Assembly (NCBI GenBank): GCA_022496205.1
Contig: WTXD01000018.1
Location: 186,001 to 250,000 of the forward strand
From: Gloeopeniophorella convolvens
Taxonomy: Eukaryota > Basidiomycota > Agaricomycetes > Russulales
Length of the DNA stretch: 64,000 nucleotides
Direction of reading: 5' to 3'
Shown: positions 1 to 64,000 of the stretch, piece by piece
Layout of the letters: each line of letters starts with the position of its first letter
Position numbering within the stretch: the stretch's first letter is position 1
Translations under genes and position numbers: made by a program
The notes under the pieces: model-generated
What the model saw: only the letters and a program-made list of their open reading frames with translations
Databases searched by the model: none
What the model was told of the DNA's origin: nothing

Positions 1-388
1 GAAAAATCAGGAGCGCGTAACCGATCGTTTCCGTCCTCTAGATTCCAAACCGCGAGACATGGCAACGGGATTTGGAATGATTTGGATGAAATCTTAGATC
101 CGGCACAGGCGGGAAAGATCACCGAGCCCGGGTTTATCTTGCCCATGCTGCACACCAGCAAACTGGGGTGTACAGACAGCGATTTCAAGTCTCAGGTCAA
201 GGAAGTGTTTTATACAGATGTTTGATTATGCAGAATTGTTACAAAAATGAGTAGGCTTGAGCTCTGCACACACTGCTGATCTCGACATATCGACGTGCGC
301 CAACGCACATCATGCCACATGCCGCATGAATGTTTGAACTCACGTCAGGTTGGGGACCCGATAGCAGAGGTAGAGGCTGGGACGCCAT
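1..388. other. Left-edge stretch without a recognised gene
   Basis: No reading frame here resembles a family I know, and no tRNA or rRNA fold is apparent. The sequence runs straight into the methyltransferase-like debris that follows. Confidence 0.5.
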
Positions 389-794
389 GTGCGCACGCAG
401 GGTGCCTTCGACCCGCGGCTCCGCCTCGACGCTGCTGGCCACACGGAGCTCGAGCTTGGCATGGGCACAGGTACGACGGGGCTCGCGCCTGCCCTGGTGC
501 AGCCGTGCGTGCGTGCGCTGCTCACGGACCTGGTGGGCGCGTCCCCACTGCTGCACACCAACACGTCCATTGACTTGTCTGCCCGAACGTACACGCGCGT
601 GCACGGAGGTGCAGCTTACATACCGCATGCGCAAGCTGCAAGAGGCGCCATTCCTAGAACCATTTGGACTAGGGTGCGCATCCGTGCTGGTGCTTGTCCG
701 GGATGCAGACAGGTGGTGGACGTGGCTGGGCGTGGGCGGTGAGGGTAAGGTGTATGTGTTCTCCGCACAGCGGAGGGCAAGGTCGATCGGCTGA
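389..794 (+). pseudogene. Lysine methyltransferase-like fragment (METTL21/Methyltransf_16 type)
   Basis: One frame from 389 reads ELELGMGTGTTGLA and then LLTDLVGASPLLHTN. These resemble the SAM-binding motif I (ELGAGTGxxGL) and the following TDLPxxLPLLxxN motif of eukaryotic seven-beta-strand protein-lysine methyltransferases. A second frame further on gives YRMRKLQEAPFLE, which resembles the late substrate-side motif of the same family. The two motifs lie in different frames, and no N-terminus or plausible splice links them, so I read this as a decayed, truncated copy. Family assignment rests on motif shape only. Confidence 0.45.
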
Positions 795-1155
795 GAGGTG
801 CCCGGTGCAGGGGGACGATGGGGGCTTGGTGCAGGGCGTTGGGGTGTGCAGGGCGCACGTGCGGAAGAGCGACGACGCGTTCGTCAATGGGCGTCGAGGA
901 GCGTGGTCCAGCATGACATGGAGAGGGTCAATGCAGGTCGGTGCTCACTCACGCCGGACTTAGAAACTCGAGCAGCACGTGGTAGATCCGTCTCTAAATC
1001 GTTCCGTTTGGGGCGATATTTCACACTCCGACGGCGACGAGCATCCGGAGGGAGGGGTCGGACCCTCCTTCCAAATCGTTGCTAAGAAAACATCTGGAAT
1101 ACCCAACGTTGACAACGACGCCAGGCCCCGATCGGACCGATCGTGGATACGATGG
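795..1155. other. Intergenic, nothing recognised
   Basis: Only short overlapping open frames of unlike composition are present, and no family is recognised. Confidence 0.5.
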
Positions 1156-1191
1156 TTTGGAACGGTTTAGAATGCTCTAAACCGTTCCAAA
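1156..1191. repeat. Perfect 16-bp inverted repeat with 4-nt loop
   Basis: The arm TTTGGAACGGTTTAGA at 1156-1171 is followed by the loop ATGC and its exact reverse complement at 1176-1191. It could be a hairpin terminator, a binding site, or the footprint of an element. No gene next to it explains it. Confidence 0.85.
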
Positions 1192-1911
1192 TCCTTACGG
1201 GAAGTCATCCAATGATGGCCAGGGGGGGGGGGCGGGGGAACGAGTCGAGACAGCAAGTGGCCTCAAGTGGCTGACTCAGCGATTCGTGGTGCGGCTCCGC
1301 GATTCGGATGATGCCGCATTTTCTTCCACTCCGAGTCCTTCCCTTCGGTCCAGTGCCACGTCCTGGCAAGCACATTCATCAGCTGCATGTCAATGTCAGT
1401 ATGTTGTTGTAAGTATCTGCGTACCCAGGTGGCCATGGAAACGACGCAGATGGCACCATCCAACCCCCTCCCACCTGAGCGATCGATGCAGAATCATACT
1501 CGGAATCGCCGAACCCAAGGGGCTGCTGTCACTGGAGCTAGCTTGTAGGGTGTAGGTCCCCGCGAAGATCTGGGAGTTCTCTAGCGAGTCTATTCTCTTA
1601 AAGAGTGGCATTTCTAGAATGTGTGGTGCGTACTTATTTCGGTCGTATCAGTCTACAGCTCATCCAGCCCATGCGTGACAGTGCTACCCAATACCCGCGC
1701 TTTGTTCACAAACAAACCAGGGAGTGTCCCAACGTAGTCGTGCGCACGCCCACGTAACATTGCGCGACCAAGCAGGGTGCGAGGAGTCTGCCATGCTGGT
1801 CTGCATATCTGCGGTGGGCATGGAGTGGAGCTGCGTTGGTTGTCTGACCAGTCGAGGTGCGTCGTCCGCTGTATTACTCCTCGGGGCGATTGAGCAATGT
1901 GCTGTGCTCTA
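1192..1911. other. Intergenic, nothing recognised
   Basis: A run of ten or more G residues lies near 1220. No coding family or RNA gene is seen. Confidence 0.5.
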
Positions 1912-2512
1912 GACTCCTTCAACGTCCTCCTGCCTTATGTTTACGCGGCGGCAGTCATAACTATCAAGCACTCCAGGAATTTCCCTTGTGATATCCTGAC
2001 TACCTTCACGACCTCCGCCCCTGGTTTCTACCTCATGACAAGCATGTGCCCGAGCCCCAGCAATATCAATGCGCGTTACGAACAGTACTCGGGGACCCCT
2101 TCAAGCTGGCTGGACAGCCTGCGATGGACAAGCTCCGCGGACTCGGAATCCCCACCAACCAGTATCGCATTTGGTGGTGCCTAGCGTCTATTCTCTACTC
2201 CCACCCTCTCTATGCGATGGGTCCTATATCCTATCCCTACGAGTAGTGGAGTCAAGCACAACTTACCGGACGTATGCATATCTTCATACACACTGACGCT
2301 CTCTGCGCTATAGAATCTCGTAATCCGATCACGCCTACGGCCCTCCCTCTCTCAGTGCCTCTTGTTGGACAGCCCGATGAATCTAACGGATTTGCCCTAT
2401 TATGAGAGGTCGGCGAAGGCGCTCCGAGGCCCTATGTATGCACTCAGAAGCTCAGAAGGAAGAAAAGGATGACGTTGGAGTGATGGGTGAACTTTGTTCG
2501 TATGGTGGATGA
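1912..2512 (+). pseudogene. Decayed CHAT-domain fragment
   Basis: This stretch aligns by eye with the 3' third of the intact CHAT gene at 58.8-62.0 kb. The match starts at the VIIVNHSKHG region, passes through the segment reading LRTVLGDPFKLAGQPAMDKL, and continues through YISSYT and LSAL. It then jumps, near 2400, straight to the C-terminal ERSAMALQYA region and the RWVNFVHYGA end. About 430 bp are missing, and these hold both catalytic motifs (ACHG and SACHT). Several frameshifts and a stop after LSAL confirm it is dead. No upstream part of the gene is present. Confidence 0.8.
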
Positions 2513-3305
2513 CACCAGCGGAGTAATGGTTTCTGCGCAGCGTTGGTAGATTTCTACGTACCGCCATGCAGGAATGCCGCTCCTTACATCTAACGCCCGG
2601 AGATATCTGCGTCGACCAAAGCCCTGTACCTGAGTGTGTAAGAGTAATTGTGGCGAACTCCCAGTCTCATGCGGACTTCGGCGTCACAAATCATATTCTC
2701 AGCTGCGGATTATGCATTGCGTCGGGCTGATTGTACCTACGAGAAGTCCGACGTGGAGGCTATCTATAATGACGGTCTGAAGATGTTACAAGGTGAATAA
2801 TGGTCATGTAATATACGCAACAAACGGGTACGGCCTTCCAGCGTGCGGAGCGTTCCCTCAATCATTGCACGTCGGCGAGGAAATGCACACTTGAAAATAT
2901 AGATCATCGTCGGCAGTCGAGGCGCCGAGACTCAGCGGGCTCCTCTAACATACAGCACGGGTGACCACAACGTCGACTGGGAGCATGTTCGAGCCTGAGC
3001 ATGCCGGAACGGCTCCTGCGGCATCTTATTCAGAGCCATTTGGATCGTATGGGAACTCATAGCGTGCATCCGGATGGTCAACAGGAGCACACTCGAGTTC
3101 GGAGGCGCCGTCCCCGTCGGCACTACCGCTTGACCTCGCAGTAGTGCCAGAAATCACGAAACCGGAGCTGAACACCGGGAGGCCGGAGGCGGCGTGGTGC
3201 ATCGGCATATTTGGTGCACTAGAGGATAGCTTGCCCTCGAATTGAGTGTCTTGGGTCTGTAGCGTCATGGCTCAGGGCTCAGAGTGGTACGACGATCCAG
3301 GTGAG
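2513..3305. other. Intergenic; possible alternative 3' exon of the next gene
   Basis: A minus-strand open frame at 3026-3268 (80 codons, Ser/Gly/Ala-rich and acidic towards its end) could be an alternative tail of the DUF6534 gene, because such proteins often end in a low-complexity tail. The main model stops earlier, at 3306. Nothing else is recognised. Confidence 0.4.
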
Positions 3306-4740
3306 TTAAGGGCCGCACCTGTGCGTCAATACTGAACTCGAGATTACTCGTTTCACCCAGTTGCTTGCGAAGGCGCGTCCGAGAGAGGAGCGTGTCAAAA
3401 AGCATCTTTTACACGTACGATAAGTGCTGAGAAGATACTGGCCAAGCTCAGCGAGGACTCACGTGGGTATATATTGAACCGACTGTGGTTGCGAAAATCA
3501 AGTACGCTGTAGTCTGTGGCAGGATGAACCATGTTGCTAGTTCCGCAATAGCCCAGGCTGAAGCGAATAGTCCCGTTTGGATGGCACAACGGACGAAATA
3601 CTTCACGACGAAGTCGAATTTTCTGGCACCACTACGAGACCTCAAGAGGGCACGAGTAAGGGATGCTGCACGTATATAACAGTTAGCTTGATGCCACACC
3701 GAGATGAGATGACGCGCCGGTGATCAGAATGTCAGTAAGGACTTGCAGGGTTCGCCAGGCGATCGCCGTGCGATGTATTGAGCGGTCACCCTCAGGTAAT
3801 TGGCTTGATCTTGCATCAGCTCGAGCGACGCACAAAGGCAATTGTGAACTCACCAGTTGACCTTCCAATACTTCCCAACAGTAGCAAACGCCAGTGCGGA
3901 GGAGATGAGCGCGAACACCAATATCACACCACCCTGCAGACGACTCTGCGTTAGATTGAAGATTCTGAGGAGAGAGGAGTGTTAGTAGCGGTCACTTGGC
4001 GAAGGAGTCATAAATATACCGTATGGCAAGGAAGATGTGGGATGAAAGAACGAGTACGCCGTCAGCGATCCCATTAAAAAATATTGGCCAAGGTGTTTCT
4101 TCGATGAAGGGATTCAGCACCACGTGCGTTCAAACCGTACACACAGGCCTTACCAGTGAGGTCCATGAGTCTTCCATAATAGACTACACTAGAAACCGCG
4201 CTCGTTAACATAATCTCAGGCGGCAGCTGCGCATTGGATACACCTGCAAAACCAAGCTGCATACCACAGCCTGGAGGTTGGGTGTCAGCCCCTTTGAACG
4301 TGTCTGTTCAGGTGAAGGAAATGCGAGCGCTTACACTCCACTTTGAACAACAATGATCGCAAACTGGAAAGTGACAAACAGCCTACAGGCCTCAGCCGAG
4401 GTCACAGTTGGAACAAGTCAACGAGAGCTCACTTTACGCTCAACCTATCCTTGAAGCCTGTTTCAAGCTAAGCACGGTACTCCGTCGATATAAGGAGGTC
4501 GTACCAGCAAACCAATACGAGATGAATTGTTGGGTTATGATCCCGAAAAGATAGGCATTCACTGTTCAAAGGGTCAGTGAAGTTGATGACAGAGCACCTT
4601 GGAATCCTGCTAACAAAAGATGGACAATAGTATCAACCCTGTTCAACGAATCAGCCCGTCTGAGTTGGACAGTGGCGGGGCACGGGTAGCTTACCCAAGG
4701 TCAGTGGGACGCTGGAAGAGATGGTCAGGTCGCCGGCCAT
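3306..4740 (-). CDS. DUF6534 multi-pass membrane protein
   Basis: The function is unknown, and this is a large Agaricomycete-expanded family. My exon model on the minus strand is 4740-4695, 4606-4598 (a 9-nt micro-exon, optional), 4561-4505, 4457-4433, 4382-4337, 4214-4154, 4098-4020, 3964-3854, 3803-3700, 3665-3463 and 3437-3306, giving 290 aa. Hydrophobic segments appear in order: NAYLFGIITQQFISYWFAG; LFVTFQFAIIVV; FFNGIADGVLVL; GGVILVFALISSALAFA; LQVLTDILITG; then KYFVRCAIQTGLFASAWAI and LPQTTAYLIFATTVGSIYT. The order loop/TDILITG followed by RxxIQTGL...P...YLIFAT matches the DUF6534 layout. Introns are very short (36-150 nt). The start is the first ATG before the first membrane segment. 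The C-terminal exon and the 9-nt exon are the weakest parts. Confidence 0.75.
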
Positions 4741-4800
4741 GACATCGAGGAGCAAAGGGCAGTTTGCGGGAATCTTGCTACCCGGAACGAAGCATTCGAC

Positions 4801-4810
4801 TATATACGAT
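4801..4810 (-). promoter_or_regulatory. TATA-like box upstream of the DUF6534 gene
   Basis: Read on the minus strand this gives ATCGTATATA, about 60 nt before the proposed ATG, a usual distance for a fungal TATA box. Confidence 0.4.
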
Positions 4811-7338
4811 TAGTTAGCGGAGCTTTCCAACTCAATATTTCAAACTTGCATTCAAGTCCGTCAGCAAAGGTCAGCAACCACCCAACGCCGTCCTGTCGGC
4901 CGAAGCGCCTGCATTTTTGGCCATCTCCGCATTAGACCGTCCTATCCTGTGGCGAGTCCCATGCTGTCCCAAGGCGCGATAGCCTCGACTGCGATGTCAG
5001 AGCGCGCAGATGCCTTCCTCTCGGTTCTCCATAAGCATCGAGGAATGTGCCGACAGATCACTGCGAGTTAAAAATGTAGCCGGGGTCCGGAGGGTGCGCA
5101 GGACCACATACCAGCGACCGGCACGCAATTCGGCGGAGAGAACCACAAGTATTCAATTGTGACGATCGCTTCGTATCAGCACCGTGGAAGCTTTATCTTG
5201 CCCCGCCTGGATTAGAGAGGCGGCCTGTCCTAAAATGGCGACTAACCCGGATCCCGGTGCCTTTCGCGACGCCTACTCCTTGAATTCAAGAGCACATCAT
5301 TGAAGTACATGTGGTAATGATTGGTCGGTGACGGTAGACAGTGAGCCAAGTCGCAAGATTGGAACAGGTTTGAATACAGTCGCTGCCAGCCATCTTCGCA
5401 AAACTCTGGAGCAGGGAAATAATGCGATCGCAGAAGAGTAGACTCGTCGATCCGCGTGATGTCTTTGCAACACATGGGGGAATTTGCAGATTGTGAATGT
5501 TCGCGATCTAGGTCGTATTGAAGGCCGGATGGTGAATGGTACCGAAGGCTTTTGAAATTAGTCGCAGCCATGAACCTTGAACCGACTGACCTACTTCAAG
5601 CGAAATGCGACTTGCCAGTCGAAGTTTTGAGGAACATGTTCGGATAGGGCCAGAATGACAAGCTTGAGCTTGAGCGCGCTTGAGCTTTCAGGCCTCAGGT
5701 GCCGGGCCGGTATCAAGTGCCTGCCAATTGAAACATTGGGCCAACGGTGTTATATGGAAGGGGACTCCTTGGTCTCGAACTTCGGCTTCAAGGCCAAAAT
5801 TCACGGCAAGCCAGCGCACTACAGTTGTTGTCTGCATTTGAGTGACGGAATTGGGGAAGAATTGGGACTTCAAGGAAAGGATTCGGGCGAAGTCACGTAG
5901 AAGAGGAATCACGGGATTGTAGCCAGATCGCGGCGGCCGGGAACCGACTACCCGATGCTTGCTTTTCCCTCTCTCCACTAATCGCTGACAACATTTGCTT
6001 CAAGGCCTGCAGGTGTGATCCAGAGTCCAAGAGGCCTTGCGTTGACTAGCGTTAAGAGCATGACAGCGAGACCTATGGAAACATTGAATCACAGCTCTTT
6101 CATCTAAGGTAAGGAATCGAAACGTGCGTTCGCCTCGCGTTGCCCTGCCTGACGAGTTTCAGTGGGGTGGCAAAGCAACGCGCTGAGGGTTCCCTCGCTC
6201 GAAAAGGCTGACTATCAAATAATAAGTAGCTAGGCCGCAAGCTGCGGGTGTTGTCGGACGGAAGGAGTTTGCTCTTGCAGCGGTTTCCCTTGGCTACGCG
6301 CTATCCAGCGCTAGCTAGTAGAGCGGTTCCCGGAAGGGGTGAACAAGGCGGCAAGTGCGCAGAGCCTGGGAAAATTCAGGTGCAAGATGGAACCGGGCAA
6401 TGTTTGTGGCCTAGATTGAGCTCTGTGTCTCCATAAGACAACGGTACAATGATCTCTGGCGTGTTATGAGGCCCGTGTCAGCCCGAGACCCGCCTGCGTT
6501 ACTGATTATAACCTTGCCGGTTGCGACCCAGTGTATCAAGTACTATATGCTGCAAGCTGTACTTGGTGATATGAGCAGAACCTCACCGCTCCCTGTTCCG
6601 GGGATTCTCGTTTTTAAGTTTGAAGTCTGAACAAGCGAAGCTTAGAAGGCGGCACCGTTGGAGCGCCAGTGCGCGCAATTGTGTCCGTGCTTCGCAGAAG
6701 AACAGGCTGCTAGCTGGTAGCGCTACTTTATATGACACCATGGTTTTTGACAGGCAGGCCCAAGGCAGGCCATCGGCCCGGCCCGGGAAACGACGTTCAT
6801 TATCTGGGATCTGAACAGGCTCGATCGGGTTCGATCAGGTTACGAATTAGTAACCAAGATCGCATCACCGTTGGCGCATCGCAGGCACCATTCAATGTTT
6901 CCCGGCAGGCACTCGGAGTCCACGGCCGCGGTGGTACAGGACTGTTTGCGTCGGGAGATGGTTGAACTGAGTGTGTTGGGCCTCTGTTGGGCGGCGCAGA
7001 ATGGGGCTGGGGATGCATTGGGGAAACAAGGCCTATGCACGCGTCGCTTCTGATCTCGTTGGGCGACGCTGGCAACCGTTGGGCGCTGGAAACGGAACAG
7101 CACCCGGACGGCCTCCGACAGCAGAAAGCGGACCGCTCGCCTTTCTGCCTCTGTCATTACAGGCTCCCATACCCTCCCTCTCCCCTTGAGGGATTTCAAC
7201 TTCCTTTGCAGCTAGCCTGCATTTCGTTCTTTTGTATACACCGTACATTCGTTTTCTCTGCTGGCTGGTTCCAGCCTGGACATGCGCTTTTCCGTCTCGC
7301 GCAACTCACAGTGCTGTTCCTGAATCCCTGGCCGGTAC
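4811..7338. other. 2.5-kb stretch without a recognised gene
   Basis: The longest frames are a 109-codon minus-strand frame at 5242-5571 and short frames near 5655-5978. I recognise none and cannot build a multi-exon gene from them. The last few hundred bases should contain the promoter and 5' leader of the membrane protein starting at 7339. A TATA-like TGTATACA lies near 7234. Confidence 0.45.
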
Positions 7339-9679
7339 ATGGGCTCCGTCTGCTTTTCTCCCGTTCCAATCCTTCGCTGCGATGGGCTATCGCGTGCCGA
7401 AGAGGCCATCGTTCTCGCTCCTGTTGGCCTCGAGGTGATCTTTTCGTTGGGACTTATCTTCGCTGGACGCCATGCCGGAAAGTACGTGTTTAGTTCGGAT
7501 TTCGACGTGCGCCACTTCCTCACTTCCGTTGCAGAACGCGATTCATCCTCGCAGCGGAAGCGCCATGTTATTTGCTCCTAGCAGTTCTAGATTATCTTGG
7601 ACACGTCGTTCCAGTCTTCCAAACCTCCCTCGTCGCCTACAAGTCCCTTGATATCGCTGTTGGTGCGCACTACCTCCACCGTTGCCATCCGCACCACTGA
7701 ATCAGCTCACATGGCCTACAGGCGCCGCATCCTTCATCCCCATCCTCTTGTTCACCTCCTATCTTTATCTGTTCAAGCGGAAGGAGGTGTTTCCGCACTT
7801 TCCCAAACGCTTCATACTTGTCGCGAACGCGTTTGCTCTGGTAGTAATTCCCGTCATTCTTGTGACGAACGATATCGGGTCGTTCATGGGGATCACATAC
7901 CGTGAGATCTTATGTGTGCGGTGCTTCGCTGCGCTCCGACTGACTTCTGATGCAGGCATGGCACCCGAACCAATAAGCCACACCGCAGGCAAACAGCTCG
8001 CAGTCGGATCCTATATAACCTCGTTCCAATTCGCGCGCGAGTTTGTGACCAGCACCTCACTCGCGCTGATGGCCACGTATGAAGCTGTCACTTTCTTTGT
8101 GTTTTTCTTGCGACTTGCTTCCAGTTTCTGGACGCAGCGCAATATCGAGCAGCGCGCAGCAACAGAGAATGAGGGTGTGTTGTTTCAGGGCATGGGCTGG
8201 CTTGCAATTGGCATGAAGCTTGCTGCTGTGGAGAGTGTCATCGGGTTTGCCACCACCAGCTTCGGCGTGGTGCTCACCCGACGCATACTGCGCATGCTTG
8301 GACGCGCCTGCGTAATTATTGGTGTCGTGAAAGGGTGAGTGGCTCGTTCGTGTCTCGAATCCACTTTTTGACCTGTGCTCTGCAGCCCTGATCGAAAAGA
8401 GGACTTCTTCATCTATGACAACGAGAGAGGGAATGCTTTCTTGTCTGGCACACGCAAACTCGACAGCTCCGGAAACCAGCTCAATATCTCAAGTCCACAG
8501 TTCGTGGATAGCTCAATGACCCAACGCCTCTCGCGTATGGCCCCGATTCGGAGGCCTATTGCAACATTTGTGTCCCCCGGTCCCGTTTCCCCAACATCTC
8601 TTGCCTTCGGACGGAAATCGCCATCTCAGATGCCAGGTGGTGCTCTGTTTGACGCATACGAGAAGACGCGCCCACCCCCGCTCAAGCTCGCACGTTTGTC
8701 TGGCGAGAGCCACGTCACGGTTGTGCGCGGCCGCGGCCGCGCGCCGACGCTCATCCTCAACCTCCCTCAGGTGGACCTACCCAGCGGCGACACCCTCGCA
8801 GCGATGAGCGAGAAGCAGGCCAACACCCCAATTCCTGACGAGGCCGTGTATAGGATGCCCCTACCCCAGTCTGCACTCGCTGGCCACACGCGCCACAACA
8901 GTCTTACGTCCACCGCCTCATTCTACACCCAGCGCTCCCTGCCTTTACAACCGCCACCTCCACCCCACATCGTCAGCTCGCGCGGATCCACCTTCGGGCT
9001 GCTGGGCGGCAGCGACAAGAAACCAGACTCCCAGGAGGCGGCGCTGCGTCGTGGACCGAGCACAAGCACGGTGGCGAGCGGGCGGAGCTCCGTCGTCCGG
9101 AGGAGCCGCAGCCTCTCGCGCACCCCGTCCTCGCGCCGCAAGCCCGCGCCGTCCGTGCGCGCGTCGATGCTCATCAAGCAGCCTACCACCCGCGCCTTAC
9201 ACGCCATATCCACGACCTCCGAGGCGCTCTCCGACGCGAACGGCAGCGTCGAGTCGGGGCAGTGGCTGGGCGGGCCCGCGCGCGGCGGCGCGGGCCCGAT
9301 GACGGCGACGGACGTCGACGCGTACCGACACGGCGGCGCTGCTGCGACGCGCGACCGCGCGGGGAGCGACGGCACCGTGGGCACCGTGGACACCGTCCGC
9401 GCGATGTCGACCGACTGGATCGCGCCGGAGCGCGACCAGCTCCCGGCGCGGGTCAAGAGCATCGGCGAGGTGCTGCGCTGGCCGACGCCGGCGCCGCAGA
9501 CGCACGCGGGCCACGTCCGCGCGAGCGTCGTGCCGGAGCACCGGAACAGCGAGCAGGACCGGGACCAGGGCCAGGACGCAGCGGGCCCGCCGGGACTGCT
9601 CCCGCGCCGGGACTCGGACGTGCTGGCGTCGGACGACCCCGCGCGCACGGCGGGGCGGTGGGTAGCGTACGCGATGTGA
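7339..9679 (+). CDS. Multi-pass membrane protein with long Ser/Pro-rich tail
   Basis: Five exons (7339-7481, 7535-7658, 7706-7901, 7956-8334, 8386-9679) give 711 aa. The N-terminal half has at least five hydrophobic segments: VGLEVIFSLGLIFAG; CYLLLAVLDYLGHVVPVF; FIPILLFTSYLYLF; FALVVIPVILVT; and ATYEAVTFFVFFLRL, followed by GWLAIGMKLAAVESVIGFA. The layout resembles a basidiomycete membrane-protein family of unknown role. From about residue 280 on it is a disordered, cytosolic-looking tail rich in Ser, Pro, Arg and Thr. Splices are supported by phase and by joined motifs such as DIA/LTWPTGAASF. The ATG at 7339 is the first after an in-frame stop, but an upstream exon cannot be excluded. The tail is GC-rich, like the neighbouring exons, and has no frame breaks. 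Confidence 0.75.
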
Positions 9680-9799
9680 GGAAGAAGCATATATTCTGGT
9701 TCTGATCTTGACACAATCTACTACGATCTCGCGCCCCCGGACGCCAGCGCTGACTAGGTATCATTATTTCGGACGGTTCTTTGCTGTAGTTGCTGTGAA

Positions 9800-9970
9800 T
9801 ACTAAGCCATGTTCAACTTGTTTTGGATCAACAGTATGATGGGCGCTAACATGCTTCCGGGTGTAGCGCCCTGGTGGGGGTGTTGTAGGTGATGACGGTG
9901 ACGGTAGTAAAGACGTGAATGTGCTTTGCGACTTCGGAGAACGTATGTACAGGCTAGCATGCACCCCGGA
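9800..9970 (-). pseudogene. Fragment of the gene-B family (5' part)
   Basis: Read on the minus strand, this matches the 5' coding part of gene B. It has the same stretch around a TFTSLLPSPSSPTT-like segment followed by GRYTRKH, where gene B has TSTSSQPSPSSPSTRP then HTSRKQISTLD. No complete frame or start is present. It is the leftmost of several dispersed pieces of this gene and directly abuts the secreted-lyase-like fragment. Confidence 0.6.
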
Positions 9971-10059
9971 CTGGTCGATTGTCATCAATCTGGGTGCAGG
10001 GATCTGTGTACAGGAGACTAGTGCAGAGGTAGCATGCACACCAGGGACCCTGTGCGGCA

Positions 10060-10243
10060 AGAAAGTCCGTACGACGAACTCCTGCGCAATCATGGTGGCA
10101 CTACTCCAGTTCTTGTTGAGCGCATAGCTCGGATCGACAAAGTCGTTGTCGTACGACGAAGAGCCGAGGCTGGGACTGCCTAAAGAGTGGACGGTCGGCA
10201 GCAGGGCAAGCAAGGAAAGGACGACGGCACGGAAGGACGCCAT
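10060..10243 (-). pseudogene. Signal peptide plus N-terminus of a secreted alginate-lyase-like protein (truncated)
   Basis: An ATG at 10243 opens MASFRAVVLSLLALLPTVHS, a clear secretion signal. It is followed by NDFVDPSYALNKNWSSATMI, which resembles the start of basidiomycete alginate/chondroitin-lyase-like proteins (DFVDPxYxLxxNxGxST). Homology stops near 10060 and the frame then runs into gene-B-like sequence, so the catalytic domain is absent. The ATG lies one base beyond the stop codon of the gene upstream. I recognise the family from memory of its N-terminus only. Confidence 0.45.
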
Positions 10244-10244
10244 C

Positions 10245-11216
10245 TCAACGACGGGAGCATGCATAGCGAAGAGGTGCTTCCTTAGGCCGCTCGAACCCGT
10301 TCGTCTTGGCCTTCTGCGCCTTGCGCTCCTTCTCAAGTTTGATGCGCCCATACACCGATAGCTAATGAAGTGTAGGTGTACAAGGGGAAAGAGGTAGCGA
10401 AGTTGCAGACGCACGTATGATTCCCAATCCATGACACCTGCCTGGACTTTCTCGTCAAACGCGCGGATCTCCTGGGAGAGATGCTTGAGCGCGTTGCGCA
10501 TGAGACGCACGTACTCTGCGAATGGAAGTTTGTATAGCTCGCTCGACGGCACCGCGAGGTACGTCCAGTCTGCACGCACGCACGGCCATTAGCGCGAACT
10601 GGCCACTGCACATGAGATGGCCGCGACGCACTAGGCATGATCCACTTCTCCGCACCAATGTCCTCCTCGCGAAAGACGACCTTCCATCCCGCGGGCGACT
10701 TGGCCACGCTCGCGCCACGCGACACAATCAGCCGTATCGCCTCCCGCAGACGGCGCTTGATCTTATACCGGAGGTGCTGCGCGAGGACCAGGCGCGACTT
10801 GAATGCAACGATCTGTAGGGACACGTCTGCGCTCTCCACGTCAGGCTCCGGTGGCAGCGCCGGGAACGGGCGGTGAGGGTACGGCGCGGGCCACGGTGTC
10901 GTAGGGCGCATGAGGAGCGCTTTGGGGAACGCGTAGAATTGGATGCTTGGTGAGTACCAGTGAGGGGCAATGCGCAGACGCGAGTCGAGCGGGGCTCCCG
11001 CGAGTGGGTGCGTCGGGTCGACATATTCGTCAGGGTACTGCCCCTTATGCCGGGTGATGAGGTTGATGCCAGAGCCGGGCGTCGTGCCCTGAAACTGCGC
11101 AGTGTCGGAGATTGTGGACGGGTGGTATGCGGTGTAACACACACGTTAACCTTTGTTAGACGCGTGGAGGCGCGGGGGAGTCTTGAGAGCTCAAGGCATT
11201 TGGCGCGCGGGGGCAT
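10245..11216 (-). CDS. Probable mitochondrial protein of unknown function
   Basis: Four exons on the minus strand (11216-11151, 11094-10632, 10569-10415, 10361-10245) give 266 aa. The first 22 residues are Arg/Lys/Ser/Leu-rich without acidic residues apart from one Glu (LSRLPRASTRLTK), as in a matrix-targeting presequence. The middle carries basic helices (RYKIKRRLREAIRLIV), then GWKVVFREEDIGAEKW and a WTYLAVPSSELYKLPF motif. The C-terminus is charged. I cannot name the family. A mitoribosome- or respiratory-assembly-type role would fit the presequence and the basic helices, but this is inference. The stop codon is immediately followed by foreign sequence (the lyase fragment), so the present C-terminus may not be ancestral. 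Confidence 0.65.
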
Positions 11217-11928
11217 CGCATGCGCACTCTTGTAGGTCTACAGCATTCGTTCTGTCAGCAAAACCCAGTAAAGAACACTCCAGGGAGGCGTACTTGATGA
11301 AGATACTGTGAGGAACCACTTCGGTATGTATGACTGGCGCGACCTGAATTCAGGTGGCTGGAGGAGACAGAGCATTTGAGAACCAAGACGACGGTTCGTA
11401 GCCTTTCGACTCGGCGATTGACTCGGGCAGCGGCAGCACGCGCGGCTGGCACGCACGTGATCGCCAACCTCCAGTGAGCACACTTGCCGCCGCCTGTGCA
11501 CCAACCCACTACGGTCGGCCTCAGTCGCCCTCCAGAGATGTTTTCTCCATGATTATAATCCTCTACCCAACCTCTACCTGTAGTGACATCTTCGCGATTA
11601 CGTCAGTACATGCCCCTGGATGGGTAAATTGAGTGGTGTTTGCGCCTGTGATACATTCTCGTCTTCCCTTCTTGGCACCGATATTCCACCTGAATCCCGG
11701 CCTATCCTGCACCTATCTGCGCCTTCCAATGAGTGCCTTGGATCAGGATCACCCGACTCATGCAGGAATCAGTCCCGATGCCATCGTATGGAGACCCGCG
11801 GTGCTCCTATATAACGTGCCAGACCTTTTACCTGAAAAGCGCATGCGTGCTTGGCTCGCACTTATCTACCCACCATCTGGATTCTGCGCGCGCCCAGCCC
11901 ATCCCACAGCATAACCATCGCCATCATC
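11217..11928. other. Divergent intergenic region
   Basis: This lies between the 5' ends of the mitochondrial-type gene (minus) and the dehydrogenase (plus), so it should hold both promoters. No conserved motif is evident apart from a CTATATAACG element near 11808, about 120 nt before the dehydrogenase ATG. Confidence 0.45.
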
Positions 11929-13190
11929 ATGACCCGCCTCGTCTGGCTCATCACAGGGACATCGTGCGTACTTCATCCCCACTCTCAGGTCCACATGCAC
12001 TTACCCCTCCGTGGCGCACAGATCAGGCATCGGCCGCGACCTGACGCTCGCAGCACTCCAGCGCGGCGACAGCGTCATCGCGACTTCCCGCGCGCGGTCT
12101 CTTGGCCAGCTCGTGGCGCTCAAGGAGAAGGGAGCAGACGTGCTCGAGCTCGACGTCACTTCCCCGCTTGAGACGCTGCACGGAATCGCCAAACAGGCCG
12201 TCGCTATCCACGGCCATATTGACGTCGTCGTGAACAATGCTGGTGCGTGTGCCTACTCTAGAAAGTCTTGGTAGCCCCTGAGTGGAGCACTTCGGCTCGC
12301 TTTAGGATATGTTGCGGTCGGCGCAATCGAAGAGAACACGTAAGGCGCAGCTATCTTCCTCTATATGTCGACTGTGCCAAGTTCTAAGCCCGCACGTTCA
12401 GCGAGAAGGAAACTTTTGACCAGTTCAAGTAAGTCCGCGTGGGTGCAGCTGCAGGCCGGGCGCTCATCCTCTTGCCATAGCACGAACGTCTTTGGCGCGC
12501 TCAACGTCGCGCGCGCGTTCTTGCCCTATATGCGTGAGCGCAAGTCTGGTACCATCATCTGGATTGGGTCTCTCGGCGGCTGGAGGTGCGTTCCCAGCGA
12601 CACTATCATTATCTCAACCTGACAGCCCAAGGCCCGTAATCAACGCCGGCCTCTATGCCGGAACCAAATATGCCGTCCGCGGTGCGCGCACGCCGTCCCT
12701 TGGCCGGCGTGGCCGAGCCCAACTGAACCACGTTCCCAGGTCTCTCCGAGACGCTCGACGCCGAGATCTCGCCCCTCGGCCTGCGCAGCATCACCATCGA
12801 GCTGGGCTACTTTCGCACGGAACTGCTCACTACGAACAACCGCGCGCCGTACGAATCGCGCATCGTGGACTACAAGGAGATCAGCGCGCAGGCCGACGCG
12901 CGTTTTGAGGGTGCGCACCCGAATTCCTTATGTTCTTTTCTGCCTCATGCACGCTCACGGCCGGCGCAGCGGTGAGCGGCAAGCAGCCGGGCGACCCGCG
13001 CAAAGCGGCCGAGGTGATTGTCGATATTGCACGTCGCGAGGGTGCCGCGCGCGGACGGGAGGTCCCGTCCGTTCTTGCGCTCGGAAGTGACTGCCACACG
13101 GCAGTGCTGCAGTCCGCGCAGGGGGTTATCGCACGGCTTGAGGCATGGGAGGACGTCGCCCGCTCGACGGATTTCCCAAAGGGCGAGTGA
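11929..13190 (+). CDS. Short-chain dehydrogenase/reductase (classical SDR)
   Basis: This is an NAD(P)-dependent oxidoreductase with unknown substrate. Eight exons (11929-11963, 12022-12242, 12306-12339, 12402-12428, 12481-12585, 12626-12681, 12740-12910, 12970-13190) give 289 aa. Motifs appear in order: cofactor-binding TGTSSGIGR at about residues 10-18 (split by intron 1), the NNAG motif, the catalytic Tyr/Lys in YAGTK, and a C-terminal GLRSITIELGYFRTEL segment typical of the reductases that act on small carbonyls. Exons 3 and 4 are only 34 and 27 nt. The acceptor of exon 4 is fixed by frame, because the nearer AG would create a stop. The acceptor of exon 6 is ambiguous by 6 nt. The next genes are tail-to-tail with it, and no pathway partner is evident. 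Confidence 0.85.
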
Positions 13191-13388
13191 AGTCCGCAGC
13201 TTGCAACCGAGTAGCCTAGCAAGGCAAGGGCGGGGCAACAGCACGCATTGTGCGAAGTGTTTCTGTATCGTGTACGAGTATCGTGTTGCCACTGAGTGGA
13301 TGTGCGTACAAGCTGCGTTGTCCGACCTGCCCCGTCATGCCCAAAAAAGAGTAGATTCTAGTATGCCTCCCTCCCGTCAAAAACTCCA

Positions 13389-14434
13389 CTATGGTGTAGC
13401 TTCCCCGTCAGATTTTGAGCGTTCATAATCTTCCCAGAGCGACTCCAGCCCATACTTGCGGGGCGAGTCGCGCCCATCTTCGAAGCTCACCACCCACCCG
13501 CTGCGTGGATGCACAAGTAGCTCCCCTGGGACTGGGAGGAATGGCACGAACCGGAGCCCAGGCTGACATTCAGCGGGTTCCAATATCTCCAGCACACGCA
13601 TGACAGCGATCCGCCTTCCCGCGTGCTCAGGCAACGGCGATGGCTCCAAGCACACAAGGCCAGTGCCTAAAAGAGCCACCAACGCGCTCAACATTAGCCT
13701 TCATCGTGCGCAGATGAGTGACGCAACTCACCGCGCGAGAGATAGTTGCCCTTCGCGAGCCAGAAGCGCACCGCGCGCGCGCGGTCGGACGTCCGGATCC
13801 AGAAGCACGGCGCGTACAGGGTGAAATCCAGCTGGAACGGCTGCCCGAAGCGCGCAACCACCGTGGTCCGTGTCAACGACTTGGGGAACGAGTCCCACAC
13901 GGCGAGCTGCGCGCGCGTGACCAGCCCGTCGCGCAGCAGGAGCTTTGCGAGCGCCGAGTTGTTGCGCCCCGAGAAAAGGCCAGGCCGGACGTGCCACGGA
14001 CCGCCGCCGGGAAACAGGAGGTCCGTGCCCGCAGCGAAGTCCCCGGGAGCTGCAACGACGCGGAAGCGGACCTGGCCGCCCTCGGCGAGGTCGTGGGCAC
14101 GCGCGTAGTACAGGTATCCGCGCGTGCCCTGGGGGAAGGGGGTGTAGTCGTGGCCTGCAATTTCGTAGCGCAGAATGACACGCCCGTACTCGTCTTGTGA
14201 CCCACGCGGCGCGATCCGGACGTAGGCTGTTTGGTGAGTAGACAAGTAGATATAATCGGAAGGCTGAATGTGGTTGGAATCGAGCGTGCTGATGCGCCGA
14301 GTCCGGGAGCGGGGTGTTGGTGGCTTCGGTGTCGACGTCGATGGTTCGGATGAATGTGACGGTACGGAACGCGACAGTGGCCGCGATATAAATTGTTGCA
14401 CGGGCAGACACGACGGGTAGGCCACGCTCGCCAT
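13389..14434 (-). CDS. Gene A: unrecognised basidiomycete family, paralogue of gene B
   Basis: Two exons (14434-13732, 13666-13389) give about 326 aa from the ATG at 14434. I do not recognise the family. The N-terminal 60 residues are Ser/Pro/Arg-rich. The conserved core then runs ISTLD...QPSDYI, GYLYYA, AEGGQVRFRVV, GGGPWHVRPG, LLLRDGLVTRAQLAVWD, and after the intron VCLEPSPLPEHAGRRIAV. Gene B directly upstream has the same order, the same intron position and the same phase, so these are tandem duplicates. The core looks like a beta-rich domain plus a short helical repeat. Homology with B extends upstream of the ATG chosen here, so the true start may lie further 5' or may have been lost. Confidence 0.7.
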
Positions 14435-14711
14435 GTGGGGATTCTCGCTGAAGACGAGACGAAAGTAGAGGCAAGGTAGCGCGATAGTGGTGGTATCAGA
14501 AACATTTGCATTGTACAAGAGGGAAAGTAGAGTCCTATGTAAAAACGGCGCCGCGTCTCGCTTCCGGGCATGCGTGTGGATTCCCTCGAACCCGTGACCG
14601 CGAATTGAGATATCAGCCCGATGGTATACTCGGCCCTACTACACAACTGCTACACATCATACAAGCTGAGTTGCACCTGCATGCGGCGCGGATCGCTGAC
14701 GGACGCATTGG

Positions 14712-15837
14712 CTATCGTGCGCCGGGTTTAGACTTTGCGTAGTCATCCCAGAGACGCCTCAGAGTGGACGCCATGTTTGATGGAACATCCAGGTCAAACT
14801 GCACAGTCCGCCCACTGAACGGATATTGGAGCAATTTTCCAGCCAGTGGGACTGCGGGTGTGAAGCCCAATCCAGTGCGACTCTCGACGGGTTCGTGCAG
14901 CTCAAGCACCCGTATGACAACAATGCGCTTCCCTGCATGCTCCGGCAGCGACGACGGTTCCAAACACACTGTCCCCGCACCTGGATTGACACGGAGAGGC
15001 AGTCTTGTCATCAGGACAAACGTGTCCTATGCGAAGGCACGACAACTCACCACGAGTGAAAGAATGTCGGGCAAGCGAGAACCAGAATTGCAGGTGGCGG
15101 ACATGACCGTGCGTGGACGTCCGCACCCGGATTCCTGGCATTGTTACAGAGAGAGGCATGTGAAAAGGCTGTCCAAAACGCGTGATTACAGGGCTGTGCT
15201 TGAATTTTCGGGGGTACGACTCCCATGCAGCGACCTGCTCTCGAGTGACAAGCCCGTCACGCAGCAACAGTTTCACGAGCCCTATGGTGGGGGCCCGTGG
15301 AAGTATTCCAGGCGCGATATGCCAAGGCATACCGCTACGAAGCAAGAGATCTTGGCCTGCTTCGAACGCGCCTTCAGGTGTCGCCACGATACGGAAGCGG
15401 ACTTGGCCACCCTCTGCGAGCTCCGGATCATGCGCGTAGTACAGAAAGCCGCGCGCATCAGAGGGGAACGGTAATTTTGAGCTGCGACCCTCCACTTCAT
15501 AGCGCAGACCGATCTTGGGCGCTTCATATGAGCCGCGAGGCACAGTCCAGATCCCAACAGTAGAATAGTTGGAGAGGTCGATGAAATCAGAAGGCTGGAG
15601 GCGCTCTGGATCTAGTGTGCTGATTTGCTTCCGGGAAGTGTGCCCTTTTGGGCGGGGGCGTGTTGAAGGTGACGACGGTGACGGTTGTGAAGATGTGGAT
15701 GTGGGTCGCGACGGGAGGTATATGCACGGGCTAGCGCAGCGAAGGTACCGTTTTCGGGGGAGGGGTGCTGTCCGGTTGAAGGAGGATGAGAGACAAGCCA
15801 GAGACGGGCGATGCCATATTCGGGTAAGATGGGACAT
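14712..15837 (-). CDS. Gene B: unrecognised basidiomycete family, source-type copy of dispersed fragments
   Basis: Two exons (15837-15051, 14980-14712) give 351 aa. The N-terminus is Ser/Pro/Arg-rich. The core has QISTLDPERLQPSDFI, GFLYYAHD, AEGGQVRFRIVATPEG, GMPWHIAPG, LLLRDGLVTREQVAAWE and, after the intron, VCLEPSSLPEHAGKRIVV. The frame is fully open. It is the only complete copy of a sequence whose 5' part (about the first 107 codons plus upstream DNA) recurs at 24.6, 41.5, 49.7 and partly 9.8 kb. Function is unknown. The start at 15837 is supported because it is the ATG retained in the 24.9- and 41.5-kb fragments. Confidence 0.75.
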
Positions 15838-15989
15838 AGCCGGATGAAAAGATGTTGTATGCGAGTTGGGATGTGCGTCGGCGCGTCGAGGGATGTGCCA
15901 GTGCTGGGAAGCGCGAATCCAGCTCAGCGGGCGACGGTTTCTCCGAAACCTCGTGACCGCAACTTTGAGCCACGGCCCTCGCTTCGACA

Positions 15990-16760
15990 AATCACCCAGC
16001 GCACTCCTGTCATCTACCCTCAGCTACTTATGCACAATCGTGCAAGTTGGAGACGAATCGATGCAGGGCTGGGATTGAAGTATGCACGTATGAAACGCCA
16101 CTCCTTCAAGTAGAGGGGTGGGCGCAGGTCCGTGCGCAGGAGGTCAACCGTGGAGCCGCTCACAGTGGCGTCGGAATAGAAAGGTTCGTTACGAAAATAT
16201 CACTGGGACATTGCAGAGTACTGAGGTATACTTTCGTCTTCGTCGCCCGGATCAGTAAATAAAAGGCTCATTCACCAGTCTGTGCTCTCACCCTACGCCT
16301 TGACACTCCGTCTGAACGTATAGGCACCCAACGACCGTGGTACCCGGCAGCCCCTGCTGTACTGTCGGACGCGAGCGGGCATGCGAAGACATGTAACCAT
16401 ATCTGAAAAAGATGTCTCGCACCTACCCGGCAACCTTTGACGATACGGTCGGCCAACGTTTGGCGCGCAAGCAAGCTCAAGGGTTCACCCAGTCAAATCA
16501 CCCAGAAGCTTGGCCTCTGACTCACGGCCCACCCATTGCAGCTGACGCAGTATCATGTTCCGGTGCTTCGCCGCCCCCGGCTCTGGTGTCGCTCAGCGCT
16601 CAGCGAGTAAGCGTCTCTGGGCAGACCGCGCAGATTTTCTGGGCCCAACGGGCTTACAGGTGTACCTTGCAACATCCCATCCCAGGCAGCTACGCCCGCC
16701 TCTGAAGATACAAAGCTCCTTCTCGGAAGCATGTCCCTCCCTAGTAGACATGGTGTCATC
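15990..16760 (-). repeat. Repeat R, copy next to gene B
   Basis: This noncoding block upstream of gene B recurs, by eye, at 40255-41320 and 49000-49530 on the plus strand and in part at 26309-26425 and 57195-57290. Shared landmarks are CACTCCTTCAAGTAGAGG, GTACTGAGGTATA and the AGCGAGTAAGCGTCT end. It contains the presumed promoter of gene B. I see no transposase, and I could not define terminal repeats. Confidence 0.8.
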
Positions 16761-17249
16761 TCGCGCCGATTCCAATTCGCGGTCCGTCTTATTTCTGCCT
16801 TAATGAGGCTGGCGTTAATTGTCGTGTCTTCTGCTAGCCCGTACCTCTAAGCTTGGTGCAAGGTCACCGGATTGCGCGGCGTTGGAGGGTTCGCCCTTGT
16901 GACCTAGGCTGCCAACAAAACGCGCACCACATCACTATTTCCAGAACACATCACCACAACTTGACCGAAAGACGTTCTAGCGCGAAAAGTCGTAAGCCTA
17001 GGGGTGCGCAGTACTCGTACATACTACTTTGATATTGATCCACTCCCTCATGCCCTGCTATAGCTACGGAGACAGAAACACGAGCTGCGAGCGTCGGTTG
17101 TTAACTACTTCGGGGCGCAAATAGAGAAGCGATGTACAGTAAACTGCAGACACAGGCCTATGTAACATGTATGTTGTTCCACCACGGTGCTACTCGGCTG
17201 TCGTAGTCAGTATCATATCACAGGTGCCGCCGCACAGTGGGGATCTTAC
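16761..17249 (-). other. Conserved 3' flank of NLR1
   Basis: The roughly 490 bp beyond the NLR1 stop match the 3' flanks of NLR2 (48441-48960) and, more loosely, NLR3 (56793-57195). An example is the stretch around TTTCGGTC near 16970. No coding frame is conserved, so this is duplicated noncoding DNA, probably including the NLR 3' UTR. Confidence 0.75.
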
Positions 17250-20200
17250 CTAGTCTGAACGACTTGATTGCTTGTTCCTGCTCTCCTGGCGGGTGGCTCC
17301 AAGCTTGTACTTTGTACAGTGCTTGAGTAAACCCACAATAGCGGCGCGCCTCCGCTCATTCCAACGCATTGAAAGGAAATTACTGGCTTCCGCCGCTTCG
17401 AGAGCAGTGCCGTGCTTCTCGCTTCTTATACTTGTGTCTGCACCATGCTCGAGAAGGAGTCTTACAATGCCCGCATTCCCAATGTATGATGCCCATATCA
17501 ACGCCGTCCCGTACTTGCCACCCTGAATGTTGACATCGGCGCCGCGTGCTAGCAGTAACTGAATGACGTCGAGCTTGCCTCTCGCCAACCCTGCCCGGAG
17601 CGTAGAGCCGTACTTGCCGCCCTGGATATTGACATCGGCGCCGCGGTCTAGCAGGAGCTGGACGACGCCAAGCTTGCCTCCCGCCGACGCTGCCTGGAGC
17701 GCAGAGCCGTAGTTGCCGCCCGCGATGTTGACATCGGCGCCGTGATCTAGCAGCAGTTTGACGACGTCGAGCTCGCCTTCCGCCGATGCTGCCTGGAGCG
17801 CAGAACCGTACTCTCTACCCCAGATGTTGACGTTGGCGCCGCGGTCTAGCAGGAGCTCGACGACGCCGAGCTCGCCTTTCGCCGACGCTGCATGGAGCGC
17901 AGAGCCATACTTGCCGCCCTGGATGTTGACATTGGCGCCGCGGTCTAGCAGCAGCTTGACGACGTCGAGACAGCCTTCCGCCGATGCTGCCTGAAGCGCG
18001 GAGCCGTACTTGCCGCCTTCGATGTTGACATCGGCGCTGCAATCTAGCAGGAGCTTGACGACGTCGAGCTTGCCTTCCGCCGATGCTGCCTGGAGCGCAG
18101 AACCGTACTCTCTACCCCAGATGTTGACGTTGGCGCCGCGGTCTAGCAGGAGCTCGACGACGCCGAGCTCGCCTTTCGCCGACGCTGCATGGAGCGCAGA
18201 GCCATACTTGCCGCCCTGGATGTTGACATTGGCGCCGCGGTCTAGCAGCAGCGTGACGACGTTGAGCTTGCCCTTCGCCGACGCTGCCTGGAATGCAGAG
18301 CCGTACATGCCGCCCTGGATGTTGACATCGGTGCCGCGATCTAGTAGCAGCTTGACGACGTCGAGCCAGCCTTCCGCCGACGCTGTGTGGAGCGCAGAGC
18401 TGTACTTGCCGCCCCCAATGCTGACATCGGCGCCACAATCTAGTAGCAGCGCGATGACGTCGAGACGGCCTTCCGCCGATGCTGCCTGGAGCGCAGAGCC
18501 ATACTTGCCGCCCTGGATGTTGACATTGGCGCCGCGGTCTAGCAGCAGCTTGACGACGTCGAGACAGCCTTCCGCCGATGCTGCCTGAAGCGCGGAGCCG
18601 TACTTGCCGCCTTCGATGTTGACATCGGCGCTGCAATCTAGCAGGAGCTTGACGACGTCGAGCTTGCCTTCCGCCGATGCTGCCTGAAGCGCAGAACCGT
18701 ACATGCCGCCCCGGGTGTTGACACCGGCGCCGCGGTCTAGCAGCAGCTTGACGATGTCGAGCTTGCCTCTCGCCGCCGCTGCCTGGAGCGCGGAGCCGTA
18801 CTTGCCGCCCATGATGTTGATATCGGCGCCGTAGTCTAGCAGCAGCTGGGCGATGTCGGGCTCGCCGACTCCCGCCAACGCTGCCTGGAGTGCACTCCCG
18901 TACTCGCCGCCCGAAGTGTCGATGTCTGCCCCACGGCCAAGGAGCACTCGTACAGTCTCGACGTGACCTTGGAGTGACGCCACAGAGAGTGCCGTCCCTG
19001 CTTCACCTCCGTCCGCATTGATGTCTTGAAGCTCTTGTGCAAGTAGATGATCGAGAAGCCGGTGAAGACCAAGGTGTGCAGCGCAGTATAGAGTGGTTTT
19101 TGCATTGCTGAGTGGTACCAAAAAACTCTGCCAGAAATGTCTGCGTTTGGCTAGCCAGCTTGCGAGGTAGGGCTTGTCCGGATTGAGCATGAGCACGATG
19201 GCATCTAAAATTGCCGAGGACACGCTCTCGAACTGTGCATGTTTGACCCAATAAGTGGCAGCGTACTCAACAAGGGGGCGGTCGCGGACGCCTTCTGTAC
19301 CATCGGCGTTTCCTTGGGACTGAAATAGGATGCCTAGGCATGACTTCGCTAGGACCGTATGAGAGGGCTCCGGGAAGGCGCGGAAACGGGAGATCTGAGG
19401 CCTTGAATTCACGATGCCTTCGGATATCAAAAACTCTTTGACCGAGAAGTGCGTGAATTGTACCCCAGCTCTGTCGCTACGATAGCGGGAATTGACAATG
19501 TGGATGAAACTTCCAGGACATATGGATAGAATGGCACTTTCTGGGTCATCCGACCGCCAATCTCCGCGGTAGGCCGGGACGTCCCTGCTAAGGTCGACTG
19601 CAAGGATCTCCGCAAGCTCCTCCACATCAAGTGGACGCTGTGAGAATGATAGGCATTGGAAAATCCGATGGGCGTGCTCCCACTTCTCCTCGCTGATCCG
19701 CCCCAGCGTCGACTCGTACGTCGCATAAAGAGTACTAGGGAGTGCACTGAGAGTAGAATGGATCTTCGCTGGCGGACATTCGCATAGCGTCTCGAGTTGG
19801 CAGGATACGTATCGGAACCTGCGCATGGATGGATTAATCTTAGCTCAACAATTCCGGATGAGTACTGACATTCCATCCGCCTTGCTCGATAACGCTTCGA
19901 TGACCTCTTCTTTCGTGGTCTGTCCCCAACCCTGCATCTTCTCGTGAGACTCGATGGTCGACCGGATCATCCGCATGATATCCTTTCGATGCTCCTGCCG
20001 CTCCTCAAGGACCACTCGCTGAGATGCCAACGCCCGTAGGACTCGGCTGATGTCCTCCTCAGGACGACTCGTAACACAGATCCGCAAGTTCGGGAGCCCA
20101 AAGTCGATGAGGTCCTTCACGAGACCCAGGGTCTTCCTGCGCGAGGACGATAGACCATAGTTCGGCATTTCGTCCAGCGCATCTACGACGATGTACTGAG

Positions 20201-21726
20201 TGCCACCTGACTGTATGACCATCTCCTTCAAGCACCGCGCGAGGTCATCGTCTGTGGGGTCCCGTGAACCATTTTCGTGTTTCGAGTAGAGCTCGCGGAG
20301 CAGATTGTCGGATGCATCCGATTGGGTGGAGAGGCCCACTAGCAAGGAGCCGAGAAGACTACGGTAGACTTGCTTTTGAGTGTCCCGGAAATCGCAGTAG
20401 AAGTATGCGAGTGCAGCTTGGGATCCGCCAGAACGCAGTGATTCCAAATCGTTGATGACCGTGGAGCTAGTAATCGCGTTAGAGAAGAAACAGGCGGCCA
20501 CATGTTCAAATTATAACCTACCAGTGTACGGTTTTCCCCGCTCCCGCTTCAGATCGAACAAGTCAATTTCACTCGAGAAGCTTTACGCAATGGGGACGTA
20601 CGCTTGCCAGTGATCCAGAGTAGTGCGCCCCCTCTCCTCCAAGCCTCGTATAGGTCGCCGTGGACAAGCCACATGGACGTATCGGAGTGACGCGCGTCCG
20701 ACGCAATGACTTGATTGGTGGAACAGTTTGGGACAGAGAGCCACTTTCGGTACCGCCCTGCTTGCTGAGTACCTTCAGGGATACGTGAGACGGTATGGTT
20801 GCGTAAATAGAAAAAGAGAAACATACGCTCTTGCCTTTCTTGCTCACGCTTGACTATGACGATGTCGCGAGCCGCCAGCACAGTGACCATGAGATTCTCC
20901 TCCTTGGTGAGGCGATCCAATTTCCGCAGTGCGTCACCGATATCGTCGTCCCCAGATAGCGCCGCAACGCTCTTCTTGAAGCGGCGTTTTGCCTTGGCTA
21001 CCGTGCTACCTTGAGCTGCAGCGAATACCCACGAGAGCGGGCGAACTCACGTATCCAGCCATTTATGGAACCAATCCTTTGTGAAATGATCGCGAGGGTG
21101 CGAATCAACTCGATCAGAATGTCTACTACGATCTTCGTCATCTTGTCGTCGAACATGATATCCCCTGGGGCCACCAGGACCTCGAGACGTTCAAGGCAAT
21201 TTGCCATTTGTTGGAACCATTGCAATAATGCTTCATGGTTCTTCACATGGTTATCCGGAACCTATGGACGTGGTCAGCAAGCCACGATGTCAGAGATGGC
21301 GACAGAAAGGATGGTGATGATGATACGTACCGCAAGGATGATACCGATCCCGCCGAAAATCGCTTCCCCAGGTTTGAATCCCTGAGATGATCTCGGTAAA
21401 CGTCTAAACATTGTTGATTTCATGCATAAACTCACAAGTCCGGTCGCCTTTCCCGCAGTGTCACAGAGCGGACGAATCACTCTAGCGATTGGGGCGATCC
21501 TCTCAGATAGCCGTGCCTTCCAACTAGCTCTATGTTCCTCATCTATCTCCTCCGCTTGTTTCCGAAGCAAAGCAGTAACCTCGTCTGGGGACACGCAATC
21601 GCTGAGCTGAGCGACGAGCGCGTGGGCAGTCGGATCCTCCCCCGTCTTCTTCTTGTACTCCTTCAAGACCTCGGTAAACAGTTGTTGGTAGTGGGATGCG
21701 CTGGACGGCGCCTCGATAGTGGGCAT
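17250..21726 (-). CDS. NLR1: Goodbye-NACHT-ankyrin receptor
   Basis: Eight exons on the minus strand (21726-21436, 21381-21331, 21261-21051, 21009-20827, 20772-20602, 20546-20522, 20466-19870, 19818-17250) give 1365 aa. Residues 1-110 form a Goodbye-type helical domain (HYQQLFTEVLKEYKKKTG, ALLRKQAEEID, FGGIGIILA). The NACHT NTPase follows, with Walker A GKPGAGKT at about residues 301-308, Walker B VVDALDE, a sensor-like TSRPEEDI and the winged-helix region. From about residue 750 come some 17 ankyrin repeats plus a capping repeat. Proteins of this build are STAND-class receptors thought to oligomerise and trigger a response, often cell death, on sensing a ligand through the repeats. Several repeats are near-identical at the DNA level. 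All exon phases agree with NLR2 and NLR3. Confidence 0.92.
17500..18930 (-). repeat. Homogenised ankyrin-coding tandem repeats in NLR1
   Basis: The units are about 99 bp (33 codons), consensus GSALQAASAEGxLDVVKLLL followed by DRGADVNIQGGKY. Long blocks are nearly or fully identical: 17801-17942 with 18102-18243, and 17943-18111 with 18538-18706. Multi-repeat blocks have therefore been copied within the gene recently. Confidence 0.9.
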
Positions 21727-22090
21727 GGATCCGTTCTGCGCTCTGCGGGTAAAAGGAGTGATGGGTTGGGATGGTTGAACCTCCGGCCGTGCCAGGTATT
21801 ACGCTGTGCTGCACGGTAGGGCCTGCAAGCAGATGCGTGGCTCTCAAAATGGGAATGCGCGCTACACCGTGTGAGGGCATATGCACCATTTTTGCTGTCA
21901 CCGTGGCTGCAGACATTGATGCATGCTGATGCATGGCTGTCCTGCCAGGTCCTGCCAGGCTGTTGATACCACAGCCTCGCCATCCGGAAGTGGTTCAATT
22001 TTGGACCCATTTCAATACCTGACTTTGGCCAGATTTCCAGCGTGCACGTTGCTCGGCTTGACCCAACAGACCGGCATGCTCACGCGCTAC
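21727..22090. other. 5' region of NLR1
   Basis: The 60 bp before the ATG resemble the same region of NLR2 and NLR3 (CCAACxCATTCC...CCACAGAACG). A pyrimidine-rich stretch ends in an AG just before the ATG, so a noncoding first exon is possible. No other gene is seen. Confidence 0.5.
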
Positions 22091-22092
22091 TA

Positions 22093-22861
22093 CAGTCAAA
22101 CCTGTCTTAACCCATGCTGTCGGTGGAAGCCCGGAGGTATGGGTTATCACAGGTTATGGCCTTTCGGAGGCATGGGTGCGACAGTGATTCGATAAGCGCC
22201 GGCGTCGGCGTGAACATTAGATAGGGACCACGGTGCGCTCTACGACCACAACTATTACTGGGAAGTAGTGAAATAGTCAGCTATATTAGTGTCCCGAAGC
22301 ATTCGGGACACATCCAGCCTCGTCTGGCGATTGAAGTTCACGAGAATGGCCTCCAGCTGGCATGCAAAGGGCTTGTCATGGGTTGCAACAAAACGTTGAA
22401 GCGTCGACGCCGCAGCCATTGCATCTGTGCGAGATGGTGTTGGCTCAACAGCGGTGTCGTCGTCATCGTCGTTGTCGATATTGTCCGAGCCGGTCTCGAT
22501 TATCGTCCGACCCCGCGTCCTTTGCTTTCAGTACTTCAAGATGCTTCTTGGGCTGCATCACCGTGCAACGTGAGCTGTACCGGGGTTTGCCGGTAGCGAC
22601 AGAGTGTGTTATTGAGCAAAGTACTGTTCAGTTTCGTATATAAACCCATTTGGAGCAAAGGTAGATCATTAAAGTACAAAAATGTGAACATTCAACCAAA
22701 TTATGAGGTAAAGTATGGGTTATAGTAGCTATATGGGGTATGGGTTATGGTGTATGGGAGGCATCATGAATTCCCCCGCAAACGAACTCGGTGGAGGCCC
22801 AAACCCATGGGTCACAACAGGTTATGGGTTATAGGGAGTATGGGTTATATCAGGTTCGACT
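22093..22861. mobile_element. Nonautonomous pogo/Tc1-like DNA transposon (MITE)
   Basis: The terminal inverted repeats are CAGTCAAACCTGTCTTAACC at 22093 and, on the other strand from 22861, CAGTCGAACCTGATATAACC. Both continue into CCATR. Each end is flanked by TA (22091-22092 and 22862-22863), the target duplication of the Tc1/mariner/pogo superfamily, and CAGT(C/A)RAACCT is a usual pogo-type end. There is no transposase frame in the 769 bp. Inside are several ATGGGTTAT subrepeats and a perfect 10-bp hairpin GTGTCCCGAA...TTCGGGACAC near 22290. Confidence 0.8.
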
Positions 22862-22863
22862 GT

Positions 22864-23000
22864 ACGTGCTTGCGCTTGGCCGCTACGCTCGACCCCTGCC
22901 GGCCACCGGCCACTCGAATCATAAAACGCACACCCGTTTTCCAGGGCGGCGCACGTTGGGGAGGGGTTGACCGGGAGTTGATTAGGGTCGATGTAGATTG
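22864..23000 (-). repeat. Duplicated flank shared with 39985-40105
   Basis: Read on the minus strand it matches 39985-40105, with landmarks TCAACCCCTCCCC and GGCAGGGGTCGAGCGTAG. The match resumes beyond the transposon in both loci, so the 40-kb locus looks like the unoccupied site. Confidence 0.7.
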
Positions 23001-23439
23001 GATGTGAGGCTTGCTATATGCGTACGTGTGCTGAACCATGGCTTCGACATTACTTGTAAGTAAGTAGACAGTGTCAATACGTCGCACACGCACCTATGTA
23101 TGTATAATGCACTGCTTTGCAGACTGCCATCAGATCACAGCGGCGCCCCTGTCCTTGTCCCGCACACGGCTGTACTGCATTACGCATCAAACCCAAGTAC
23201 CACAGCTACTGAGATCATCTCGCAGACCGCGAAGCGGGTAGCGCTCGGAAACCCAGAGTACACACGGAGAGCGAGGTGCGCATGGGAAGGGAGATAAAAG
23301 ATACGCAGTGCTGCTTTGCCCTATTTGCGCAGGTCAATATACGAAGAAAGTAACGTGCGGGGTGGGCGTAAAGGAGAAAACGTGGATCGAAGTTGGGCCA
23401 AGTAGGTAGGAGTAAGTGAGGGGCGTGGCGGGCAGCCCA

Positions 23440-24250
23440 CGCACTCCGCCACACCTCTGCGACATGCCACGTAAGCTCCATCAACCCGCTCATCTTGTCG
23501 CCTGCGGCGTCCGCCGCCAGGTACGCCGTCGCCTGCGGCGCCGACACCGCCGCGGCGCTGCCGCTCGCCCGCGCGGGCGCGAGCATCGCCGGCGGGAGCG
23601 GCAGCAGCGCCCCGACGAGCCGGTCCGCGCGGTGCGCGACGAGGAACACGTGCAGCGGCGCAAACGCCTCGGCCTGAGGCACGACGAGCGGCATCGCGGG
23701 GAGCGCGAGCGTGCCGCCGGGGCGCGGCTGCGCGTGCGAGACGGAGAGGCGCAGGATGTGCGTGCAGTGCGCGGGGAGCACGATGTGGTGTGTCGGGACG
23801 AGGAAGACGGCGTCCGAGACGGGGTGCTTGGATGACGGGCTCGAGTGCACGGCGAGGATGTGCGTTAGGGGCGCGGTGCCGTGCGCGGGGACGATGTCGA
23901 ATGATGGGGAGGCGCGCGGGCGAGCTACGGGGGCACTTTTGCGGCGTTGAGCGACGCCATGAGTCTGTGGGAGCGAGGACGCGTGTCAGCCCGCTGTGCA
24001 AAGGACAAATAATGTGTGTACACGCACTCTTCTCCACGCGCGTGGAGGCTCTGGCGGATGTATCCAAAAAGGTACCTGTCCGACGTTGGGCTCCACGGCG
24101 AGGATCGCGTCGCACTGCACCTCGACGAACGCGGGGCGGTTGAGGGCGCGGACCAGCTGGAGGTAGGGAAAGGGCATAGCAGGTTTGCTAGTGCTTGCAT
24201 ATGTCGTAAGGCTGCTGCTGCGAGGCAGAGCGTGTGGCGACTTGGAACGT
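23440..24250 (-). pseudogene. Clp1-like copy 1 (broken)
   Basis: This is a paralogue of the intact copy at 37994. The start codon is ACG at 24250 instead of ATG. Exon 1 ends at 24028, the intron is kept, and exon 2 begins at 23964. A CAG-to-TAG nonsense codon (23927-23925) falls eleven codons into the LMASLNAAKVPP segment, followed by a small deletion. The C-terminal GVFDRDLWAALDW part is missing: the sequence jumps over about 400 bp into the conserved 3' flank (23215-23440). The remaining frame from HSSPSSKHPVSDAVFL to LMELTWHVAEVW is still readable. Confidence 0.85.
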
Positions 24251-24554
24251 AGTGTGCAAGGTGGTGGTATCGAGGATACGATATAAGTGAGCGCTCCCTG
24301 AGTAAAGAGAGGAGGCGATGACGCTTGAATATAAGGAGCGAATAGGGCGGAAAGGGTGCGGGCCAGAAGGGGGATGACAAGCCTCAAGGGCAGGTGCACG
24401 TCGCGCGCCTTTGGGTGTTCGTTATGTCTCACGCCGTGGATTGCGGCGCCATCCTCAACAAGTATGCACGCAAGCGACTCCTCCAAATTGTCGCATTGTG
24501 CTTCTTTCACGTTGGGTTGCACACGCCGCGGACTGCTGAAGAGCGTATTGCAAA

Positions 24555-24872
24555 GTCTTGGGCGCTTCATATGAGCTGCGAGGCGCGGTTCAGAGATCGA
24601 CAGTATAGCGGGTGGGGACACCGATGAAATCAGAAGACCGGAAGCGATCCGGGTCGAGGGTGTTGAGGTGCTTCCAGGCGCAGAGCTCCGGGGGACGTGG
24701 TGCAGGTGATGACGGTGATGGCAGTGAAGATATGGTTGTGGGATACAAGGCGGGATATGTACGGGCTAGCGCGGGGGAGGGACCATGTTCGGGGAAAGGG
24801 TGTTGTCTGGTTGAAGAAGGATGGGGAAGACGCCGGAGACAGGCGGTGCCATATTTGAGGAAAACGAGACAT
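24555..24872 (-). pseudogene. Gene-B 5' fragment C
   Basis: From ATG 24872 (MSRFPQIWHRLSPA) it follows the first ~107 codons of gene B with a frameshift near the TSPGALR segment. It ends at the point corresponding to GSYEAPK, where it joins DNA upstream of Clp1-like copy 1. The same junction occurs in fragments D and E. Confidence 0.8.
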
Positions 24873-25047
24873 AGCAGAATGAAAGGGTGTTATACGCGGG
24901 TTGATTGATCAGGATGTGTGCATCGGCGCGTCGAAGGACGAGCCAATGCTGGTGAATCCGGCAACGGCTTCTTCGAAGCCCCGTGACCCCAACGCGCACG
25001 CGGCCACTGTAACACACCGCCTATCACTGATTTACCCTCAGCTACTT

Positions 25048-26308
25048 AAGTTACTCGAGAAGGGCCGCCCGCGGCGGCAGGTGCCGTTGCTTGCAAATCC
25101 GCTTGTGATTGTGTTCCTGTTGACTTATGTGCACGTTGATTAGCACCAGTTGTCGTGTTTATACTATTGATCTTGCTGGTCTGTGTGCGTGGTGCGCTGC
25201 CGCGCATGGTACTGGTTGACAACGATGTCTTATTTTGATAAGCTATGTACATAGAGTACAATCTGAACACTATGCATAAGTTGCGCGCCAGTCCTGTGTC
25301 AGCACGGTACAGTGATATAGGTGGTGTGCACTGGCGTGCCGTCGCCAGCACTGGGGCTCGAGTTGTCGGCGTAGCCACGCTCGTCACGGTGCGGCAGCAG
25401 CGCATATTGGGGTGCGGTCGTCGCTGCTTGGGCTCGCGAAGTCGGCCTCGCGCATTGCTCAACACCGTGCGGAAGGCTGCAGGTGCGGTGGCGTAGTAGC
25501 GGGGGCGGTGGGTTGGGTATGGTGTCGGTATTACCGGCCTCGTTCAAGGAAGTGAGGCTGCCCCCTGATAAGTGCGGCGGAGAAGTGGAACGGCGCACGT
25601 TGGCGCGTCGCGTCACGTCGCGGCCGTGTCGCTGCGCGGGGGAGCCTTCGGCGCGGGCGCAGTTAGGTTGCCTTGTTCCGGGACGACATTGTGCGATGGG
25701 GGCCGTGGCGTTGTGGAGAACTGAAGGGCCAGCTTGGGCCAGCACGATAAGGGGGCGCGGGTACCCCGTTCATCTATAGAACCGTGCGTCGGTGACTGCA
25801 CTTCGAGGCACGCGCCGTTGCGCCATGTCGCCGTTGCGTCGCGCCGCAAATGTTGCCGCGCCCGTGCGCCGAGACCGTTGTGTTTCGGCACCGAGTCGTG
25901 TGAGGCGAGTCATAGTGGCGTTATGGCGCACTGTGCATCTGGAAGTTCGGGGAGGGAGGGCAAGGGCTCTGCACTGTTTTGGTCTCCTCATCTAGTCAAC
26001 TTGACTATCCGTCTACAACCTGCAAGTCTTCATTGATAGGTTGCATCAGGGCACTAGTGGGGTGATGGGGAAGCACACAAGAGAGGTAAGTTGTTTTCTG
26101 GTGTAAACGATGACTCCTAACAGAGGTTACAGAGTACAGAAAGGAAGGGCGGCAGCAGGGACGTCGGGGCGGGGGAGTCTCAACGAAGAAGTATAGGGTC
26201 GTCATCTTACATAAAGTGTGAGTGATGGGAGGTTTTGCCTGTAAAAGGAAAAAACCACTAGGCGCCCGAGGCAATTATGGGGGGGAGAAGCATCTTGCAA
26301 GCAAGGCA
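25048..26308. mobile_element. 1.26-kb insertion splitting a gene-B/R copy
   Basis: The gene-B upstream sequence breaks after CTCAGCTACTTA at 25047 and resumes with TGCACAACCGCGCAAG at 26310, where the undisturbed copies are continuous. The inserted DNA has overlapping minus-strand frames (25299-25745, 25046-25465) with no family I recognise. The 10-mer TTGCTTGCAA occurs near one end (25087) and inverted near the other. No clear target duplication or transposase is seen, so the class is unknown. Confidence 0.5.
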
Positions 26309-26425
26309 ATGCACAACCGCGCAAGTTGGAGATGAATTGATGCAAGACCCGAGACTGAAGTATGCACGTATGAAACACCACTCCTTCAAGTAGAGGAGCG
26401 AGCACAGGTCCGTGCGCAGGGGGCC
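26309..26425 (-). repeat. Repeat R fragment at the edge of the zinc-finger gene
   Basis: This matches 16028-16140, sharing CACTCCTTCAAGTAGAGG. It ends just after GGTCCGTGCGCAGG, where zinc-finger-gene coding sequence begins. Confidence 0.8.
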
Positions 26426-27975
26426 ACTGCTCATAGGTTCATGGCTCAAAGAATCTGGCACCCCAGAAGTTAACCTAGCCATGACATTCGAAACGCAGTT
26501 CAGGAAGGTAACCTGGGGAGGATTCGCATTCAAAGGGCGCTTTGACCATAAGCGTGATGCTCTGAGCGGCACCTGGAGCCTTCCTGATTCCTTCTTTGAT
26601 ACCTCGGCCAAGGGGCAGATGGAGTTCCGTCGGACACCGCCTCGCTATCTGGTTCTCTATCCTAGCATCAAAGATATTTCGAAGAACAAATACCATGCCC
26701 TGTGGAGATTTGCCATCACCGTGGTGGCAGAGGACTGTTCCTGGGGACCCTGGTCATGGTCGTACTTCTCCAAACACAGAAATGACAGGAGGGCGATGAT
26801 CTCTTTATCTGCTCGCGACATGTATCTCGGAACGCCACTCGACGAAGAAGAAGAGAAGAACGCCGCATCCGTGGCTCAGAGGCTGATCCCAGACGATGCC
26901 TGTTTTTACAGCTACGAGGTCCGCCGGAGACTTGAAGCATCTACCTATGAGCATCCGTAAGTCCGGACGCCGGGATACTCAAGTTTACCTAATGCTGATG
27001 CTAATATTATGTGTAGAAACAACTGCGACTCTTGCCAGACTATCATTCACGGAACGCGCTTCTTTTGCATCGACTGCGTCCACAAGGATACGGAACCGTT
27101 TGATCCATTGGATCTCTGCGATAAGTCGCGCTGTCTCGCTGCGCGTTTGACCGGCCGCCAAGACATCGAAGGCGCTCATGAACCAAAGCATCATCTCGTC
27201 AAAGCTCGCACCGTAGTACACACGCTCCAGTACGGTCGCGTATACGCTGGTGCCAAAGAAGCGCTGAAACGCCTAGATCCTCTCTTCGCGAAGCTTGTGC
27301 AGTTGTCTCAGCGGCAACACGAGGAAGCGCGCAAGACAGTTCCTACAAGTGTTGACGAAGCGTCGATCCCCGAAGCCCCGCTAAATCCGTTAGGTACCGT
27401 TCCAGACGCACAGAGCGAAGAGCCAGTGGACGGTTCCGATGGTAGCCATAGTGTTTCGGATGCAGGTCAGCCTGAGCCCAAGGACGCAACAGATGAGAGC
27501 CAGCCATCGAAGAGGGAGAAGATCGGGCCGGCAGATAAGCTCCCACAAGATGACGTTGGGGGACCGGTGCCTTCGTGCGGCGAGTGCAAAGGCCTTCTCA
27601 GTTTTCCATTCTGGTGTTGCGTCTCTTGCGAAGGTCAGCGAACAGCGACCACATCGCCCGGCTAGACTGAGATCTCACTGGTCACCTTCTATTGTAGATG
27701 ACCTTCTCATATGCGACTCATGCGACGCAAAGGGCGTTCCGCCTCTCACAAACAGCGCCTGGACGCACCCTGAGGAGCATTGCTTAGTTCGCTGCCAAGC
27801 GCCGGAGAGTCTCAAAGAAGATCCAACTTCTGCATCGATGGAGCAGCGTATCCTGGCATTGAGCGACCGTCTCGACAGCTTGCAAACCAACCTGGAAACT
27901 CGCCTCGGCAACCTCGAGCACCTCCTACATGAGGTGGTCGGGGCCAAAAAAACAAACACCCAACCCGCAGCGTAA
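26426..27975 (+). pseudogene. 5'-truncated ZZ-like zinc-finger protein
   Basis: Three exons (26426-26956, 27017-27633, 27698-27975) are open and in phase. The first encodes GSWLKESGTPEVNLAM and WGGFAFKGRFDHKRDALSGT, a beta-rich stretch. The second has the zinc-binding cluster CDSCQTIIHGTRFFCIDC...CDKSRC with downstream His residues. The third completes CGECKGLLSFPFWCCVSC and LLICDSCDAKGV, then ends in a coiled coil (ILALSDRLDSLQTNLETRL). This order fits an Agaricomycete family with two zinc clusters of unknown role. The 5' part is missing: repeat R runs up to the first coding bases, and the only upstream ATG (26412) lies inside R. It is probably a remnant, though a rescued start is possible. 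Confidence 0.65.
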
Positions 27976-28121
27976 CCCAAGTCGATGATCCACCTCTCAC
28001 GATGAGCTCGGTCCGTGAAACGCTCGGCCCATTGATCTTGCAGGATTACTCCCATTTGCCTCCCATACTTACATCTACAAAGCTTGTGACTGCCTTCGTG
28101 TACCACCTATCTAAAGCCTAT

Positions 28122-29472
28122 CTAAAACCTTGTCAATTCGACGAGATCGACTAGCTGCCCATTGCTATTCAGCCCCGCCTGGATAAAAGCGACGTCCTTG
28201 AGAGCACTCCGCGGATTTTGTGCCTGATCGTCCTGACCAGCGATCGCGTGGAAGAAGCTCCGCAGCTCCAACTCGATACTGCGCGGCGGGTTGAAGTCGG
28301 TAACTTCTTCTGCCGTCTTCTCGCCCTTGTCCGACACGCTCGCGACAGTGAGCCGCCATCCGCCCTCGCCGAAGTCGCGGATAGTGATGTACCCTGCGTC
28401 GCCCGTGATGACGTACCCGTTGCCGGCCCTGGCACGGTAGTCGCCACCTGGGGCTGCGAAGGTGAACTCGACGAGGCCGTGCGCGCCGTCGGCCGTCTTG
28501 ATGGTGGCAGTGATCGTGTCGTGCGGCGCAAGGTAGTCTTTGTTGAGCGAGGCGAAGCCTACCAGGTGCGTGATCTCGCTAGGGAGGATCACACGCAGTC
28601 CTGCGGCATAGTGCTGCGCGGATGTCAGCGTCACCTGTCGATACACGATCCGAGACGACTCTACGTACCACGCCACCGTCGAGCTATCCGGGCGCAGGCA
28701 TGAAGTCAGCATCGACCAGCGCGCTGAGATCGGACGACATCGCACCAGAAAACCGCCTTGGTACTACGACGCAGAGTCGAGGTCAGCCCGCGACGGCGGC
28801 GATGATCAACGCCGTGAACACGCACATCCGGCACCGTCCGCCACGGCGTCTTGTACCACTTGGAGCTCTTGTCCACGGCATTGAATATCGACACCTTGAA
28901 GAATACGACCTTTCCGATCTTGCCCTCGCGCACCGCCGCGGCCGCCGCCTGGTAAACCGGCTCGAACTCCCAGTTCTCCGCGACGCGCCACACGAGCCCC
29001 TGCGGGCGGTACGTCGCCTCGTACTCGCGGATGAGCGCGATAGCGCCCGCGACGTCCGGCGCGACGGGCTTCTCGCTCAGCACGTGCTTGCCCGCGCGCA
29101 GCGCGCGCCGCACGATGTCCGGCTGCGTCGAGATGGGCAGGATCACGAGGATGGCGCTGATGTCTGCGCGGGCGAGCAGCGCGTCGAGGTCCGCGCTCGG
29201 GCCGCCCGCGTCGTGGTGCACCGCGGGCGGCGCGGACAGCCCGAGCTGCGCCTGCACCGCGGCGGCGAAGTCGTGCGCGCTTTTTTCGGAGCGCGAGTAG
29301 ACGGCCTTGAGCGCAGGTATGGAGGCGCCGAGCTGGGCGATGATAGGGAGGTACGCTGTACGGTACCTGTCTGTCAGCACGATGGTGGGGCGATCAGGGG
29401 GGGAGGACACGCACCCTCTTTGGCGAAGATGCCAGCGCCGAGAATCGCAAAGCCAGGACCGTCTGCAGACAT
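28122..29472 (-). CDS. Gfo/Idh/MocA-family NAD(P) oxidoreductase
   Basis: Five exons on the minus strand (29472-29415, 29370-28826, 28763-28746, 28683-28669, 28613-28122) give 375 aa. The Rossmann fold opens with FAILGAGIFAKE. The family motif EKPVAPD follows GKHVLS, carrying the catalytic-region Lys, and VWRVAENWEFEPVY leads into the C-terminal substrate domain. The two micro-exons of 18 and 15 nt spell YQGGFL and LDGGV, which join to HYAAGLRVIL and so rebuild the family motif GGxLLDGGVHxxxxLR. This fixes the splice sites. The enzyme probably oxidises or reduces a sugar, inositol or related diol in the cytosol. The substrate is unknown. Confidence 0.88.
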
Positions 29473-30030
29473 GATATGTAGACGGTAGATCAAGAGTCGA
29501 TAGAAGACACAAAGGGAGGACCGCGGTTTGTGCTGTGCGGTCACATTCATATACCCGCCACTGCTAGCACTGTGACTTTGTCAGAGGGGCCCACGTCGGG
29601 AGCCGGGCCCGTCACTTTAGGACACGTCCAGCTGACCTTGACGCAATATAATGTCATTGTTTGCGGGCACATGTGAGGATTCGTGGAAGTGTCCGGGAGA
29701 TTTTCGGACAATCTTCTCGAAAGGATCGGGACCGCCTCCGATAGCGATCACACTTGACCAGGCGCAGACATACTATTTGCTACACCTAGGCAAGAACTTG
29801 GCCATAATGCATATATAGATACGAACATAATCCATGCAAGAACACTCGCTACATAGGAACGAATAAGCAGCTGAGGGGTAAACAAGAGAAACATCAGTCA
29901 GTTCAGAGTCGTGGAGGTCGTCAGTTAGCAGTCAGAAAAATAAAGGCAAATAAGATGGTCGCAGTCTAGCACGTAGCTCTAGATCAGCGCGCAATCACCA
30001 TACGCAACAAGAACACGAGCCCGCCGCCGC
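29473..30030. other. Intergenic between two minus-strand genes
   Basis: It should hold the oxidoreductase promoter, next to 29473, and the 3' UTR of the coiled-coil gene, next to 30030. No other feature is recognised. Confidence 0.5.
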
Positions 30031-32502
30031 TCAGCTCTTGTCGAAAAACGCAACGAGCTCGCCGACCGGCGCGCGCGGCTTGCCCGCGACGACCTTCGGC
30101 GGCACCGGCGCCGACTTGACGCGCGCCTCGAGCGCCTCGCGCCGCACGACGAGCGGGTCGCGGAACGATGCAGACCACGGCGTGCGCGGCTCGCGCTCCT
30201 CCTCCAGCGCCGTGCGGTCCGTGCTCTGCGCGCGCGTGCGCAGCTTCAGCGGGTGCGTCCGCGCGCCCGCGCCCGTCTGTGCGCGCGGGCGGCGCGGCGG
30301 CGACGTTGACGCGGGCGGCGAGTCCGTGCTCGTGTCCGTATCGTCGCCGTTCCCGGCTGCGGCGGCAGGCGCGTGCCCGTTGCGCGGCGCGCCGCCGTGG
30401 CCGTTCGTGCGTGCGGGCGGCGTAGTGGCGTGGCGCCCCGCCGCGCGGCCGATCGTGCGGTCCAGCGCGTCCTCCTCGTCCTCCTCCGTATCGTCGTCCG
30501 GCGGCGCGAGCGGCGGCGGCGACGCGGACATGCGCGGCTTCATGATCGGCTCGCCGAGCGCGACGGTGTAGCGCTTGCGCGGGGTCGGGCTGATGCTCGA
30601 CGAGCGCGCGCGCGGGGGCTGCGGCGGCGCGGCGAGCGCGCGGGGCATGCCGGGTGACATGGACGCTTGGGACGCGGAGGAAAGGGGGAGCCCCGCGACG
30701 GAGATGGGGCGCGGGCGCCCACCGCTGCCGCCCCCACCGCCAGAGGGCGAGGCGGAGGCGGAGACGCTCGGCGGGGACTGGGGCGGCGAGAGCGCGCCAC
30801 CTGGGGCAAGGATGACGGAGCCCGGAGGGGAGGTGTAGTCGCCCGTCGGGTACGGCAGGCGCGAGCGGGGCGTCTCGGCGCGGAGCGCGGTCGGCGGGAG
30901 GAAGGGCGGGCTGACCGAGTCGCGCCGGCGGAGGTCGCTGTACGACGAGATGCGCGAGACGGTCGACGACTGCGGGGGCGGCGGCGTGGTGGGCGGGAGG
31001 GTGTGCGAGTGAACGGTGATGGACGAGCTTGTCTGCGCGTGGATCGCGAAGGACGAGTTGGTCTGCGGCGCGGTGGACACGGCCTGCGCGGAGACGCGCG
31101 ACGGCGCGGAGGAGAGGATCGCGGGCGCGGTCGCGAGCTTGGCCATCTCGCGCCCGAGCACGCCGATGCGGCCCTGCACCTCCATGAGCTCGTCGCGCAT
31201 CTCGCTGACGGTGCCCTCGAGCATGGCCGACGCGGTGTCCTTCGACACGGTCGTCTCGCGCTCGCTCTCCTTCTCGCTCTCCTTCTCGACGAGCCACCGC
31301 TCGACGTCGCCCATGCGCTCCTCGAGCGCGCGCACGTGCCCCACGGTCCACTTCTCGAGCTTCTCGAACCGGCGCGCGATGACGAGGAGCGTGCCGGACA
31401 CGTCGAGTGAGCCCTGCTCGTTGAACTGCGCGTAGAGCGGCGGCGGCTCGCGCGAGGGCGACGCGTTGCGGCTGTCCGGGCCGCGGAGAGGGCTCGGCGC
31501 GAGGCTGGGGGGCAGGCTCGACGGCAGTGCCTGGTTCCCGACGGTGGGCGAGGAGGGCGTGGAGGGCGTCGCGTGCCGCGGCGAGGGCTTGGGCGGCGTG
31601 GTGAGGCTGAGCAGCGTCGGGTTGCTGTGCTTGCCCTCGGGCGTGGTGGGCCAGTCGCCGGAGCGCTTGCGCTCCTTCTCGGCGCGGCGCGCCTCCTTGC
31701 GCTCGCGCTTCTCGCGCTCCTTGGTCTCCTGGACGACCTGCTGCGCGGCGGTGAGCGGCTCCTTGGTCGGCGTCAGGCGGTTCTTCGCGGCGCTCCACCA
31801 CGAGGAGGCGGCGGCGCCGTCGCGCTGGGAGGGCGTGGGGGAGGCCTCGGGCGGCGGCAGGGTCTGCGCGCGCGGGGGCGTGCTCGGGGTCTTGGGCGAG
31901 CTGCGCGTGGTGTGCAGCATCGCGAGGACCTTGTCCTCCATGTGGCGCCGCTCCTCGGCCTCCTGGGTGAGGATGCGCTCAGCCTCGCGGCGCGAGCGAT
32001 CGCGCTCACGTTCGGCCTCGCGCTCGAGCTCCTCGTCGGTGGGCAGGCCGGGCGAGACGGCGCTGCCGACGCTGCTGACGAACGAGCCCACGCGCTGGGC
32101 GAAGCTCGACGCGAACTGGGTGATCGATGGGTTCGGGGAGTGCGAGCGGCGGCCCCAGGACGCATCGGGGTCGTCATCGTGGTCGCCCTCGGACCCGTCC
32201 TCGCTGTGGATCTCGCCCGTCTTTGGGTCGACCGTGAAGCCAGAGCGGAGCGGGGAGGGCGAGCGCCGGCTGGGGTAGTTGTTCCCGTACACGGGCTGTG
32301 GCTGGAGATCGGAGGGAGATATTCAGCGGGCGCGCGCAGACACGAGAACGTGCGCTCTGGGCTGACTTACGATGTCGATGGCGGACGGAGGCGGCGCAGG
32401 AGAGGGCACACGTCGCTGCTGCTGCTTGAACTTGTGGTCCGGGGGTGGCACGAGGTTATTTGGGAGGGACGCAGAGGATTTGTGCAACTGCGGCGAGGCC
32501 AT
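30031..32502 (-). CDS. Large disordered coiled-coil protein, function unknown
   Basis: Two exons (32502-32371, 32301-30031) give 800 aa. The N-terminus is Ser/Pro/Gln-rich (HKFKQQQRRVPSPAPPP), followed by an acidic patch (SEGDHDDDPD). A strong charged helix contains ELEREAERERDRSRREAERI, and a second contains KEREKRERKEARRAEKERKR. A central coiled coil (RRFEKLEKWTVGHVRALEER, VSEMRDELMEVQGRIGVL) precedes a long Pro/Ser/Ala/Arg-rich tail. There is no enzyme motif, transmembrane segment or signal peptide. It resembles a scaffold or cytoskeletal adaptor, but that is inferred from composition. It is head-to-head with LCB1, with about 230 bp between the ATGs, so the two probably share a promoter region. 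Confidence 0.75.
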
Positions 32503-32730
32503 GTTGGGATATCTTGGGGTTGTCTGGCCGCAGAACGCGACCAGCTCGAGTTGAGCCCGCTTGACTGTGCGTAGAGTTGCAGCTAGAGCAACCAAGTACG
32601 ACCAAGTAAGATGTTCAACGTAGTTACGTTACTCGGGCGTCTCCGCGTGCAACAAATGCCCTAAGCGGCTGAGCCCGCTTATTGCCCTTCTTTCTCTTCC
32701 ATCGCGACGACGACGACGACGACGGCGGCG
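32503..32730. promoter_or_regulatory. Shared divergent promoter region
   Basis: These 228 bp separate the ATGs of the coiled-coil gene (minus) and LCB1 (plus). No clear TATA box is present, but a GACGAC simple repeat directly precedes the LCB1 ATG. Confidence 0.5.
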
Positions 32731-34530
32731 ATGGACAGCTCGGCCTCCACGCTCGAACCTCTCTTTGCACTGCTGTCCTACGCCCTCGTGCAGGCAGAGA
32801 CCGCGTTCTACCAGATACCCGGCTCGCACGTCGTCGCGCGCTATGTAAAGTCCTCCCACCAGAACGACCCCGGCCGCACCGTCCTCGAGATCCTCCTTGC
32901 CCTCTTCGCCATCCGCACCCTTCTGCAGTCACGTACCCGTGCAGACAATGGCCCGAAACATTTTATCCAATTCTCTGAAAAGGTGGGTTTTGTCGCGTTG
33001 GCTCGCTAGCACATGCTTAGGCGCCCGCGACTGCGCAGGAAATCGACGAGCTTGTCGACGAATGGAACCCAGAGCCTCTCGGCGCTCCCCTCTCCCCGAG
33101 GAGCAGGCCGACCTCGCCTCTGTTCCCATCGTCTCTGGCCCAAACGGTCCCAGGCCCAAGCTCCTCAGCACCGGCAAGCAGGTCCTGAACTTTGCCAGCT
33201 ACAACTTCACTGGCCTCGCTGGCAACGAGACGATCAAGGAACGTGCTATAGAAACCCTCCGCAAGTATGGTCTTGGTAGCTGTGGCCCTCCCGGCTTTTA
33301 TGGAACCATCGGTACGTGCACGCTCACGCGACGCGAAACTGCCATTCTGATTGTACTCCCAGACGTGCACATGGACCTTGAGCGCGACATTGCGGATTTC
33401 TTGGGCACAGAGTCGGCGATCCTGTACTCGCAGGGCTTCTCCACCATCTCGGCCGTCATCCCGGCATTCGCAAAGCGCGGCGACATCATCGTCGCCGACC
33501 GCGGCGTGAACTTCACAATCCAGAAGGGCCTCCAGATCTCTCGCTCTACCATCCGTTGGTTCGACCACAATGACCCCAAGAGTCTTGAGGAAGTCCTGCA
33601 GGGCGTTGAGAAGGAACGCCGGAAGCGCCGTGGCCCGCTCACGCGCCGGTTCATCGTCACCGAGGGTATTTTTGAGAGGGACGGTGTCATGGTCGACCTG
33701 CCAAAGCTTGTAAGCCGTTCCGGATGCCGGCATATCTTGGACGTGTCTAATTCGCTTGTGCACAGATTGAGCTCAAGAACAAGTACAAGTATCGTCTGAT
33801 CCTCGACGAGAGCATTTCGTTCGGCACCGTCGGCCGTACTGGGCGCGGTCTTACCGAGTTGTACAACGTCCCCGTACGTGTCTCCCTGTCCTCATTGCGC
33901 AACCTGCCTGACCGTCACCCAGGCCTCCCAAGTAGACATGCTCGTCGGCTCAGTGCCAACGGACTCAACTCATCCGGCGGCTTCTGCGCCGGCTCGCGCG
34001 TCGTCGTCGATCACCAGCGGATCAATGGCCTCTCGTTCGTCTTCTCCGCCGCGGTACCAGCGCTACTCGCCGTCTCCGCATCGGAGGGCATCAACATCCT
34101 GCGCAACACGCCCTCGGTGCTGACGGCGCTGCAGGAGAACATTCGCGCGATGCGCGCGGTGCTCGAGCGCGCCGACGGCATCGTGATCCCCTCGCACCCA
34201 GCGTCGCCGATCATCCACATCCACCTGCGTGCACCGTCCGACTCGGCGCCCGCCGCCAGCAAGCCGTCGAACCCGGTGCACGCGCACGTGCGCGACGCGC
34301 CGGTGTTCGACATCGCGGCCGAGGAGCACGTCTTGCAGGAGATCGTGGACGAGGCGCTCGCGCAGGGCGTGTGGGCGACGCGCGCGCGGCGCCTGCGCGG
34401 GCAGGAGGTCGTCGAGGCGCGCCCGAGCATCCGCCTTGCGGTCAGCGCGGCGCTCTCGCGCAAGGAGTGCGAGCGCGCCGCGGGCGTCGTCAAGGCGGCG
34501 GCGGCCAAGGTGCTCGGCCGGCGCAAGTAA
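32731..34530 (+). CDS. LCB1: Serine palmitoyltransferase subunit 1; two frameshifts in the sequence as given
   Basis: LCB1 pairs with LCB2 in the ER membrane to condense serine and palmitoyl-CoA, the first step of sphingolipid synthesis. Five exons are expected: 32731-32982, 33039-33311, 33363-33709, 33766-33873, 33923-34530. The protein starts with the ER-anchor region (LEPLFALLSYALVQAE, TVLEILLALFAIRTLL). It then shows EIDELVDEW, NFASYNFTGLAGNE, YGLGSCGPPGFYGTI, GFSTISAVIPAF, LILDESISFGTVGRTGRG and GGFCAGSRVVVDHQRING. The exons sum to 1588 nt, two short of a multiple of three. One base is missing between GAPLSP and EEQADL (near 33085-33100) and one between LVGSV and NGLNSSGG (near 33951-33960). 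LCB1 normally lacks the PLP lysine, as here. Confidence 0.88.
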
Positions 34531-35335
34531 CGCGGTGCCTCCTCGTGGGACATGGTTGTAGACATACATTTATTTTTTCAGTAATAGACACACTTGCTAT
34601 CGTGTGTGGGGGGGTAGTTCGGCAGCGGAGAGTAGGGCGCGGTCGATCTTCAGCGAGTGCGACCTTCTGCGTCCTGGCCCTGGCCAAAGCCGAGTCGGCC
34701 CAGGCGTACACGGTACATGCTTGCCATCACAATGCCATCATCAGCGTCGTGTAGAGACTCGGTCACCGTGGCCAGTCTAAAGTCGGCCATCTTCCGTGCG
34801 GCGCACCCTTCGCATCAGACGATCCTCCCTCGGAGTTGATCAATCGTCACGCGTCACAGCGTCCACTCCGACTGCTGTCCCTTGCGCGATGGGCACTCGC
34901 CTCCTACACAAGCTGCTGCGCCGCCCGCCGCGCCAAGGCTGCCAGCTGGCAGCGCACCACTGGCGCGCGCTACACGTGCGCCGCGGCGCAGCGCTCTCGA
35001 AGGCTTCTTCTGGCTGTGTTTCAGCGGCCAGTGCGCCCAATGGCCGCGCACGAATCGTAATCAGCGCCCGCGAGCAACCGGGGCAGCGTCCATGTGCACA
35101 TGCAGACGCGCGCGCAGGGCGGACAAAGCTGTTCTTCCATGCGAGATGCTCCGCAGCTTACTTAAAAACCCCCGCCGCGCAGCTGCGCATGTATATTCGC
35201 CTGATCACCCTCGCCGTCGTCCTCGTCCGCCGCCGCCGCGCCGCACACCGCCGTACCACCACCCCGTTCGACGCCCCCCGCCCGCTCCTCGACACCACCA
35301 ACACTACCACCACCGACACCACCAACACCCGGAAA
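34531..35335. other. Intergenic between LCB1 and the second dehydrogenase
   Basis: It holds the LCB1 3' UTR and the dehydrogenase promoter. A CTTAAAAACC stretch lies near 35160, and a (CACCAC)-rich leader precedes the ATG at 35336. No gene is recognised. Confidence 0.5.
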
Positions 35336-36680
35336 ATGCCATTCGACCCCGCGCGCGACATACCCGACCTCGACGGAAAGGTCATCATCGTCACCGGCGC
35401 CAAGTGCGTGCCCTTCTTTGACGTGCTTGTGTAGGTACTGACGCGAACGCCGCGCTAGCTCGGGTATCGGCTTCGAGACCGTGCAGGCCCTCGCCGCGCG
35501 CGGCGCGACGGTCTACCTCGCGTGCCGCAGCGAGGCGCGGGCCCGCGAGGCAATCACCGCCATCGAGGCGGCCGAGCCGCGCCCTCGGGGCGCGCTGCGC
35601 TTCCTCGCGCTCGACCTCGCGTCGTTGCACGCTACCAAGGCCGCCGCGGAGGAATTTGCAAAGCGCGAGAGCAGGCTGGACGTCCTCAGTGCGTGGCGCT
35701 GCGCCCCTCGGGGGTTTTTTTTCGGGGCTGAAGCGTTGACGCTCGTGGTGCAGTTAATAATGCCGGGCGTCTGTACGATGATTATGTGATGACGCAGGAC
35801 GGGCTCGAGCAGTCGGTCGAGGTCAAGTAAGTGCTGGTGCTGCATCCTTGACTGCCGATCGTGGCTTGACTGCTGTGCGCAGCCATGTCGCGCTGTCGGT
35901 GTTCACGCAGAGCCTGCTGCCACTCATGAAGACCACCGCGAGCGAGCCAGGGAGCGACGTCCGCATCGTCGTGGTGCGTGCATGCGCTGCCCCGCGGGGC
36001 CCCGGACCCGTTCTAATCGCGATCGCCTGCGCAGGTCGGCTCCAAGGCGTACCAGTACGCGCCCAAGACGCTCAAGTTTGGCGACCTCGCGGGCTTCAAC
36101 GACCGCTACGGCAGCCTGGGCCCCACCTGGTTCTGGCCCAAGTTCATGCGCTACTGTACGTGCGCGCGCGCTGCGCGGAGATGAACCGGGCACCGACGGG
36201 CGCTGACGTACTCTACAACAGGCGTATCGAAGATGATGAACATGCTGTGGGTGCCCGAGCTCCAGCGCCGCCTCGACGCCGAGGGCGTCCCCATCACAGT
36301 CATGACCGTGCACCCCGGCACCGTCTCTACCGGTACGCGCCTCCAGCCCCTTCCCCGCCCCGCCCCCGCCCCCGCGCTGACCGGGCCCACCCCCCGCATC
36401 AGACGCGCTGAAGCAGTACAGCCCGTGGTGGCTGAACGCGTACTGCGCGGTGACGAGCATCCCGCCGCACCAGGGCTCGTGGACGACGCTCTTCGCCGCG
36501 GCGAGCCCCGAGGTCGCCGGCGCGCGCGAGCGGTTCCGCGGGGCGTACCTCGAGCCGTTCGGGAAGGTCGTCGTGCCCGCGCGGCGCGAGGCGCGCGACG
36601 CCGCGCTCGCGCAGACGCTGTGGGATGCGACGGAGCGCGTCGCGGCGGACGTGCTCGCGCGCCCGCCGCCGTCGTCATAA
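35336..36680 (+). CDS. Short-chain dehydrogenase (retinol-dehydrogenase/WWOX-like)
   Basis: This is an NAD(P)-dependent reductase with unknown substrate. Seven exons (35336-35403, 35459-35688, 35754-35826, 35883-35973, 36035-36155, 36222-36332, 36403-36680) give 323 aa. It starts with DIPDLDGKVIIVTGA, then NSGIG completes the TGxxxGIG cofactor motif across intron 1. Next come YLACRSEARA, an LDLASL acidic-residue motif, NNAG at the start of exon 3, and the catalytic Tyr/Lys in YCVSK across intron 5. VHPGTVST marks the start of the substrate lid. The build matches the cluster of retinol-dehydrogenase-like SDRs common in basidiomycetes. All splice phases agree. Confidence 0.88.
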
Positions 36681-37760
36681 GCAACGCGCCCCCGGCCCCG
36701 CCGGGACCCGGGTAACGCGCGCGCACTAGAAGACGTACTTCGCTTACTCATTTGGGGGTCCCTTTGTGCCGCCGCCCGCGGTTGTGCTTGCCTTTTCCAG
36801 CAAGGCTGAGATCGCATCGGCGCGCTTTGCTCGCTTCGCTTGCTACGTTATGACAATTCACTCGACGCCTCTAGCCTGCTGTCTACATAAGCGATTAATT
36901 ACAATCCTATTTTGCGTTCTGATGGGTCTGGGGTCGTGTGCCATTACATTACGCCACCAGCACGTTGAACTCGGCTCTAGCGTAGCGGGATGGAGCCGCG
37001 GGGCGTGGGTGGGCGCGCGCCGCTAAACCCAGGTGGGGAAGAAGGCGATGTCCGAAAGCGAGCGGGTTCTGTCGGTTCTGGGAGGATCGGCGCGAGCGTG
37101 CGCGGGAGCGGCGAAGCCACCGCGGCACACCTCGTGATTCCCGCGTGGCATAATCAGTCCCGTCCAGGTACCAATCAAACTCAGTCTGCCCACTAATTAC
37201 GCATGCAGAAGCACCGCGGCGTAGTACGTTGCTACGGCTGTGGCTGAGAGCGGTTGCGCGCCAACGTGGGCGACGGCAACGCGCAAGACAATAAGAGGGC
37301 GTGCGGACGCGGCAACGCGACGCGAGCACGTGATCGTGAGCTAAGGTCACGCCGAGGGCGCGGCCAGAAATAAACGACACGGCTATGCCGGATTGGGCGC
37401 AGGCCGAGTGGATCGATATCTCCGGGTCGATCTGGACGATCGAGGGGGAATCCTATTAGGATGAAAGGCCGCATCATCTGTGGCCGGGCGACCACAGCAG
37501 GCCATCTGCAGCACCCTGCTGCAGTGTCGATTTCGAGGACAAGGACGGGGGCAGCTGGTGCGCCGCGGTGTCAGGGTGAAACGGGCTGGGGTCGAGTCAA
37601 GCCGGACGCGCGCGTGGCGCGGGCGACAGATGCGGCTGTTGGAGGACGGGTGTCTGGCGCGGGGGACTACAAGGACGTCCTGGGTCTGCGTGAGTACAAG
37701 GGGAGTGGGCGCTGGGAAAGGCAGGGCTTGTCGAGGGCAGGGCAAAGAGTAGCTCTGCGG
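36681..37760. other. Intergenic, nothing recognised
   Basis: This GC-rich region between the dehydrogenase and the Clp1-like promoter has only shadow frames. Confidence 0.5.
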
Positions 37761-37789
37761 GGTAGCGATGGCTACAGGCGTGCGTGGGG

Positions 37790-37993
37790 CGGACAAGGCC
37801 TGCCCGGACGGGCAACAAACGAACATCCAAAAGCGCGCGGCGTGCACCCGCCCTCGTTGTTCCCCTTCCAGCCGCCGCCCTTTTCGTCCCAGTCGTTCCT
37901 TATATTTAAGCGTCACAGCCTTGCTCCTCCTCTCTTTGCTCAGGAAGCGTCTACTTTCTATAATATCTCCACCGCACCGCGACTTTGCACACC
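37790..37993 (+). promoter_or_regulatory. Promoter of the intact Clp1-like gene
   Basis: TATATTTAAG at 37901 lies about 90 nt before the ATG. The block from GAACATCCAAAAGCGCGCG to CTCCTCCTCTCTTTGCTCAG is conserved upstream of all four Clp1-like copies, so it probably contains the functional promoter elements. Unlike the other copies, this one has no gene-B fragment upstream. Confidence 0.6.
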
Positions 37994-38919
37994 ATGTTCC
38001 ACGTCGCCGCACGCCATACCTCGCAGCAGCAGCCACACGCCATGTACCAGCACCAGCACGCCGCCGCGCCCCTCCCCAACCTCCAGCTGCCGCGCACCCT
38101 CAACCGCCCCGCGTTCGTCGAGGTGCAGCGCGACGCCATCCTCGCCGTGGAGCCCAGCCTCGGGCAGGTGCCTTTCGAATATATTCGCAAAGGCCTCCAC
38201 GCGCGTGGAGAAGAGTGCGTACACATACACCCCATATCGTGTCCGCAGCGCGCTCTGACACGTACCCCGCCAGACTCATGGCGTCGCTCAACGCCGCAAA
38301 AGTGCCCCCGCAGCTCCCGCGCACGCGCCTCCCGGCATCATTCGACATCATGCCCGCGCACGGCACCGCGCCCCCGACGCACATCCTCGCCGTGCACTCC
38401 AGCCCGTCATCCAAGCACCCCGTCTCGGACGCCGTCTTCCTCGTCCCGACGCACCACATCGTGCTTGCCGCCCACTGCGCCCACATTCCACGCCTGCCCG
38501 TCTCGCGCGCACAGGCGCGCCCCGGCGGCGCGCTCGCGCTCCCAGCCATGCCGCTCGTCGTCCCGCAGGCCGAGGCGTTTGCCCCGCTGCACGCGTTCCT
38601 CGTCACGCACCGCGTGGACCGGCTCGTCGGGGCGCTGCTGCCGCTCCCGCCCGCGATGCTCGCGCCCGCGCGCGCAAGTGGCAGCGCGGCGGCCGGCCCG
38701 CTCGCGGCGGTGTCGGCGCCGCAGGCGGCGGCGTATCTCGCGGCGAGCGCGTCGGGCGACAAGATGAGCGCGCTGATGGCGCTCACGCGGCATGTCACGG
38801 GCGTGTGGCGGAATGCGTGCGCGCTCGGCGTGTTTGACCGGGATCTGTGGGCTGCGCTCGACTGGACGTGGGAGGTGCTGCTTGGCGCGATGAACATGGT
38901 CGCGGCGGGCACTTACTGA
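37994..38919 (+). CDS. Clp1-like protein, copy 2 (intact)
   Basis: Two exons (37994-38214, 38274-38919) give 288 aa. Exon 1 encodes a His/Gln-rich N-terminus (HAMYQHQHAAAPLPNLQLPR) and then LNRPAFVEVQRDAILAVEP and VPFEYIRKGLHARGEE. Exon 2 encodes LMASLNAAKVPPQL, HILAVHS, VPTHHIVLAAHCAHIPRLP, LPPAMLAPA and WRNACALGVFDRDLWAALDW. From memory this layout is that of Clp1-like proteins, whose founder in Coprinopsis is needed for mating-type-controlled clamp-cell formation. The biochemical role is unknown and my identification is by pattern. It is the only one of four copies here with an ATG and an open frame. Its 3' part is nearly identical to copy 4. Confidence 0.65.
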
Positions 38920-39580
38920 TTCGCGCTGGGCGTCGCATGCCACTCCATCCATCCATCATCATCATCACCCGCCACTACTCTGCCACCACTACCACTACCC
39001 CGGGTCTGGATATCCGATCTAGACGCGCCTTCTTGGCTCGCCCCCTGCTCGATCTTCTCTCTGCTTCTGTTTCTGTTCATGGGACGACGCGCCGCCACGG
39101 TCGGCGCGATGGACTCGCATGTGCACTGAATCTGCTGTATCTCTAGCTCGTTACCCCCCACCACGCTACCGGATATACCTCCGCGCGGGCACTGCCTGCC
39201 ACACACCCCCCACTTACTATTCCTACCTACTTGGCCAGCCTTAATTCGCGTTTTGATCTTCCACGCCTACCCCGCACGTTAATTTATCTTCGTGTATTGA
39301 CCCGCGCAAATAAAGCAAAGCAGCACTGTGTATCTTTGGTTTCCTTTTCTGTGCGTTGTCATCATCGTCGCGTGCCTTGTTCTGTGTGTGCGTGTGTGTG
39401 CTCGTGGTGAGAAGCTGCGCCGCGAGTTCCTCTGGGTTTCCGAGCGCCACTCGCTCCGCGGTTCTGCGAGGCGAACCCAGTAGCTGCGGTACTTGGGTTT
39501 GATGCAGTGCTGGGTGTAGGATAAGAGGGGTGCCACCATGATCTGATGCCGGTCGCTGTCCTTTCTCGGACAGAGGCACT
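38920..39580 (+). other. Conserved 3' flank of Clp1-like copy 2
   Basis: Noncoding. It is nearly identical to 51252-51830 and clearly related to 42861-43480 and to 23215-23440 (minus). It contains (CCATC) and (CCAC) simple repeats and CGCAAATAAAGCAAAG near 39307, a possible polyadenylation signal. Confidence 0.75.
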
Positions 39581-39984
39581 AAATCTCGAACTTGAATACC
39601 AATCGGTCTGTGATATCACCGCTACGAGTACTTAGTATGTGCCAGTAATGTGCCAGTAGGTATCGACCTTGGTATCGGCATAAGCTTCCTGCCAGCCACT
39701 TTGGCCCAGTGCCGTCTATACGTACACAGCACACCTTTTGCATTTCCAAACTACGATGGGCTGCCCAGATGGGCAGGTACCCTGCGCGCGGACTCGCACT
39801 CTGGCACTCCACTCAAGTAAAAGCTATGTCGAAGGCATGGCTCGGCATGTACGCATGGAAAGCCTTACGTCCAACTTACATCAACCCTGGTCTCCATCGC
39901 TGAAGCTGGAGCGCTGACGACTTACAATCACGAGAGCAAGACAGTCGGAGTACTGTGATACAGAGTTAATGCATCAATCCCTTG
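39581..39984. other. Intergenic, nothing recognised
   Basis: No conserved frame, RNA gene or repeat end is seen. Confidence 0.45.
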
Positions 39985-40160
39985 TCAACCCCTCCCCAGC
40001 GTGCGCCGTCCTGGTAAGCAGATGCGTGCCCTATGGCCCGAGCGGCCAGTGGCCGGCAGGGGTCGAGCGTAGTCAAGCGTAAGCACGAGCGTAACCAAGA
40101 GTGACTTGGGTCAAACTTGGGTTAAGCTGAGTGTGCATGCACACGGGTAAGTATTTACGT
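39985..40160 (+). repeat. Duplicated flank, unoccupied transposon site
   Basis: This matches the reverse complement of 22864-23000 and, beyond it, 22050-22090, without the 769-bp transposon that separates them there. Landmarks are TCAACCCCTCCCC, GGCAGGGGTCGAGCGTAG and TTGGGTTAAGCTGAGTG. Confidence 0.65.
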
Positions 40161-40254
40161 CCAAGGAATTGAAATGCTTCTGACAATGAACTTTGGGCGT
40201 GAAGCGACAATCGTGGGAGCCTGAGTGTGGAGTGTCACATGTCACAGAGTAGCA

Positions 40255-41320
40255 CTACCACACGCCTGTAAGCCCGTTGGCCAGGCCCAGGAAATGTGCA
40301 CGGTCTGCCCAAAGACGCTTACTCGCTGAGCGCGGAGCGGCAGTAGAGCCGGGGGCGGCGGAGCGCGATACTGCGTCATATTTGGCATCATATAAGGGCT
40401 CGACTGTCTGTCCCAGGCGGAATTTAGGACGGACATGAGTCGACTCCGAAACGGCGCGGAGGGAAGTGGTGGAACACACGGACAGGTCGTATCGCCAATC
40501 CTCTGTATCCCTGACCACATCAGTCGAAGCAAATGACTGGGCACATATAGACGCACCGCAAATGTCAGGTGCTGCCATTCTTCCGGCCAAGTTGAGCGCT
40601 CCTGACCCAGAAATGCGCGAACGCAGGGTTCTGGGAAGATTATTGGGACGACATGACCGCCTGCAGAAGGTCTTGAGTGTGGGATGGTGGTGCTGAACGT
40701 TGCAGGATTACAGGGAATGGCCCACGGCCGGGTATGGGGGTGTGTCTCATGAACAGGAAGTCAGTTGCGGCGGCGCTCGCGCGAGGTGGCGCTACAATGG
40801 CGCATGAAAGTGGGTCGTGAGTCAGAAGCACCCGGGCCAACCTTCTGGGTGATTCAATTGGGCGGACCCCTGAGCTTGCGTGTGCGCCGACCGTGCCGTC
40901 AAAGGGTGCCAGGTAATTGCGAGACACCTTTTTCAGATACGGTTGCATGCCTTCGCACGCCCGCTTGCGTCCGACAGTACAGCAGGGGCTGCCGGGAGGT
41001 ACCACTGCCGTTGGGTGCCTGACGGAGTGTCGGGGCGTAGGACGAGAGCACAGGCTGGTGAACGAGTCTCCCGCTGATCCGGGTGACGAAGACGAGCATA
41101 TACACCTCAGTACTCTGTAATGGCCCAGTGGAATTTTTGCAACGGACCTTTTCATTCGGATGCCACTGTGAGCGGCTCCACGGTTGGCCCCCCGCGCACG
41201 GGCCTGCGCTCACCGCTCCCCTCTACTTGAAGGAGTGGCTTTTCGTACTCGCATACTCCAACCTCGGGCCTCGCACGGATTTATCTTCAGTGTCGCAGTT
41301 GTGCATGAGTAGCTGAGGGT
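40255..41320 (+). repeat. Repeat R, copy in module 2
   Basis: It opens with ACGCCTGTAAGCCCGTTGG and ends near the GCAGTTGTGCATGAGTAGCT stretch that leads into the gene-B fragment. It is inverted relative to the copy at 16.0-16.8 kb and colinear with 49000-49530, which is shorter. Noncoding. Confidence 0.8.
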
Positions 41321-41507
41321 GATGGCAGGTGTGCGCTGGGTGAGGGCCGTGGCCCGGGCTCAAGCTGAGTGTTCATTACGGTCACGGGGTTTCGGAGAAG
41401 CCGTTGCGCTGGATCATCTCACCTCTTCCCACTGGCAACACTGGCGCGTCCGCGTCAGCTTCGACGCATTGATGCACATCCTGGTTATAACACCCTTTCA
41501 CTCTGCT

Positions 41508-41800
41508 ATGTCTCATTTTCCCCGCATATGGCACCACCTGTCTCCGGCGCCTCTCCCATCGTTCTCCAACCAGGCAACACCCTTCCCCTGAACATGGTCC
41601 CTCCTCCGCGCTAGCCCGTACATATTCCACATCCATATCCTCACTGCCATCACCGTTATCACCTGCATCATGTCCCCCAGAGCTCTACGCCCGGAAGAAT
41701 ATCAGCACGCTCGATCTAGACTACATCCAGCCTTCTGATTTCATCAACCTCCACCCGCTATACTGTCGGTCTCTAGACTACGCATCGCGGCTCATGATGC
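41508..41800 (+). pseudogene. Gene-B 5' fragment D
   Basis: ATG 41508 opens MSHFPRIWHHLSPAPLPSF and then meets a stop after about 28 codons, where gene B is open. The homologous frame continues to the position of GSYEAPK and then joins Clp1-like upstream DNA near 41800. Confidence 0.8.
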
Positions 41801-42052
41801 GCACAAGACTTGTTCGCGATGGCGCTTATGTGCGTACTTGTTGGGGGTGGCGACGCAACATCCCTCCGTGTTGTGGGACATGACGAACATCCAAAAGTGC
41901 GCGGTGTGCACCCACCTTCGTTGTTCCCCTTCCAACCGGTGCCCTTTCCGTCCTATTCGTTCATTACATCAACCATCGTCGCGTGTTCCTCCTCTTTGCT
42001 CAGGACGCGTCACTTTCCATATCATCCCCAACACATCACCACCTTGCATATC

Positions 42053-42860
42053 ATGTTCCACGTCGCCGCCTGCCCTACCTTGCAGCAGCAGCCCTACGAT
42101 ATGTACCAGCACCAACATGCCGCCGCGCCCCTCCTCGACCTCCAGTTTCCCCGTTTCCCCCGCACGCGCAACCGCCCTGTGTTCGTCGAGGTGCAGCGCG
42201 ACGCCATCCTCGCCATGGAGCCCAACCTCGAGCAGATCCCTTCCGAATACACCCGCAAATGCCTTCACGTACGTGGGGAAGAGTGCGCGCATATACACAT
42301 ATCCTTTTTGCAGCGGGCTCTGGCACGCGTCCTCGCTTTCGCAGACTCATGGCGTCGCTCAACGCCGCGAAAGTGCCCCCGCAGCTTCCGCGCGCACGCC
42401 TCCCGGCATCATTCGACACCATGCCCATGTACGGCGCCTCGCCGCCGGCTCACATCCTCGCCGTGCACTCCAACTCGTCGTCCGAGCATCTGGTCTCCGA
42501 CGCCGTCTTCCTCGTCGCGATGCACCATATCGTGCTCGTTACGCGCACGCCCCGTGCCTGCCCGTCTCGCGCGCACCGCTGCGCTCCGGCGGCGCGCTTG
42601 CGCTCCCAGCCGTGCCGCAGGCTGAGGCGTTCGCGGCGCTACACGCGTTCCTCGTCGCGCACCGCGCGAACCAGCTCGTCGGGGCGCTGCTGCCGGTGAT
42701 GCCCGCGCCCGCGCGGGCAGGCGCGGGCGAGCGGCAGCGCCGCGGCGGTGTCGGCGCGGCAGGCGACAAGATGAGCGTGTTGATGGCACTCACGCGGTTT
42801 CACGGGGGTGTGGCGGTTCCTCTTAGCGCGATGAACGTGGTCACGGCGGGCACCTACTGA
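42053..42860 (+). pseudogene. Clp1-like copy 3 (broken)
   Basis: The ATG is kept (MFHVAACPTLQQQPYD). Exon 1 ends at 42282 and exon 2 starts at 42345. The frame is good to AVFLVAMHHIVLV. There a deletion removes the AAHCAHI part and shifts the frame, giving an early stop at about 42699. The original frame can be picked up again from ALALPAVPQAEAFAALHAFL, but a second deletion removes GVFDRDLWAALDWTWEV. A truncated product could still be made from the intact start. Confidence 0.85.
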
Positions 42861-43658
42861 TTCGCGCCAGGCGTCGTATCCATCCATCATCGTCGTTACC
42901 CGCCACTACTCTCTGCCACCACCACCACCACCACCACCCCGGATCTGGATATCCGACTAGACACGCCTTCTCGGCCTGCCCCTTGCTCGATCTTATCTCT
43001 GCTTCTACTCTGCTTTTATTACTCTTCTGTTTGTGTTCGTTGGACGGCGCGCCGCCACGGTCGCCGCGATGGATTCGCATGTGTACTGAACCTGCTGTAT
43101 CTCTAGCTCGTTACCCCCCACCACACTACCGGATATACCTTCGCGTGGGCACTGCCCGCCACACCCGCCACCTCCGACTCCTACTTGGCCCAGCCTTAAT
43201 CCGCGTTTCCTTCATGCCTACCCCACACGTTAACTTATCTTCGTGTATTGATCCGCGCAAATAGGGCAAAGCAGCACTGCGTACCTTTTGTCTCCCTCCC
43301 ATGGGTACCTTGTTCTCTGTGCGTTCTTGGTGTCAGAAGCTGCGCCGCGTGTTCCTATGGGTTTCCGAGAGCCACTCACTCCGTGGTTCTGCAAGGCGGG
43401 TCGACGGTCCGAGCGGCCGCGGTACTTGGGTCCGATGCTGTGCCGTGTGCGGGACAAGAATGGGGCACCAGCGCGATAGCTAATGCCGGACTCTGTACAT
43501 ATCCGAAAAAAGCAGAACCAGTGCGTACATGGGTGCATACGCGATGCGCAATCCTATTTGAGGGCTAAGGGTACCCACGCTTACCTGCAGGTTCTCCGTG
43601 ATACGGCGTGACCACAACCTGAGGCCCAACTCCTTTCTCTTCTCCACAGAACGAATCC
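42861..43658 (+). other. Clp1-like 3' flank running into NLR2 5' region
   Basis: 42861-43480 is a diverged copy of the 3' flank seen at 38920 and 51252. The last 60 bp (AACCTGAGGCCCAACTCCTTT to CCACAG) match the DNA just before the NLR3 and NLR1 starts. Confidence 0.7.
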
Positions 43659-46600
43659 ATGCCCGCTACCGAGACGCCGAGTGCATCCCACTACCAACAG
43701 CTTTTTACCGAGGTCTTGAAGGAGTACAAGAAGAAGACGGGGAAAGATCCGACTGTCCATGCGCTCGTCGCTCAGCTCAGCAATTGCGTGACCCCAGACG
43801 AGGTTACTGCTTTGCTTCGGAAACAAGCGGAGGAGGTAGACGAGGCGCATAGAGCTAGTTGGAGGGCGCAACTATTCGAAGGGATCGCACCGATCGCCAG
43901 AGTGATTCGTCCGCTCTGTGACACGGCGGGAAAGGCGGCCGGACTCGTGAGTTTATGCATGAAATTAGTCATATTTAGACGTTTACCGAGATCACCTCAG
44001 GCCTTCCAACCCGGAGAAGTGATTTTCGGCGGGATCGGTATCATCCTTGCGGTGCGTATCATCATCGGTATTTTTTATATCGGCGTTTCTGATAACGCGA
44101 CTTACTGATCGCATCCATAGGTTCCGGATAATCATGTAAAGAACCACCAAGCGTTACTGCAATGGTTCGAACAAATGGGGCGCTGCCTTGAACGCCTCCA
44201 GATCCTGACAGCTCCAGGGGATTTCATGTCTGACAAGCCGACTCTGACAAGGGTCGTAGTGGACATATTGATGGAGTTGATCCGCATCCTCGCAATTGTT
44301 TCACAAAAGATTAGTGCCATTGGCGGCTTGATACGTGAGTTTGTCCGCTCTCGCCAATGTTGGTTGTGACTCAAGGTCGCACTACAGCCAGGGCAAAGCG
44401 CCGTTTCAAGAGGGGCATCGCGGCGCTGTTTGGGGACAATGATATCGATGATGCACTGCGGAAATTGGATCGGCTTGCCACGGAGGAGAATCGCATGGTC
44501 ACGGCGTTGACGAGCCGCGACATTGCCATAGTCAAGCGCGAACAACAAAGGCAAGAGCGTATGTTTCTCTTTCCTACTTACGTAATCACAGTACCGTCTG
44601 ACGCGCCGGGTCTGAAGGTTTGCAGCAAGCAGAGCGGTACCGGCGGTGGCTCTCTATTCCAAACTGCTCCACCAACCAAGCAGTTGCATCGAAAGCACGC
44701 TACTCCGGTACATCCATGTGGCTTGTCCGTGGAAGTCTATACGAGTCTTGGAGGAGAGAGGGTACGCTACTCTGGATCACTGGCAAGCGTACGTCCCCAT
44801 TGTGTAACACTTGAGTGAAATTGACTCGTTCAATCCGAAGCGGGAGCGGGGAAAACCGTACACTGGTAGGCTGTCCTTTGGACATGTGGCTGCGTACCTC
44901 TTTTCTAACGTGAACATCAGCTCCTCGGTCATCGCCGATTTGGAGTCAGTGCATTCCGGCGGATCTCAGCCTGCACTCGCGTACTTCTACTGCGATTTTC
45001 GGGACACTCAAAAGCAATCATACCGAAATCTTCTTGCTTCCCTACTTGTAGACCTCTCCACCCAGTCGGATGCATCCAGCAATATGCTTCGCGAGCTCTA
45101 CTCAAAACATGGAAACGGCACACGGGACCCCACAGACGATGACCTTGCGCGGTGCTTGAAGGAGATAGTCATACATTCAGGTGGCACTCAGTACATCGTC
45201 GTGGATGCGTTGGACGAAATGCCGAACTATGGTCTATCATCCTCGCGCGGGGAGACCCTGGGGCTCATGAAGGATCTCATCGGCTTGAGGCTCCCGGACT
45301 TGCGGATCTGTGTCACGAGTCGTCCTGAAGAAGACATCATCCGAGTCCTACGGATGTTGTCGTCTCAGCGAGTGGTCCTCGAGGAGCAACAGGAGCATCG
45401 GGACGATATCACGTGGATGATCCGTTCGATCATCGAGTCTCACGAGAAGATGCAAGGATGGGGAGAGACTATGAAAGAAGAGGCCATCGAAGCGTTGTCG
45501 AGCAAGGCAGATGGAATGTCAGTACTCATCCGTAATTGTTGAGCCAAGATTGACTGATCCACGCGCAGGTTTCGATACGTGTCCTGCCAACTTGAGACGC
45601 TAAGCGAATGTCCCCCAGCGAAGATCCATTCTACTCTCAGTGCACTTCCCAGCACTCTCTATGCGACGTACGAGTCCACACTGGGGCGGATCAGCGAGGA
45701 GAAGTGGGACCACGCCCACCGGATCTTCCAATGCCTCTCATTCTCACGCCGCCCACTCAAGGTGGAGGAGCTTGCGGAGATCCTTGCAATCGACCTCAGC
45801 GAGGACATCCCGACCCACCGCGGAGATTGGCGGTCGAACAACGCAGAAAGCGCCATTCTATCGATATGTCCTGGAAGTTTCATTCAGATCGTCAACCCCA
45901 TCTATCATTATGAAAGGGCCCGGGTCCAATTCACACACTTTTCGGTCAAAGAGTTTTTGACATCCAAGGACATCGTGAATACAAGGCCTCAGATCGCTCG
46001 TTTCCGCGTCCTCCCGGAGCCCTCTCATACGGTCCTGGCAAAATCATGCCTAGGCGTCCTATTTCAGCCTCTGGGAAATGCCAATGGTACAGAAGGCATC
46101 CGCAGCCGCCCCTTTGCCATGTACGCTGCCACTTATTGGGTCGGACATGCACGGTTCGAGAGCGCGTCCTCGCCAATTCTAGACGCCATCAAGCTTATGC
46201 TCAATCCGGCCAAACCCTATCTCGCAGGCTGGCGCTCGTTGACCGAGCACTACACACGGTCCGGATATTCGTGGTATCGCAGTTTGGTACTACCCAGTGA
46301 TGCAAGGACCACTCTGTACTGTGTTGCGCACCTTGGTCTTCACCGGCTTTTCGACCATCTACCTGCACCAGAGCTTCGAGATATCAATGCGAACGGTGGT
46401 GAAGCAGGAACTGCACTCTCTGCAGCGTCACTCCAAGGTCACGTTGAAGTTGTACGGGAGCTCCTTCGCCGTGGCTCCGACGTCAATACTCGGAGCGGCA
46501 AGTACGGAAGTGCGCTCTACGCAGCATCAGCGGAAGGCGCACTCGAGGTTGTCAAGCTGCTTCTAGACCACGGCGCTGATGTCAACATCGAGGGCGGCGA

Positions 46601-48440
46601 GCACAGGACTGCACTCCAGGCAGCGTTGATGGAAGGCAGGCTCGACGTCATCAAGCTACTGCTAGATCGCGGCGCCGATATCAACGTGCCAGGTCACGAG
46701 TATGGGACGGTGTTCCACACAGCGGCAATACGAGGCATGCTTGACGTCGTCGGGCTGCTGCTAGACCGCGGTACAGATGTCAACACCCAGGGCGGCGAGT
46801 ACGGCACTGCCCTTCTGGCAGCGTCGGCAGGAGGCAAGACCGACATCGTCAAGCTTCTGCTGGACCGCGGCGCCGATGTCAACACCCAGGGCGGCGACCA
46901 CGGGACTGCACTCTACGTGGCGTCAGTGAAAAGCAAGCTCGATGTTGTCAAGCTTCTGCTAGACCGCGGCGCCAATGTCAACATTCGGGGCGGCAATCAC
47001 GAAACTGCGCTCCAGGCAGCGTTGATGGAAGACAGGCTCGACGTCGCCCAGCTACTGCTAGATCACGGTGCTGATGTCAACATACCAAATCGCGAGGATG
47101 GGAATATGCTCCACGTAGTGTCGATGCGAGGCAGGCTTGACGGCGTCAAGCTGCTCCTAGACCGCGGCATCGATGTCAACACCCAGGCGGGCAAGTACGG
47201 CACTGCGCTCCAGGCAGCGTCTGCGGGAGGCAAGACTGACGTCGTCAAGCTTCTGCTGGACCGCGGCGCCGATGTCAACACCCATGGCGGCGTCCACGGG
47301 ACTGCACTCTACGCAGCGTCAGTGAAAAGCAAATTCGATGTTGTCAAGCTTCTGCTTGACCGCGGCGCCGATGTCAACATCCAGAGCGGCGAGTACGGCA
47401 CTGCGCTCCAGGCAGCCTCGGCGGGAGGCAAGACCGACATCGTCAAGCTTCTGCTGGACCGCGGTGCCGGTCTCAACTATCGCGGGGACGGGAATATGCT
47501 CCACATAGCGTCAATGGAAGGCAGGCTTGACACCGTCAGGCTGCTGCTAGACTGCGGCACCGATCCCAACATACAGGACGGCGAGTATGGGACCGCACTC
47601 CAGGCAGCGTTGGTGCGAGGCAGGCTCAAAGTCGTCGAACTTCTGCTGGACCGCGGCGCCGATGCCAACATCCAGGGCAGCGGGTACTACAAGACTGCAC
47701 TCTATGAAGCGTTGATGGAAGGCAGGCTCGACGCCGCCAAGCTACTGCTTGATCACGGTGCCGACGTCAATGTACCGAATCGCGAGCACGGGAATGTGCT
47801 TCACATAGCGTCGATGCGAGGCATGCTTAACGTCGTCAAGCTGCTCCTAGACTGCGGCACTAGTGCCAACATCCGGGGCGGCAGGTACGGCACTGCGCTC
47901 CAGGCAGCCTCGGTTGAAGGCGAGCTCGACGTCGTCCAACTACTGCTACACCGCGGCGCCCATGTCAACATCCAGGGCGGCGAGTACGGAACTGCGCTCT
48001 ACGCAGCGTCAATGCGAGGCAGGCTCGGTATCGCCAAGCTGCTGCTAGACCACGGAGCCGACGTCAACGTCCAGTGTGGCGAGTCGGGGACTGCGCTCCA
48101 TGCAGCGGCGCTACACAACAGACTTGATGTCGTGAAGCTGTTACTGAACCGCGGTGCCGACATCAACGTTCAGGGCGGAGAGTATAGGACAGCGTTGATA
48201 GGGACATCGTTCAGAGGGGATGTGGGCGTTGTAAGACACCTTCTAAAATGCGGTGCAGACGCAAGTATAAGGAGCGAGGAGTACGGTACCGCTCTGGAAG
48301 CAGCGAAAGCCAGCAACTGGGGGATGAGTGAGCAGAAGCGCGCCGCCATCGTAGATTTACTCTCAAGCACTGTACGAACTACACGTTCAAAACCACGCGC
48401 CAAGAGATCAGGACCAAGCAACTCACGTCCTTCAGATTAG
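43659..48440 (+). CDS. NLR2: Goodbye-NACHT-ankyrin receptor
   Basis: Eight exons (43659-43946, 44001-44051, 44121-44334, 44376-44558, 44618-44788, 44841-44865, 44921-45517, 45569-48440) give 1466 aa, with all phases matching NLR1 and NLR3. The Goodbye-type domain (SHYQQLFTEVLKEYKKKTGK) is followed by a helical linker and the NACHT module. This has GKPGAGKT at about residues 301-308, YFYCDFRD, Walker B VVDALDE and TSRPEEDI. About 20 ankyrin repeats follow from residue ~755. The repeats are more diverse than in NLR1. Types alternate, for example TALQAASAGGKTDIVKLLLD with TALYAASVKSKFDVVKLLLD. One repeat (GLNYRGDGNMLH) has lost a few residues in frame. It is likely a cytosolic STAND sensor. Ligand and output are unknown. 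Confidence 0.93.
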
Positions 48441-48960
48441 GTGAGAGCTCCACTGTGCGGCGGCATCCATGATATGATACTGATTGCGACGGCTGAGTAT
48501 GTAGCACTATGATGGAACAACATACATGCTGGCCCGTGCTTATCATTTACAGTCACGGTATATCAAAGTTCGTAGCTCGTATTTTCGTCTCCGTAACGGT
48601 GTAGCAGGGCACGAGGAAGTGGATCGGGATCAAAGTATCATGTACGATTACGGTGCACCCCCTAGGCTTATGATTTTTCGCGCTAGAATGTCTTTCGGTC
48701 GAGCTATGATGATGTGTTTTGGAAACAGCGATGTGCGCATTTTGTTGCGGCGTAGCTATGACATAACCGGAGTCAAAAGGGCGGACCTTCCAACGCTGCG
48801 CAATCCGTTGACCTTGCACCATGCGTGGAGGTACGGCCTAGCAGAGGACACGCCAATCAGTACCAGCCCTATTAAGGCAGAAAAAAGACGTACCGCGAGT
48901 TGAAATCAGCGCGAGATGGCACCGCGTCCACTAGGGAGGGAGCTACGACTGATCTATGTC
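48441..48960 (+). other. Conserved 3' flank of NLR2
   Basis: It matches the 3' flank of NLR1 on the other arm, including the stretch TTAAGGCAGAAA...GACG...ACCGCGA near 48875 and CACTAGGGAGGG near 48928. Noncoding. Confidence 0.75.
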
Positions 48961-48999
48961 CGATATCCTCATCTTATCTCTGTTCGACGATCATGATTC

Positions 49000-49530
49000 C
49001 AACACCGTAAGCCTGTCGGGTGCCCCCAGACGTTTACTCGCTGAGCAAGGGGCGACAGTAGAGCCGGGGACGGAGAAACGTCGGAACAGGGTACTACCTC
49101 ATATAAGGATTCGACCGTCTATCCCAGGCATGATCTAGGATGGACAAATATCCACACGGCGCGAAGGGCAGTGGTGGAACGCACAGTGGACAACTCGTAT
49201 TACCAGCCCTCTGTATTCCCCGGCCACATCAGTCGAAGTGTCAGGGCGTAGCCGGGTGAGAGCACAGACCGGTGAAAGAGTCAGCTTACGAATCCAGGCG
49301 ACGAAGACAAGAATAATATACACCTCAGTACTCTGCAATTTCCTAGTGACATTTTCGCAATGGACCTTTTCATTCCGATGCCGTGATTATGAGCGTCTCC
49401 TTGTTGGCTCCCTGGGCATGGACCCGCGCTCAACACTCCCCTCGTGGCTCCGGACTCTGCATACGTGCATACTTCAACTTCAACCTTACATCGGTTCATC
49501 TCCAACTTGTGCGATTGTGCATGAATAGCT
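49000..49530 (+). repeat. Repeat R, copy in module 3
   Basis: This is a shorter, colinear copy of 40255-41320, sharing TTTACTCGCTGAGC, CACCTCAGTACTCTG and GACCTTTTCATTC. Confidence 0.8.
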
Positions 49531-49733
49531 GAGGGAAGATGACAGGTGTGCGCTGAGTAGTTTAATTTGAGGGCCGTGGCTCAAGCGTTCATTGCGGTCA
49601 CGGGGTTTCGGAGAAACCGTTGCACGCTGTGGATTCGCGCTTCTCACTGGCAACACTGGCACGTCCACGTCAGCTTCGACGCACCAATGCACATCCTGAT
49701 CATCAACTTGCATATAACACCCTTTGATTCTGC

Positions 49734-50005
49734 TTTGTCTCATTTTCCCCGAATATGACACCGCCTGTCTCCACACGTCCTTCCCCCGAACATGGGCCCT
49801 CCCCCGCGCTAGCCCGTACATATTCCACATCCATATCTTCACTGCCATCACCGTCATCACCTGCACCACGTCCCCCAGAGCACTACACCCGGAAGCACCT
49901 CAACACTCTCGACCCGGACCGCTTCCAGCCTTCTGATCTCATCGGCCTCTCCCCTCGCTATACTGCTGGTCCCTGAACTGCGCCTCGCAACCCATATGAA
50001 GCGCC
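49734..50005 (+). pseudogene. Gene-B 5' fragment E
   Basis: The start codon is TTG at 49734 where D has ATG. The homologous frame reads SSLPSPSSPAPRPPEHYTRK and LNTLDPDRFQPSDLIGL, ends at CATATGAAGCGCCCGAGA, and joins Clp1-like upstream DNA exactly as in fragment C. Confidence 0.8.
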
Positions 50006-50330
50006 CGAGAATTTTTGCAATGCTTTCTTCAGCGGTTCGCGCCGTTCGCAACCCACCACGAAGGAGGCACGGCGCGACGATTTGGAGGAGTCGCTTGCGT
50101 GCGTAGTACTAGCGCTGGGGATGGCGCCGCAATATTTCTCCATGGCATGAGACATGAAGAACACCCAAAAGCGCGCAACGTGCACCTGCCCTCGTCGTTC
50201 CCCTTCCAGCCCGCTCCCTCTCCATCCTATTCGTTCCTTACATTTAAGCGTCACCACCTGCTCCTCCTCTCTCTGCTCAGGGAGCATTCACTTCTCATAT
50301 CATATCCTCGGTACGACCGCCTTACACACC

Positions 50331-51251
50331 ACGTTCCACGTCGTCACACGCTCTACTTCGCAGGAGCAGCCTTACGATACGTGCAAGCATTAGCATGCTG
50401 CTACGCTCTTCCCCTGCCTCCAGCTGACCTGCACCCTCAACCGCCCCGCGTTCGTCGAGGTGCAGTACGACGCGATCCTCGCCGTGGAGCCCAACGTCGG
50501 ACAGGTCCCTTTCGAATACATCCGCGAGGGCCTCCACGCGCGTGGAGAAGAGTGCGTGTACACACACATTATTTGTCCTTTGCGCAGCGGGCTGACACGC
50601 GTCCTTGCTCCCACAGACTCATGGCGTCGCTCAAAACCCTCGCAGCTCCCGTGCCCGCGCCTCCCCGCATCATTCGACATCATGCCCACCCATGGCACCG
50701 CGCCCCCCGCCGCACATCCTCGCCGTGCACTCCAGCCCTTCGTCCAAGCACCCCGTCCCGGACGCCGCCTTCCTCGTCCCGACGCACCACATCGTGCTCG
50801 CGGCGCACTGCGCCCACATCCCGCGCCTCCCCGTCTCGCACGCGCAGCCGCGCCCCGGCGGCGCACTCGCGCTCCCCGCGGTGCCGCTCGTCATGCCGAG
50901 GCTGAAACGTTCGTGCCGCTGCACGCGTTCCTCGTCGCGCACTGCGCGAGCCGGCTCGTCGGGGTGTTGCTGCCGCTCCCGCCCGCGATGCTTGTACCTG
51001 CGCGGGTGAGCGGCAGCGCCGCGGCGGGCTCGCTCTCGGCGCTGTCGGCGTTGTAGACGGCGGCGTACCTCGCGGCGGACGCGGCGGGCAGCAAGATGAG
51101 CGCGCTGATGGCGCTCACGCGGCATGTCACGGGCGTGTGGCGGAATGCGTGCGCGCTCGGCGTGTTTGACCGGGATCTGTGGGCTGCGCTCGACTGGACG
51201 TGGGAGGTGCTGCTTGGCGCGATGAACATGGTCGCGGCGGGCACCCACTGA
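50331..51251 (+). pseudogene. Clp1-like copy 4 (broken mosaic)
   Basis: The start codon is ACG at 50331, as in copy 1. Exon 1 ends at 50551 and exon 2 starts at 50617. A deletion in the LMASLN segment shifts the frame. A further two-base loss in the PLVVPQAEAF region (MPRLKRSC here) shifts it again. A TAG at about 51054 interrupts SALSAL. From about 51090 on it is almost identical to intact copy 2 (WRNACALGVFDRDLWAALDW). The 5' half, including the intron, is closest to copy 1. Confidence 0.87.
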
Positions 51252-52008
51252 TTCGCGCTGGGCGCCGCATGCCACTCCATCCATCCATCATCGTCATCAT
51301 CCGCCACTACTCTGCCACCACCACCACCACCACCACCATCCCGGGTCTGGATATCCGATCTAGACGCGCCTTCTTGGCTCGCCCCCTCCTCGATCTTCTC
51401 TCTGCTTCTGTTTTCTGTTCATGGGACGACGCGCCGCCACGGTCGGCGCGATGGACTCGCATGTGCACTGAATCTGCTGTATCTCTAGCTCGTTACCCCC
51501 CACCACGCTACCGGATATACCTCCGCGCGGGCACTGCCTGCCACACACCCCCCACTTACTATTCCTACCTACTTGGCCAGCCTTAATTCGCGTTTTGATC
51601 TTCCACGCCTACCCCGCACGTTAATTTATCTTCGTGTATTGACCCGCGCAAATAAAGCAAAGCAGCACTGTGTATCTTTGGTTTCCTTTTCTGTGCGTTG
51701 TCATCATCGTCGCGTGCCTTGTTCTGTGTGTGTGTGCGTGTGTTCAGAAGCTGCACCGCGAGTTCCTCTGGGTTTCCGAGCGCCACTCGCTCCGCGGTTC
51801 AGCCAGGCGAACCCAGTAGCTGCGATACTTGGGTTTGGTGCATGCATGATGGAATGCCGGGTGCGGGATAGGAACAAGGGCGCCGCCGTACGTGATCTAA
51901 TGCCAGCTTGTGTTCTTTCTTCAGCAGAAGCATGCCATTTTTGGCCGACTGGGTCAGGATTATCTAGGTCGATAGATCTGGCCTGTGTGGAGGCTTCAAA
52001 GTGGTGGG
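51252..52008 (+). other. Clp1-like 3' flank of copy 4
   Basis: 51252-51830 is almost the same as 38931-39500, differing by a few substitutions and a longer CCACCA run. The rest has no recognised feature and leads to the transposon. Confidence 0.75.
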
Positions 52009-52010
52009 TA

Positions 52011-52708
52011 CTATGCCTAACCGGGAAGTGGACACCACCAGGAAGTGGTTATTTTGCAAAGATAGACTCCGCACGCAGCAACGGCTGCATAGAATTCGCC
52101 GATATTTTTATCCAATGAGTTCATATATCCGTTCTACATGCTTGCGAAGTTTGAAGCCGATTGAGCTGCTGGATGATGCTAGAGAAATCGGTACTTCTGG
52201 GACACTGATGTGGACAGCTGCCAATCCTCTAAGAACGAGGGAAAAAATAGCTTATACACCATGAAACTTGGCATTCACAGCACACTTATACATATCCACT
52301 GCATTCCCAAGTTTTGTATCATTCACATGGGTAGAACACCATCTGCGAGAGCTTTCCCTCCGGAGGGGCTCTAAGCGTGACAGAGGAGATTAAAGCTCCG
52401 CTGCCGGAGCGCGTGAACAACGCGTTGCGCGAGTGTGCATCAGTGGGTTCTGGTCCATGATAAGATTGAATCTATGATCCCGGCAAGCGTGACAATCCGT
52501 GACAAGCGCGCACTCCTTGCGGGCACTTTTCTCTCGACTTCGGCTTTGCTCTGGCACGCTCAGATCTCAACGAATAAATCTAAAACTTGATAGGTACATA
52601 GAAAACATATCAAGGAATATATATGCGAAGTTTCAAGAGATTTGGTTAAGGAAAACCCCAAGATTACCAGGAAGTGAACATTTGTGTCCACTTCCCGGGT
52701 AGGCATAG
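52011..52708. mobile_element. Nonautonomous Tc1/mariner-type element (MITE) upstream of NLR3
   Basis: The left end CTATGCCTAACCGGGAAGTG (52011) is matched on the other strand from 52708 by CTATGCCTACCCGGGAAGTG. Both continue with GACAC, giving 25 or so near-identical terminal bases. Both ends are flanked by TA (52009-52010, 52709-52710), the Tc1/mariner target duplication. A CAGGAAGTG motif also recurs just inside both ends. The 698-bp interior encodes no transposase. It ends 187 bp before the NLR3 ATG. Confidence 0.87.
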
Positions 52709-52895
52709 TATTGAGAGCGCGAACTTGCAGTGTATTACGTAAAGCATGTCACCCGTCTCGAATGAAGGCCGCTTGAAAGTTGAAAGACTAAAGACTGGCC
52801 TCCGAATGGGAGGCCCTATAGTACGTAGCACTGGCGCCACCCCGAGGCCCAACTCATTCCAGCCCATTCCGACTCCCCTCCCACAGAACGGCTCC

Positions 52896-55800
52896 ATGTC
52901 TGCTACCGTGGCATCCGGCGCGTCCGGTTATCAACAACTATTTACTGAGGTCTTGAAGGAGTACAAGAAGAGGACAGGAAAGGATCCCACGGGCCATGCG
53001 CTCGTCGCTCAGCTTCGCGATTGCGTGTCCCCGGACGATGTCACTGCTTTGCTTCGGAAACAAGCGGAAGAGATAGATGAAGCGCATAGAGCTAGTTGGA
53101 GGGGGCAGCTATCTGAGAGGATTGCACCGATCGCCAGAGTGATCCGTCCACTCTGCGATGCGGCGGGCAAGGCGGCCGGACTTGTGCGTCCACGCATATC
53201 GATGGTCTCTAGATGCTCGCTGAGATTACCTTAGGGATTCAAACCTGGAGAAGCGATTTTCGGCGGGATCGGCATCATTCTTGCGGTGCGTGTCGTCATC
53301 GTCATCCCTTCTATCAGCGTTTCTGACGCCCCGGCTTGCTGATTATGTCCCTAGGTTCCGGAGAACCATGTGAAGAACCATCGAGCACTGTTGCAGTGGT
53401 TTGAACAAATGGGACGTTGCCTTAGACGCCTCGAGATCCTTATAGTTCCAGGGGATGTTTTATTCGACGACACGATGACAGAGATCGTAGTGGGTATTTT
53501 GATGGAGTTGATTCGCATACTCGCGATCCTTTCGCAGAAGATTGGTATCATCGATGGTTGGATACGTGAGTTCGCTCGTTCTCGCGGACATTAGCTGTAG
53601 CTCAAGGCAGCACGATAGCCAAGGCAAAGCGCCGCTTCAAGAAGGGCATTGCGGCGTTATCCGGGGACGACGACATTGGTAATGCACTGCGGAAATTGGA
53701 TCGCCTCACCAAGGAGGAGAATCTCATGGTCACGGCGTTAGCGAGTCGCGACATCGCCATAGTCAAGCGTGAGCAAGAAAGGCAAGAGCGTATGTTTCCA
53801 TTCTTCCACATATAAAGCATTCCGCCTGACGTACCTCTGAAGGCATGCAGCAGGCAGGGCGGTACCGAACGTGGCTTTCTGTTCCAAACTGTTCTACAAA
53901 TCAAGTCATTGCGTCGGAAGCACGCCACTCCGACACGTCCATGTGGCTTGTCCGCGGCGACCTATACGAAGCTTGGAGGAGAGGGGGCGCACTACTCTGG
54001 ATCACTGGCAAGCGTATGTCCCATTGCGTGGAGCTTCTCGAATGGAATTGACTTGTTTTATCCGAAGCGGGAGCAGGGAAAACTGTACACTGGTAGGCCG
54101 TGCTTTGAACATGTAGCCGCCTGTTTCCTCTCTAACGTGATCACTAGCTCCACTGTCATCAACGATTTGGAGTCACTGCTGCGTTGCGGCGGATCTCAAG
54201 CTGCACTCGCGTACTTCTACTGCGATTTCCGGGACACTCAAAAGCAATCCTATCGCAGTCTTCTTTCTTCTTTGCTGGTAGATCTCTCCACCCAATCAGA
54301 TGCATCCGACAATATGCTTCGCGAGCTCTATTCGAAACACGGAGATGGTTCGCGGGACCCCACAGACGACGATCTCGCGCAGTGTTTGAAGGGGATGCTC
54401 AGACAGTCAGGTGGTACTCAGTACATTGTCGTGGATGCGTTAGACGAAATGCCGAACTATGGTCTATCGTCCTCACGCAGGAAGACCCTGGGGCTCGTGA
54501 AGGACCTCATCGACTTGGGGCTCCCGGACTTGCGGATCTGTGTTACGAGTCGTCCTGAGGAGGACATCAGCCGAGTCCTACGGACATTGGCGTCTCAGCG
54601 AGTGGTCCTCGAGGAGCAGCAGGAGCATCGGGACGATATCACTCGGATGATCCGGTCGGTCATCGAGTCTCACGAGAAGATGCAAGGATGGGCAGAGGCT
54701 ATGAAGGAAGAGGCCATCGAAGCGTTGTCGAGCAAGGCAGATGGAATGTCAGTGGTCGTGCGGAATTGTTGAATCAGGATTGACTCGGTGCATGCGCAGG
54801 TTCCGATATGTGTCCTGCCAACTCGAGACGCTATGCGAATGTCCCCCAGCGAAGATCCATTCTACTCTCGGCGCACTCCCCAGTACTCTCTATGCGACTT
54901 ACGAGTCGACGCTGGGGCGGATCAGCGAGGAGAAGTGGGAGCACGCCCATCGGATATTCCAATGCCTATCGTTCTCATGGCGTCCACTTGGCGTGGAGGA
55001 GCTTGCGGATATCCTTGCAATCGACCTCAGAGAGGACATCCCGGCCTACCGCAGAGATTGGCGGTCGGAAAATCCAGAAAGCGCCATTCTATCCACATGT
55101 CCTGGAAGTTTCATTCAAATCGTCAACCCCGAAGATCATCATGAACGAGCTCGGGTTCAATTCACGCACTTCTCGGTCAAGGAGTTTTTGATATTCAAAG
55201 ACATCGTGAATCCAAGGCCTCAGATCTCTCGTTTCCACGTCCTCCCAGAGTCCTCTCACGCGGTCCTGGCGAAGTCATGCCTAGGCATCCTACTCCAGCC
55301 CCTGGGGAACGCCAATGGTGCAGAAGGCATCCGCAACCGCCCCTTTGCCATGTATGCTGCCACTTATTGGGTCGGACATGCACGGTTCGAGAGCGCGTCC
55401 TCCCCAATTCTGGATGCCATCGGGCTCATGCTCAACCCGGCCCAACCCTACCTCGTAGGGTGGCGCTCGTTAACCGAGCGCTACACACGATCCGGATCTT
55501 CTTGGTACCGCAGTTTGGTACTACCCAGTGATGCAAGGACCACTCTGTACTGTGTTGCATTCCTTGGTCTTCATCGGCTTTTCGATCATCTGCCTGCACT
55601 AGAGCTTCAAGACATTAATGCGATCGGCGGTGAAGCAGGAACTGCACTCTCTGCGGCGTCGCTCCAAGGTCACTTTGAGGCTGTACAAGAGCTCCTTGGC
55701 CGTGGCGCTGACATCAACGCTCGAGGCGGCAAGTACGGGAGTGCGCTCTACGCAGCATCGGTGGAAGGCAATCTCGACGTCGCCAAGCTTCTCCTAGACC

Positions 55801-56792
55801 ACGGCGCCTATGTCAACGTTCAGGGCGGCAGGTACGGAACTGCGCTCCAGGCAGCCTCGGTGGAAGGCAAGCCCGACACCGTTAAGCTGCTGCTGGATCG
55901 CGGCGCCGATGTCAACATCCAGGGGGGCGAATATGGGACTGCGCTCTACGCGGCGTCGATGCGACGCAGTCTTGATGTCGTCAAGCTACTGCTGGATCAC
56001 GGCGCCGACGTCAACTTGCCGGGTCGCGAGTACGGGACTGTGCTCCACACAGTATCGATGCGAGGCAGGCTTGACGTCGTCAAACTGCTGCTAGACCGCG
56101 GCACCGATGTCAACATCCAGGGCGGCGAGTACAGGACCGCGCTCCAGGCAGCCTCGGTGGAAGGAAAGCTCGACATCATCAAGCTGCTGCTAGACCGCGG
56201 CGCCGATGTCAATATCCAGGGCGGCGAGTACGGGACTGCGCTCTGCGCAGCGTCGGCGGAAGGCAGGCCCGACATTGTCAAGCTACTACTAGATCGCGGC
56301 GCCGATGTCACCGTGCCGGGTCGCGAGTATGGGACTGTGCTCCACATAGCATCGATGCGAGGCAGGCTTGACGTCGTCAAATTGCTGCTAGACCGCGGCA
56401 CCAACGTCAATATCCAGGGCGACGAGTACGGGACCGCGCTCCATGCAGCGGCGCTGAGCAGCGGGCTTGGTGCCGTGAAGCTGTTATTGGACCACGGTGC
56501 CGACGTCAATGTCCAGGGCGGCAAGTACAGGACAGCGTTGATAGGGGCATCGCACGAGGGCAATGTGGGCGTCGTGAGACTCCTTCTCGACCGTGGTGCA
56601 GACACAAGTATAAGAAGCGAGAAGTACGGCACTGCTCTGGAAGCAGCGAAAGCCAGTGATCGCCCTCGGATGCGTTGGGATGAGCGGAGGCGCGCCGCCA
56701 TTTTAGGGTTACTCTCAAACACCGTACGAACTGCAAGCGGGGCCACTCACCGGCGGGAGAGCGGAACCAATCAACCAAGTCTTCCAGACTAG
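52896..56792 (+). CDS. NLR3: Goodbye-NACHT-ankyrin receptor
   Basis: Eight exons (52896-53183, 53235-53285, 53355-53565, 53607-53789, 53843-54013, 54068-54092, 54148-54747, 54800-56792) give 1173 aa, with the same phases as NLR1 and NLR2. The Goodbye-type domain (GYQQLFTEVLKEYKKRTGKD), GKPGAGKT, VVDALDE and TSRPEEDI are all present. About 11 ankyrin repeats plus a cap start near residue 755, the shortest array of the three. Repeats come in larger period-3 sets (TALQAASVEGK, TALxAASMRR, TVLHxxSMRGRLDVV), as if a three-repeat unit had been duplicated. The ATG is chosen by alignment with NLR1 and NLR2. An in-frame ATG at 52746 would add 50 residues but lies 38 bp from the transposon end. Confidence 0.93.
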
Positions 56793-57290
56793 GTGAGGGC
56801 CCCCTATGCGGTACCCGGGATATGGTGCTGACTGCGACGGCCGAGTAGCACCGTGGTGGAATGATACGTGCTAGGCCCCGCGTTTGCAGATGACTGCATA
56901 TCGTGAGCTCAGTAGGTAACAGCCAACGCTCGCAGCCGGTGTTCTCGTCTCCATAGCTGTAGCACGGAACGAGGAAGTGAACCGGCGCCAAAGTAGTATG
57001 TACGGGTACTATGCACTCCTGGGCTTACGATGCTTCGCACCAAAAGGTCTTTCGGTCGAGTTAGGATGACATTTCTGGAGAATGTGATGTGATGCGAGTT
57101 TTGTCGGCAGCGCGTCGCGCCACGTACTAGACACTGCTGGAATCACAAGCACGAACCACTCAGCACCGCGCGATCTGTTGGCCTTGCACCAAGCTTACTG
57201 GCTTTCCATACGTGCATACTTTAGTCTCAGGCCTTGCATCATTCGTTTCCAACATGCGCCGTCGTGCATAAGTAACTGAGAGAGGTGCGC
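56793..57290 (+). other. NLR3 3' flank plus remnant of repeat R
   Basis: 56793-57195 resembles the 3' flanks of the other NLRs (TTTCGGTCGAG near 57050). 57195-57290 matches the gene-B-proximal end of repeat R (CCATACGTGCATACTT, GTGCATAAGTAACTGAG). The island ends here. Confidence 0.7.
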
Positions 57291-58781
57291 GTTCTGCGCG
57301 TTTGAACTGTGCCGGGCCGTCGACTCGATCGATGGAGAAGGTCTGATTACCTAATAAGTGGCGAAGCTACGAAATGTCCGTGGGAAGATTTGACTTTTGG
57401 AGGCACCTCTATGCGCTCGCAGGCTCCTAGCCAGTACCGGTCGCCCCGTATCGCTCCAAGCGACCAACATCACGGAACTATTGGAGTTACAAGTCGCGCT
57501 CCGTTCGGTCTTCCGGGCCGGGCCGCTTTCCCGGATCCTCTCCCCCTGCCTCCGCTACTCCCAATTCCGTCTCGTTTGACCTTATTCTTCCTAGCTCTCG
57601 CATGCAAAAATCAATCCCAGCGTCCGCCTCCACTGTATGACGATGCGCAGCAAAACTACGCAACTGTTGACGAAGAAATGACGGGCGCGTCGTCACTTTA
57701 TGTACGTTTCTGTTGTGTCCAGCCGTTCGAGCTCCAGCTCCCGAAACTGCCTGTGATTGCCCCCATGTAAATACTGTACAATACTCCTATCAGCTTGTAG
57801 TATAAATTGTAGTATGTACCGGCTACGAATATCAGCGTTTCTACACTTCGCGTTGCCCTTCCTCCTTCTGCTCCCTTCACTCGCTCCCCCTCACTCGACT
57901 TCGCTTCGCGCCGCTGTGCGCCTTCGTTTCGGACCTCCAACTCGCATCAGGAACATCGTGTCAAAGCTTGAACAGACATACTCAGTCACTTCGCATCATG
58001 CATCTTAGGTTCGAGCATCAGCGTGCGCCCCTGTGCGATACAGGTGGCAGTGCCACGCGCAAGATCGCGCGATACCCCTACTTACGGGATTACGAGAAAG
58101 AATTGCGGCTGAGCGTTGAGGCCAGCAGTGGCAGAGGCTGATCAAGTCGGCTTACACAGGCCTTTACATCAACATCCTTTTGTTGTCATAGTTTTTCTTT
58201 TCTATATGCTCAGACAGGCTCAGACACTCGGACCACTTCGGGCTACTTCGGGGCACGGAGACCACGATGACTCAGCCGGGTGCCGGTCTACCCGGACCCC
58301 TCTTCCAACACAGCGATCGATTTTCACTGCTCCTGAACGTGAACACACGGCCTCTCCGAGAGTGCATGGACTCGGTGTTGCCGCGCGCATCATAGGCAGT
58401 GCTGCCGCTGCCCGCATGTGTGACACCACAGCGTCCGCCCGTTCGCGTCGAAAGTGCTTTGATGCCGCATCGCCTTGTGATCATCCTCATTATGTGTCTC
58501 CCCAGTCTTTCATAGTGCATTCACACGCCCCTGCTCTCTGACCCTTTGTATCCAACTCATCCAGTCGAGATCAGCGTTATTGGGACACCGATTTACCTTC
58601 ACCCCTCATTTCTGCTGTTTCGCTCCCTAGTTGAATCCCATAAGAGTGTCTCCCGGGTTTTCAAGGGTACGATTAAATTCCTTTTCTAGACCAGCCAGAG
58701 GGTTAGCTCACGCTGAATAGCCGCTCTCGCAAGTCTCTTCCCAAGGGTACTCTCGTCTTGCTTCCGTCCAAAGTCTGAGCC
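57291..58781. other. 1.5 kb without a confident gene
   Basis: A 153-codon plus-strand frame at 57309-57770 (Pro/Arg-rich) has no recognised domain. The last part should be the promoter and leader of the CHAT gene. I see no tRNA or repeat. Confidence 0.45.
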
Positions 58782-61700
58782 ATGCCAGCTGAAAGTAAGC
58801 CTTCGCTCCGAGGAATGAGATCCTCGTCGCTACAATTTTCATGGAACGAGTGTTGACATGCCTCTCTACAGGATCGAGTCCCGGTGGGCAAAATCTCGAC
58901 GGCGATATCAATGAATGCGAGGCTCTACTCGCATATTGTCCTTTGCTGCATCCTGGCCGTCCTCACGTTCTATTCCGCCTCGTCAAGATGAAACGCTTCC
59001 GTTTTGGAAAATCCATGCGCAAAGAAGACATTGACGATCTGATTCTTCACTTGACTGAGATGCTCCTCCTTCCCCTCCGTCCTCTGAACGGGATGACCAT
59101 AGACCCAATCATCGTTTTCTATGATCTTTCACTCGCCCTCTTTCGACGCTCTCAACTCTTTCAGCAGCATGAGGATCTCCAGTACTCGATCAAATACTTC
59201 CGGCACCTGACGCAGCTTCCCCTCGAAAGCTCTGGCATCCGTCTTTCCAACGTGGAAGTCTTGCTCTCCTGCGCGCTGATATTCGAAACGAGGGTGGATC
59301 CGGCACAAAAGTCGGGACATTTCCGCGAGGTGTTGGGACTTTATCTCAGACCTCGTCACCGTGATGACTTATTGGGTGGCCACCTCGTTGGTCCTCTGCT
59401 ACTCGAATGCATGGTGGAGAGTTTCTTTTCTGCGTCTGGAAGCGCGCAAGAGGAAGGTATCATCAACTCCTTACGAGGGATGATCGAGAAGAAGAATCCT
59501 GGAGAGCTCCCAGAGGCTCGCTTTTGGCTCGCCGTGATGCTTTGCATCCGCTGCTTCTCGGTCCGCGAGGACAGGATAGAGGAAGTCCTTGATCTGTTTG
59601 ATGAAAGCGTCCCCGCCCTTGAACACCACCGGCCGTACTGGTGGCACATGTTGGATGCGCGCACCGCTTACGGCCAGTTCAAGCTGACGGAGAATGCCGA
59701 AAGCCTCCAGAGGGCGACAGCACGCTGCCGTCAAGCCCTCGACTGCTGTCTACCTGGGGACCCACATCGCTCAGAATGCCTTCGTTACCTAGCAATGCTG
59801 CTAGAAGAGCGCTTCAAATCATACGGTCATACGGAGTGCCTGGAAGAGGCGGAGGCTTGTCGTCGAGAGGCTCTATCGGGCTCGCTCGACCCTGCTCAAG
59901 GCAGCTCTGCACCTCCTATGGAGGACAGCGACTGCAAGGTCCTTCTGCGCTCAATGGCTATATCACAAAAGAAATTCACGCGAGTTCGCGAGAATGTCCC
60001 CTCCACAGTCCATCCCAACTACCCCGACTTCGCTCAAGACATCGCACTCTTCTGCCAAGCTAAGTCAGGGCGCACGGTGCAACTCGCGGATCTGCAGAAG
60101 ATGGTCGATCACTTCCGGGCAAAACTTGCGTCTGTTCCACGGGACAGCTCCGTCTGGCGCAGATACCTGGCCGGTCGGCTCTCAGCCCTTGTCGAAGGCA
60201 TCTTGACGTCTTGCCCCACCCCACACAGCCTCAAGGCGGACGAAGATCTCAGTCGAGGGGCTTCTCAGGCACCCAAAGGTACCGGACCATCAGAATTCGA
60301 CACCTCGCAGCAGCCGCTTGGCCTTGCGCTTGGCCTTTGCCTCTCCTTGCTTTGCCAGGCGGAAGACGTGGAGACATCCGTATCGCACCTTCGAGAAGTT
60401 GTCAACAATGAGCGCGACAGTGCATCTACAAGATACATCTTCGCTTGCTGCTGGGCATATGCGGCTCGAATCACCCGCCACTCGTCTGCGTCTTTAGCTT
60501 ATCAACAGGCGCTGTCGCTCATGCAGAATTCTCTCACGAGCGGGCCAACCGTACAAGCTCAGCACACTGTCATTGGGCGATGGGGAGCCGACGTACAGCT
60601 CCCGTTGGAGTATGCGTCCTATCAGATAGAAGAAGGTGACCTCGAGCGGGCAGTGGAAGTGCTCGAGCAGGGAAGAGCCCTGCTCTGGTCGGAAATGCGT
60701 GGCCTGCGTACGTCGGTGGACAGACTCGCTCGGGTTGATCCCGTCCTGGCCGGCGAATTTCAATCCATTAACCACGCCCTGGAGCAGCTCACCACTTCTA
60801 TACCCTCGCGCCGCCGGTCAAAGCCGCTTCGAAAGCCAACGCATGATCGTGAAAGCGATCAATTCAGCCGGACCTTCAACTCACACAGAGAACTTCTGGA
60901 ACAGCGCAAGGCGGTTGTTTCGAGAATCCGGGCGTTGCCTGGGTTTGAACATTTCTTACAGCGCGTACCTTTCTCCACGCTCCGCGCCGCTGCCTCCCGT
61001 GGGCCAGTCATCATCGTCAATCACAGTAAGCATGGCCAGTGTGGCATTCTTATCGTCCTTCATGACTCGGCCCCCATCCACATTCCCACTGCCGAGGACT
61101 TCTACGAACGTGGAGTTGCGTTATCTGAAGACCTGTTTGGCACGCGCGAAAGATACCCTCTCGAGTCTAGGCAATACCAGCGTGCCCTTCGTACCGTCCT
61201 TGCGGCGCTACACGACCTCGTTGGTCAGCCGGTCATCGACAAGCTACGAGAGCTTGGCATACCCGAGGAGTCTCGAGTCTGGTGGTGCCCGACGTCCGTC
61301 TTTTGCTCACTTCCCCTCCACGCCATGGGACCACTCGATCCTGTCGAAAAGCCGAGGAGATATTTCTCAGACGTCTACATCTCATCATACACGCCGACGC
61401 TCTCTGCCCTCATCGAATCTCGCGAGACCGGTACACGCATGTCACGCTCACCTTCCCTACTCGCGGTGGGCCAGCCAGATGCTTCTCTTCCCGGCGTGAA
61501 GGGAGAGATCGAAGTCATACGGAAGCTAGGACGATCGGTGAGCACCCTCATTTCGAGGGAAGCAACTGCGGACGCCGTCAAGTCCAGACTGGAAGCCCAC
61601 ACCCTCGCCCATTTCGCATGTCACGGCACCCTCGAAATGGACAGGCCGTTCGAAGCCTCGTTTCAGCTCCACGACGGCGACCACCTCACACTACTCGACA

Positions 61701-62041
61701 TCGCCCGTTCGCGACTCCCCTTTGCAGAATTCGCGTTCCTCTCTGCCTGTCACACCGCAGAGCATTCTGATCGAAACGCGCCGGACGAGGCGCTGCACCT
61801 CACCGCTGCAATGCAGTACTGCGGCTTCCGAAGCGTGGTCGGAACGATGTGGGCGATGGCTGATACAGACGGACGGGACCTATCCGAACACTTCTACACG
61901 AGAATGTTCTCGCCTGAAGAGCGAGATACACCACTTGCGGAGAGGTCGGCGATGGCTCTGCAGTACGCAGTGCAGAAGCTTCGGCGGAAGGCTGGGATTA
62001 CGCTCGAGCGATGGGTCAATTTCGTACACTATGGCGCCTAG
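58782..62041 (+). CDS. CHAT-domain protein with helical (TPR-like) N-terminal region
   Basis: A short exon 58782-58794 (MPAE) joins 58872-62041 to give 1060 aa. A single-exon reading from ATG 58841 is the alternative. The N-terminal ~700 residues are helical with TPR-like spacing (ATARCRQALDCCLPGDPHRS, LEEAEACRREALSGSL, ALSLMQNSL, LERAVEVLEQGRALLWSEM). The C-terminal ~330 residues form a CHAT domain, a caspase-like cysteine peptidase fold. Both expected catalytic residues are present: His in HFACHG (about residue 922) and Cys in FLSACHT (about 964). The terminal GFRSVVGTMWAMADTDG and HFYTRMF motifs are also kept. It is predicted to be an active protease released or activated through its repeats. 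Neighbouring NLRs suggest, but do not prove, a shared defence role. Confidence 0.9.
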
Positions 62042-63010
62042 GAGTTACTGCCATCCGAACCGGGTTTCACAACGTGAGTAGTAAGCATTGCATTGTCTCT
62101 GCGCGTACAGGTTGATATCTTTCTTCAGCAGCCTGCAATAAGGTCACTTATACCCCTCGATCATGTCTGGGTATTCGATGTCAGGTCTTCAGAGTTGACG
62201 TGGGATCTAAAGATTTGACGCCTTGTTTCCGCCCTATCCCATTGCCCTGACTCGTTTTGCTTTTCATGATCCATACCTTCGTCCAAAGTGCAATGTCTGA
62301 CGCTTGTAGAGTACACAGCTATGGAGACCGGCACCTTTCGCAGGCCTAGTACCTTTCTTCTATTCTGAATGATTATGATGTAGCTACTGTTCTGCCTTCC
62401 TGATGATTCACAGACGCTTCTGCCCACGTACAGCCTTGCATTCAGCAGGGATGTCGAGAAAGACGAGCAGCCGAGTTAGCCAGGCGCCCAGAAGCACGAG
62501 TACCCGTAGATGGAACGAGAAGAGCCTAAGCCAAGGTCGCCAGTAGAGCTTCGTGCGGCGCTTCCTTAGGTCCTGACAGGTTCGAGTAGACGCGGCATTG
62601 TGAGAAGAGACTCAGCTGCTCAGCGCCGGCTCGATCCCTCAAGAGCTGGCGAGTGCCTATGCGCCCATTTCTCAGAGACTAGTGGCTGTCCTGTCCAAGA
62701 ATGTATCAGCTCTTGTCGGCGGCGATGCAGCTATCGGCGCACCTCGGCTTGTCCGATGCCCGTCACTTCGCGAAACCACCTTTAGTCATGGTCTCGCCGG
62801 CGGTACTGCTTCGCAGCTGACGCGACCTATGTGAGCAGCCTTGAGCAACACGAACACCAACTATTATGCGGGGGATTTAAATACATTGCGACAGAAAACA
62901 TCAAGAGCGGGCCCCGCCATATGCGGTTCAAGTCCCCTCCGCTCCGGCACGACACAGCACAGCATAGAAATCCAAGTACAGCAGATAAAGGGAACTGGTA
63001 AGGAGGCGCA
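62042..63010. other. Tail-to-tail intergenic region
   Basis: It holds the 3' ends of the CHAT gene and RTF1. Short frames at 62161-62427 and 62600-62785 have no recognised match. No RNA gene is apparent. Confidence 0.5.
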
Positions 63011-64000
63011 TCAAAAGTCGCCCAAATCGATCTCAATCGACGCGAGAGCGCGCGCATGGATATCGCCCTTCTTTGTCGGGCTTTCGAGGCCCGGTAGCAG
63101 CGAACCGGGTGATCCACCTGGGGCGGGTGATCCGCCGAGGTTCGGTGTGGCGGATCTGCAAACGTCAGTATTTCAGTTCCGCAGGCGTCCCAAGGTTATG
63201 GTGTCGGCGTCGTACCTGGATGCCAATGAGCGTGGCACAGCACGCCGCCGCCCGTTGGTGTCGACCGAGGTGGGCGTCCCTAGCCGCCGCTCCTTGCGCT
63301 TGCGCTCAGCCTCTCGCAACTCCGCCTTGCGGATCGCTTCTAGATTCGCCTTGCGGTTGCGCTCGTTTACCTTTGCCAGCAGCACGCTGACATCCTCAAC
63401 TGGCTCGTCGGGCGGGAGGGGGCTCTCAGCAGCAAGCTCGGCAAGCTTCGCATCAAGCACGGCGACTTCTGATCTGTCGTTGCGGCGCAGTGCCAGCGTA
63501 CGTTCTTGCATAAGCCTTGCGCGCTCTAGTCTCGCTACATTGGCCTGTGGCCTGCCAGTGTTGCCTTGCTGTTCGCTCTTTCGCTTGAGCATTTCGTTGA
63601 TATCTCGCTGAACAAGGCAGAAATTGAGCTTGGTGTGGGAATAAAGCCAACGTTACGGTTACCTCAGTCACAAGTTGCTGCGTGCACTTGACCATTTGCG
63701 CGCATTTCCTTTCTAAATCGCGCTTCGTTGGCATGGAGACTCGCGCTTCCTGGAGCCAAGCCCTGAAGCTGCCAAGCTCTGACTATGACCCCACATCAGT
63801 GAAGCGACTACAATGACATGATCACGACTAACCTCAATGAAATCTGCGTTCGAGACTCTATCTATCGGTACAACCTCTGAATTCGAACCACATTGAACCT
63901 GCAGACAAATCTTGCAGTCGAAGGTATCGTTGACTTTGTACTGTTTCTGGGCCGGCAAAACCCCTGGGTAGAGTAAGGCGCGAACTTCGGGAGTTAGTAA
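63011..64000 (-). CDS. RTF1: RNA polymerase II-associated factor RTF1, 3' part (runs off the window)
   Basis: RTF1 is a Paf1-complex subunit that couples elongating RNA polymerase II to H2B ubiquitination. Exons on the minus strand are >64000-63833, 63776-63663, 63607-63216 and 63155-63011. The first holds the end of the Plus3 domain (YKVNDTFDCK, IDRVSNADFIE). The next gives VSMPTKRDLERKCAQM and TQQLVTE, continuing as RDINEMLKRK. The long exon encodes the charged helix RARLMQERTLALRRNDRSEV and LLAKVNERNRKANLEAIRK, and the last exon ends in SIEIDLGDF, the usual RTF1 C-terminus. A stop at 63173 in unspliced sequence is removed by the last intron. The 5' half lies outside the window. Confidence 0.9.

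Follow-up and report, generated by a model that had tools for sequence, protein, structure and literature searches.

Introduction

Fungal NLRs of the type described here are nucleotide-switched sensors of non-self, with an N-terminal domain for signalling and ankyrin repeats that vary. In one published definition, a fungal NLR cluster is a group in which consecutive NLRs lie <40 kb and fewer than eight non-NLR genes apart (PMC12258605), and in the work of Dyrka et al. (2014, PMC4986451) high internal conservation refers to repeats with >85% identity along a stretch of 100 aa or more. The Clp1 (clampless) gene of Coprinopsis, as described in PMC10100773, acts downstream of the HD mating genes; members of the family are defined by a requirement in clamp formation. 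Among the papers listed in our literature search, none linked clp1 with NLRs in its title or abstract, which is no proof of absence.

Here we describe a 64,000-base window (bases 186001–250000 of contig C90, which is 517,015 bases in length) of the Gloeopeniophorella convolvens assembly (36.7 Mb, 404 contigs), in which NLR genes are repeated together with Clp1-like genes, a stretch termed R, and a gene termed B. It is likely, with a probability of roughly 0.83, that this is a birth-and-death array of NLRs, which arose when a unit of the order Clp1-NLR-R-B was duplicated in tandem and in which the hitchhiking Clp1-like and B copies died. The order of the array is that of the assembled contig and refers to one assembly of one strain.

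Organization of the repeated modules

Three repeated modules were recovered by self-BLAST, in the order and the two orientations that an earlier note on this DNA had proposed: M1 on the minus strand (26.4–16.6 kb), and M2 (40.3–49.0 kb) and M3 (49.0–57.3 kb) on the plus strand. Read along one strand, M1 consists of a Clp1-like gene, a spacer, an NLR gene, the 3' flank of the NLR, R (the 5' flank of B), and gene B. In chained alignments, colinear chains cover 60 and 67% of M1 and M2, respectively (78.8% identity), 57 and 69% of M1 and M3 (80.7%), and 71 and 75% of M2 and M3 (79.1%), bearing out the colinearity across coding and noncoding DNA that had been claimed; no chain was found in either of two control comparisons (M1 against 27–37 kb and M2 against 1–9 kb of the window). 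The alternative that the coding parts alone are similar was contradicted by the self-comparison: the NLR 3' flank (16734..17249, minus strand, for NLR1; homologous flanks at 48441–48941 and 56793–57111), the R and B pieces, and the flanks of the Clp1-like genes all align between modules, and the seven NLR introns align between copies at 73.0–80.0%. The intact Clp1-like gene, Clp1-2, stands for a fourth unit; its 3' flank (39973–40087) matches the Clp1-NLR spacer of M1 (22982–22865) in self-BLAST, which is expected if Clp1-2 formerly preceded an NLR, and the unit now contains none.

The size differences between modules, previously attributed to two insertions, are largely explained in this way, but the Clp1-NLR spacer is also longer in M1. 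The first insert, a 702-bp element in M3 (52009..52710, plus strand) with 27-bp terminal inverted repeats, matches no fewer than 39 further genomic sites, including one at 100% identity (of 73 candidates, 40 were scored), and is probably a recently active miniature transposon. The second, a dispersed repeat of ~1.3 kb (25000..26300, minus strand), separates R from B fragment C in M1 as an insertion and has copies elsewhere that are up to 97% identical; a search of this interval for inverted ends found none. Both inserts are mobile DNA.

NLR genes

All three NLR genes yielded intact 8-exon models, namely NLR1 (17250..21726, minus strand; 1365 aa, 16 ankyrin units), NLR2 (43659..48440, plus strand; 1466 aa, 19 ankyrin units), and NLR3 (52896..56792, plus strand; 1173 aa, 10 ankyrin units). 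The exon borders were set manually in an alignment of the three copies and the structures are hence models; none of the three contains an internal stop or frameshift, splice positions correspond in all of them, and the last exon (2.0–2.9 kb) is a single open frame in each copy. A 25-nt micro-exon, again present in all three, carries most of what we take to be the Walker A motif; the loss of this motif, suspected from raw ORFs, was rejected as an artefact of missed introns. Consecutive NLRs are spaced by 21.9 and 4.5 kb, both below 40 kb, which corresponds to the distance part only of the published cluster definition.

The NACHT-type NPHP3_N domain was matched with 119.6 bits in NLR1 and 118.5 bits in NLR2 (cut-off 24.8), and with 76.7 bits in one exon of NLR3. 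PF05729 (NACHT) gave 32.0 for NLR2 and 26.5 for NLR1, the latter slightly below the cut-off of 26.7. An N-terminal Goodbye domain was found in both spliced models scanned (41.5 bits in NLR1 and 46.9 bits in NLR2; cut-off 24.8), and ankyrin families, i.e. C-terminal superstructure-forming repeats, were matched in all three genes. Non-self sensing by these NLRs is a putative function assigned from the family.

In the non-ankyrin part, the NG86 dN/dS values were 0.31 (NLR1-NLR2), 0.27 (NLR1-NLR3), and 0.19 (NLR2-NLR3), and the YN00 values ranged from 0.28 to 0.42; judged from these ratios, the NLR copies are under purifying selection. The highest protein identity was that of the NLR2-NLR3 pair (83.4%). 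The ankyrin units are 80, 71, and 76% identical at the nucleotide level within NLR1, NLR2, and NLR3, respectively, and 72–74% identical between genes. Because the units of NLR1 are more alike than units of different genes, these values suggest that the NLR1 units have been homogenized within the gene, those of NLR3 little, and those of NLR2 not at all. At the amino acid level, the mean unit identities within the genes are 70, 57, and 66%, with some NLR1 units near-identical; the >85% cut-off of PMC4986451 lies above the mean of every NLR in the array, the per-repeat procedure published there being a different one.

Contig C90, which makes up 1.4% of the assembly, holds 12 of the 95 genome matches to the NLR nucleotide-binding exon. 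At C90:112–122 kb (stretch C90:111000–129000), two related NLR copies lie in tandem; judged by tblastn, one appears to be largely intact, and the other is broken. A genome search with PF05729 gave 78 matches, with none on C90 among the matches listed, because the NLRs of the array split the domain over exons. Immediately to the right of the array, an open frame of 1080 aa that contains a CHAT domain (caspase-like protease) occupies 58799–62041 of the window. The region at 30001–32000 of the window has a G+C content of 75% and long open frames on both strands; the two frames scanned gave no Pfam match.

Clp1-like genes

Clp1-2 (37994..38919, plus strand; exons 37994–38214 and 38274–38919; 288 aa) is the sole intact Clp1-like copy and lies between NLR1 and NLR2 with no NLR directly adjoining it. 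The other three copies are each located directly upstream of an NLR, and all three are decayed. Clp1-1 (23429..24248, minus strand) has two stops and about seven frameshifting indels and is missing its 3' end, Clp1-3 (42053..42860, plus strand) has about eight indels that shift the frame, among them deletions of 31 and 64, and Clp1-4 (50333..51251, plus strand) has two stops and three frameshifts, these indel counts varying with the alignment.

The homologs of Clp1-2 comprise 52 listed proteins with full-length homology, at least seven of which are called 'Clp1-like protein' by UniRef; close homologs are found in Russulales, and among the best 10 of the 52 matches those from Lactarius, Multifurca, Russula, and Artomyces are 69–85% identical. 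By name and homology, Clp1-2 would be a member of the Clp1 (clampless) family, and it is in this sense that the label given by the earlier note is retained. In a protein tree of 18 rows chosen from the 52, the four copies form a single clade (100/99), which joins Lactarius at 87/86 and within which copies 1 and 4 are grouped (86/78). The terminal branch is 0.013 for Clp1-2 and 0.50, 0.35, and 0.09 for Clp1-1, Clp1-3, and Clp1-4, respectively, the latter three being lengthened because the broken copies entered the tree as deposited models, parts of which are out of frame. Pairwise dN/dS values among the copies are 0.40–0.59; these lie below 1 and not at 1, which speaks against pure neutrality, and the copies may have decayed recently or in part. 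Gene models of 397, 229, and 162 aa have been deposited for the broken copies, so that altered products are possible. Three of the four deposited Clp1-like models on C90 are thus broken copies, which might otherwise be mistaken for an expansion of a sexual-development family.

A genome search for Clp1 gave seven matches, six on C90 within the window (the four copies) and one on C13. A blastn comparison of the 7-kb stretch around the C13 match with the window gave no match. C13 contains a second Clp1-like gene (L051 3347–4171, plus strand), which is 35% identical, and a further frame (L051 4928–5941, minus strand) that resembles a Clp1-like gene by eye only.

The layout in which a receptor gene travels with a sexual-development-like gene, to which the earlier note had drawn attention, is real, but the functional association that it implied is not supported. 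Were it functional, the array would be a supergene linking non-self recognition to sexual development: the receptor would guard or report on the sexual-development protein, e.g. with dikaryon formation coupled to non-self recognition, and the 3' end of Clp1-4 or the NLRs would control or guard Clp1-2. The NLRs are intact, and Clp1-2 is intact, conserved, and flanked at a distance by NLR1 and NLR2, as this explanation would have it. A functional NLR-partner pair would carry an intact partner, however, and all the Clp1 copies that adjoin NLRs are decayed, the intact copy being the one that is not directly beside an NLR; in addition, no Clp1 or B match was found beside the two related NLR copies at C90:112–122 kb. 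Genome searches with STE3 (23 matches: 22 on C350 and 1 on C267) and Homeobox_KN (3 matches: C365, C1, and C184) yielded none on C90, and mating-type linkage on this contig was rejected on these grounds. A functional NLR/Clp1 module is thus not supported, and we consider a supergene of this kind improbable: Clp1-2 is intact and central, yet nothing observed requires a role of the linkage in sexual development. If such a role were true, the copy number of the array, variable between strains, would affect dikaryon formation. The cluster of STE3 pheromone-receptor matches at ~615–756 kb of C350 is probably a mating locus.

It has also to be considered that the decayed copies act in trans, for instance by giving rise to small RNAs with a regulatory effect on Clp1-2. 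Clp1-2 and the 3' part of Clp1-4 are nearly identical (97.5–100% in three 200-column windows, compared with 79–87% upstream), the shared tract extending over ~38.75–39.35 kb with one gapped bin, and this near-identity is what favours such an action. However, gene conversion, from which we infer that the tract originated, accounts for it, and Clp1-1 and Clp1-3 differ from Clp1-2 by 11–22% across the aligned parts; action in trans therefore appears even a little less probable than the supergene.

R, gene B, and the module junction

The full copy of gene B (14902..15837, minus strand; start taken from homolog comparison, C-terminal end uncertain) is contiguous with its R (16030..16663, minus strand), which is its 5' flank. 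The modules contain B fragment C (24556..24993, minus strand; its R piece at 26309–26426), R with B fragment D (40262..41808, plus strand), and R with B fragment E (49021..50010, plus strand), all truncated at a shared breakpoint, and an R remnant follows NLR3 (57199..57279, plus strand). In every one of the three modules, the B homology breaks off at one and the same base (15513 of the full copy, at about residue 108), and homology to the DNA upstream of Clp1-2 resumes 75–149 bases past this breakpoint in every module. Such a junction fits a tandem duplication with breakpoints in B and upstream of the Clp1-like gene, and the one identical base strengthens the earlier conclusion of segmental duplication as opposed to convergent arrangement. 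B fragments C and E have a stop in the identical place, and fragment D retains a 21-aa match.

The B family is narrow. A genome search gave 23 matches at the exon level, of which C90 has 10 and C155 has 5, and there are only five proteins in a large protein database, three from G. convolvens and two distant ones from Mycena. A diverged paralog (47% identical) adjoins the full gene B (window 13754–14320, minus strand). Paralogs of B form a tandem array at C90:133000–141500 and on C155, a second contig being nearly identical, and an NLR 3'-flank remnant lies between the copies of the array. This remnant, which precedes the B copy near C90:137 kb, indicates that the NLR-B linkage is wider than the Clp1 linkage.

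The assembly does contain haplotigs and repeated DNA, from which a false array could have been joined. Haplotig pairs are 99.6–99.8% identical (n = 4 pairs), i.e. they show 0.2–0.4% differences, whereas the module copies diverge by ~14–29%, depending on the part compared, and have distinct lesions and inserts. Mis-joined haplotypes are therefore unlikely, and we rate an assembly artefact as highly improbable.

Least probable of all is the spread of the module by R as a mobile repeat: R sits at the module boundaries, but its genome matches are few (at least seven, five in the array and two upstream of a single B paralog, which lies at C90:139.4 kb, and of its haplotig) and it is contiguous with B, so that this candidate was rejected. 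The description of R as a repeat separate from B had likewise to be abandoned, R and the B fragment being one homologous stretch made up of the 5' flank and the N-terminal coding part of B.

Origin of the array

We infer that a birth-and-death process formed the array in the following way. A founding tandem duplication would have created the single junction, of which the B fragments would be the scar, and later units would have been added by unequal exchange. Placed on one strand, the series of units would run Clp1-2 (with its NLR lost), Clp1-3/NLR2, Clp1-4/NLR3, and Clp1-1/NLR1/full B. The last of these would have been moved by an inversion to the left side of an 11-kb stretch, and the NLR that followed Clp1-2 would have been lost. 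Clp1-2 and Clp1-4 presumably exchanged sequence through gene conversion, and the transposons would have been inserted into the modules after duplication. Selection would maintain the NLRs, with the Clp1-like and B copies as hitchhikers, and Clp1-2, from what is known of its family, may have a role of its own that is independent of the NLRs.

A stop at codon 21 is common to Clp1-1 and Clp1-4, so that the Clp1 copied beside live NLRs was probably already broken; the shared stop could alternatively be a product of gene conversion. The closest modules disagree, in that the Clp1 tree pairs copies 1 and 4 and the NLR identities pair NLR2 and NLR3. The modules would accordingly be mosaics or have exchanged parts, which fits exchange between copies but also leaves the model incomplete in this respect. 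Since there is overlap, and no complementarity, between the R piece at 26.3 kb and that at 57.2 kb, the break of the inversion is not placed by R. Within the same copies the NLRs are intact, their neighbours are decayed, and the junction is shared, which makes the selected gene distinguishable from the hitchhiker. In a mushroom-forming lineage, the locus offers a clear natural example of the birth and death of NLRs.

Comparison with known systems

Clp1-2 is linked to the Clp1 of Coprinopsis (PMC10100773) through its full-length homologs, several of which are named Clp1-like in UniRef; in contrast to the gene described there, three of the four G. convolvens copies are broken, and a function of Clp1-2 in clamp formation is putative. 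In plants, arrays such as those described in cacao (PMC12405883) also contain many NLR copies produced by local duplication, but they belong to another kingdom and have another receptor architecture.

Among fungi, the NLRs of the array share the domain types and their order, as well as a repeat region that varies between copies, with the Goodbye-NACHT-ankyrin NLRs described by Dyrka et al. (2014, PMC4986451). According to that description, WD40 repeats prevail in basidiomycete NLRs, whereas the G. convolvens array has ankyrin repeats. The NLR clusters described in Sordariales (PMC12258605) are similar to the array in that the NLRs are closely grouped and are thought to have been diversified by exchange. 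In that account, however, paralogous copies occurred in just 16 of 272 clusters and tandem duplication was doubted, whereas the array described here consists of tandem-duplicated paralogs, and tandem duplication is indicated as its builder. NLR clusters are thus of a known kind; the Clp1-like passenger is unusual.
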